From Clostridia bacterium (lineage in GTDB: Bacteria; Bacillota; Clostridia; Oscillospirales; CAG-272), in the NCBI GenBank assembly GCA_017501245.1, contig JAFVXI010000019.1, positions 1-38,527 on the forward strand: a DNA stretch of 38,527 nucleotides, read 5' to 3'. Within the stretch, counting starts at the first letter, position 1, and every line of letters starts with the position of its first letter. Shown here piece after piece: positions 1 through 38,527 of this stretch. Made by a program: the position numbers and the translations under genes. The notes beneath the pieces were generated by a model. The model ran no database searches. It was not told where the DNA came from and saw nothing but the letters and a program-made list of their open reading frames with translations.

Positions 1-120
1 AGTGAAGTTTCGCCTAATGGCGAAGTGATGGGCAAACTTAACTTCACTGCGAGCTTTTGCGAGCAACTTCACTGTGTATAACACAACTTCACTTTTGCGA
101 CAGCAAAAACTTCACCAACA
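1..120. repeat. Hairpin-linked GTGAAGTTT / AACTTCACT repeat array
   Basis: The word AGTGAAGTTT occurs once and its complement AACTTCAC(T) four times. The copies are separated by short self-complementary segments such as CGCC-TAAT-GGCG, GTGT-ataa-CACA and TTTGC-gaca-GCAAA. The word is constant while each hairpin differs. The same family recurs at 3426-3515 and, degenerate, at 5670-5735. No gene is visible here; the short open frames run through the repeats. Confidence 0.75.
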
Positions 121-220
121 GAAAAAGAGCATACATACAAGTTTTTTCGTCTTGCGTGTGTGCTCTTTCTGCTTGTAATAGGGGGTGGGGCTTAGCCCAT
201 TCAGCATTTGTCCGGACAAA

Positions 221-270
221 TGCGATGCTCGCACTTAGCGGTATTTTTGAATTCTCCGCTAATGACATCA
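221..270. repeat. Dispersed 50-bp structured repeat, copy 1
   Basis: A 50-base block starting TGCGATGCTCGCACTTAG is nearly identical to 5779-5829. It can fold as TGCGA-tgc-TCGCA followed by TTAGCGG...CCGCTAA. In the second copy the arm reads TTAGTGG, which keeps pairing through a G-U wobble. This suggests an RNA-level structure or a small mobile repeat. No open frame is shared by the copies. Confidence 0.7.
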
Positions 271-365
271 AGCGATGTGCCTGATCCTTGCGTGGGTCGT
301 GTAGTAGTTGTGGGTCGGTGCGTCCGTGGGCTGCGCCATATACTTAAAGGCTGCGACGATTTTGC

Positions 366-412
366 AGAAAAAGCTATGCCCATATCCGTAGGCATGGCTG
401 CCCGTGGCGGCA
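366..412 (-). terminator. Probable terminator of the amino-acid ABC operon
   Basis: On the minus strand just after the ATPase stop there are two consecutive hairpins: GCTGCC...GGCAGC, then ATGCC-loop-GGCAT. The second is followed by a short T run (AGCTTTTTCT). The position directly downstream of the last gene supports a rho-independent terminator, although the second stem is short. Confidence 0.5.
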
Positions 413-422
413 GCTCGACAGA

Positions 423-1289
423 TCAAAGCACCTTGGAGAGGAACTCGCGCAGGCGCTCGCTCTTGGGGTTTTTAAACAGCTCGTCGGGCGTGCCCTGCTC
501 CTCGATCTTTCCGCCGTCCATAAAGAGGACACGGTCGGCGCACTCACGTGCAAAGCCCATCTCGTGGGTTACGATAACCATCGTCATACCCTCCTTTGCG
601 AGATCTCGCATAAGGTCAAGAACCTCGCCGACCATCTCGGGGTCGAGGGCGGAGGTGGGCTCGTCAAAGAGAATGACCTTGGGGTTCATGGCGAGGGCTC
701 TGACGATAGCGACCCTCTGCTTCTGACCGCCCGAGAGCGTCGAGGGATAGACGTCTGCCTTTTCCTCAAGTCCGATGCGCTCAAGCAGCGCCATAGCTCT
801 CTCACGTGCGCCTGCCTTGATGGACGCCTTGGTTTCGGTGATGGGGATGAGCTCACGCTTCTCTTTTCTGAAGAGGTTTGCTATCCTTGTGAAGAAGTTC
901 CTTCTCTTCTTTTTGTTTAGCTCCCTGATTGCGACGTAGACGGGAGCGAGCATAATGTTTTCGATTATGGTCTTGTTGTTGAAGAGGTTAAACTGCTGGA
1001 ACACCATGCCGATATGCTCACGGGAGGTGTTGATGTTAACCTTAAGGTCTGCGAGGTCGACGCCCTCGAAGATGACCGAGCCGGAGGTGGGATCCTCCAT
1101 ACAGTTGAGGCAGCGGAGGAAGGTAGACTTACCCGAGCCGGAGGGGCCGATGATCGCAACCTTTTCGCCCTCATGGATGACCTCATCTATCTCGTCAAGG
1201 ACGAGAAGCTCGCCATAGCGCTTCGTGAGCTTTTTTGTTTCTATAATAACGCCGGGGTTCTCGGCGGTGCTATTAATCACGTCTTTCAC
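423..1289 (-). CDS. Polar amino-acid ABC transporter ATPase (GlnQ/ArtP-like)
   Basis: Energises amino-acid import with the two upstream genes. Counting from the TTG at 1298, it shows a Walker [10 protein letters not shown] (about 51-59), a Q-loop at 101-102, the signature LSGGQ (188-192), Walker B VILFDE followed by PTSALDPE, and the switch histidine in VTHEM. At about 290 residues it is longer than the usual 240, because a lysine/arginine-rich insert (about 122-165) lies between the Q-loop region and the helical subdomain. I prefer the GTG at 1289: the AAAGGAAG box lies about 10 bases upstream of it but only about 1 base from the in-frame TTG at 1298. It overlaps the permease stop, implying translational coupling. 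Family assignment is secure; the substrate is not known. Confidence 0.95.
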
Positions 1290-2085
1290 TCTTAGCAAAC
1301 TTCCTTTCCATTAATTTGACAAGCATAGATATTCCCGCAACGAGGACGATATAAATGAGCGCCATAACGAGATAGGGGATCATATACTCGTAGGAATTTG
1401 AGCCGAGGTACTGGAATGCGACGGTGATGTCAACGGCGCCAACGTAGCCGACGACGGCGGTTTCCTTGATAAGGGCTATAAACTCGTTGCCGAGGGTGGG
1501 GAGAATGTTTTTGACAGCCTGGGGGACGACGATCTTGATCATCGAGGTCGAGAAGGGCAGACCGACCGCACGAGCAGCCTCGAGCTGACCCTTGTCGACC
1601 GAATTGATGCCGCCTCTCATTATCTCCGAGATATATGCGCCGCTGTTAAGACCGAAGATCCATATGCAGGCGTCGACGGGCGCTATCTTCATACCAAGGA
1701 GGGGGAAGAGGATATAATATCCGACAAGGAGCTGGACGACTATCGGCGTGCCACGGAAGAAGGCGACGTAGACCCCGACGAACTTCTGAAGATATCTGAC
1801 TATCCTTGAGTAGGAGGGGATGACCTTTACGACGGCTATCAGCGTTCCGATAACTATACCGATGATGAGGCCGAGGATGGCAATTATCGCCGTGTTGCCA
1901 AGGCCCTTTAAGACCTCGGTGTAGCCCTCGTTGACTATAAAGTTGCGATAGAAGATGTCAAACTTCTTGTCAAACTTAAAGCGCACGGCAATGCTCGCAC
2001 AGAGCAGCGCCAGCAGCGCCACAATAGCTATGACCACGAGGACGTCTATCCAGTGGTCCTTAAAAAACTTTTTTATCTTGGTCAT
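1273..2085 (-). CDS. Polar amino-acid ABC transporter permease (HisM/GlnP-like)
   Basis: A 270-residue integral membrane protein that forms the channel of the importer. A first hydrophobic helix (about 12-35) is followed by several more from about 65 onward. The cytoplasmic EAA loop, which docks on the ATPase, is visible as [16 protein letters not shown]...IVVPQAVKN. The start is ATG with AAAGGA about 8 bases upstream. It lies between the binding protein and the ATPase and overlaps the latter. The N-terminus, with a helix and an extra periplasmic stretch before the conserved permease domain, is slightly longer than in typical HisM-family members. The substrate cannot be predicted. Confidence 0.95.
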
Positions 2086-2172
2086 TTCTGTTCCTTTATA
2101 TGTAAATATATGTTCCCAAAAACGGCATAAGTTGGGGCAGAGTTATCCGCCCCAACCTATCTAATAAAGCTA

Positions 2173-3084
2173 TTAGTTTGCTGCGTTTACGTTCTTAACG
2201 ATGGCCTTTGCAGGTCCCTCGTCGATGATAACGTACTTAGCGTTTCCGTTAAGGATGTCCTGAACGGCGAGAGCGCCCGAGCTGTTTGCCTTAGTGGTGA
2301 ATGAGAAGCCATCGAAGCCCCAATCTGCATCACCCTCGCAGTAGTACTGACCGGTGGTTCCACGCTGAACGCCTACGACAACGTCCTTGCCAAAGGTCTT
2401 AAGGATAGCCTCAACGTCCTCGGCAGTCTCGCACTCGTCGAAGGTGGTGTCGTCAGCGGCGGTGATGAGCATCTGAGATGCATTGTAGTAGGACTTGGAG
2501 AAGTCGAGGATCTGCTGACGGGTCTCGTTTACGGTGAGGCCTGCTGCTGCGATATCAGCGATGCCGCCTGAAACCTCTACCATCTGACCGTCCTCGCCCT
2601 CGTAGGAGCCGCCCTCTGCAGATACTGCAAGGCAAACTGCGTCAAACTCCATGTTGTAGATGTAGAGCTCCTTGTCAAGCTTCTCAGCGAGCAGAGCCAT
2701 GATCTCAAGGTCGAGGCCGTAGTACTTAGCGCCTTCCTTATACTCGAAGGGAGCGAAAGCAGCGTTGGTTGCAACGATGAGCTGAGAGCCGTCGGTCTTC
2801 ATCTCGGATGCGGAAACGACCTCGGTGGGAGTGCCGTCGCCGAAATACTTGTTAACGATAGCGTCGAAGGTTCCGTCAGCGGTGATCTCGTCCATAAGCT
2901 CGTTGACCTTGGCGAGAAGGTCAGCCTGACCCTTTGCAACTGCAAAGGCATATTCCTCTACGGTGAGAGCGATGTCGATAACCTTTACCTCATCCTCGTC
3001 CTCAACGTTGAAGCAGGAGGTAAGAGCAAATGCGCAGGTCATACAAAGAGCAAGCGCAAGAAGAAGCGAAACGATCTTTTTCAT
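2173..3084 (-). CDS. Amino-acid ABC transporter substrate-binding lipoprotein, apparently circularly permuted
   Basis: A 303-residue extracellular solute-binding protein of the family-3 type. A lipoprotein signal peptide ends in LTSC (Cys24). The order of parts is unusual. Residues about 35-82 (EEYAFAVAKGQADLL...DGTFDAIVNKYFG) look like the usual C-terminal end of this family. Residues about 101-200 (LIVATNAAFAPFEYKEG...FSKSYYNASQ) look like the usual N-terminus. The protein stops after a segment (AVQDILNGNAKYVIIDEGPA) that normally precedes the tail. There is also an acidic loop at about 156-171. It is the first gene of the operon, with ATG preceded by AAAGGAA and a consensus promoter upstream. 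The transport role is well supported; the permutation is read from motif order only. Confidence 0.92.
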   Translation of the reverse strand: MKKIVSLLLALALCMTCAFALTSCFNVEDEDEVKVIDIALTVEEYAFAVAKGQADLLAKVNELMDEITADGTFDAIVNKYFGDGTPTEVVSASEMKTDGSQLIVATNAAFAPFEYKEGAKYYGLDLEIMALLAEKLDKELYIYNMEFDAVCLAVSAEGGSYEGEDGQMVEVSGGIADIAAAGLTVNETRQQILDFSKSYYNASQMLITAADDTTFDECETAEDVEAILKTFGKDVVVGVQRGTTGQYYCEGDADWGFDGFSFTTKANSSGALAVQDILNGNAKYVIIDEGPAKAIVKNVNAAN

Positions 3085-3143
3085 GGTAAAATTCCTTTCA
3101 TTGTCGGCTGTTTCGGAGCCACCGTTTTTTTGAAGATGTGCCT

Positions 3144-3172
3144 ATTATACACCGACGGTTTTGGTTTGTCAA
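3144..3172 (-). promoter_or_regulatory. Sigma-A-type promoter of the amino-acid ABC operon
   Basis: On the minus strand, TTGACA (3167-3172) and TATAAT (3144-3149) are both perfect matches separated by exactly 17 bases. They lie about 60 bases upstream of the binding-protein start. A strong constitutive promoter is expected. No obvious operator overlaps it. Confidence 0.85.
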
Positions 3173-3425
3173 TAGGTTTTTGAAAATTTATTCAAAAAAA
3201 TTGTTTATTTATTCGTTTGTTACAAAAAATAATGCGTTTTTGGCTTAATTTTAGCGAATATTATTTAAAAAATAGGAATATTACGCTGAATAAATATGAA
3301 TGATGTTGAATATTTATGCATCTATATATGCGGTTTATACAGCTTTGCCGTCGCTTTATTGACATTTATATATAAAAATGGTAGAATAGAAGGCGGCAGA
3401 GCCGCAGCGAAGAAAGCGGAAGAGC
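3173..3425. other. AT-rich gene-free spacer
   Basis: A strongly AT-rich stretch lies between the ABC operon promoter and the repeat blocks. I see no convincing open frame, RNA gene or terminator in it. Confidence 0.5.
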
Positions 3426-3515
3426 CGCGGTGAAGTTTTGCTAGGCGCAAAGTGAAGTTTCGTCAAAGACGAAGTGAAGTTTCTCCGAGGTCGAAGTGAA
3501 GTTTTTGCCCGAGGG
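3426..3515 (+). repeat. GTGAAGTTT-hairpin repeat array
   Basis: Four copies of (AA)GTGAAGTTT are separated by short segments. Two are clear hairpins (CGTC-AAA-GACG and TTTGCCC-GA-GGGCAAA) and two are weaker. The constant word alternating with variable hairpins matches the array at 1-120. Confidence 0.8.
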
Positions 3516-3551
3516 CAAAAGCGGTGAGTAGATATAGGAGGACGAGCTCTT

Positions 3552-3690
3552 ACCATCATTCCTCATTTGCGCAGCAACATCATTCGCCCATCAGGCGACA
3601 TCATTTGCGCAGCAACATCATTCGGCGCAAGCCGACATCATTTGCGCAACAACATCATTCGGCGCAAGCCGACATCATTTGCGCAGCAAC
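3552..3690 (+). repeat. ACATCATT-hairpin repeat array
   Basis: Six copies of ACATCATT, or close variants, alternate with small inverted repeats: TTGC-gca-GCAA, CGCC-catca-GGCG and CGGC-gcaa-GCCG. Two hairpin types recur alternately. It lies immediately upstream of the ABC-F gene and probably falls within its leader. It is not CRISPR: the segments between the constant words are palindromic, about 10 bases long and partly repeated. Confidence 0.85.
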
Positions 3691-3726
3691 ATATTTTTGC
3701 TTAGTATTACTAATTTTGGAGATAGA

Positions 3727-5655
3727 ATGATCGCATTATCTGTTGACGGGGTCGGGCTCTCGTTTGGGGCTGACGAAATTTTAAAAAACATATCCTTTTC
3801 GGTAAATGACGGAGACAGGGTCGGCATCATCGGCGTTAACGGTGCGGGCAAGACCTCGCTCTTCCGCATTATTACGGGTGAATACACCGCCGATGCGGGC
3901 GACGTATATATACAAAAGGGACACACCGTCGGTATACTTGAGCAAAACCCCGACCTCTCGGCACTGCCGGGTGAGATGTCGTCGCTTGAATATATGTACA
4001 CGGCGTTTCCCTCGCTGATCGAGCTTGAGGAGAGGATCGCACGCACGGAGATAGAGCTGAGGCAGGCGGCAGAGAAAAAGGACGAGGAGCGGATGATGGC
4101 TCTGTCCTCACGCCTTTCGGACGAGGAGCGCAGATATCGCGAGGGGGGCGGACTTGAGTTCCGAGGCAGGTGCCGCGGAATGCTGATGCGCCTCGGCTTT
4201 GACGAGGTTATGATATCGCAGAAGCTCTCTACCCTGTCGGGAGGTCAGTATACACGTCTTGCGCTCGCACGCCTTCTGGCTACCGAGCCGGATATACTTA
4301 TGCTGGACGAGCCGACCAACCACCTGGATATAGATGCGCTCGCTTGGCTGGAGAGTTATATAGCATCATACAAAAAGACCGTGCTGATCATCTCCCACGA
4401 CAGATACTTTCTCGATCGGACGACGAGCAAGACCCTGCACATCCTCTACGGAAGGGCGAGGCTCTACCCCGCCGCCTACACTAAGGCGAAGGAGATGATG
4501 ATGAAGGAGGCTGACTCGCTCGAGAAGAGATACAAGGAGCAGCAAAAGGAGATCGCCAGGATCAGGGCGAACATAGAGTTTCAGCGCAGGTGCAACAGGG
4601 AGCACAACTTCGTCACCATCCGTGCGAAGGAAAAGCAGCTCGATAGGATGGAGCTTGTCGAGCTTGCGCCGAAGGCACCTAAGGACATACGGATGAGGTT
4701 TTCCGCACTTGAGGAGTCGGCGGGCGACGTCATGACGGTCAGGGGGCTAGGCTTCTCGTATGGGGAAAAGGTGCTGATCCGTGACCTCGATTTTCTCGTC
4801 CGATCGGGCGAGAGGGTCATGATACTCGGGCCGAACGGCTCGGGCAAGTCCACGCTGATGAAGCTGATGAACTCGAGGATGACCCCGACGGAGGGCTCTA
4901 TAACCCTCGGATATAATATTAAGATAGGATACTACGATCAGGAGAACAGAGGCCTCTCGGAGAACAAGACGGTGTTTGAGGAGATGCACGACGAATACCC
5001 CGAGAAGAAGGACTTAGAGCTAAGGAGCACGCTGGCGCTCTTCCTCTTCGGAGCGGAGGATATTGACAAGCCTATCTCCACTCTGTCGGGCGGCGAGCGT
5101 GCGAGGCTGACGCTGGCAAAGCTCATACTCAAAAAGGTCAACCTTCTCATCCTCGACGAGCCTACCAACCACCTTGATATAGGCTCCTGCGAGGCGCTGG
5201 AGACGGCGCTCATCGCCTTTCCCGGTACTATAATCGCCGTTTCGCACGACAGATATTTTATAAACAGTATAGCGACCCGCATCATCGAGCTTGCACCCGG
5301 TATGCCGCACGGAATGATGGACTGCGTGCTGGAGGACTACGACGATGCGTATGCGGAATATCTGCGCCTGCGCGAGCGCATACACGCCGAGATACCAAAG
5401 GAAGAAAAGCGCACCACCGACTCGAGAGAGGAATACGAGGCGAAAAAGCGTGAAAACGCAAGGCGCCGAGGCGAGGAGCGCAGGCTCGAGCGTGCGAGGG
5501 CACGCATCCCCGAGATAGAGGCAGAGCTTGAGCGGCTCGAGGAGGAGCTGTTCGGCGAGGCGGCAAGCGACTACAAGAGAGCCGCAGAGATCGAGGAGGA
5601 AAAGGCAAGGCTCGAGGAGGAGCTGATGGAGCTATACGAGCTTGTGATGGACTAG
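3727..5655 (+). CDS. ABC-F family ATP-binding protein (ribosome-associated type)
   Basis: A 642-residue soluble protein with two ABC ATPase domains and no membrane segments. The first domain has GVNGAGKTS (about 36-44) and LSGGQYTRLALA; the second has GPNGSGKST and LSGGERARLTLA. Both have LDEPTNHLDI Walker B regions and SHDRYF switch histidines. The charged linker between them (about residues 250-320) and the C-terminal coiled coil (about 560-642) fit the ABC-F family, which acts on translating ribosomes. The ATG at 3727 follows TTGGAGATAGA; an upstream in-frame TTG lies inside the repeat array and is unlikely. The C-terminal coiled coil resembles Uup/YdiF-type members, but whether it is housekeeping or confers antibiotic protection cannot be decided. 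Confidence 0.93.
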   Translation: MIALSVDGVGLSFGADEILKNISFSVNDGDRVGIIGVNGAGKTSLFRIITGEYTADAGDVYIQKGHTVGILEQNPDLSALPGEMSSLEYMYTAFPSLIELEERIARTEIELRQAAEKKDEERMMALSSRLSDEERRYREGGGLEFRGRCRGMLMRLGFDEVMISQKLSTLSGGQYTRLALARLLATEPDILMLDEPTNHLDIDALAWLESYIASYKKTVLIISHDRYFLDRTTSKTLHILYGRARLYPAAYTKAKEMMMKEADSLEKRYKEQQKEIARIRANIEFQRRCNREHNFVTIRAKEKQLDRMELVELAPKAPKDIRMRFSALEESAGDVMTVRGLGFSYGEKVLIRDLDFLVRSGERVMILGPNGSGKSTLMKLMNSRMTPTEGSITLGYNIKIGYYDQENRGLSENKTVFEEMHDEYPEKKDLELRSTLALFLFGAEDIDKPISTLSGGERARLTLAKLILKKVNLLILDEPTNHLDIGSCEALETALIAFPGTIIAVSHDRYFINSIATRIIELAPGMPHGMMDCVLEDYDDAYAEYLRLRERIHAEIPKEEKRTTDSREEYEAKKRENARRRGEERRLERARARIPEIEAELERLEEELFGEAASDYKRAAEIEEEKARLEEELMELYELVMD

Positions 5656-5669
5656 TGCGGCAGTGCCGC

Positions 5670-5735
5670 GGTGAAGCTTTTGCTAAGGCAAAGCGAAGCT
5701 TTTGCTAGAGCGAAGCGAAGTTTTTGCCGAGGGCA
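5670..5735 (+). repeat. Degenerate GTGAAG-hairpin repeat
   Basis: Three diverged copies of the (G)YGAAGYTT word (GTGAAGCTTTTGC, GCGAAGCTTTTGC, GCGAAGTTTTTGCC) have short hairpins such as TTTGCC-gag-GGCAAA. This is a decayed relative of the arrays at 1-120 and 3426-3515. Confidence 0.6.
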
Positions 5736-5778
5736 AATTATGATTGTCTTCGCCAAGCTATAGATTTGACCAGTCAGG

Positions 5779-5829
5779 TGCGATGCTCGCACTTAGTGGT
5801 ATTTTTATAATTCTCCGCTAAGAACATCT
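5779..5829. repeat. Dispersed 50-bp structured repeat, copy 2
   Basis: Second copy of the element at 221-270, from TGCGATGCTCGCACTTAG to the CCGCTAA arm and a following ACATC. The differences are few. One arm change keeps base pairing as G-U. Confidence 0.7.
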
Positions 5830-5856
5830 CGCATTCGTGGCGCAGAATTTTTCTTG

Positions 5857-5891
5857 GGACAAGGGATCTATCTCTTGTCCTTTTCTTTTTT
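5857..5891 (+). terminator. Rho-independent terminator after the ABC-F gene
   Basis: GGACAAG pairs with CTTGTCC around a 10-base loop and is followed by TTTTCTTTTTT. It is a textbook terminator about 200 bases after the ABC-F stop, with repeats in between. Confidence 0.85.
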
Positions 5892-5935
5892 CAACTTTCA
5901 TCGTTCACAGTTTAGTTACATTTAACCGTGAAAAG

Positions 5936-5986
5936 CCCGCGAGCCCTTGATTTTCCTAGGAAAATCGGGTTTTCGGGTATTTTTTA
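5936..5986 (+). terminator. Long symmetric hairpin with T-rich tail
   Basis: A perfect 18-base palindrome, GATTTTCCTAGGAAAATC (5949-5966), is nested inside CCC/GGG and CCCG/CGGG arms and followed by TATTTTTTATG. It could be a second terminator insulating the virion cluster, or a protein-binding palindrome. It marks the left edge of the virion region. Confidence 0.55.
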
Positions 5987-6076
5987 TGCTGTTTTTATTG
6001 TGCAGGTTGCATAGTTTTTGGAGTGATTTGAGGCTGTAATTTGGAACCGTTCCTTACTTACGGCGGCAATAAAGCC

Positions 6077-6085
6077 TGATATAAT
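6077..6085 (+). promoter_or_regulatory. Candidate extended -10 promoter for the virion cluster
   Basis: TGATATAAT matches an extended -10 element (TGnTATAAT). No good -35 hexamer is present 16-18 bases upstream. It lies about 280 bases before the first virion gene and is the only clear candidate in this gap. Confidence 0.4.
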
Positions 6086-6109
6086 CGGGATGCGGGGCGA
6101 AGGAAGCAG

Positions 6110-6362
6110 GATTTCAGGGCAAGAAAAGCGCCCGAAGCGAGAGCGGGCAGCTGCGGCGGATTAAATGAGCGAGAGAGCAGCTGCGGCGGATGAAATGAGC
6201 GCGAGAGCAGCTGCAAGAGCCGAGCAGGTGAGACACTTAAACGGTCGCAAGCAAAAACGCGAGAGCAGCTGCGGCACCCAAACGAGCGGCAGGGCGCAGC
6301 CGAGAGGAGCTTAGCTCGGCGCAAAGTGAGAGGAGCTTAGCTCGCGCAAAGTGAGAGGAGGA
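6110..6362 (+). repeat. Purine-rich short direct repeats in the virion cluster leader
   Basis: GAGAGCAGCTGC appears three times, twice followed by GGCGGATnAAATGAGCG. GTGAGAGGAGCTTAGCTCG then appears in nearly two copies, with an internal GAGCT-TAGCTC palindrome. The last copy merges into the AGGAGG ribosome binding site of the first gene. No gene is seen here. Confidence 0.65.
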
Positions 6363-6365
6363 CGT

Positions 6366-6689
6366 ATGAAGAGAGGAAAAACTAAATACACGGCACAGAT
6401 GCCGAGGAGGCTATACTCCTTCTTTAGCTCCTATTCGGGCGAGGGGGTTGCGAGCTTTTCGAAGTTTGCGAGGGCTATGGGCGTAACGCTCGGCGAGCTT
6501 GAGGGCTGGAGGAGGCACAAGAGGTTTAACGAGGCGTGGGCTGAATGCGAGGCGATAAGGCGGGACACCATCATCGACGGGGCGCTGTGCCGTAGGCTCG
6601 ACTCCTCCTTTGCGAAGCTGCTTATATCATCAGAGGAAAAGGAGGCGGTGAGCGACGGTGCGCTCGAGGTGCGAGTTGAGGTGGTTTAA
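6366..6689 (+). CDS. Probable terminase small subunit
   Basis: A 107-residue basic protein directly before the large terminase. The segment SFSKFARAMGVTLGELEGWRRHKRFNEAWAECEAIRRD looks like a helix-turn-helix followed by a helical region, as in small terminase subunits that recognise phage DNA and hand it to the motor. ATG at 6366 follows AGGAGGACGT; the in-frame GTG at 6351 lies within the ribosome binding site and is unlikely. The tail (SDGALEVRVEVV) ends as a short strand. The function comes mainly from position and the HTH-like segment; no family match is certain. Confidence 0.65.
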   Translation: MKRGKTKYTAQMPRRLYSFFSSYSGEGVASFSKFARAMGVTLGELEGWRRHKRFNEAWAECEAIRRDTIIDGALCRRLDSSFAKLLISSEEKEAVSDGALEVRVEVV

Positions 6690-6771
6690 GGAGGCGGCGA
6701 TGCCTGCCACCGTGCATTACACCACCGAGAATGATAATAATAATTTACATTTTCGGCATCTTTCGCCATCT

Positions 6772-6809
6772 ATTATGCATTATGCATTATGCATTCTGCA
6801 TTCAGCATT
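6772..6809 (+). repeat. ATTATGC microsatellite between terminase genes
   Basis: Five tandem copies of a 7-base unit read (A)TTATGCA, TTATGCA, TTATGCA, TTCTGCA, TTCAGCA. They end 9 bases before the large terminase start, where a Shine-Dalgarno sequence would be expected. None is visible. Confidence 0.75.
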
Positions 6810-6817
6810 AAAACACT

Positions 6818-8179
6818 ATGACGCTATCAATTAAGGTAACTAAAAAGCAAAAGACGTTTATAGACGCCGCCGAGGCAGAGGTGCTGTTCGGAGGGGCGGC
6901 GGGCGGAGGAAAATCCTACGGGCAGGTCGTTGACGCTCTGCTCTTTGCCCTGAGATACCCCGGCTCGAAGCAGCTGATCCTGCGGCGTTCGTTTGCCGAG
7001 CTTGACAAGTCGCTGATCCGAGCGGCGCTCTCGCTCTATCCGAGGGAGATATGGAGCTTTAACTCCTCCTCGCACGTCGGCAGATTTATTAACGGATCGA
7101 TCATCGACTTCGGCTACTGCGCCACAGAAAGCGACGTCTATCAATATCAGTCTGCGGAATACGACTGCATCCGCTTTGACGAGCTGACGCACTTCACCGA
7201 GGCGCAATACGTCTATCTGCTCTCACGCCTCAGGGGCGCAAACGGCTATCCGAAGCAGGTCAAGTCCACGACAAACCCCGGCGGCATCGGCCACACCTGG
7301 GTGAAGGAGAGGTTCGTTGACCCGGCGCCCAGGGGCTCCGCCTTTGCCGCACTCGGGATGACGAGGATCTTTATCCCCTCCCTGCTTGACGACAACGCAT
7401 TTCTTACCGCTTCCGACCCAAATTACCGCACGAGGCTGCTTGCCCTGCCCGAAAGGGAGAGAAAAGCTCTGCTCGACGGCGACTGGGACATCTTCGAGGG
7501 GCAGTATTTCAGCGAGTTTTCAAGAGAGAGGCATATTATCGAGCCATTTGAGATCCCATCCTCCTGGCGCAGATACCGCACGCTTGACTATGGGCTCGAC
7601 CGCCTCGCCGTGCTTTGGATCGCTCTGTCGCCCGAGGGGAGAGCCTACGTCTACCGTGAGTACTGTGAGTCGGACCTTCCTATCAGCCGAGCGGCGGCAG
7701 CCATCCTCGAGAGGACGCCTAAGGGCGAGGAGATCTACGCAACGCTGGCACCGCCCGACCTCTGGTCGAGAAGCCAAGAGACGGGAAAGACGAAGGCTAG
7801 CCTCTTTTCTGAGTTTGGCGTCAACTTCACAAGGACCTCAAACGACCGCGAATGCGGCTGGCTCGCCGTCAAGGAGCTGCTCTGCCCGAGGGGCGGCGCA
7901 CCCTCGCTCTACATCTTTTCCACCTGCTTTGAGCTTATACGCTGCCTGCCTGCGCTCACGGTGGATAAATTAAAGCCCACCGACTGCTCTACCGAGCCGC
8001 ACGAGCTGACCCATGCGCCCGACGCACTGAGGGGCTTTGCCATCTATCACACACGCCCGAGCGAGGAAAGAGGAGCGGTGAGGCGCACCCACTGGAGCCC
8101 CGATATGTGGGAGGACTACCGAGCCGCAGACGAAGCAGGCAGGATATATTTAAAGCAAAAATACGGAGAACCAACGTGA
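6818..8179 (+). CDS. Phage terminase large subunit
   Basis: A 453-residue DNA-packaging motor. The N-terminal ATPase has a Walker A GGAAGGGKS (25-33), an arginine-bearing LILRRSF (about 53-59), Walker B YDCIRFDE (115-122) and coupling motif STTNPGG (150-156). The C-terminal nuclease domain starts near RTLDYGLD, with Asp257 a likely metal ligand, and a second acidic site probably in HAPDALRG near the end. The length is normal. ATG at 6818 is the only possible start because an in-frame TAA lies 9 bases upstream, yet no ribosome binding site precedes it. The stop overlaps the portal GTG (GTGA). Family is certain. Confidence 0.93.
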   Translation: MTLSIKVTKKQKTFIDAAEAEVLFGGAAGGGKSYGQVVDALLFALRYPGSKQLILRRSFAELDKSLIRAALSLYPREIWSFNSSSHVGRFINGSIIDFGYCATESDVYQYQSAEYDCIRFDELTHFTEAQYVYLLSRLRGANGYPKQVKSTTNPGGIGHTWVKERFVDPAPRGSAFAALGMTRIFIPSLLDDNAFLTASDPNYRTRLLALPERERKALLDGDWDIFEGQYFSEFSRERHIIEPFEIPSSWRRYRTLDYGLDRLAVLWIALSPEGRAYVYREYCESDLPISRAAAAILERTPKGEEIYATLAPPDLWSRSQETGKTKASLFSEFGVNFTRTSNDRECGWLAVKELLCPRGGAPSLYIFSTCFELIRCLPALTVDKLKPTDCSTEPHELTHAPDALRGFAIYHTRPSEERGAVRRTHWSPDMWEDYRAADEAGRIYLKQKYGEPT

Positions 8180-9951
8180 AAACACCAAAGAACAACAAAG
8201 CCGAGCGCCTCGCCTTCTTCAAGGAGCTTTACGACAATGCGAGAATGAACTCGGCAGAGCTATACGCCTCCTTTGACAGAGCCATGAGCCAATACCGAGG
8301 CTCGACCGAGATCGATGGCTCCGACGAGGCGGCGCTGACCGTCAGAAACATCACCTACGAGATCGTGGAGAGCCAGATCGGCTCGGACATCCCGATGCCG
8401 AAGGCGGAGGCGGCGGCTTACAGCGAGGCGAGAGAGCGAAACGCACACAACATCGAGCGCCTCCTACGCTCGGTCAGAGAAAAGCTGCCCTTCGAGGAAA
8501 TGAACGATATGGACGAGCGCTACACCTACATCTACGGCGGCAGCGTCTGGTACGCCGAATGGGACAACTCGGAGGAGCATCTCGGCGAGGTCGGCTCGGT
8601 GAAGGTCCACTGCCTCTCCCCCCGCGATCTCGTCCCTCAGCCGGGCATCTATTCGATAAGGGATATGGAATACTGCTTCTTAAGATTTACCACCACGCGC
8701 GGCGAGATAATGAGAAGATATCGCCTCTCGGAGGAGGAGGTCGAGCTATGCGAAAGCGAATTTGACTATCACACTGGCGGCGAGGAGGGCGACACCGTTT
8801 CGCTCGTCATCTGCTTCTGGCGCGACGAGGAGGGCGAGGTCGGCAGATTTATCTTCTCGGGAGAGCTGACGCTCTCTGACCTGCCGAGATACTACACCCG
8901 CCGAGCCGAGGTCTGCTGCACCTGCGGCGAGGAGAGCTGCTCCTGCGGAGGAAAAAGGCAGACGCTTGAGATAAAAAAGGAGCTGCTCGACCCCGAGATA
9001 CTGAGCTTCTACACGGGCGACGTTATCCCCGAGGTGAGGCTGACGGAGGAGGGGGCCGTAGAGACGGGGCTGATCCCCCGCGAGGTGCCCTACTACACGC
9101 CGAAGCTCTTCCCCATCGTCATCCGAAAGAACACCTCGGGCGAGGGCTCGCTCTTCGGTCAATCCGACTGCGACTACATAAGGCCGCAGCAGCAGGCGAT
9201 AAACAAGGTCGAGTCGAGGATATTAAAGAAGCTGCTTCGCGCGGCGGTCACGCCCATTGTGCCGGAGGATGCGACGGTTACGGTCAACAACTCCGTTTTC
9301 GGCCAGGTGATCAGAATGAAGCCGGGCGAATCCGCCCAGCAGTACGGTAAGGTCGACACGACGCCCGACGTCAGCCAGGACATCATAGAGGCGGAGAGGC
9401 TCTACGACCATGCAAAGAGGGTGATCGGAATTTCCGACGCCTACCAGGGCATAGACTCCGCATCAGGTGAGTCGGGCGTCGCAAGGCAGCTAAGGATCTC
9501 GCAGGCATCGGGCAGGCTTGAATCGAAAAAGATGATGAAGCACACGGCATACGCCGAGCTTGACAGGATCATCTTCTGCCTCTACCTCGCATTTGCCGAC
9601 GAGCCGAGGCGCCTGACCTACAAGGACGCATACGGCAGGGTTCATTCGAGTGAATTCTGTCGGTACGACTTCCTCCGCTTTGACCATCTGGCGGGCGAAT
9701 ACTACTTCGACGACGACTACCTCTTCGGAGTTGACCTCAACGGCGGCTCGGAATACCAGCGAGAGGCGCTGTGGGAGAGAAATCTCGAAAACCTCAAGGC
9801 AGGCACGCTCGGCGACCCCTCCGAGCCCATCACCCTCCTAAGGTACTGGCAGGCGCAGGAGAGAGCGCATTACCCATACGCGAGAGAAAACGTCGAATAC
9901 TTCAAGGCGGAGATCGGAAGGGAGGCTGACCGTGAGTACGACCGGATTTAA
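8176..9951 (+). CDS. Phage portal protein
   Basis: A 591-residue head-tail portal, the ring through which DNA enters the capsid. The segment GQSDCDYIRPQQQAINKVESRILKKL followed by an inward helix and ARQLRISQASGRLESKKMMK is characteristic of P22-type portals. The GTG start at 8176 overlaps the terminase stop (GTGA) and has GGAGAA 7 bases upstream; the longer in-frame start at 8107 lies inside terminase. A cysteine cluster CCTCGEESCSCGG (about residue 255) looks like a small metal-binding insert and is unusual in a portal. Identification is strong from motif and position. Confidence 0.88.
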   Translation: MKTPKNNKAERLAFFKELYDNARMNSAELYASFDRAMSQYRGSTEIDGSDEAALTVRNITYEIVESQIGSDIPMPKAEAAAYSEARERNAHNIERLLRSVREKLPFEEMNDMDERYTYIYGGSVWYAEWDNSEEHLGEVGSVKVHCLSPRDLVPQPGIYSIRDMEYCFLRFTTTRGEIMRRYRLSEEEVELCESEFDYHTGGEEGDTVSLVICFWRDEEGEVGRFIFSGELTLSDLPRYYTRRAEVCCTCGEESCSCGGKRQTLEIKKELLDPEILSFYTGDVIPEVRLTEEGAVETGLIPREVPYYTPKLFPIVIRKNTSGEGSLFGQSDCDYIRPQQQAINKVESRILKKLLRAAVTPIVPEDATVTVNNSVFGQVIRMKPGESAQQYGKVDTTPDVSQDIIEAERLYDHAKRVIGISDAYQGIDSASGESGVARQLRISQASGRLESKKMMKHTAYAELDRIIFCLYLAFADEPRRLTYKDAYGRVHSSEFCRYDFLRFDHLAGEYYFDDDYLFGVDLNGGSEYQREALWERNLENLKAGTLGDPSEPITLLRYWQAQERAHYPYARENVEYFKAEIGREADREYDRI

Positions 9952-10660
9952 GGACTACTTAGACGACTACCTAAAGCTGCTCGCAAAAAAGAACAGAGAG
10001 CTGACCCTCGAGGAATACGCAAGAGAGGACATCGCCGAGGCAGACCGCACGGCGGCGAGGAGGCAGGCAGCCGTGCTCGGCTCGGCTTACAAAAACACGA
10101 CGAGATACGGCAAGGAGCGGGAGCGGATGCTCGAGCGAGGGCTCGGAGAGGGCTACGCCGCCTATCTCAAAAAGCGCTCGGGCGAAAACGTCAAGGCGGC
10201 ATTCAAGGATATAGCGAGCGACAGGGCGGCAAAGCTTTCGGACGCCTACTCCGGCTACGAAAGCTATCTTAAAAGCTATAAGAATAAGGAGGACAGCAGC
10301 ATAAGGCAGATAACCGAGCAGTTCACAAGACAGATGGTGCTTGACCCCGAGACGGTTATCAGATATTCGCTTGAGAGGGGGCTCAGCGCCGAAGGCGCAG
10401 AGAGAGCTGCCGCCGCCGTTTACGATAGCGTTAAGGGCGCAGTCAAGAAGGATATCATAGACCGCATCTATAACCTCGAATATACACCCGAGACGGCGGC
10501 AAGCTACGCCGCACTCGTTGGCCTCAAGGACGAGGACATCGCCGAGCTTGTCAGGGCGGCTGAGGACTACCACAAAAAATTCAAGGAATATTCAAAGGAT
10601 TATCTTAAATATCTTGAGGACCTCTCCGACCAGTCGCTAAAGCCGATATGGCAAAGGTAG
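9932..10660 (+). CDS. Conserved-position helical virion protein, function unknown
   Basis: A 242-residue protein, almost entirely helical and rich in Lys, Glu, Ala and Tyr, with no signal peptide or membrane segment. It overlaps the end of the portal gene by 20 bases and starts with GTG after GGGAGG, so it is probably translated together with portal. Its place between portal and scaffold suggests a role in head assembly, such as an ejection or minor head protein. I do not recognise the family. Confidence 0.75.
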   Translation: MSTTGFKDYLDDYLKLLAKKNRELTLEEYAREDIAEADRTAARRQAAVLGSAYKNTTRYGKERERMLERGLGEGYAAYLKKRSGENVKAAFKDIASDRAAKLSDAYSGYESYLKSYKNKEDSSIRQITEQFTRQMVLDPETVIRYSLERGLSAEGAERAAAAVYDSVKGAVKKDIIDRIYNLEYTPETAASYAALVGLKDEDIAELVRAAEDYHKKFKEYSKDYLKYLEDLSDQSLKPIWQR

Positions 10661-10727
10661 GAACAGGGAAAAAAGGCTCTATCGGCAGGGCGAGAGGGCC
10701 TAAAGCCAGAGAGGTTGATCGACAAGA

Positions 10728-10828
10728 CTTATAGCTGAAAGGCTTATCGACAAAACAAGAAGGCTTGTCGACCAAGGCTTATAGCTGAAAGGCTGAGCGC
10801 CAAAGCGAGAAGGCTTGTCGACCAAGGC
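10728..10828 (+). repeat. Two-unit 50-bp direct repeat
   Basis: CTTATAGCTGAAAGGCT (10728, 10778) and AGAAGGCTTGTCGACCAAGG (10758, 10808) alternate with an exact 50-base period. The block fills the gap between the helical protein and the 50-aa gene. No gene is seen in it. Confidence 0.8.
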
Positions 10829-10914
10829 GAGCTAATAAAGCAGGAATAGAGCCACAATAAGAAAACTATACTTTACATTTTCCAAGAAAAACACATAAAG
10901 AAAGGAAAAGAGAA

Positions 10915-11067
10915 ATGAAAAACATCAAGAACGCTCAGGACAAGAGTGCGCCCTATCGCACTCACAGCCTGGCAAGGATCAACGCACCCGTAAGCCCTAA
11001 GGGCGAGCCCAAGGCACACAAGACCCAGGCGACCAAAAACGGCGACTTAAGGCTCAGGAGGGCGTAA
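10915..11067 (+). CDS. Small basic virion-cluster protein (50 aa)
   Basis: Begins MKNIKNAQDKSAPYRTHS and ends GDLRLRRA: 50 residues, strongly basic, without a hydrophobic segment. ATG is preceded by AAAGGAAAAGAGAA. The following scaffold-like gene starts 3 bases after the stop, and its ribosome binding site (AGGAGG) lies inside this gene, so the two are coupled. It pairs a basic peptide with a very acidic neighbour, which may mean the two interact. Function unknown. Confidence 0.7.
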   Translation: MKNIKNAQDKSAPYRTHSLARINAPVSPKGEPKAHKTQATKNGDLRLRRA

Positions 11068-11070
11068 GGC

Positions 11071-12129
11071 GTGAGAGCGACGGAAGAGAGTTTGATCGAG
11101 GCAGGCGCCGACATACCCACAGACACGGGTGACGGGATCGTAGCGGGCATAGGCAAAAGCACCGACACGGGTGACGTGACCGTAGCAGGCATAGGCAAAA
11201 GCACCGACACGGGTGACGGGATCGTAGCTGGCATAGGCGAAAGCACCGACACGGGTGACGAAATCAAGGCTACCGAAAGAGATAAAGGGGCGACGGATGC
11301 AGAGATAAGCTATCCTACGGATGGCATAGGTGCAGAGCCCGAAGGAAATGCCGACGTTTTCGGCGAGGGTAGCGAGATATCCGATCACGGTGAGGACGGC
11401 GAGATGCTTGTTGACGGCGAGGCTGCCGATTCGGCCGAGGGAGGCGAGACGGGTGGAGAATTTGACCCGTTCGGAGCTTATTATGCCGACGGTGAGGAGG
11501 ATGCCGACGGGCTTGCCCGTAATTACGGCGAGGCTTCAGCAGATGGGCTTATTGATAGGAGCGGCGAGGGCGCTGACGACCCCTCCGTTGACGGTGACAC
11601 ACCCGATACGGACGAGGGCTGTGAGAGTGAGGACAACACCGAAAGTAGAGACGGCAAAGCGGCGCAAAACGGCGAAGCCGAGGGTGGCGATGAGGGAGCA
11701 GACGAGGCTCCGAGCGAGGGCGACGACGCCCATGCCACGGACGGCGGCGAGGAGGATGATAACGGCGTCGGTTCTGCCAAGGAAGGACCGACCGAGGCCG
11801 ACTACGAGAGGATGGCTGCCGACGATCTTGCGCTCTTAAAGTCGCTCTTCCCCGAGCTTATGCCCATCGGGCATTTAGCCGAGATAAAGGGCTCGGCGAG
11901 ATACGGAGCGCTGCGTGACCTCGGGCTCAGCCCGAAGGAGGCGTATCTTGCGACGAGGGAGGCGCGCCCGAGAGTAAACGGCAGAGCGCATCTCACCTCC
12001 TCCGTGCCAAGAGGTGCAGGGACACCAAGTGGCACAATGACACACTCGGAGCTTCTCGGGATGAGGGAGCTCTTCCCCACCCTTGGCGACAACGAGCTAC
12101 ACAGACTACACAAAAAGGTTAATCGATAA
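11071..12129 (+). CDS. Acidic repeat-containing scaffold-like protein
   Basis: A 352-residue, extremely acidic protein. Residues about 16-62 are tandem copies of the 14-residue unit TDTGDGIVAGIGKS. Then comes a long Asp/Glu/Gly-rich disordered region (to about 240), and finally a helical C-terminal domain (about 245-352) with DLALLKSLFPELMPIGH and GLSPKEAYLATREARPR. The position between portal and major capsid and the acidic N-region plus helical basic C-end fit a capsid scaffolding protein; that is inference. GTG start with AGGAGG 9 bases upstream. The repeat unit shares nucleotide words with the membrane protein at 20418. Confidence 0.7.
   Translation: MRATEESLIEAGADIPTDTGDGIVAGIGKSTDTGDVTVAGIGKSTDTGDGIVAGIGESTDTGDEIKATERDKGATDAEISYPTDGIGAEPEGNADVFGEGSEISDHGEDGEMLVDGEAADSAEGGETGGEFDPFGAYYADGEEDADGLARNYGEASADGLIDRSGEGADDPSVDGDTPDTDEGCESEDNTESRDGKAAQNGEAEGGDEGADEAPSEGDDAHATDGGEEDDNGVGSAKEGPTEADYERMAADDLALLKSLFPELMPIGHLAEIKGSARYGALRDLGLSPKEAYLATREARPRVNGRAHLTSSVPRGAGTPSGTMTHSELLGMRELFPTLGDNELHRLHKKVNR
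11113..11265 (+). repeat. 42-bp in-frame tandem repeat
   Basis: Three and a half copies of a 42-base unit contain ACACGGGTGACG and GGCATAGGCRAAAGC. The period is a multiple of three, so copy number can vary without a frameshift. The words ACGGGTGACGAAATC and GGCATAGG recur in the gene at 20418-21422. Confidence 0.8.
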
Positions 12130-12141
12130 GGAGAAAAGAAA

Positions 12142-13197
12142 ATGATAATTTATTCAAAGAGTAACGGCTACTCCAACGCAGCCGTCGGCAAGCTCGAGAC
12201 ACCCATCAAGATGGTTATCGAGCATGAGAGCGACCTACTCACCAAGAAGGGCGGCATCTGCGACTGGCTCTTCAACGTCGAGAAGAGCGGAAAGTTTGGC
12301 GAAACTATAATCGGCCAGAGCGAGTTCGAGGTCTTCCAGGCGACGGCGGAGGGCGCTGCGGCAGAGGCAGACTCTATCAGAGAGACCTACCGCAAGTTCA
12401 TCGAGCATATCCAGTTTATGAAGGAGTTTACCATCACGGCGGAGATGATGGAGGACGCAAACTACGGCGTAGCGCAGGATGCGAAGCGCAGAGCCGAGAA
12501 CTTCACCCGTGCTTACTACAAGACGATGCACAAGATCTGCGAATACGCACTCGCAAACGGAACGAGCGAGAGCGGCACCTTCGCAAAGGCGAAGCTCGAC
12601 CTCACCGCCCCCGACGGCATGGCTCTCTTCTCAAAGGACCACTGCTACGGCACCGAGGGCGGAGCGATCGGTAATCAGTCCAACTACTTCTGGGGCGACA
12701 TCTTCAAGTCCGGCACGGGCAGGGTGGCCTCCACCGCAGCCTTCGAGGAGGCGCTCTCCGAGCTTTCGGTCAAGCTCAGAAATATGAAGGATGAAAACGG
12801 CGAGCCCCTCGGCTATACCGCCGACACCATCATCCTCCCCGGCAACAGACCCATCGCAGAGCAGATCGCAAAGAAGGTCTGCGGCACGGCGGGTGCGCTC
12901 GGCTCGGGCAACAACGACATCAACCTCAACTACGGCGCCTGGAACGTCATCGTTATGCCCGGCTGGCAGGCTTCTGACGACCGCGTGATGATCATGTCGA
13001 GCGAGGCAAACAAGAACCTCTCGGGCAACATGTTCTTCAACCGTATACCCCTCACCGTCACCAACTGGGTGGACAACCACACCGGCAACTATATGTGGTG
13101 CGGCAGATGCCGCTTCGGCGTAGGCTTCGGCAACTATAAGCACATCCTGCTCGCCGTCGACTCCGCATCCGAGGTGAGCGGAGCTACCGCACTCTGA
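12142..13197 (+). CDS. Major capsid protein
   Basis: A 351-residue shell protein. Its place after the scaffold-like gene, its size, and a region with a long helix (about 95-130, FTITAEMMEDANYGVAQDAK...) followed by alternating strands ending in a Gly-rich segment (GRCRFGVGFGNYKH) fit the HK97 fold, of the Mu gpT-like kind. A strong ribosome binding site (AAGGAGAAAAGAAA) suits a highly expressed protein. No N-terminal protease-cleaved arm is obvious. The identification rests on context and general resemblance. Confidence 0.8.
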   Translation: MIIYSKSNGYSNAAVGKLETPIKMVIEHESDLLTKKGGICDWLFNVEKSGKFGETIIGQSEFEVFQATAEGAAAEADSIRETYRKFIEHIQFMKEFTITAEMMEDANYGVAQDAKRRAENFTRAYYKTMHKICEYALANGTSESGTFAKAKLDLTAPDGMALFSKDHCYGTEGGAIGNQSNYFWGDIFKSGTGRVASTAAFEEALSELSVKLRNMKDENGEPLGYTADTIILPGNRPIAEQIAKKVCGTAGALGSGNNDINLNYGAWNVIVMPGWQASDDRVMIMSSEANKNLSGNMFFNRIPLTVTNWVDNHTGNYMWCGRCRFGVGFGNYKHILLAVDSASEVSGATAL

Positions 13198-13334
13198 TTT
13201 TCCTTAGTATAAAGTAAATACTTATTGGCATTTCGCTTGATATTTATAGTTTTTTTATCCGGCGACGTGCCAAAAGCGGGATAGGAGAGCGAAAAGGGCG
13301 GCAAAGCACACACCCATCAGCGACCGAGGAAGGG
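13198..13334. other. Spacer after the capsid gene
   Basis: AT-rich for the first 60 bases, then GC-rich. I see no gene or clear terminator before the tandem repeats begin. Confidence 0.4.
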
Positions 13335-13585
13335 CGGGCGAAAACCTGACACGGGTCGCCTCTTGTAGCTAAGATGCGCCTCCGGCCAAGTAATGAAAAA
13401 GAGGCGAAAACCTGACACAGGTCGCCTCTTGCCGCTAAAATGCGCCTCCGGCCGAGTAATGAAAAGAGGCGAGAAACCTGACACGAGTCGCCTCTTGCCG
13501 CTAAGATGCGCCTCCGGCCAAGTAATGAAAAGAGGCGAGAAACTTAACACGGGTCAGCTCTTGCCGCCTGAGGTCGCCTCCTATC
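13335..13585 (+). repeat. 65-66-bp tandem repeats with long hairpins
   Basis: Four copies start near 13335, 13401, 13466 and 13532. Each holds GAGGCG...ACCTG-aca-CAGGT-CGCCTC, a strong two-part stem, followed by GCTAAGATGCGCCTCCGGCC and AAGTAATGAAAA. Variation inside the stems is partly compensated. The block fills the gap after the capsid gene and may act as a processing or attenuation element. The open frames through it on both strands are artefacts. Confidence 0.85.
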
Positions 13586-13619
13586 CCATCTATCAGAGAA
13601 GAAAGGAAAAGAAGAGAAG

Positions 13620-14459
13620 ATGACATATAAACAGCTGAAAAGAGCGGTCGCACGCCTTGGCTTTGAGGGTGAGATAGGCGACGAGGAGACGCTCAGATAC
13701 GCCCTCAGACGTGCGATGCGCACGGTGTATCTCGACAGGCCCGTCGTGCGCACGGCTGCCATTTCGGTACCGCCTTTTGAGGGGAGGCTCTACCGTGCGA
13801 CCTACGTGCATTCGGGCAAGGGCGGCGAGACCTTCAATATGCGTGGCAGAGCCTATTCCTTTACCGTTTCGGGCAAGGGGCAGTACCTTATCACGGACGG
13901 AAGGATCAGGCTGATACGTGAGTTTAACACCGAGCTTTCCGACTTTAAGGACTTCACCCATAGCGAGGAGTTTTCCATCACGTTTATCGGCGGCTCAGCC
14001 TTTACCGTCTACGGGCTCTGCTCCTTCCCCTACGTTATCGGAAATGATAAGTCCGATATCCCGACGTACAGAAAAAGGAGCTGCTACAAGATCACCGCCT
14101 ACGTCCCCGACTACCTCTGCCCGCACGGCGAGGCGACGGACACGAGAGGACTTCCTATTCCGGGTGCGCAGGTGCTGGGCGGCGAGCTGATCTTACCCGA
14201 GGGCTACTCCGGCGTCGTGAACCTCAGCTACTGCCGAGCTCCCGAGGATAAGGAGGCGTGGGCTGAGGAGGAGATCTTAGAGCTTGCGCCCGAGGTCGAG
14301 GAGCTTTTGCCGCTGCTGGTCGCCTCCTACGTCTGGCTCGACGACGACCCGGAGAAGGCGCAGTATTACCTCTCATTATATAAGGACGGAATAGCCACGC
14401 TGCGCATCTATATGCCGAAGGAAGCCGGCACGAGGCTCGTGACGAATGGGTGGGCGTGA
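13620..14459 (+). CDS. Head-completion / connector-like virion protein
   Basis: A 279-residue protein. The N-terminal helical part (TYKQLKRAVARLGF...DEETLRYALRRAMRTVYLDR) and the C-terminal helices (ELLPLLVASYVWLDDDPEKAQYYLSLYKDG) resemble adaptor proteins that close the portal. A beta-rich middle domain (about 45-190) separates them. It directly follows capsid and precedes the hub-like gene, with overlap TGATG. ATG with a purine-rich AAAGGAAAAGAAGAG upstream. The role is inferred from order. Confidence 0.6.
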   Translation: MTYKQLKRAVARLGFEGEIGDEETLRYALRRAMRTVYLDRPVVRTAAISVPPFEGRLYRATYVHSGKGGETFNMRGRAYSFTVSGKGQYLITDGRIRLIREFNTELSDFKDFTHSEEFSITFIGGSAFTVYGLCSFPYVIGNDKSDIPTYRKRSCYKITAYVPDYLCPHGEATDTRGLPIPGAQVLGGELILPEGYSGVVNLSYCRAPEDKEAWAEEEILELAPEVEELLPLLVASYVWLDDDPEKAQYYLSLYKDGIATLRIYMPKEAGTRLVTNGWA

Positions 14460-17107
14460 TGGCAGGAATTTCCAAAAAGACAGAATACACACGTGCCTAC
14501 CGTGACATAGTCGGGGTCGAGCTTGGCGGCAGCGGCACGGGCATTTCAAAAAACCGCCTCTCATACGCGGAGAACGTCTGGCGTGATTACAGGGGCGAGG
14601 GCGGCGGAATAATCGAGAGCGTGCCCGGCTTCAGGCGGCTCGCCGACCTCGGAGCGAGGATACATTCCATCGTGTGGCATTCGCCATCGCCGACCGATGA
14701 GAGGCTACTGATCCATGCGGGCTCGGCTCTATATTCGATGCCGCTCTCGGAGCGTGACTCATTTACCCCGGGTGACCCGATCTGCAAGCTGCCCGACAGA
14801 AAATGCCCTCACTTCAAGGGGGCGGGGCGGGTCTACTACCTCACGGGCAGCGACGTCATAGCCGTCGAGGGCGAGGGCAAGGCGCTCTCCTTGAATTCGG
14901 GCGAGCTATCCCCCTACGAGCCCATCCTCTACCAAAACGGCTCTATCCTCGAGCAGCGCAACCTCCTCACCCCCTCGGCGAGGGAGCGCTATATCGTCAC
15001 GGACCCGTCGAGGAACGTGTGGGAGACGCCCGGCATACGCTACACCGTGCTTGACGAGGGGGAGGGCACCTGTGCCGCAACCGGCTTTGACCGTGACTAC
15101 GAGGGCGTGCTGTCGGTGCCTTCGGTGACGGTTATCGCAGGGCGTGAATACCGTGTGACGGAGATAGGCGATTACGCCTTCTTTCTTGCTACTCTCGTCA
15201 GCGAGATCAGGATAGCAGAGGGGGTAGAGAGGATAGGTGCATTCGCCTTCTCATACTGTAAGAGGGCGACGGCTATCTACCTGCCGAGGACGGTAAAGGA
15301 GATAGGAATGGCGGCGTTTGACAACTGCGGAGAGCTGACCGACTGCTACCTCGGTATCGGACTATCGAAGATAGGCTCCTCACCCTTCCACCTTTGCGAT
15401 AGCCTGAATAACGTGCATTACGCAGGCGTCGAGGAGCAGCTGAAGAAGCTAGAGGGCTACGACCAGATCTCGGATAAGGAGTTTATTTTCGGTGACGAGG
15501 ATCGCACCGCGCTGATTAAAATGCCTCTGTTTTCGCACCCGTATGAGGTGTTTGACCTCTACGACGGCGAAAAGACGTGTGACTTCGAGCCCGTATATGA
15601 AAACGACGTGGCGGCAGCCATCATAGCCAGATGCCCCGGCGGATGGGATAGAATACTGACGCTGACGGCAAAGGTCGATCTCGGCAGCTCCCCATTCAAG
15701 GAGGGGCTCGAGGGCGTGGATGCCATAACCGGAGCGACGGTTGCCGAGAGCTTTGACAACAGAGTTTTCCTCGCCGGAAGCCCTGGGCTTTACAACACCG
15801 TGTTCTACTCTGCTCCGCTGTCGGATAGGGAGGGCGACCTCCTATACTTCGGTGAGCATAACTACCTGACCGACGGCGTAGGCGAGCATCCGGTGGTGGC
15901 ACTGCTTGCGGCAGGTGAGAGGCTTGCCGTCTTTAAGGCAGGGGACGACGGCTCGGGCAGCATATTTTATCACACGCCGTCGACGACCTCCGACTCCTAT
16001 ATGCCGAGGATATATCCGACGAGCTACGTGCATTCGGGGATAGCGGCGCAGGGGGCGGCGATAAACTTCCTCGACGATCCGGTTTTCATCTCCGAGGGCG
16101 GCCTATTTGCGCTCGATAAGGTGAACATCGACAAGGAGAGGAGCGTGGTTTGCAGGTCGGATAATGTAAATTATGATTTACAAAAGCTCGATTTGAGGAC
16201 TGCGATGCTTGCAGAATGGTGCGGATATCTGGTCGTTGCCGTGGGCGACTGCTTCTACCTTGCCGACTCGAGAGCCACCTTCCGCCATCCGAGCGGCGCC
16301 ACCGAATACGAATGGTTCGTCATCAAAGGAGTCGGCAGCCACGAGGGCGACGAGGAGGTCTGGCGCTTTGATTCATACGAGACGGGTGACGTTTTCGCAC
16401 ATCCTGACGAGGGCGGGATCTTCGAGGGAGTTGCTTATTCCGTCGACACGGGTGGCAAAACGGTGTACTACGGAATTATCGACGGCGTAAAATATTCCCT
16501 CTACCGAACGGGAGAAAGGAGGGGCGGCACCCTATCTCTGCCTACTGCTATATACGGCAGGGGCGAGCTGCTCTTCTTCGGCACGGAGTCGGGCGCTCTT
16601 CTGCTCTTCAACAACGACAAGAGGGGCGTCACACCCAAGCATCTTGCATCTATGGAGGGCTTTGACGCCGAGGAATACAAAAGGGTGATGGGTCACAGAC
16701 TGCACCCCTCCTTCTACCCATTTGACGGGCACGCCGTGAGATACGCCGTCAAGACCGCTTATGACGACTGCGGCATCCCACACCTGCGCAAAAGCACGGT
16801 GAAGAATTCCCTGACGGTGAAGGTCGGGGCTCTGTCCGGCGCACTCCTACACTGCGAGGTCGGCACCGAGAGCTCGGACTACAAGGGCGTGACGAGCTTC
16901 CCCGCCTCGGCGCTTTCCTTCGACGAGCTGGATCTCGCATCCTCCTCGCTGCTCGTGTCGGATCACGAGACCGTGCCTATCCCCGAGAGGGCTAAGGGCT
17001 GGGTCGAAAAGCAGATAACCTTCTACACCGACGGCTACGCGACCCCGATAGGCATCTACAATATCGCCTACCGCTACACCGTGTCGGGCAGGGTTAAGAG
17101 GAGCTGA
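14459..17107 (+). CDS. Large virion hub-like protein with LRR_5-type insert
   Basis: An 882-residue protein with alternating short beta segments throughout, suggesting a beta-propeller (for example GFRRLADLGARIHSIVW, ERLLIHAGSALYSM, RVYYLTGSDVIAV). Such proteins seal the portal in short-tailed phages (P22 gp10-like). Residues about 215-330 form three to four BspA-type leucine-rich repeats: YRVTEIGDYAF, GVERIGAFAFSYC, TVKEIGMAAFDNC and GLSKIGSSPFHLC. ATG at 14459 overlaps the previous stop; a GTG at 14450 is also in frame. Cysteine-bearing LRR_5 domains are more usual in bacterial surface proteins. Confidence 0.7.
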   Translation: MAGISKKTEYTRAYRDIVGVELGGSGTGISKNRLSYAENVWRDYRGEGGGIIESVPGFRRLADLGARIHSIVWHSPSPTDERLLIHAGSALYSMPLSERDSFTPGDPICKLPDRKCPHFKGAGRVYYLTGSDVIAVEGEGKALSLNSGELSPYEPILYQNGSILEQRNLLTPSARERYIVTDPSRNVWETPGIRYTVLDEGEGTCAATGFDRDYEGVLSVPSVTVIAGREYRVTEIGDYAFFLATLVSEIRIAEGVERIGAFAFSYCKRATAIYLPRTVKEIGMAAFDNCGELTDCYLGIGLSKIGSSPFHLCDSLNNVHYAGVEEQLKKLEGYDQISDKEFIFGDEDRTALIKMPLFSHPYEVFDLYDGEKTCDFEPVYENDVAAAIIARCPGGWDRILTLTAKVDLGSSPFKEGLEGVDAITGATVAESFDNRVFLAGSPGLYNTVFYSAPLSDREGDLLYFGEHNYLTDGVGEHPVVALLAAGERLAVFKAGDDGSGSIFYHTPSTTSDSYMPRIYPTSYVHSGIAAQGAAINFLDDPVFISEGGLFALDKVNIDKERSVVCRSDNVNYDLQKLDLRTAMLAEWCGYLVVAVGDCFYLADSRATFRHPSGATEYEWFVIKGVGSHEGDEEVWRFDSYETGDVFAHPDEGGIFEGVAYSVDTGGKTVYYGIIDGVKYSLYRTGERRGGTLSLPTAIYGRGELLFFGTESGALLLFNNDKRGVTPKHLASMEGFDAEEYKRVMGHRLHPSFYPFDGHAVRYAVKTAYDDCGIPHLRKSTVKNSLTVKVGALSGALLHCEVGTESSDYKGVTSFPASALSFDELDLASSSLLVSDHETVPIPERAKGWVEKQITFYTDGYATPIGIYNIAYRYTVSGRVKRS

Positions 17108-17109
17108 GG

Positions 17110-17152
17110 CGCCATCACCGATGGATCTTAATATCCCGGCATACCGATGGCG
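17110..17152 (+). other. Inverted repeat after the hub-like gene
   Basis: CGCCATC (17110-17116) pairs with GATGGCG (17146-17152) across a 29-base loop. There is no T run, so termination is doubtful. Confidence 0.35.
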
Positions 17153-17227
17153 ACACAGGGCGTATTTAGCATCACGTACCCACAGGGATGGATAGCTCTT
17201 TTGATGCATTTTCAAGCCTCTGATAAC

Positions 17228-17385
17228 ACAGAATGTAAGCTTTAGTTTTTATTTTCAAACCCGGCACCACGCAGAATACAAGCTTGATTATTCGTTTTCA
17301 GAACTAGGGCATCGCAGAATACAAGCTTGATTAATCGTTTTCAGGACTAGAGCATCGCAGAATATGATTGCGATTTTTTAAGCTC
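17228..17385 (+). repeat. 43-bp tandem repeats
   Basis: Four copies start at 17228, 17271, 17314 and 17357 with an exact 43-base period. The middle two share GCAGAATACAAGCTTGATTA, TCGTTTTCAG and ACTAG; the outer two have diverged. They fill the gap before the appendage gene. Confidence 0.8.
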
Positions 17386-17494
17386 CGTACAAGTGGGTAC
17401 GAGTGCGGCTTTACACTACTTTTTTAACACCCGTATGGGGATAAATATAGATTTTTGCTCTCCCCCGAGCGGGGAGGGAGAAAGGAAAAACGCA

Positions 17495-18130
17495 TTGACG
17501 GTTACAAAAATAACAGACGCCGATATCAGAGATCTTCTGATCTCCTCGCTCCCCTCGCGCCCGACGGCGCCCACCTCCTTTGGCGGAGCGGGATATACGG
17601 CGAAGGATATGAAGGCGGCGTTTGACAGGCTTCCGCTTTATATCATAGGGAGGTTTAACGCCCTGCTCGAGGATATCGCAAGGGAGGGCGAGGGCGGCGT
17701 GTCCGAGTCTATCCTCACCGGCATATCCGACGGGCATAGCCTTAAGGAGCTGTTCTCGGACATCAGGTCGGGCGAATTTGCAAATTACTTAACCGTGCTT
17801 GGCAAGAGCCTCGCCGAGGTGATCCTCGAGCTTGAGGAGGAGCTATCCGCACTTGAGGGTTCGCTCGGCACGTCGAGCGCTGAGGTCGGCAGACTCGGCG
17901 AGGGCATCAGAGAGCTTGAGGCAGCGGTTGCCGAAGCTACGTCGGCGCTCGAGGGCACGAGGGATGAGCACACAGAGAGGATGGACACGCTCGGCTCGGA
18001 GATTGAAGCACTTAAAGAAAAACACGAGGAGGACGTCGCGGCCATCAGAGCGGCGATAGAGAGCCCGACCGAGCTTACGCTCGATTTGGGCGGACCCGAG
18101 GAGCTTACAGGCGGAGGTGAAGCAATATGA
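17495..18130 (+). CDS. Coiled-coil virion appendage protein
   Basis: A 211-residue protein. The N-terminal part (GAGYTAKDMKAAFDRLPLYIIGRFNALLEDI) is a segment I associate with N-termini of phage tail-appendage proteins. Residues about 110-190 form a long coiled coil (ELEEELSALEGSLG..., IEALKEKHEEDVAAIRAAI), a likely trimeric stalk. I choose the TTG at 17495 because AAAGGA lies about 9 bases before it; the in-frame GTG at 17393 begins in the repeats and would add an implausible leader. The end overlaps the next gene (ATGA). Confidence 0.65.
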   Translation: MTVTKITDADIRDLLISSLPSRPTAPTSFGGAGYTAKDMKAAFDRLPLYIIGRFNALLEDIAREGEGGVSESILTGISDGHSLKELFSDIRSGEFANYLTVLGKSLAEVILELEEELSALEGSLGTSSAEVGRLGEGIRELEAAVAEATSALEGTRDEHTERMDTLGSEIEALKEKHEEDVAAIRAAIESPTELTLDLGGPEELTGGGEAI

Positions 18131-18600
18131 TAAGCATTAAGCACAGGAGGGGCGACGAGGCCGGCTGGCTCGACTCTGACCCCATCATTCCCGACGGCGA
18201 GCTGGCACTGACGAGGCTTGAGAAGGGCTACGACCTCAAGATAGGCGACGGCGTTACCCCCTACTCGAAGCTGCCCTCCTTCATAGGAAGGTCGATATCC
18301 AGCGAGGAGGAATACCCCACCGTGACGCTCTCGCATCTTGACGACGTGAGGCTCTCCTTCGTTGAATGGCTCGAGGTCGTCCTTGACCACGCATCGGCGG
18401 ACAACTACACGGCTATCCTCGCCTTTGACACGCTCTCGGACACGCCCATCAGCTTTGACTCCACGATGGAGATCCTCTTCAGCGGAAGGGACGTCGAGGA
18501 CGGCGTGTTTATCCCCAAGACGGATATGCATTACACCCTCTTTTTCTGGAAGGACGGACGAATGAACTGCCACGTGAGGGGAGTGAGCATCGGTGTTTAA
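18127..18600 (+). CDS. Tail-fibre-type protein with KIGDG attachment domain
   Basis: A 157-residue protein. The first 55 residues (IKHRRGDEAGWLDSDPIIP, GELALTRLEKGYDLKIGDGV) match the small domain at the start of many phage fibres, with the pattern RRG...W...P.L..GE......KIGDG.T...LP. The remainder is beta-rich with no recognisable receptor-binding domain. Starts at ATGA, overlapping the coiled-coil gene. Probably a short fibre or fibre-attachment protein. Confidence 0.7.
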   Translation: MISIKHRRGDEAGWLDSDPIIPDGELALTRLEKGYDLKIGDGVTPYSKLPSFIGRSISSEEEYPTVTLSHLDDVRLSFVEWLEVVLDHASADNYTAILAFDTLSDTPISFDSTMEILFSGRDVEDGVFIPKTDMHYTLFFWKDGRMNCHVRGVSIGV

Positions 18601-19774
18601 GAGGATGCTGCATATCCTTGACGAGGAGTCGTCGGCGGGGGGCGGTGCGACCAAATACTCCGCCTGCGGTGAGGGAGGCATCAAGCTCTCAACAAGCGGC
18701 GAGGCAGAGCTGACCTCTCTGACGGTTTACGGTGCGGATATCGATTACAGCTGCTACGACGTCGGCACGGGGGCTGAGCGAGGGCTCGGCTACGACGACG
18801 GTGACAAGGTCAAGCTCGACCTACGTGTGCATGGCAGGTGCGTCATCGACGGGTATGAATTTGCGAGGCTGATGCGTGAGGGCGGCTCGCCCGCCTACGG
18901 AGGAGAGTACGGCGAGGACTACTTCATCTACCACGGCTCGGCGACGGAGGATTATCCCGTCATATCAAGCGACAGGCTGATGATCGGAAGCACTGTCCAT
19001 CGCCTTGAATTCATCGCCCTCTTAGAGGAGGACTACGCCTCGGGCGGCAGGCTGACCCCGGGGCTACACATCGCCTCGACGGCATTCTCGCCTAACGCCG
19101 TTTACGCCATCGGAACGGGTGTCGGTGAATTCAGCTTCAGCGGAAGCTCTCGCTCTGCGGCACAGTTTGCAGGCCTTATCCACAAGGCGGCGCCGATAGC
19201 CCTTGACCTGCCGATACGCTACGACTCCTTAAAGCTCTATTCGACGGCTGACATACCCGTGGGCGACTACGTCGGCAGGCATATCTCGGTCGAGCTCTCA
19301 CGCCCCCTGCTTGCGATAGGCGAGGCGAGCGACACCCTTGAGGCTATCTCCGGCAGGGTGACGAGGGCTATAGGCGAGGCAATTATTGAGGACACGGGTG
19401 ATATTTCCGCCTGCTACTACTACGGTTATCCCTGCTTCAAGCTCCCGATGCCGGAGGGTGCTGTGGCTGATCAGATGGGCATCGAGGGCTACGCCTGGTG
19501 CTACTCGGGCGAGGAATTTGAATTTCTCGACCACGCCTTTGCGGTTGACGAGGCGACAGGGAGCATCTACGTTTATATCGATGAGGAAACGACCGAGCCC
19601 GAGGCTGCGATAGCCGAGCTTGTCGGCAGGCGGATAAAGTTTATACTCAAGGAGCCCTACGAGGAGATGGTGGAGGCGGCGGGCAACGTAGCGCTCCGAG
19701 ATGACGTCAGCTACGTTTACGTATGCTCGGAAAAAAGCCCCACCCTCGAGGTCAACTATAACATAAAGGAGTAA
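18593..19774 (+). CDS. Virion protein of unknown function (393 aa)
   Basis: A beta-rich, acidic protein with many Gly, Ser and Tyr residues (for example TSLTVYGADIDYSCYD, GVGEFSFSGSSRSAAQF). No signal peptide or membrane helix. GTG start overlaps the fibre gene, with GAGGGGAG about 9 bases upstream. The position after the fibre suggests another receptor-binding or fibre part; the family is not recognised. Confidence 0.7.
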   Translation: MFKRMLHILDEESSAGGGATKYSACGEGGIKLSTSGEAELTSLTVYGADIDYSCYDVGTGAERGLGYDDGDKVKLDLRVHGRCVIDGYEFARLMREGGSPAYGGEYGEDYFIYHGSATEDYPVISSDRLMIGSTVHRLEFIALLEEDYASGGRLTPGLHIASTAFSPNAVYAIGTGVGEFSFSGSSRSAAQFAGLIHKAAPIALDLPIRYDSLKLYSTADIPVGDYVGRHISVELSRPLLAIGEASDTLEAISGRVTRAIGEAIIEDTGDISACYYYGYPCFKLPMPEGAVADQMGIEGYAWCYSGEEFEFLDHAFAVDEATGSIYVYIDEETTEPEAAIAELVGRRIKFILKEPYEEMVEAAGNVALRDDVSYVYVCSEKSPTLEVNYNIKE

Positions 19775-19778
19775 AAGA

Positions 19779-20009
19779 ATGTACGGAAGGATCAATGAAA
19801 ACGGCGCTCTTGAAACCTACGGCAAGAGATACGTAAGGGTGGGTAGGCGCCTCGTCGTCAACCCGGACAAGGAGGTCATGCTCTCCTTAGGCTACAAGCC
19901 CATAGAGGCAAGCGAGGCTCCGACGGCCGGCCGAGGCGAGGCACTCGTGCTTGACTACGTCGATAAGGGCGATAGGATAGAGGCAGTCTTTTCGATCATA
20001 AGGAGATAA
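19779..20009 (+). CDS. Small phage protein (76 aa)
   Basis: Starts MYGRINENGALETYGKRYVR and contains DKEVMLSLGYKPIEASEAP. This resembles the short proteins often found after fibre genes in Firmicutes phages, of unknown function. Strong site AAGGAGTAAAAG before ATG. Four bases after the preceding stop and one base before the next start, so clearly one transcript. Confidence 0.7.
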   Translation: MYGRINENGALETYGKRYVRVGRRLVVNPDKEVMLSLGYKPIEASEAPTAGRGEALVLDYVDKGDRIEAVFSIIRR

Positions 20010-20010
20010 T

Positions 20011-20409
20011 ATGACCACTATACTTTACAAATTAAGGAATAAGTTCGGCGTTATCAGGAGGATCTCCGACACGGGCGGCACTCGCCTCTCGATAGATATA
20101 CTCGGTGGCGGCAACGGTAGAATAGAAATCGGGTCTAGGCACGCAGCTATTACGGGCGGCAGGGGCATCATCTCGCTTGAGGGTATGCCCGACGGAGAAT
20201 ATACACCGAGGCTCTACGACGAGGGCGGCGCCTCGAGGCTCGAGGGGATAGTCAAGGAGGGCGGATCGGTCAAGCCCGCCCCCTCAGACAGGGCTCTGCT
20301 CAGCTATATCACCGACAGGCTCGAGGAGATCGAGGGTGACTACGCCCTCTTGAAGGAAGAAATAGAAAGGATAAAGGCGAGGGAGCAGAAGCCCCTCTTC
20401 GCCGACTAA
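20011..20409 (+). CDS. Virion-cluster protein with C-terminal coiled coil (132 aa)
   Basis: A beta-rich N-terminal half (TRLSIDILGGGNGRIEIG, GIISLEGMPDGEYTPRLYD) is followed by a helical, charged end (ITDRLEEIEGDYALLKEEIERIKARE). ATG with AAGGAG 5 bases upstream. It sits between a small fibre-associated protein and the membrane proteins. The family is not recognised. Confidence 0.65.
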   Translation: MTTILYKLRNKFGVIRRISDTGGTRLSIDILGGGNGRIEIGSRHAAITGGRGIISLEGMPDGEYTPRLYDEGGASRLEGIVKEGGSVKPAPSDRALLSYITDRLEEIEGDYALLKEEIERIKAREQKPLFAD

Positions 20410-20417
20410 GGAGGATT

Positions 20418-21422
20418 ATGAAAGGAATATTTAAGTTGATTTGCGCCACGCTTGCACTCGCAGGCATTCTCGCAGGCGTGGGGATCGGCGCTTCGGCGGC
20501 GGAGGATGAGATAGGCTTCAGCTATATCAGCGACGTTGATTATCCCGAGGGATACGTAAACGGTATAGAAAACGTCGCCGCATATGACGAGAATGAAGCA
20601 ACTGCACCCGACGTGGGTGAGGAGATCGGCGGCGCCACTACATACACCGGTGCTGAAAACGGTGTTGACAACACTCATACGGGTGACGAAATCTGTATAG
20701 AAACACCCGACACGGGTGATGAAATCGGCGGGAAAACGATCGCCTCGGACGGCGAAAATGAAGCATCTGCACCCGACGTGGGCGAGGAGATCGACGGCAC
20801 AGGCATAGGAGAAGCGAACGGCGGCACAAGCATAGGAGAAGTGAGCGGCGACGCAGGCATAGGAGAAGCGAGCGGAGATGGGGCGAGCATAGACACCGCA
20901 AATGGGGGCGAGGAAAACATTTTCGCCGCTATATACGGCTTTGCCTCGGAGAGGTCGGCGGAGATTTTTGCCCTGCTCTCCTTCATAGGCTCGCTCATCA
21001 TCGTCATCTGCTATAAGAGCGGCATTCTGCCCCTTTTACGCGAGGGGCTTGGAGGCATGCTCGGTGCAGTCGGAAAGCTGAAGGAGGGTGTCGCCGAGAG
21101 CGAGAGGCTCTCGAAGGAAACGAGCGAGGCGCTCAGCACGAGGCTCGGCGAGGCTGAATATATGATCGGAGGATTTTCCGAGAGGGTTGCCGCCATCGAG
21201 GCGGCGTGCGAGCTGACGGCAAAGAGGAGCGCCGAGACCTCCGACTTAAAGGAGCTTATCACGCTGGAGATAGATCTGCTCCACGACGTGTTTATGACGG
21301 CGGCACTGCCCCAGTATCTCAAGGAGTCCATCGGCGAGAGGGTCGGCGAGATGAAGAAGAGGCTCGGAGGAGCGGATAATTCGCAGGCGCCAAGGCTGAC
21401 GGAGGGAGTGGAAAATGCGTAG
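20418..21422 (+). CDS. Secreted/membrane-anchored protein with acidic repeats and coiled coil
   Basis: A 334-residue protein. Signal peptide (1-27, ending GIGASA). A repetitive acidic region (about 45-165) holds PDVGEEI, THTGDEI, PDTGDEI and a 9-residue repeat GIGEANGGT / SIGEVSGDA / GIGEASGDG. A single membrane helix lies at about 181-200 (FALLSFIGSLIIVICYKSG), followed by a cytoplasmic coiled coil ending in a conserved-looking DLLHDVFMTAALPQYLKESIGERVGEMKK. This topology suggests an envelope-spanning role. The position resembles the lysis end of a phage, but no enzyme domain is present. Confidence 0.7.
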   Translation: MKGIFKLICATLALAGILAGVGIGASAAEDEIGFSYISDVDYPEGYVNGIENVAAYDENEATAPDVGEEIGGATTYTGAENGVDNTHTGDEICIETPDTGDEIGGKTIASDGENEASAPDVGEEIDGTGIGEANGGTSIGEVSGDAGIGEASGDGASIDTANGGEENIFAAIYGFASERSAEIFALLSFIGSLIIVICYKSGILPLLREGLGGMLGAVGKLKEGVAESERLSKETSEALSTRLGEAEYMIGGFSERVAAIEAACELTAKRSAETSDLKELITLEIDLLHDVFMTAALPQYLKESIGERVGEMKKRLGGADNSQAPRLTEGVENA

Positions 21423-21762
21423 GCTGATCCTCAAGGGAGTTGGCATAGCTCTGTCGGTCCTGCCGCCGGCTATCGCCACCCTCAGCTACTTCCCCGTGTG
21501 GCAAAACAGGGGTACGGGTGCCGTTTTATCCGGCTTTACCGCCCTTGTTCTGCTGATTTGCGCAATACCGATATTCAAGGCTCTGCGCCGCCTCTTAGCC
21601 TCGCCTAGCGCCTGGTTATCCTGGCTTATCATCTTTATCCTCTTTTCGGCGCTGAACGGTATCGTCGAGGAGATGGTCGTTATCTCCTTTATAGGTTTTA
21701 TCTTCGGTGCCGCCGGGGCAGTTTGCTTCAAGATAGGAGAAAAGATCGATGACGGGGCTTGA
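21415..21762 (+). CDS. Small multi-helix membrane protein, holin-like
   Basis: A 115-residue protein with three to four hydrophobic helices (about 8-26, 36-57, 67-83, 87-105) and charged ends. ATG overlaps the previous stop (ATGCGTAG). Size and position fit a holin, but there is no endolysin gene nearby, so the assignment is tentative. Confidence 0.6.
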   Translation: MRRLILKGVGIALSVLPPAIATLSYFPVWQNRGTGAVLSGFTALVLLICAIPIFKALRRLLASPSAWLSWLIIFILFSALNGIVEEMVVISFIGFIFGAAGAVCFKIGEKIDDGA

Positions 21763-22579
21763 ACGTGGGCTATACTCGTCGGGCGAGCTGATGCGACGGG
21801 GCTACTCATTTCTTAGCGAAAACGCAAGCAAGGTGATCGCCGCACTGACTGCGCTTATCGCCGCTCTTCTGACCTTCTGGGAGCCGGTGCTGCCGAGCCT
21901 GCTCTCCGAGGCACTGACCGCAGAGCTTGCGGTGATGCTGGTCGCATCCTACGTGATATACTTTTCGCTTGAGGATGCGGGCGAGAGGCTTGGGCGCCAG
22001 AGCGATAAATACAAGGCGGCAAAGGAGAGCTACGACTCCGCCGCATCAAGGATCGGAGCGGATATGCTGGAGGAGCTTCGGCTCTATACCATCGACTACT
22101 CAAAGGAGGAGCTTGAATACAGGAGGCGCTCGCTGCTCCTCTCACACGGGGTGAGCGAGGAGGAAATCAGGGCATACGGACGAGGCGAGACAAGTGAGGC
22201 ACGTATAAAAAAAGCGGCAAGGGAGATAGACCGCCTGCGTGCGCTGAGGCTTGAGCCCTCGATGCTGCTCTCGGGTGCGAGGACGAGGGGCGCTCCACCG
22301 CTCGACCATCCGACGGCAAGAAAGCTCGTCTCGCTCCTCCTCGGGCTCTTGCCCTCCACGCTCTGCATGCTCTTTACGGTTTCTATGATCATCACGCCGA
22401 GGGCGGATATGGACACAGCGGCGATCATCTCGGGGATCGTAAAGCTCTCGACCCTGCCGATGATAGGCATGAGGGGCTACTCCTCGGGCTATGAATACGC
22501 AAGAGGCAGAGAGTGCGAGCTGATGGAGGCTAAGCGGGATATCCTGGAGGCGTTTTTAGCAAAGAATAATATAGCGTGA
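21749..22579 (+). CDS. Virion-cluster membrane protein (276 aa), function unknown
   Basis: Two N-terminal membrane helices (about 28-46, 52-73), a long charged helical cytoplasmic part (about 75-180) and two more hydrophobic segments (about 190-215, 225-240). Starts with ATG overlapping the previous gene. It is the last gene before the terminators. It could be a second holin-like or anchoring protein. Confidence 0.65.
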   Translation: MTGLERGLYSSGELMRRGYSFLSENASKVIAALTALIAALLTFWEPVLPSLLSEALTAELAVMLVASYVIYFSLEDAGERLGRQSDKYKAAKESYDSAASRIGADMLEELRLYTIDYSKEELEYRRRSLLLSHGVSEEEIRAYGRGETSEARIKKAAREIDRLRALRLEPSMLLSGARTRGAPPLDHPTARKLVSLLLGLLPSTLCMLFTVSMIITPRADMDTAAIISGIVKLSTLPMIGMRGYSSGYEYARGRECELMEAKRDILEAFLAKNNIA

Positions 22580-22581
22580 CA

Positions 22582-22637
22582 CTCCCTCCGGAGGGGGGAG
22601 AGAGCCGCCTCGGGAGAAGGAAAGCCCGGGGCGGCTC
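22582..22637 (+). terminator. Double terminator closing the virion cluster
   Basis: A first hairpin (CTCCC...GGGGGAG) is followed by a long stem GAGCCGCC-t-CGGG / CCCGg-GGCGGCTC (22602-22637) and ATTTATGCTTATTT. The stem is very stable; the T run is interrupted. Confidence 0.7.
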
Positions 22638-22653
22638 ATTTATGCTTATTTGA

Positions 22654-22682
22654 TTGACAAGGGGGCGGCGATATGCTAAAAT
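22654..22682 (+). promoter_or_regulatory. Promoter of the DinG-like helicase gene
   Basis: TTGACA (22654-22659), a 17-base spacer, then TAAAAT (22677-22682), about 50 bases before the start. It shows the helicase is transcribed independently of the virion cluster. Confidence 0.75.
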
Positions 22683-22733
22683 TATATCGTTAAGAAAAAA
22701 TATGCCGGGCAGTACGGCGGAAAGGAGGAAGCG

Positions 22734-25151
22734 GTGAGATACGATAAGGAAACGGCAAGAATATGCGTCTCGGCGGAGGAGCTGACGCTTATCGCAAGGC
22801 GAAGCGTTTCCTCTATTTCGGAGGGGAGCCTCGAGGAGGCGGAGCTTTCGCCCGTTTGCGCCTCGGCGCTGAGCTTGGCGATAGGAGAGAGAAGCCCCTC
22901 CACCCTTCGCTACGGCAGGGAGACGGAGGACGGCGTCTTTGAGATCTACGGCACGGCTGACGACCTTAAGGAGGGGGCGCTGACGAGCGCCTTTTCGGTG
23001 CGCCACTCGGCAAAAAAGCCCTCCAAGGAGGAGATAGAGCTTGCAAGAGGCAAGGCGTTTATCCTCGGGTATATGTATGCGATAATACAGGGCTTTGAGC
23101 AGATTAATATAACTATTGTTTACATAAACGAGATAAACGGCGAATATAACAGCGTAAACGAGAGCGTAAGCCTTGGAAAGCTTGAGCAGTTTTTCGACCG
23201 CTGTATGCTCGTCGTGGCAAGGTATGCCGCACCCGAGATCGAGCGTGTGACCAAGAGGCTGCCGACCCTCGAGGGGATGAGGTTTCCCTTCAAGACGGTG
23301 AGAGACGGACAGAGCGAGCTTGTGCGCGCGACCTACCGCACCTTAAGGCGGGGCGAGAAGCTTTACGCCTGCGCCCCGACGGGAACGGGCAAGACGGTTT
23401 CGGTGCTTTACCCCGCCTTGAAGCTGATAGGCGAGGGCAGATGCGACAAGCTGTTTTACCTCACGCCGAAGACGACGACGGCGGGCGTTGCCGCCTCCTG
23501 CATCGAGCTGCTTGCCTCGGAGGGAGCCGACGTCAGAGCCATCGTTTTGTCTTCCAAGGAGCGCTCCTGCTCTATGGGTATGCTCTGCAAGAGGCGCTCC
23601 TCACTCTGCCCCATCTCGAGCTGTAAGGGTATTGAGGACGCCGTGCTTGCTCTATACGAAAGAGCTATCCCCGTCGTGAGGATAGACGACGTAAGAGAGG
23701 TTGCCGACAGATTTAAGGTCTGCCCCTACGAGCTGGCGCTGACCTATTCCGAGCTGTGCGATGCGGTCATCTGCGACATAAATTATCTCTTTGACCCGAG
23801 GGTCTATCTAAGGAGATATTTTGACAGGGGAGGCAGATTTGCCTTTCTTATCGACGAGGCACACAACCTCGGCGAGCGCACGAGGGAGATGTATTCGGCA
23901 GAGCTATGCCCCGACGAGGTTATCGAGAGATGTGGCTCACCGCTTATTCACGAGGGCTCTATCCTTCCTGCTCGGACGGGCGAGCTTATGACCGAGCTGT
24001 CGGGGCTGCTATATCCCTATCTCAAGGACGAGCTGCGCCCTGACAAGGAGGGAGTTATGCACGGTGCCGCAAACCTCGGTGCGCCGCCCGACGGCCTTTA
24101 CTCCATCCTCGAGGAGCTATGCACGCTCTGTGACGCCGAGCTTCGCCGCTCGTATCTGCAAAGGGACGAGCTTGCCGCCGACCGCACCTTCTATCTTAGG
24201 GAGCTATACTACGGTCTGAAGCGCTGCTACGACGCACTCCTGCGCTTTGAGGAGGGGTATCGCCTTTTGCTGTTCTGCGACGGCGACAGAGTGAGGATGA
24301 AGCTCATGCTGATGGACACGGGTGGCATTATACGCTCGGTTTTAGACCGTGGGATGGGCGCCGTGTTCTTCTCTGCTACGCTCTCGCCGATAGACTATTA
24401 TAAGTCAATTTTAGGCGGTGAGCGCACGTCCGAGACACTGATAGCGCATTCACCGTTTGCGCCCGAATGCCTCTCGGTTTCTATCATGGATAAGATCAGC
24501 ACGAGGTATTCCGAAAGGGAGAGGACTCTCCCCGCCGTCAGCCGTGCGATAGCTGCGGCGATCTCGCCCAAGAGGGGCAACTATATGATCTTTGCCCCCT
24601 CATTTGAATATCTTGAGGCACTGGCGCGCGACTTCAAAGAAAGGTATCCGAAGATCGCTACGCTCGAGCAGAGGCGGGATATGACACCCGGTGAAAAGCA
24701 GGAATTCCTCGACAAATTCCTCGAGGATAGCGACAGATATCTCGTCGGCTTCTGCACGCTTGGCGGCATCTATTCCGAGGGCGTTGACCTCGTTGGAAGG
24801 AGCCTCATCGGAGCCATCGTCGTCGGCATAGGAATGCCCTCGCTCTCCTACGAGCGTGAGGCTATGGCGGAATTCTACCAGGATAAATACGACTCGGGTA
24901 AGGAATACGCCTACGTCTACCCCGGGATGAACAGAGTTCTGCAGGCGGCGGGCAGAGTCATCCGCACCGAGAGCGACAAGGGCATTATCGTTCTTATCGA
25001 CGACCGCTTTGACGATCCGATATATAAAAAGTCCATCCCCGCCCTATGGGAAGGCATGGCGTACGTCGGCGACCCGAAGGAGCTGAACGAGCGGATAAAG
25101 GAGTTCTGGCGAGGGGTCGACGAGGAGGAAAAACGCAAAAATCAAGGCTGA
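22734..25151 (+). CDS. DinG/XPD-type Fe-S DNA helicase
   Basis: An 805-residue superfamily-2 helicase that unwinds DNA or R-loop-like structures in repair. Walker A PTGTGKT is at 215-221. Cysteines C279, C285, C292, C297 and C330 surround the expected 4Fe-4S domain. The DEAH box is LIDEAHNL (372-379). The second motor domain has FFSATLSP and QAAGRVIRT. The first 170 residues resemble the nuclease-like (PD-D/ExK) N-domain of Firmicutes DinG-like proteins, but I see no clear catalytic set. GTG with AGGAGG. It follows the virion cluster but has its own promoter and a strong terminator. Confidence 0.88.
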   Translation: MRYDKETARICVSAEELTLIARRSVSSISEGSLEEAELSPVCASALSLAIGERSPSTLRYGRETEDGVFEIYGTADDLKEGALTSAFSVRHSAKKPSKEEIELARGKAFILGYMYAIIQGFEQINITIVYINEINGEYNSVNESVSLGKLEQFFDRCMLVVARYAAPEIERVTKRLPTLEGMRFPFKTVRDGQSELVRATYRTLRRGEKLYACAPTGTGKTVSVLYPALKLIGEGRCDKLFYLTPKTTTAGVAASCIELLASEGADVRAIVLSSKERSCSMGMLCKRRSSLCPISSCKGIEDAVLALYERAIPVVRIDDVREVADRFKVCPYELALTYSELCDAVICDINYLFDPRVYLRRYFDRGGRFAFLIDEAHNLGERTREMYSAELCPDEVIERCGSPLIHEGSILPARTGELMTELSGLLYPYLKDELRPDKEGVMHGAANLGAPPDGLYSILEELCTLCDAELRRSYLQRDELAADRTFYLRELYYGLKRCYDALLRFEEGYRLLLFCDGDRVRMKLMLMDTGGIIRSVLDRGMGAVFFSATLSPIDYYKSILGGERTSETLIAHSPFAPECLSVSIMDKISTRYSERERTLPAVSRAIAAAISPKRGNYMIFAPSFEYLEALARDFKERYPKIATLEQRRDMTPGEKQEFLDKFLEDSDRYLVGFCTLGGIYSEGVDLVGRSLIGAIVVGIGMPSLSYEREAMAEFYQDKYDSGKEYAYVYPGMNRVLQAAGRVIRTESDKGIIVLIDDRFDDPIYKKSIPALWEGMAYVGDPKELNERIKEFWRGVDEEEKRKNQG

Positions 25152-25211
25152 TTTTATAAACTATTATTGTCATTTTGACTTGATATCACGCATTATCCCA
25201 CGCAAAGCGCA

Positions 25212-25264
25212 AAAAAGAGCAAGGTCACGAGGATCAAATATAGTCCCGAGATCTTGCTCTTTTT
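25212..25264. terminator. Bidirectional terminator between convergent genes
   Basis: AAAAAAGAGCAAG pairs with CTTGCTCTTTTTC across an internally structured loop, giving T runs on both strands. It separates the helicase gene (plus) from mtnN (minus). Confidence 0.85.
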
Positions 25265-25331
25265 CTATTTATTTTTGCCGTCGCCCCGGCGAAGCGAGCC
25301 TAGGGATATACCCGGGACGCAAAAGCCCGGG

Positions 25332-26027
25332 TCAATATCTCTCTATAAGTGCGAGGGTAAGCTCGGTCGAGATCTCTTCCGCCTTTGGGAGAAACTCCAT
25401 ATAGTCCATCGAGGCGTCGCCGTCTGCCGAGTCGGAGATGGCTCTGACGACTGCGAAGGGCGTGCCGTTTACGAAGGCGACCTGTGCGATAGAGGCTCCC
25501 TCCATCTCGCAGGCGAGTGCGCCGAAGTCATGGCTGATGCGGCTCTTTTCGTCACCCGTGGCGATAAATCTATCACCCGAGGCTATCCTGCCGACCTTAT
25601 AGCCGATGCCGCGCTCGGCGGCGATGGCCGAGAGGAGCCCGACAGCTCTCTCATCAGCCTCAAAGAAAATCCTGTTTATACCCGAAACGAGCCCCTTTGG
25701 ATCGCCGAGGGGTGATGTGTCCATATCGTGCTGGCAGAGCTCGGAGGCAAAGACGATGTCGAGGGGCTTAAGCTCCTTGTCGATGGCGCCGCCGACGCCC
25801 GTGTTAACGACGATACGGGGTGCAAAATTCAGTATCATAGCCTCTGCCGCTATCGCCGCAAAGACCTTGCCGATGCCGCACTTACATATTACGCAGGACT
25901 TGCCGAGGAGGCTGCCCGAATAAAAGCGGATGCCGCTGACGAGCCTCTCCTCTCTATCCGAGAGGCGGCTGATAAGAGCGGCGACCTCGCCCTCCATAGC
26001 GCCTATGACGCCTATATCGTAAGCCAT
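25332..26027 (-). CDS. mtnN: 5'-methylthioadenosine/S-adenosylhomocysteine nucleosidase
   Basis: A 231-residue cytoplasmic enzyme that cleaves MTA and SAH to adenine and the thioribose sugar. It is the step before LuxS. Glu12 (GAMEGEV), the Glu in CEMEGA (about 174) and the Asp in ISDSAD (about 198) match the E. coli catalytic set. NTGVGGA and ASGDRFI segments are typical. ATG has AAGGAGG upstream, and luxS ends 1 base earlier, so the two are coupled. Length is normal; last gene of a five-gene operon. Confidence 0.95.
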   Translation of the reverse strand: MAYDIGVIGAMEGEVAALISRLSDREERLVSGIRFYSGSLLGKSCVICKCGIGKVFAAIAAEAMILNFAPRIVVNTGVGGAIDKELKPLDIVFASELCQHDMDTSPLGDPKGLVSGINRIFFEADERAVGLLSAIAAERGIGYKVGRIASGDRFIATGDEKSRISHDFGALACEMEGASIAQVAFVNGTPFAVVRAISDSADGDASMDYMEFLPKAEEISTELTLALIERY

Positions 26028-26028
26028 C

Positions 26029-26496
26029 CTAAGCCTCCTTATACCTGAAGTCTACGGTCTGTCCCGAGAGCTGATCAAGGTATCTCGCCGCCTCGAGCCT
26101 CGCCGCCCCGACCGAAAGGTTAAGATAGTTTCCGCATTCCTTGCGGCTGCCGCCGGGCATCTCGCCCTCATAGGAGGCTATCCGCCCCAGGATATCGAGC
26201 GTGACGCTAAGGACCTCGGAGTTGTCGGCGTTGCGGACCAAAAGATAAAAGCCGGTCTGACAGCCCATAGGCCCGAAATAGATGACGTCCTCGCCGATGG
26301 GGCTCTGCCTCACCATCGTGGCAAAGAGATGCTCGAGGGAATGCATAGTGAGATTATCCATATAATCCCCGGAATTTGGCACCCGTGTACGCATATCGTA
26401 GGTCGTTATATCACCGTCTATGCGTGAGATATACATTCCGCAGCCGATAAGATCGTGATCGACCGAGAAGGATGCGATGCGCCTTAAGGGCTCCAT
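26029..26496 (-). CDS. luxS: S-ribosylhomocysteine lyase LuxS
   Basis: A 155-residue metalloenzyme that converts S-ribosylhomocysteine to homocysteine and DPD, the precursor of the AI-2 signal. The HSLEH motif at 52-56 plus Cys121 (RKECGNY) are metal ligands, and Cys79 (GPMGCQTGFYL) is the catalytic cysteine. ATG overlaps the glyQS stop (ATGA). It lies directly before mtnN, which supplies its substrate. A signalling role cannot be separated from metabolic recycling by sequence alone. Confidence 0.96.
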   Translation of the reverse strand: MEPLRRIASFSVDHDLIGCGMYISRIDGDITTYDMRTRVPNSGDYMDNLTMHSLEHLFATMVRQSPIGEDVIYFGPMGCQTGFYLLVRNADNSEVLSVTLDILGRIASYEGEMPGGSRKECGNYLNLSVGAARLEAARYLDQLSGQTVDFRYKEA

Positions 26497-27887
26497 CAGA
26501 ACTTGATCCTCTCGGCGATATACGCCTTGACCTCGGACATAGGAATACGAACCTGTTCCATAGTGTCACGGTCACGGACGGTTACGCAGCCGTCGTTCTC
26601 GGTGTCGAAGTCGTAGGTGATGCAATAGGGAGTTCCGATCTCGTCCTCACGGCGGTATCTCTTTCCGATAGAGCCGGTCTCGTCGAAGTCAACGGGGAAC
26701 TCACGCGCAAGCTCGTCGTAAAGCTCGAGCGCACGCTCGGAGAGCTTCTTGGAAAGGGGAAGCACCGCCGCCTTGACGGGAGCAAGAGCGGGATGAAGGT
26801 GAAGAACGACACGGACGTCACCCTCGCCGATGGTCTCCTCGTCGTAAGCGTCGATGAGGAACGCAAGCGCAACTCTGTCCGCTCCGAGGGAGGGTTCGAT
26901 AACGTAGGGCACGTAGTGCTCACCCGTCTCCTGATCGAAGTAGGTGAGATCCTTGCCGGAATGATCTCTGTGCTGACCGAGGTCGTAGTCGGTCCTGTCG
27001 GCTACGCCCCAGAGCTCGCCCCATCCGAAGGGGAAGAGGAACTCAAAGTCGGTCGTTGCCTTAGAGTAGAAGCAAAGCTCGTCGGGATCGTGGTCACGGA
27101 GGCGAAGGTTCTCGTCCTTCATGCCGAGGTCGAGTAGCCACTTGTGGCAGAAGTCCTTCCAATACTTGAACCACTCAAGGTCGGTGCCGGGCTTGCAGAA
27201 GAACTCAAGCTCCATCTGCTCAAACTCACGGGTCCTGAACACGAAGTTTCCGGGGGTGATCTCGTTTCTGAAGGACTTACCGATCTGGCAGACGCCGAAG
27301 GGCAGCTTCTTTCTCATCGAGCGCTGAACTGCGGGGAAGTTGACGAAGATGCCCTGCGCAGTTTCGGGACGGAGGTAGACCGTGTTGGTGGAATCCTCGG
27401 TGACGCCGATGAAGGTCTTGAACATAAGGTTAAACTTCTTGATATCGGTGAAGTCGCTGCCGCCGCAGTCGGGACAGACGATGCCCTTCTCCTTGATATA
27501 CTCAGCCATCTCGGAGAAGCTCCAGCCTGCGGGGTTATCGTTAAGGCCGTTCTGGAATGCGTAGTCCTCGATGAGCTTGTCCGCTCTGTGTCTTGCCTTA
27601 CAGCCCTTGCAGTCCATAAGGGGATCGGAGAAGCCTCCGACGTGGCCCGAGGCAACCCAGGTCTCGGGGTTCATTATGATAGCCGCATCGAGACCGACGT
27701 TGTATCTCGACTCCTGAACGAACTTCTTCCACCATGCGCGCTTAACGTTGTTCTTAAACTCGACTCCGAGGGGGCCGTAGTCCCAGGAGTTTGCGAGGCC
27801 TCCGTAGATTTCAGAACCGGGGAAGATAAATCCGCGGGTCTTACAGAGAGCTACGATCTTGTCCATTGTCTTTTTGCTGTTTTCCAT
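26496..27887 (-). CDS. glyQS: Glycyl-tRNA synthetase (dimeric type)
   Basis: A 463-residue class II synthetase that charges tRNA-Gly. Motif 2 lies in [15 protein letters not shown], motif 3 in [14 protein letters not shown] zinc site is formed by C93, C96, C138 and C141. The C-terminal anticodon-binding domain starts near residue 360 ([15 protein letters not shown]). The length matches the single-chain form. ATG follows AACGGAG. The 37-base gap from mtaB holds no T-box, so it is probably expressed from the hpt promoter. Confidence 0.97.
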
Positions 27888-27924
27888 GATTTTCTCCGTT
27901 TTATGTCAATATTTATTTACAAAA

Positions 27925-29235
27925 CTACATCAGTTTCGCCAGGATGACGCCATCCTTGTGCGACGTGGGCAGGCAGGAAACGTATTCGCCCTCGAGCCCC
28001 TCGGGCGCCTCTATACGGCACTCGAAAAACTCGTCTGAATGCGCAGTATACGCTCCGTCAGAGTATGTCTCGAGGATGCATCTGAGCGCTCCGCCCTCCT
28101 CGACGACCTCGGAAAGAATGCCCTCGCGCACCTCTCTTGCCACCTCTATCAAGCGCTCGGAGCGCTCCCTCTTGACCCCCTCGGGGATCTGATCGGGATA
28201 GGATGCGGCAGGCGTGCCCGCCCTCCTTGAATATGCAAAGACGTGGCAGGCGATGAAGCCGACCTCCTTAACGAGGCTGACCGTGTCGAGGAAGTCCTCC
28301 TCGGTCTCACCCGGGAAGCCGACCATAAGATCGGTGGTAAACCTTGCGCCGGGGATATATTCCTTCAGCCTATTTATATTTTCTATCGCACGCGCCCTCG
28401 TATAGCGGCGCTTCATACGGGCAAGAACTCTGTCCGAGCCCGACTGCATAGATATATGAAAATGCGGCGTGATAGCCGGGCAGGCTCTGGCGGCGGCGGC
28501 AAAATCCTCGCCGCAAAGCTCCGGAGCGAGCGAGCCGAGCCTGATCCGCTCAACCGCCCCTCTCTCGCCAAGCTCACGGATAAGATCGCCTAAGCCGTAC
28601 CCCGTGTTAAGATCTCTGCCGTAGGAGCCGGTTTCTATGCCTGTGAGAACGACCTCACGGATGCCCGACTTAGCTAAGCCCTCTACCTCCCCTATGACGT
28701 CCTCGGGGAGCTTCGAGCGGACGGGGCCTCTCGCCTCCTTGATGGCGCAATAGGTACATTTTGACTCGCAGCCGTCCTCTATCTTGATATATGCGCGGGT
28801 CCTCGGCGCCTCGGTTATCCTCATCGGCTCAAACTCCGCACGGGTAAGGGGTGCGACGGAAACGAGGGCTTTTGATCGGTTGGATGCGCCTTTTAGGGCG
28901 AGCATCTCCATCGCCCTATCGACGACCGAGAGCTTATCCATAGTTCCAAGCACGATATCCGCTCCGACCCTCTCTGCATCCTCCGGCGAGCGCTGGGAAT
29001 AGCAGCCCATGACGGCGACGATAGCCTCGGGCGACGCCGCCCTTGCACGCCTTATCATCTGTCGGCACTTACGGTCGGACTCAGCCGTCACCGTGCAGGT
29101 GTTGATGACGTAGACGTCTGCCGCCTCACCGAAGGCTACGGGAGTGAAGCCCATATCGATAAACCTCTCCCTGACCGCCTCGGTCTCATACTGGGAGACC
29201 TTACAGCCGAGGGTGTGGAGTGCGACGGTTTGCAT
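27925..29235 (-). CDS. mtaB: tRNA t6A37 methylthiotransferase MtaB
   Basis: A 436-residue radical-SAM enzyme that adds a methylthio group to t6A at position 37 of tRNAs reading ANN codons. The N-terminal domain has C11, C47 and C78 for the first Fe-S cluster. The radical-SAM triad CESKCTYC (156-163) binds the second. A TRAM-like C-terminal domain is present (about 375-436). The start ATG overlaps the hpt stop (TAATG), so it is coupled. MiaB/RimO relatives are the alternative; the N-terminal HTLGCKVSQYE favours MtaB. Confidence 0.9.
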   Translation of the reverse strand: MQTVALHTLGCKVSQYETEAVRERFIDMGFTPVAFGEAADVYVINTCTVTAESDRKCRQMIRRARAASPEAIVAVMGCYSQRSPEDAERVGADIVLGTMDKLSVVDRAMEMLALKGASNRSKALVSVAPLTRAEFEPMRITEAPRTRAYIKIEDGCESKCTYCAIKEARGPVRSKLPEDVIGEVEGLAKSGIREVVLTGIETGSYGRDLNTGYGLGDLIRELGERGAVERIRLGSLAPELCGEDFAAAARACPAITPHFHISMQSGSDRVLARMKRRYTRARAIENINRLKEYIPGARFTTDLMVGFPGETEEDFLDTVSLVKEVGFIACHVFAYSRRAGTPAASYPDQIPEGVKRERSERLIEVAREVREGILSEVVEEGGALRCILETYSDGAYTAHSDEFFECRIEAPEGLEGEYVSCLPTSHKDGVILAKLM

Positions 29236-29777
29236 TACGAATATACGGAGGGGTCGAGGATGCCGACGTAGGGCAGCTCACGGTATCTCTCGTCGTAGTC
29301 GAGGCCGTAGCCGATGACGAACTCGTCGGGGATCTCCTTGCCGACGTAGTCGGTCTTGAAGTCGACCTTGCGCCTCGAGGGCTTGTCTAAGAGGGTGACG
29401 GTGCGCACGCTCTTTGCCCCCTTGTCGATTAGGTGCTTTACGAGGAAGGTGAGCGTCAGACCGGAGTCGATGATGTCCTCAACGACGATGAGATTGCATT
29501 CTCCGATGTCAGCCCTGTCGACGTCGAGCAGAAGATTTATCCTGCCGCCCGAGGTCGTGCCCGAGCCGTAGGAGGATATCCTGACGCACTCTATCTCAAC
29601 GGGGACGGTAAGCTTCTTCATTAAGTCGCCCATAAAGACGATCGAGCCCTTTAAGACGCAGACGAGAACTATCCTGCCCTCTACGTCCTTATAGTCACGG
29701 TCGATCTCGGCGGCAACACGGGTCGTGATCCTATCAAGCTCCTCGGCGCTGATAAGCACCCTGCTAATATCGCTCAT
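29235..29777 (-). CDS. hpt: Hypoxanthine phosphoribosyltransferase
   Basis: A 180-residue purine-salvage enzyme that makes IMP or GMP from PRPP. The PRPP-binding motif LIVVEDIIDSGLT is at 96-108. VLKGSIVFMGDL (41-52) and the flexible-loop SSYGSGTTSGG are also present. First gene of the minus-strand operon; ATG has AAGGAGG upstream and a consensus-like promoter lies about 45 bases further. Length is normal. Confidence 0.96.
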   Translation of the reverse strand: MSDISRVLISAEELDRITTRVAAEIDRDYKDVEGRIVLVCVLKGSIVFMGDLMKKLTVPVEIECVRISSYGSGTTSGGRINLLLDVDRADIGECNLIVVEDIIDSGLTLTFLVKHLIDKGAKSVRTVTLLDKPSRRKVDFKTDYVGKEIPDEFVIGYGLDYDERYRELPYVGILDPSVYS

Positions 29778-29820
29778 AAGGCCTCCTTATATTTAAAATA
29801 AAGGATTTTTTTATAACGAT

Positions 29821-29849
29821 ATTTTATCAAATTTGCTTTCTATTGTCAA
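29821..29849 (-). promoter_or_regulatory. Promoter of the hpt-mtaB-glyQS-luxS-mtnN operon
   Basis: On the minus strand, TTGACA (29844-29849), a 17-base spacer, then TAAAAT (29821-29826). It lies back to back with the rpmH promoter. Confidence 0.8.
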
Positions 29850-29899
29850 GGGTGTCTACTATTATATATTAATAAAGATAAAAATATTTTCGATTTCTC

Positions 29900-29928
29900 T
29901 TGACAAACGGGGGCGGCTCGGTTATAAT
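29900..29928 (+). promoter_or_regulatory. Promoter of rpmH
   Basis: TTGACA (29900-29905) and TATAAT (29923-29928) are perfect hexamers with a 17-base spacer, about 70 bases before the start. A strong promoter, as expected for a ribosomal protein gene. Confidence 0.9.
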
Positions 29929-29996
29929 ATACTTTGCGTTAGTATGTTTAATGCGAATACGCTCGATGTTAATTCTTACAAAAGGAGGTGCTTGTC

Positions 29997-30131
29997 ATGA
30001 AGAGAACATATCAGCCTAAGAAGAGACAGAGAAACAAGGAACACGGCTTCAGAAAGAGAATGGCAACCGCAAACGGTAGAAAAGTTCTTAAGAGAAGACG
30101 CGCCAAGGGTAGAGCTAAGCTCACCTATTAA
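29997..30131 (+). CDS. rpmH: 50S ribosomal protein L34
   Basis: A 44-residue, highly basic protein beginning [18 protein letters not shown] and continuing [20 protein letters not shown], the near-universal L34 sequence. AAAGGAGGTG precedes the ATG. First gene of the rpmH-rnpA-yidD-yidC-jag-mnmE cluster. Its arginine codons are mostly AGA, unlike the AGG-rich genes nearby, as expected for a highly expressed gene. Confidence 0.98.
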
Positions 30132-30200
30132 TTCGACGTGGCACGGCCACTCGGTTAAGCTCGGTCACGCACTGTGACGGTCACTATGTGACATACAAAA

Positions 30201-30248
30201 CCTCCGATAAGTCGCCCACCAAGTCGGCATTTATCGGGGTTTTTGTTT
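30201..30248 (+). terminator. Attenuator-like terminator between rpmH and rnpA
   Basis: CCTCCGATAA pairs imperfectly with TTTATCGGGG across a loop and is followed by TTTTTGTTT. Two further small hairpins, GTCAC-gcact-GTGAC and GTCAC-tat-GTGAC, precede it (30164-30193). Partial termination would lower rnpA expression relative to rpmH. Confidence 0.75.
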
Positions 30249-30274
30249 AGTGCGGACAAGTTTAGGAGAAGCAC

Positions 30275-30652
30275 ATGAAATTTAAAGCCATAACAGAAAA
30301 TCATCTGTTCAGCAAAGCGTATTCGAAGGGTAAGAGAGCCGTGACGTCAGCTCTCGCGGTATATATCCTGCCCGACTATGCGGCTCGCCGCCTCGCGCGT
30401 GCGCACCCGCAGAAGCTCACGGTCAACCGCATCGGTCTGACCGCGTCAAAAACGCTCGGAGGAGCCGTTATCAGATCGAGATGCCGCCGCCTTATGAGAG
30501 AGGCTATGCGCCTTTTGATCAAGGAAAAGCAAATAAAAGTTGGCTTTTTGATAGTTATTGCGGCAAGACACGGTATCCTCGGTTTAAAAATGGGCGACGT
30601 TAAGCGTCAGCTTGACCACTGCTTGACGAAGCTCGAAATGTATAAGGTGTGA
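30275..30652 (+). CDS. rnpA: Ribonuclease P protein component
   Basis: A 125-residue basic protein that assists the catalytic RNA in processing tRNA 5' ends. The RNR-like signature is visible as [24 protein letters not shown] (54-77), where Ser replaces the usual Asn. The N-terminal [16 protein letters not shown] is typical. The stop is one base before the yidD ATG. Length is normal. Confidence 0.95.
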
Positions 30653-30653
30653 C

Positions 30654-31067
30654 ATGAAGCACGTAATGATCTGGCTCATACGCCTGTACAGGAAGTATAT
30701 CTCACCGCTGAAGCCGCCCTGCTGCCGCTTTACTCCAACCTGCTCTCAGTATGCCATCGAGGCGTTTGAGAAGCGAGGGTTTTTCGTCGGGTTTATACTC
30801 GCGACGTGGAGAGTATTGCGCTGCAATCCCTTTTCGAAGGGGGGCTACGACCCCGTCCCCGAGCGGGGCTTCAGAAATCCGCCTCTCACACGGGCGAAGG
30901 CGAGCGATATACCGGAAATTGACACGCCCCTTGAACAGTCGGGGGCAGAAAAAAGCTCGGTCGAGGCGACCGAGACGAACGGTGAAGCACCGAAAACAGA
31001 CCTGATATCATCCGACGGCTACGGCATAGCCGACGAGGGTCGCACGGATCGACCCGTGGATGACTGA
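30654..31067 (+). CDS. yidD: Membrane protein insertion efficiency factor YidD with acidic tail
   Basis: A 137-residue protein. The first 75 residues are a normal YidD ([53 protein letters not shown]), which helps YidC insert membrane proteins. The last 60 residues are an acidic, probably disordered extension not needed for the family. Starts one base after rnpA. Confidence 0.93.
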
Positions 31068-31269
31068 CGGACCTGCCCACAGGAAGGATAAGCGGGCGAG
31101 CTCACACGTGCGGCGCATTATGTGTTATGCGACCGTCCATCTTCCGGAGCCCCCGAGGCAGTATAGCCTCTCTCCCCTACCTACCGCTGCGGGCGAATGG
31201 CGGTGCGGCTTGCTCTCTTTTTGAGCGAGCGAAAAATTAATCGGAAAAACTTAAAAGGAAAATTAGAAA

Positions 31270-32517
31270 ATGTTTGATTGGTTATTTGACCTGCTCGGCA
31301 TGATGATGTCCTTCTTCTCGAGCATCACGGGCAGCTATATATTGGCGCTCCTTATGTATGCGCTGATATTCAAGATAGTCTTTATCCCCTTCGGCATCAA
31401 GCAGCAGAAAAATCAGATCAAGATGGCGGGCCTTGCGCCCAAGATCCAGCTGATCAAGGCTAAGTACGCCGGCAGAAACGATCAGCGCTCCCAGCAGAAG
31501 CAGCAGGAGGAGATCATGGAGCTCCAGCAGAAGGAGGGCTACAACGGCTGCTCCGGCTGCCTCCCCCTTCTCATCCAGCTTCCCATAATCATGCTGCTCT
31601 ACTCGGTCATCCAGAGCCCCCTTTCTTATATCGCTACCGAGACCGACATCGTCAAAGAATACAACCAGAAGTATGACGATGCGGACTACTCCACCGACTC
31701 GGACTCCTTCCGTGCCGTTTACGAGGTTTACGGCGACGACGTATATAAGAAGAACGAGGACGGCTCCTTCTATAAGGATTCTAACGGCAATAACGTGCTC
31801 GTTAAGGTCGACCCCATAGGAAAGCTCTACACCCGTTACGAGCTTGCTGAGGATCAGAAGAGAAACGAGATCAAGCTCATCGACGCTATCTATAAAAACT
31901 GCTACGAGGACGACGGCGTTACCATCCGTCAGAGCGAGGTAGACTATATCGAGAAGGTCGGCATCAGGTTTGACTCTATCCCGAACTTCCGCCTCTTCGG
32001 CGTTAACCTTGCGTCGACGCCCGACATAATGAATCCCTCGATCATCCTGATCATCCCCTTCCTCGCGGCTATCTCCTCCTGGCTCTCCATGTTCTTGACC
32101 AAGAAGATGAACGGCTCGTCGTCGATGTCCGGCGGCGCACAGGACGAGGCTACCGCAAAGTCGATGAAGATCATGGATCTCATCATGCCCCTTATGACGC
32201 TTTGGATCGCCTTCAACTTCTCGGGTATGCTCGGTCTTTACTGGGTGTTCCAGTCGCTCTTAGGCCTCCTTCAGACCTTTATTCTCTCCCGTGCTATGCC
32301 CATCCCGAAGTTCTCGGAGGAGGATATGCGTGAGTTCCGCCGCCAGGAAAAGGAGATCGAAAAGCAGGCGAGAGCCGCCGCTAAGACCACCCGCCACCGC
32401 TCGCTCCACTACATCGACGAGGATGACTACGACGAGCTCCCCGAGGCTCCTCAGAATGAGGCAGCAGCAAAGAAGAGCAAGAGCTTTGGCAGCGACGCAC
32501 CCGAAATAAAGGACTAA
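31270..32517 (+). CDS. yidC: Membrane protein insertase YidC (Oxa1 family)
   Basis: A 415-residue insertase. The conserved core has helices near residues 15-40, 93-115, 253-275 and 290-330. The segment FIPFGIKQQKNQIKMAGLAPKIQLIKAKYAGR holds the cytoplasmic helical hairpin start. A long hydrophilic insert (about 120-245; TETDIVKEYNQKYDDADYS..., VYKKNEDGSFYKDSNG) falls in an extracytoplasmic loop and is unusual for Gram-positive YidC. No lipoprotein signal is seen. A charged tail follows residue 355. It follows yidD after a 200-base gap. Confidence 0.95.
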   Translation: MFDWLFDLLGMMMSFFSSITGSYILALLMYALIFKIVFIPFGIKQQKNQIKMAGLAPKIQLIKAKYAGRNDQRSQQKQQEEIMELQQKEGYNGCSGCLPLLIQLPIIMLLYSVIQSPLSYIATETDIVKEYNQKYDDADYSTDSDSFRAVYEVYGDDVYKKNEDGSFYKDSNGNNVLVKVDPIGKLYTRYELAEDQKRNEIKLIDAIYKNCYEDDGVTIRQSEVDYIEKVGIRFDSIPNFRLFGVNLASTPDIMNPSIILIIPFLAAISSWLSMFLTKKMNGSSSMSGGAQDEATAKSMKIMDLIMPLMTLWIAFNFSGMLGLYWVFQSLLGLLQTFILSRAMPIPKFSEEDMREFRRQEKEIEKQARAAAKTTRHRSLHYIDEDDYDELPEAPQNEAAAKKSKSFGSDAPEIKD

Positions 32518-32558
32518 ATGTAAATAATAGTTAGATTATTCTATCTTAGGAGAACAAA

Positions 32559-33593
32559 ATGATTGAAATAAGAGAAATTACTGCGGCAGGCAAGGACGTC
32601 GCAGAGGCTAAGGAAAACGCAAGAGCGCTGCTTGGAGCAAGCGAGCTTGACGACGTAAAATTTGAGGTTTTGCATATGGGCAGCCGCGGCATCTTCGGCA
32701 TCATCGGAGTAAAGCCTGCGCAGGTCAGAGCATATATCGAGGTCGAGGTAAAGGACCGTGAGCCCCGCAGACCCCGCAGAGAAAGACCCCAGAGGAGCGA
32801 GCGCCCCGCACCCGCAAAGGAGACCGAGGTAAGCGAGGCGGAAGAGGCGCCCGAGGCTGAGGCAGGCGAGGCTGCACCCAAGAAGAAGAGCCGCAACCGC
32901 AGAAGAAAGAGCGGCAAGCGCCACGAGGAGATCCCCACCACCTTCGAGACCACCTCGAAGCCCAAGGGCGAGGTCATCCCCGAGGCTGAGTTAAAGATGG
33001 AGCTTCGTGAGGTTTCCGAGGGCGAGGATATGCCCTTCGACTTCATCTGTACGCTTATCAAGGATATCGGACTTAACGCATACGCAGAGCTTTACTCCTG
33101 CGAGGACGGCACGAGAAGGATCGCCATCAAGGGCGAGGACGCATCCGTGCTTATCGGCCACCACGGCGACACCCTCGACGCTCTCCAGTATCTCGCTAAC
33201 CTCGCTTCCGCAAGAAAGAACGCAAACGGCGAGCGTGATAAGTCGAGAGTTACCATCGATATCGAGGGCTACCGCGCAAAGAGAGAGGAGACCCTCCGTG
33301 CGCTCGCACGCAGAATGGCTGCTAAGGCGCTCCGCAACAAGAGAAGCGTTATGCTCGAGCCTATGAGCGCTTACGAGAGAAGGATCATCCATTCCGAGGT
33401 TCAGGGCATTGAGGGCGTTGCCACCAATTCCATCGGCTCGGACAACAACCGTAAGATCGTTATCTACCTCACCGACAAGAAGCCCGAGGAGCTTTTTGAG
33501 GAGGAGACCCGAGAGGCAGAGGCACCCGCAGAGGTGGCTGTCGAGACCTCCGAGGAGATCATCTCCGAGGCAGCCTCGGGCGAGGAAGAGTAA
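32559..33593 (+). CDS. jag: RNA-binding protein KhpB/Jag
   Basis: A 344-residue protein. A Jag-N domain (about 3-53, TAAGKDVAEAKENARALLG...MGSRGIFGIIG) is followed by an Arg/Glu-rich linker (about 65-135), a KH domain with VLIGHHGDTL (about 197-206), an R3H domain with MSAYERRIIHSEV (about 268-280) and an acidic tail. It binds RNA and influences cell-wall and membrane-protein processes in relatives. Located between yidC and mnmE as usual. Confidence 0.95.
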   Translation: MIEIREITAAGKDVAEAKENARALLGASELDDVKFEVLHMGSRGIFGIIGVKPAQVRAYIEVEVKDREPRRPRRERPQRSERPAPAKETEVSEAEEAPEAEAGEAAPKKKSRNRRRKSGKRHEEIPTTFETTSKPKGEVIPEAELKMELREVSEGEDMPFDFICTLIKDIGLNAYAELYSCEDGTRRIAIKGEDASVLIGHHGDTLDALQYLANLASARKNANGERDKSRVTIDIEGYRAKREETLRALARRMAAKALRNKRSVMLEPMSAYERRIIHSEVQGIEGVATNSIGSDNNRKIVIYLTDKKPEELFEEETREAEAPAEVAVETSEEIISEAASGEEE

Positions 33594-33594
33594 T

Positions 33595-35004
33595 ATGCAA
33601 AACGGTGTAATCGCCGCAATTTCGACCCCACCCGGCAAGGGTGGGGTTGCCGTTATCCGACTCTCGGGCGAGGGTGCGGTGGCGCTCGCGGAATCGGCGT
33701 TCTTCCCTATCTCGGGCAAGCTCCTATCCTCATATCCTGCGAGGATGCAGGTCTACGGCAGGATCATAGAGGGTGGCGAGGTGCTTGACGACTGCCTCTG
33801 CTGTCGCTTTGAGGCCGGCTCGTCATATACCGGCGAGGAGACGGTTGAATTATCCATACACGGGGGCGTCCTGCTCTCGGAGAGGGTGCTTTCGCTCTTG
33901 TTTTCCTTAGGTGCTTCACCTGCCGAGCCGGGCGAGTTTACACGCACGGCGTTTATTAACGGAAGGCTGACGCTGACCGAGGTTGAGGCAATAGGCGACC
34001 TGCTTGAAGCTAAGAGCGACGAGCAGCTGAGGCTCGCATCCGAGACCTCAAGAGAGAGATTAAAGAACAAAATAGAGAGCGCAAGGCGCCGCCTCGAGAT
34101 GCTGCTCGGCTCGATCTACGCAAGGATCGACTACCCCGAGGAGGACCTCGGCGAGCTTTCTGACGGCGAGATAATCGCAGAGCTTACGGCTATTGGCGGG
34201 GAGCTTGATGCGCTGATCGCAAGCTATAAGACCGGCAGGGCGATCAAGGAGGGCATCTCCACCGCTCTCGTCGGAGCGCCGAACGCAGGTAAGTCTACGC
34301 TATATAACCTCCTCGTCGGCGAGGAAGCCGCCATCGTAACCGACCGTCCCGGCACGACGAGAGATCTGCTTGAGAGGGTCTGTCCGCTCGGCAGAGTTCT
34401 GCTCAGGCTGACCGACACCGCAGGCGTGAGGGGCGAGGGCGCCGCCGACCCCGTCGAGAGGATAGGCATCGAGCGCACGCACCGCCGCATCGGAGAGTCC
34501 GAGCTGATAATCGCACTCTTTGACCTTGCGCAGGACCCCGCCTCCGACGGCGAGATAATCGACGCCATCAAGGGCAGGTCCTCGACGAGGATCGCCCTCT
34601 TTACAAAATGCGACAAGGGCGGTATGCCCGATGCGGAGCGCCTTCTTAAGGAGCGCTTTGGCGAGGATGCGGAGCTGTTTTCCGCCTCGCTTGCCGTGTC
34701 GGCGCTATGCGAGCCCGAGGCTACGCTCGAGAGCATCAAGCAGCTTGTAGAGCGCCTCTTTACCGATGAGAAGATCAGCACAAGCACCTCGGCAATAGTA
34801 TCCTCTGCGCGTCAGCACGCTTCGCTTACCTCGGCGAAAGAGCTTATAGACTCTGCTCTCCGAGCATTCGGGCAGGGAGCGCCCGCTGATTGTGCATCCT
34901 CGGATATAGAGCTTTGCCTTGCGAGGCTTGGCGAGGTTGACGGACGTGCCGTTTCCGAGGCTGTGGTGAGGGATATATTCTCCCGCTTCTGCGTTGGAAA
35001 GTGA
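33595..35004 (+). CDS. mnmE: tRNA modification GTPase MnmE
   Basis: A 469-residue GTPase that, with MnmG, modifies uridine 34 of certain tRNAs. The N-terminal tetrahydrofolate-binding domain starts IAAISTPPGKGGVAVIRLSG. The G domain has GAPNAGKST, DTAG and TKCD. The C-terminal catalytic cysteine lies in FCVGK at the end. ATG at 33595 follows GAGGAAGAG; the longer in-frame start at 33409 lies inside jag. MnmG is not downstream. Confidence 0.96.
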   Translation: MQNGVIAAISTPPGKGGVAVIRLSGEGAVALAESAFFPISGKLLSSYPARMQVYGRIIEGGEVLDDCLCCRFEAGSSYTGEETVELSIHGGVLLSERVLSLLFSLGASPAEPGEFTRTAFINGRLTLTEVEAIGDLLEAKSDEQLRLASETSRERLKNKIESARRRLEMLLGSIYARIDYPEEDLGELSDGEIIAELTAIGGELDALIASYKTGRAIKEGISTALVGAPNAGKSTLYNLLVGEEAAIVTDRPGTTRDLLERVCPLGRVLLRLTDTAGVRGEGAADPVERIGIERTHRRIGESELIIALFDLAQDPASDGEIIDAIKGRSSTRIALFTKCDKGGMPDAERLLKERFGEDAELFSASLAVSALCEPEATLESIKQLVERLFTDEKISTSTSAIVSSARQHASLTSAKELIDSALRAFGQGAPADCASSDIELCLARLGEVDGRAVSEAVVRDIFSRFCVGK

Positions 35005-35048
35005 GGCTATGCCGCAGCCATCCGTGCGCCGGTCAGCAATTCCGCGCT

Positions 35049-35130
35049 GAATGCCGTCATAGGCAGGCTTGGAGCACTCGGAGAGATGCTTATGAATGCC
35101 GCCGTCATAGGAAGGCTCGGAGCCATCTGA
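35049..35130 (+). repeat. Two-unit imperfect repeat after mnmE
   Basis: TGAATGCCGTCATAGGCAGG and TGAATGCCGCCGTCATAGGA occur 44 bases apart, each followed by a CTYGGAGC run. The rest of 35005-35270 shows no gene that I can support. Confidence 0.5.
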
Positions 35131-35270
35131 GGGCCGCTTATCCGATTTATGTCTTGAGGAAGGCGGCTTAGCATATTTATAAGGAAGGCTCTTCGGGCAA
35201 GAGCTCACAGAGGTCGCATCAACTATTTGACAGCGAGCAGATGCTCCGACAGGGCTTAATACTGTTGGCG

Positions 35271-35504
35271 TCATACTGCCGCCCCCACAGAGCGGGATAC
35301 GGCATAGACCCCCGGCACCCTCGCCGAGCGGGATGCGGGATGGACGCCCGGCACACTCGATGAGCAGTATGCGGAATAGACCTCCGACGCATTCATGGCG
35401 CTCTCGGCGACGAGGCTGACGCCAAGCTCACGGGCGACACTCAATCCTATACCCAGCAGAAACACAATGGCTATAACGCCTATAATGCAAACAATTCTTT
35501 TCAT
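35271..35504 (-). CDS. Small membrane-anchored protein (77 aa)
   Basis: Starts MKRIVCIIGVIAIVFLLGIG: a single N-terminal hydrophobic helix without a clear cleavage site. A short outer region follows, with an imperfect repeat VPGVHPASRSA / VPGVYAVSRSV at the C-terminus. ATG has GGAGG 4 bases upstream, which rules out the longer in-frame start that overlaps the neighbouring gene. No family is recognised. Confidence 0.5.
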   Translation of the reverse strand: MKRIVCIIGVIAIVFLLGIGLSVARELGVSLVAESAMNASEVYSAYCSSSVPGVHPASRSARVPGVYAVSRSVGAAV

Positions 35505-35595
35505 ATATCCTCCATAAAGTATAAAATAGCATATAGATCTATTTTTATCCCGGAGAGGATAATTCATACGCAAAACTAAGAAAGGGACTGAAAAA

Positions 35596-35940
35596 ATGGA
35601 GATAGTTCCACAGTCGGGCAAGAGATTTTCAAAGAATGATTCGGGCTTTATCTGCGCCGCATGCGGCAAGGAGGTTTTGCCCCTTGGCTACACCTCGAGG
35701 AACCATTGTCCCTTCTGCCTCTGCTCCCTGCACGTGGATATAAACCCCGGCGACAGAGCAAACCCCTGCGGCGGAATTCTGCGCCCGATCAAGGCTGAGC
35801 CCGACCCCAGGCGAGGCTATATAATTATCCACCGCTGCGAGAAGTGCGGCACGGTCGTGCGCAACAAGGCGGCGCACGAGGCAAAGGTCCAGCCCGACGA
35901 CACCGAACTTATCATTAAGCTGACGGCAGGGATGGCGTGA
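35596..35940 (+). CDS. RNHCP-domain zinc-ribbon protein
   Basis: A 114-residue protein with FICAACGKEVLP, TSRNHCPFCLCSLHVD, NPGDRANPCGGIL and HRCEKCGTVVRN. This cysteine pattern, with the RNHCP word, defines the RNHCP family, of unknown function and probably nucleic-acid-binding. ATG follows AAAGGGACTG. Stands alone, divergent from the small membrane protein. Confidence 0.88.
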   Translation: MEIVPQSGKRFSKNDSGFICAACGKEVLPLGYTSRNHCPFCLCSLHVDINPGDRANPCGGILRPIKAEPDPRRGYIIIHRCEKCGTVVRNKAAHEAKVQPDDTELIIKLTAGMA

Positions 35941-35979
35941 TGCTCGGTGAGCATAACGCAGTTAAATCCGTCTTTCAGA

Positions 35980-36005
35980 GCTATAATAATTCTCCGCTTA
36001 TGATG
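35980..36005. repeat. Possible fragment of the dispersed 50-bp repeat
   Basis: CTATAATAATTCTCCGCTTATGATG resembles the right half of the elements at 221-270 and 5779-5829. Too short to be certain. Confidence 0.3.
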
Positions 36006-36136
36006 CTCCCATTCGACGGATGAAATCCACCTTTGGTGGAGAAAAGCACTTTCGCGATGAAAACCTGCCTCGCAGGGTTATGGTAAGAGGGGCGGGATGT
36101 GAGTTATGAGATTGTGCGCACCGTTATGATTGCGCT

Positions 36137-36235
36137 CTGCCCAAGTTAAAGTTAGATGCCGGCATAGTTTAATTTTCGCTGCGCCCAAGTTAAAGTTAGA
36201 TGCCGGCATAGTAACATTTTCGCTGCGCCCAAGAT
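36137..36235 (+). repeat. 44-bp tandem repeats
   Basis: Two full and one partial copy, exact period 44, containing CCCAAGTTAAAGTTAGATGC followed by CGGCATAGT and a TTTTCGCTG junction. The gap 35941-36460 otherwise holds only the terminator and low-complexity sequence. Confidence 0.8.
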
Positions 36236-36306
36236 AAAAAAGAGAGAACGCTTCGGAAGCGGGATCATTTTGGTAGATCCTCAGCCGAGCTGTTCTCTCT
36301 TTTTTT
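36236..36306. terminator. Branched bidirectional terminator
   Basis: AAAAAAGAGAGAAC pairs with GTTCTCTCTTTTTT. Inside are smaller hairpins, CGCTT-cgg-AAGCG and GGATC...GATCC, so the RNA would be branched. T runs on both strands suit the convergent RNHCP and ribU genes. Its design resembles 25212-25264. Confidence 0.8.
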
Positions 36307-36367
36307 GGTTTATGGGTTGAAGCAAGTATTTATGAAAGCTTTACAGGGAAAAATATCAACCGTAAGA

Positions 36368-36452
36368 TTTTCAACCCTCCACTTTCAACTTTCCATTTTC
36401 AACTTTCAATTCTCAATTTTCAATTTTCAACTTTCCACTTTCAATTTTCAAC
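36368..36452. repeat. TTTTCAA/TTTCAAC low-complexity repeat
   Basis: About a dozen imperfect 7-base units (TTTTCAA, CTTTCAA, CTTTCCA) in tandem, just downstream of ribU on the opposite strand. A microsatellite with no visible gene. Confidence 0.75.
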
Positions 36453-36460
36453 TTACTCTT

Positions 36461-37165
36461 CTACCACGGGATCTCGACGTTGAAGCCGTAGATAACCGAG
36501 AGGGCGATAAGTCCGCCGATGGCAACGAGGAGCGCCGCACCGCCGAGGATAAGAGCCATTTTGGTAGTTTTCTTGGCGGAGGAGGGGACTGCGTTTTCCT
36601 CCTTGGTGTGCGAGGGAGGAGCCAGGCGAGCCGCACGCATAGCCCTGACGACGGGCTTGTAGATAAGGAGGGCGGCTGAGCCGTTAAAGAGCGTTTTAAC
36701 GAAGTTGAAGGGCAAGAGCAGAGGTAGTATCATAGCGATAACGACCTCACGGGGTGCGCCCGTGTAAAGAGGGGTGATGAATATATTGAGCGGTATCATG
36801 ATCGCAGTAGTTGCGACAACTGCGGAGAATATACCGATTACTGCCGACTTGAAATCCCTCCTCTTCGAGTAGATAAACGCCGCAACGAATGCGAAGGTTG
36901 CCGAGGAGCAGAAGTCCATAACAAGACCCCACGGGCCGGTGCCCGAATAGAGGAAGCCGACGCCGGAGGCAACGGCGGATATGGCAACGCCCGCAGGTGC
37001 GCCGTAGATAAACGAAGCCAGAACGATTACTATATCTCCCGCATCGAGCGAGAGGAAGTCAACCTTTAAAAAGGAGGTTGCGAAGCTCACGACGGCGGCA
37101 AGAGCGGCGAAAATGCCGATGCCTGTGAGCGTAGAAAGGCTGAAGGCCTTTTTTTCTTTATTCAT
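36461..37165 (-). CDS. ribU: ECF-type riboflavin transporter substrate-binding subunit RibU
   Basis: A 234-residue membrane protein with about six helices, the S component that captures riboflavin for an ECF importer. The segment FLSLDAGDIVIVLASFIYGAP and the later YSGTGPWGLVMDF fit RibU. An FMN riboswitch directly upstream supports this substrate. The C-terminal 45 residues add a linker and an extra helix (KMALILGGAALLVAIGGLIAL). ATG with GGAAAGGGAAA upstream. The ECF ATPase and T subunits are not in the window. Confidence 0.88.
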   Translation of the reverse strand: MNKEKKAFSLSTLTGIGIFAALAAVVSFATSFLKVDFLSLDAGDIVIVLASFIYGAPAGVAISAVASGVGFLYSGTGPWGLVMDFCSSATFAFVAAFIYSKRRDFKSAVIGIFSAVVATTAIMIPLNIFITPLYTGAPREVVIAMILPLLLPFNFVKTLFNGSAALLIYKPVVRAMRAARLAPPSHTKEENAVPSSAKKTTKMALILGGAALLVAIGGLIALSVIYGFNVEIPW

Positions 37166-37203
37166 ATTATTTCCCTTTCCGGGCTGATCTGCCCCTTAAA
37201 ATG

Positions 37204-37229
37204 AAAAAACTCATAGACGCATCTATGAG
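37204..37229 (-). terminator. Riboswitch-controlled terminator before ribU
   Basis: On the minus strand, CTCATAGA-tgcg-TCTATGAG is a perfect 8-bp stem followed by TTTTTT. It lies between the FMN aptamer and the ribU start, where an expression platform would be. Confidence 0.85.
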
Positions 37230-37273
37230 GAAAAGAGAAAATTTTGACTATTTGCCCTATGGCAAAGCATCAG

Positions 37274-37588
37274 ATCTCTTTTTTTCATCCGGACTGAAGC
37301 GAAAGCCGTGGAAAAACTTAACACGGGTGCCGCTAACACCGTCGGTCGAGGATTTACACCCCGTCGGGAGCCTTGCTCGTTTGCGCCGTGGGCGAGCCGC
37401 CGAATGCACAAAAACAGACTCTTCGCAGACTCAAGATGAAAGCAAGTGTTTGCATTTTCCGTCCTTTAGCCCGATATGCCGTAGGCTAAGCGCCCCCCGG
37501 GCGGGTGGTAGACGTCGATGCACCGATAGGTGGTTGCTTCGTCTTTTACTGCCGATATGGATTTACACCATTCCCCAAAAGAAATTGA
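37274..37588 (-). promoter_or_regulatory. FMN riboswitch with large internal extensions
   Basis: On the minus strand the conserved parts occur in order. GGGGAATGGTGTAAATCC (37559-37576) and ATCGGCAGT (37548-37556) match the first half. GGGGTGTAAATCC (37350-37362), GACCGACGGT (37338-37347) and AGTCCGGATG (37286-37295) match the second. TTTCTTTT and AAAAAGAG at the ends can close P1. At about 315 bases it is twice the usual size, because of a 185-base insert between the halves and an extra 42-base hairpin before AGTCCGGATG. Upstream of ribU, with a terminator following. Cobalamin was considered and fits less well. Confidence 0.85.
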
Positions 37589-37591
37589 TAT

Positions 37592-37734
37592 GGCGCAGAT
37601 GCGCCGCTATTATACTTGATGATTTACTTGGCGCAGGTGCGCCGCTAATATACTCGATGACCTATTATGCCTAGGTGCGCATTAAACTTAAAGAGCAATA
37701 TACGGCAAAGGTGTGCCGCTATTATATTTAATGA
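37592..37734 (-). repeat. Hairpin plus constant-word repeats carrying TATAAT-like boxes
   Basis: Three units (plus-strand starts 37592, 37630, 37704) each consist of a 14-base inverted repeat (GGCGCAGATGCGCC, GGCGCAGGTGCGCC, GGCAAAGGTGTGCC) followed by a constant 17-base word GCTATTATACTTGATGA or variant. On the minus strand each word carries TATAAT or TATATT, so one may serve as the -10 box for ribU. No clear -35 is present. Confidence 0.75.
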
Positions 37735-37761
37735 CCCGACACCCGAGATGGGTGCCGGGTC
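37733..37761 (-). terminator. Terminator downstream of tuf
   Basis: GACCCGgCACCC pairs with GGGTGtCGGGTC (12-bp stem with one mismatch) about 40 bases after the tuf stop on the minus strand. The following tract is AT-rich rather than pure T. Confidence 0.65.
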
Positions 37762-37797
37762 ATATATCATTAATCAGAATTGATTAGTGAAGGAAAA

Positions 37798-38527
37798 TTA
37801 CTCCTTGATCTCGGATACGACGCCCGAGCCAACGGTACGGCCACCCTCACGGATAGCGAAACGAAGACCCTTCTCGCAAGCGATAGGAGTGATGAGCTCA
37901 ACGTCCATGTTTACGTTGTCGCCGGGGCGGCACATCTCAACGTCAGCGGGAAGATTGATGATACCGGTAACGTCGGTAGTTCTGAAGTAGAACTGAGGTC
38001 TGTAACCGCTGAAGAAGGGCTTGGAACGGCCACCCTCCTTCTCAGTAAGAACGTAAACCTGACCTACGAACTTGGTGTGAGGCTGGATGGAGCCGGGCTT
38101 GCAAAGAACCTGACCTCTCTCGATCTCGTTCTTCTGAACGCCACGAAGGAGAAGACCTACGTTGTCGCCTGCCTCTGCGAAGTCCATGAGCTTATGGAAC
38201 ATCTCGATACCGGTTACAACAGTGCTCTTCTTCTCGTCGGAGAGACCTACGATCTCAACAACGTCAGCCATCTTGATAGTACCACGCTCTACTCTACCGG
38301 TAGCAACGGTACCACGGCCGGAGATGGAGAATACGTCCTCGACAGGCATAAGGAAGGGAAGGTCAGCCTTTCTGTCGGGAGTAGGAATGTAAGAGTCAAC
38401 AGCAGCCATAAGCTCCTTGATGCAATCGAACTCGGGTGCATCAAGACCGTTATTAGAGGTAAGAGCCTCACGAGCAGAACCGCGAATGATCGGAATGTCA
38501 TCGCCGGGGAAATCGTACTCGGAAAGG
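37798..38527 (-). CDS. tuf: Elongation factor Tu, 5' end outside the window
   Basis: The reading frame runs off the window edge. The visible C-terminal part, about 243 residues, starts [20 protein letters not shown] and continues with [21 protein letters not shown] (domain II) and [20 protein letters not shown] (domain III). It delivers aminoacyl-tRNA to the ribosome. The internal ATG at 38409 is not a start. It is not followed by other ribosomal genes in this window. Confidence 0.97.

What the first reader, a model, noticed from the sequence alone, without database searches (positions are those of the whole stretch)
6366..22579. Virion gene cluster with no mobility, replication or lysis genes
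Sixteen kilobases hold terminase, portal, capsid, connector-like, hub-like and fibre genes in clean operon-like order with intact reading frames. Integrase, repressor, replication, tail-tube and endolysin genes are missing, and no attachment repeats flank it. Codon use resembles the neighbouring host genes. Intact frames argue against simple decay, so a domesticated particle or gene-transfer-agent-like system is possible. The short-tailed type is inferred from the P22-like portal and the absence of tail genes.
Basis: partly seen in the sequence, partly recalled or inferred. Interest (0 to 1): 0.75.

Follow-up and report, generated by a model that had tools for sequence, protein, structure and literature searches.

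The report
Inherited short-tailed virus-particle gene cluster
A genus of uncultured gut bacteria carries, apparently by inheritance and often at the same chromosomal place, the genes for a short-tailed DNA-packing virus particle without the genes a virus needs to multiply or move, which suggests that the bacteria keep the particle as a tool, most likely for passing DNA between cells.

Summary
The window is one chromosomal contig of a Clostridia MAG. At 6351-22579 it carries TerS, TerL, portal, scaffold-like, MCP, adaptor, tail-nozzle, fibre-like and three membrane-protein genes; no integrase, replication, repressor or lysin domain was found. The predicted nozzle matches T7 gp12, P22 gp10 and SU10 tail proteins, so the short-tailed type now rests on fold.

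TerL or MCP occurs in 59 of 69 genus genomes (one on TerL alone); MCP in 19 of 22 near-complete ones, the three gaps forming one rpoB clade. Of 49 cluster contigs, 26 share the ABC-F flank, the Rad3/DinG-like helicase flank, or both. TerL and portal distances track rpoB (Mantel r 0.82, 0.65); dN/dS is low. Divergent, prophage-like second copies are sporadic (MCP in 5 of 69).

Against: MCP distances do not track rpoB overall; locations vary in clade 2; one genome is circularly permuted; packaging and transfer are untested.

Most likely a vertically inherited, podovirus-type gene-transfer-agent-like element. Closest known: Faecalibacterium FpGTA (Nat Commun, January 2026); homology to it could not be tested.

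The parts
423..3084 (-). Host flank: amino-acid (gln-type) ABC transporter ATPase, permease and binding protein
   Evidence: NCBIfam GlnQ/permease/GlnH-like matches, below the equivalog cut-offs; flank shared with other genomes
3679..5655 (+). Host flank: ABC-F family ATPase
   Evidence: NCBIfam ABC-F E 3e-130, over cut-off
6351..6689 (+). Terminase small subunit (TerS)
   Evidence: phrog_3064 E 1.6e-6
6818..8179 (+). Terminase large subunit (TerL)
   Evidence: phrog_979 4e-48, Pfam Terminase_3; 55 of 69 genus genomes at 62% identity or more
8107..9951 (+). Portal protein (longest frame; the real start may lie downstream)
   Evidence: phrog_156 2e-25; P22/SU10 portal 5e-6 just below cut-off
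9932..10660 (+). Conserved helical protein of unknown role; absent from the shorter clusters
   Evidence: phrog_35575 9e-5, unknown function; family c14, 23 members
11071..12129 (+). Acidic, repeat-rich protein in the scaffold position; C-terminal part conserved
   Evidence: Position and composition; family c4, 44 members; no domain match
12142..13197 (+). Major capsid protein
   Evidence: phrog_371 3e-7; 57 of 69 genus genomes; rpoB-like codon adaptation
13342..13581 (+). Intergenic 66-bp tandem repeat between MCP and adaptor
13620..14459 (+). Head-tail adaptor (connector)
   Evidence: SU10_adaptor E 0.027 and phrog_13046 0.0025, both weak; position; family c1, 59 members
14450..17107 (+). 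Tail hub/nozzle, beta-propeller type
   Evidence: AlphaFold2 pLDDT 88.0, pTM 0.82; Foldseek to T7 gp12, P22 gp10, SU10 and other tail entries, best E 1e-17
15158..15421 (+). BspA-type LRR_5 insert inside the nozzle (residues 237-324)
   Evidence: Pfam LRR_5 2e-16; in 40 of 48 aligned members
17393..18130 (+). Fibre-base / coiled-coil protein (inferred)
   Evidence: Conserved N-terminal half and position; only weak coiled-coil matches
18127..18600 (+). Tail-fibre protein, Mtd_N-like start
   Evidence: phrog_27786 tail spike 6.5e-5; Mtd_N 0.0015, below cut-off
18593..19774 (+). Variable distal fibre / receptor-binding candidate (inferred)
   Evidence: Variable region between nozzle and membrane cassette in relatives; no domain match
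20011..20409 (+). Small protein of unknown role (p20011), present in some relatives
   Evidence: family c17, 7 members
20418..21422 (+). Signal-peptide, repeat, single-TM and coiled-coil protein (reading of the sequence)
   Evidence: family c7, 37 members; no strong domain match
21415..21762 (+). Small multi-TM protein, holin-like in size and place (inferred)
   Evidence: family c9, 36 members, also in prophage-like relatives; no domain match
21749..22579 (+). All-helical membrane protein of a family also found in phages
   Evidence: AlphaFold2 pLDDT 79.5; Foldseek to uncharacterised phage proteins, e.g. of Podoviridae sp. ctsUe5, TM 0.73
22734..25151 (+). Host flank: Rad3/DinG-like helicase
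   Evidence: TIGR00604 2e-43, below cut-off; found in 63 of 69 genus genomes
26029..27887 (-). Host flank: S-ribosylhomocysteine lyase (LuxS-like) and glycyl-tRNA synthetase

Best explanation
The cluster is a domesticated, vertically inherited virion module of a short-tailed phage, kept by nearly a whole genus as a gene-transfer-agent-like system. Inferred mechanism: under some host signal the operon is transcribed and the capsid protein is made in large amounts; scaffold, portal and MCP build a small head; TerS/TerL fill it by the headful, and since the cluster has no replication, excision or integration genes of its own, with host chromosomal DNA; adaptor, nozzle (with its LRR insert) and variable fibres form a short tail; the membrane cassette and perhaps an unlinked host or second-locus lysin release the particles, which deliver DNA to kin. 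Shown here: gene content, short-tailed nozzle fold, genus-wide intact presence, shared locus in one clade, co-divergence of TerL and portal with rpoB, purifying selection, capsid codon adaptation, absence of recombinases nearby. Inferred: packaging of host DNA, release, delivery, regulation.
For: TerL or MCP in 59 of 69 genus genomes, one (G091) on TerL alone; MCP in 19 of 22 near-complete genomes, the three without it (G027, G067, G087) forming one rpoB clade. No stop in any of the 63 listed MCP matches or the listed TerL matches, whereas 8 of 63 listed helicase matches have one. Flanks: 15 of 49 cluster contigs share the upstream and 21 of 49 the downstream flank, 26 in union, by single-linkage grouping. 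rpoB versus TerL Mantel r 0.82 and portal 0.65, 0 of 999 permutations each, 40 genomes each. dN/dS medians for pairs with dS below 1.2: TerL 0.17 (32 pairs), portal 0.24 (38), MCP 0.18 (355). MCP has the most rpoB-like codons of MCP, portal and TerL in 39 of 39 genomes. Recombinase on a main-cluster contig in one genome only, G035. Nozzle fold. Sporadic divergent second MCP copies, in 5 of 69 genomes; three of these loci have a giant extra ORF, and one also has a methylase, a nuclease and an RT. 12 of 58 IMG/VR loci have a TerL above 59%; they are fragments of at most 12 kb, and L032 carries the host ABC-F gene.
Against: No particle, packaged DNA or transfer was observed. MCP distances do not track rpoB overall (r -0.10, 799 of 999; still -0.01 without the three most divergent) although they do in clade 2 (r 0.75). 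In clade 2 the shared-flank groups are small (2 or 3 genomes) and many contigs are singletons, so the element has moved. G005 has a circularly permuted gene order. 10 of 69 genomes lack it by these searches, and two gaps checked (G003, G068) show the gln/ABC-F locus without it. Prophage-like TerLs reach 65-67% identity, so TerL identity alone is not diagnostic. The MCP codon signal is also seen in the prophage-like copies. No lysin was found in the cluster. All genomes are draft MAGs or similar, one per species.
Confidence: 0.7

Rival explanations
1. A domesticated particle with another use: the virion is made and packs DNA but does not deliver it, acting as a killing or signalling particle (PBSX-like).
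For: Same genomic evidence for conservation and selection. Variable fibre genes beside a conserved head and nozzle fit target selection by either use. The FpGTA authors leave the same alternative open (PMC12946183, section 10).
Against: Complete packaging and nozzle genes under purifying selection suggest that DNA filling and ejection matter. No cell-wall hydrolase or toxin domain was found in the window cluster.
Confidence: 0.15
2. A prophage or capsid-forming satellite that is still mobile, using a remote or host recombinase and a favoured site.
For: Shared insertion locus in clade 1, different loci in clade 2, a circularly permuted order in G005, an integrase-bearing stretch beside the cluster in G035, and relatives that look like prophages.
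Against: TerL and portal co-diverge with rpoB; near-ubiquity; no recombinase on the other main-cluster contigs by PF00589/PF00239; no replication, repressor or excision genes and no bracketing repeats seen in the window. Divergent prophage-like copies are sporadic.
Confidence: 0.12
3. A decaying prophage remnant.
For: Lacks most phage modules.
Against: Open frames and low dN/dS across species; rpoB-like codons in the capsid gene in 39 of 39 genomes.
Confidence: 0.03

Closest known systems
FpGTA of Faecalibacterium (Borodovich et al. 2026, PMC12946183; outline, abstract, passages and sections 9, 10 and 26 seen)
   Same: Gram-positive gut Clostridia host; compact operon with TerS, TerL, portal, scaffold and MCP; podovirus-like; no replication genes; present in all 12 Faecalibacterium genomes that they examined. 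The paper shows ~40-nm particles with ~9-kb DNA.
   Different: Other genus; one 16-kb cluster carrying nozzle, fibres and a membrane cassette (FpGTA I is 10.5 kb, with structural and lysis genes in a second 5.5-kb locus); no lysin found in the cluster here; particles not shown here; sequence homology could not be tested with the tools.
RcGTA and other alphaproteobacterial GTAs (recalled)
   Same: Vertically inherited intact virion cluster without mobility and replication genes.
   Different: Siphovirus-like tail and other host phylum (recalled).
PBSX of Bacillus subtilis (recalled; also mentioned in PMC12946183)
   Same: Defective phage particle in a Gram-positive host.
   Different: Long tail, kills and does not inject (as stated in PMC12946183); the cluster here encodes a short-tail nozzle.
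Prophage-like relatives in the same genus (G035:C28, G061:C55, G011:C6)
   Same: Homologous TerL, portal and MCP; in some relatives of this type also the p21415/p21749 membrane genes.
   Different: A giant ORF between portal and scaffold (2.7k aa in G035, ART-PolyVal and PBECR3), and in G035 also MT-A70, VRR-NUC and a reverse transcriptase.
P22, T7 and SU10 short-tailed phages
   Same: Nozzle fold, and a P22/SU10-type portal at just below the Pfam cut-off.
   Different: Free viruses with replication and lysis genes (recalled).

Membership tests
Gene transfer agent | Phage-like structural and packaging genes in the host chromosome | tested here: met
Gene transfer agent | No replication, integration or excision genes of its own | tested here: met
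   the MAG is 73% complete, so an unlinked gene is not excluded
Gene transfer agent | Vertical inheritance and purifying selection | tested here: met
   TerL and portal yes, near-ubiquity; MCP distances do not track rpoB overall and the locus varies in clade 2
Gene transfer agent | Particles pack host DNA rather than the cluster itself | not testable with these tools
   needs VLP DNA sequencing
Gene transfer agent | Particles deliver DNA to recipient cells | not testable with these tools
   needs culture and a marker assay
FpGTA family | Sequence homology of TerL, portal and MCP to FpGTA I | not testable with these tools
FpGTA family | Second operon with fibre, holin and endolysin | not tested
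   fibre-like genes lie inside this cluster; no genome-wide lysin search was made
Temperate prophage | Own recombinase with att sites, repressor, replication module | tested here: not met
Capsid-forming satellite (cf-PICI) | Integrase, regulator and primase beside head genes, helper tail (recalled) | tested here: not met
   none of these genes found, and its own nozzle is present
Short-tailed (podovirus-type) virion | P22/T7-type nozzle directly on the adaptor, no tape measure or tube | tested here: met
   only weak tape-measure matches to a coiled coil

The most novel reading that the evidence does not exclude
This genus, and perhaps a sister genus with its own compact cluster, carries an independently domesticated podovirus-type gene transfer agent that has co-diverged with its hosts, with an LRR-bearing nozzle and exchangeable fibres aiming DNA delivery at kin. 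Podovirus-type GTAs would then be a recurrent host trait across gut Clostridia rather than a Faecalibacterium peculiarity.
Probability: 0.45. Interest if true: 0.8.

Novelty: new variant of a known kind. Interest (0 to 1): 0.68.

Why it matters
GTAs in Gram-positive gut bacteria became known only in January 2026 (FpGTA, PMC12946183), from packaging data and one genus. If this reading is right, a second Clostridia genus keeps a podovirus-type particle across most of its species, with evolutionary evidence (co-divergence, selection, codon adaptation) for long-term benefit to the host, and a set of about 60 genomes in which evolution, loss and fibre diversity can be studied. It makes 'why do hosts keep such particles' testable by ruminant faecal VLP sequencing.

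Tried and rejected
Decaying prophage: rejected by open frames and dN/dS. Mis-binned phage contig: rejected, host genes lie on both sides and recur in relatives. MCP dS as a sign of recent exchange between clades: dropped, because rpoB dS is similar (medians between clades 1.48 and 1.59) and MCP codons are biased. MCP codon adaptation as proof of domestication: dropped, because prophage-like copies show it too. TerS domain loss as in RcGTA: looked at by eye only and not claimed. Solved-structure sequence search for MCP and portal: no match. Bounding att repeats: none seen. Function of p21749 by fold: only uncharacterised phage proteins. Lysin in the window cluster: not found. Named phage relatives: TerL best 48.5% to a human faecal fragment, MCP only two matches at 26-28%. 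Genus name in papers: UBA1740 found in two cattle papers, passages only, no lineage given.
Full report
What is there. The window is the whole contig C11 of a 1.94-Mb, 73%-complete MAG. Host genes frame the cluster: a gln-type ABC transporter and an ABC-F ATPase upstream; a Rad3/DinG-like helicase, an SAH-nucleosidase-like gene (my label from sequence), a LuxS-like gene, glycyl-tRNA synthetase, MtaB and HPRT downstream. In between, 6351-22579 holds co-directional open frames for TerS, TerL, portal, a conserved unknown, a scaffold-position acidic protein, MCP, adaptor, an 885-aa hub, fibre-like proteins and three membrane-protein genes. The adaptor and scaffold assignments are weak by sequence and rest mainly on position.

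Short tail. The hub, aligned with 47 relatives, folds with pLDDT 88.0 and pTM 0.82. Foldseek ranks 1-29 against the PDB are phage tail or portal-tail entries, including T7 gp12, P22 gp10, Sf6, SU10 and PhiM1 (best E 1e-17, probability 1.00; TM normalised by the query only 0.26-0.43, as expected for a protein with an extra domain). A BspA-type LRR lies inside it, in 40 of 48 aligned members. No control fold was run.

Distribution. GTDB-like placement gives 69 genomes of the genus, one per species. TerL at 62% identity or more: 55 of 69 (whose tally of 57 includes two distant matches, G065 and G087). MCP: 57 of 69. Either: 59 of 69; G091 rests on TerL alone (one search found no portal), and prophage-like TerLs reach 65-67%, so TerL alone is not diagnostic. 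Of 22 near-complete genomes 19 have the MCP (one, G070, only as a contig-end fragment); the three without it, G027, G067 and G087, form one rpoB clade with FastTree support 1.0. Across 295 genomes drawn from the order only 26 have an MCP relative, and of other genera of the same family one (G129) is listed with a match and 20 without; 249 genomes without a match were not listed. One genus member is Clostridiales bacterium UBA1740 (sequence identity of contigs checked), so the GTDB genus is probably UBA1740; that name is my inference. The records are mostly ruminant gut MAGs by title.

Locus and inheritance. The helicase and MCP genes lie on one contig in 21 genomes. In a flank comparison of 49 cluster contigs, 15 share the upstream flank, 21 the downstream flank, 26 in union (single linkage, 45% identity, within 9 kb, same orientation). 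Those of the 26 with rpoB belong to one rpoB clade. In the other clade shared-flank groups have only 2 or 3 members and several contigs end too soon to tell. Two genomes without the cluster, G003 and G068, keep the gln/ABC-F neighbourhood without it. TerL and portal distances follow rpoB (r 0.82 and 0.65; 0 of 999 permutations reach it; 40 genomes each) and also do so inside each clade. MCP does not overall (41 genomes, r -0.10, 799 of 999), nor in clade 1 (r -0.03), nor without the three most divergent (r -0.01), but does in clade 2 (15 genomes, r 0.75). Rate shifts or allele replacement of the MCP in clade 1 would explain it; I did not separate them.

Selection and expression. For pairs with dS below 1.2, dN/dS medians are TerL 0.17 (32 pairs, range 0.07-0.32), portal 0.24 (38, 0.06-0.48), MCP 0.18 (355, 0.03-0.36). 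Among 63 listed MCP matches none has a stop; among 63 listed helicase matches 8 do. MCP codon use is as adapted as rpoB (0.72 against 0.72 in the own genome, TerL 0.44), and MCP is the most adapted of MCP, portal and TerL in 39 of 39 genomes with the data; prophage-like copies behave the same, so this argues against decay rather than for domestication.

Mobility. PF00589 hits 62 of 69 genomes, mostly once or more on other contigs; on a main-cluster contig only in G035:C14, in an extra stretch of about 8 kb between cluster and helicase. PF00239 hits 21 of 69, none on a main-cluster contig. Prophage-like contigs with TerL relatives do carry integrases (G001:C93, G060:C37, G011:C6), though I did not show that these belong to the same element. 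Divergent second MCP copies (44-54%) occur in 5 of 69 genomes. Three such loci (G035:C28, G061:C55, G011:C6) have a giant ORF between portal and scaffold; that of G035 has ART-PolyVal and PBECR3 domains, with MT-A70, VRR-NUC and a reverse transcriptase nearby. In IMG/VR, 12 of 58 loci have a TerL above 59%; they are 4.5-12 kb long, and L032 carries the gln/ABC-F flank, so at least that one is a chromosomal piece.

Rearrangement. In G005 the order is scaffold-MCP-adaptor-nozzle-fibres-membrane genes-TerS-TerL-portal, a circular permutation with tight gene overlaps and no p9932 match. Tandem duplication with loss, or a circular intermediate, could make it.

Mechanism and comparison. The parts suffice for a filled, short-tailed head; a headful machine without its own replicating genome would be left with host DNA. 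That step, release and delivery are inferred. The nearest described system is FpGTA in Faecalibacterium (PMC12946183; [quoted passage not shown] My searches of the paper library for further such systems were made; their listings showed no other podovirus-type GTA, and subscription journals and preprints are not held. Membership of the GTA kind is therefore 'works like', with packaging and transfer untested.

Noticed in passing
L262, L264, L268, L279 and L386 (G129): A second compact cluster type (TerS-TerL-portal-scaffold-MCP-adaptor-nozzle-Lipase_3-XhlA-like) in what seems a sister genus; in L268 it sits beside an HTH regulator and Tex, and L262, L264 and L268 share parts of that downstream neighbourhood. 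It could be another domesticated particle.
   Followed up: partly
L393 and L106 (G005:C14): Circularly permuted gene order of the cluster, with TerS-TerL-portal last.
   Followed up: partly
L139:728-1780 and relatives L260, L263, L270, L273: A reverse transcriptase (RVT_1, one member tested) beside the fibre genes of prophage-like relatives; its protein family has members in five loci, possibly a diversity-generating retroelement.
   Followed up: partly
window 11093-11260 and 20667-20726: The scaffold-position and signal-peptide proteins share a repeated DNA motif (coding for TDTGD-like peptides) 9.4 kb apart; other tandem repeats lie at 6141-6275, 10702-10801 and 13342-13581.
   Followed up: no
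window 15158-15421: A BspA-type LRR domain inside a phage nozzle protein, in 40 of 48 relatives.
   Followed up: partly
G035:C14, about 189-197 kb: An integrase-bearing stretch of about 8 kb inserted between the cluster and the helicase gene in one genome.
   Followed up: no
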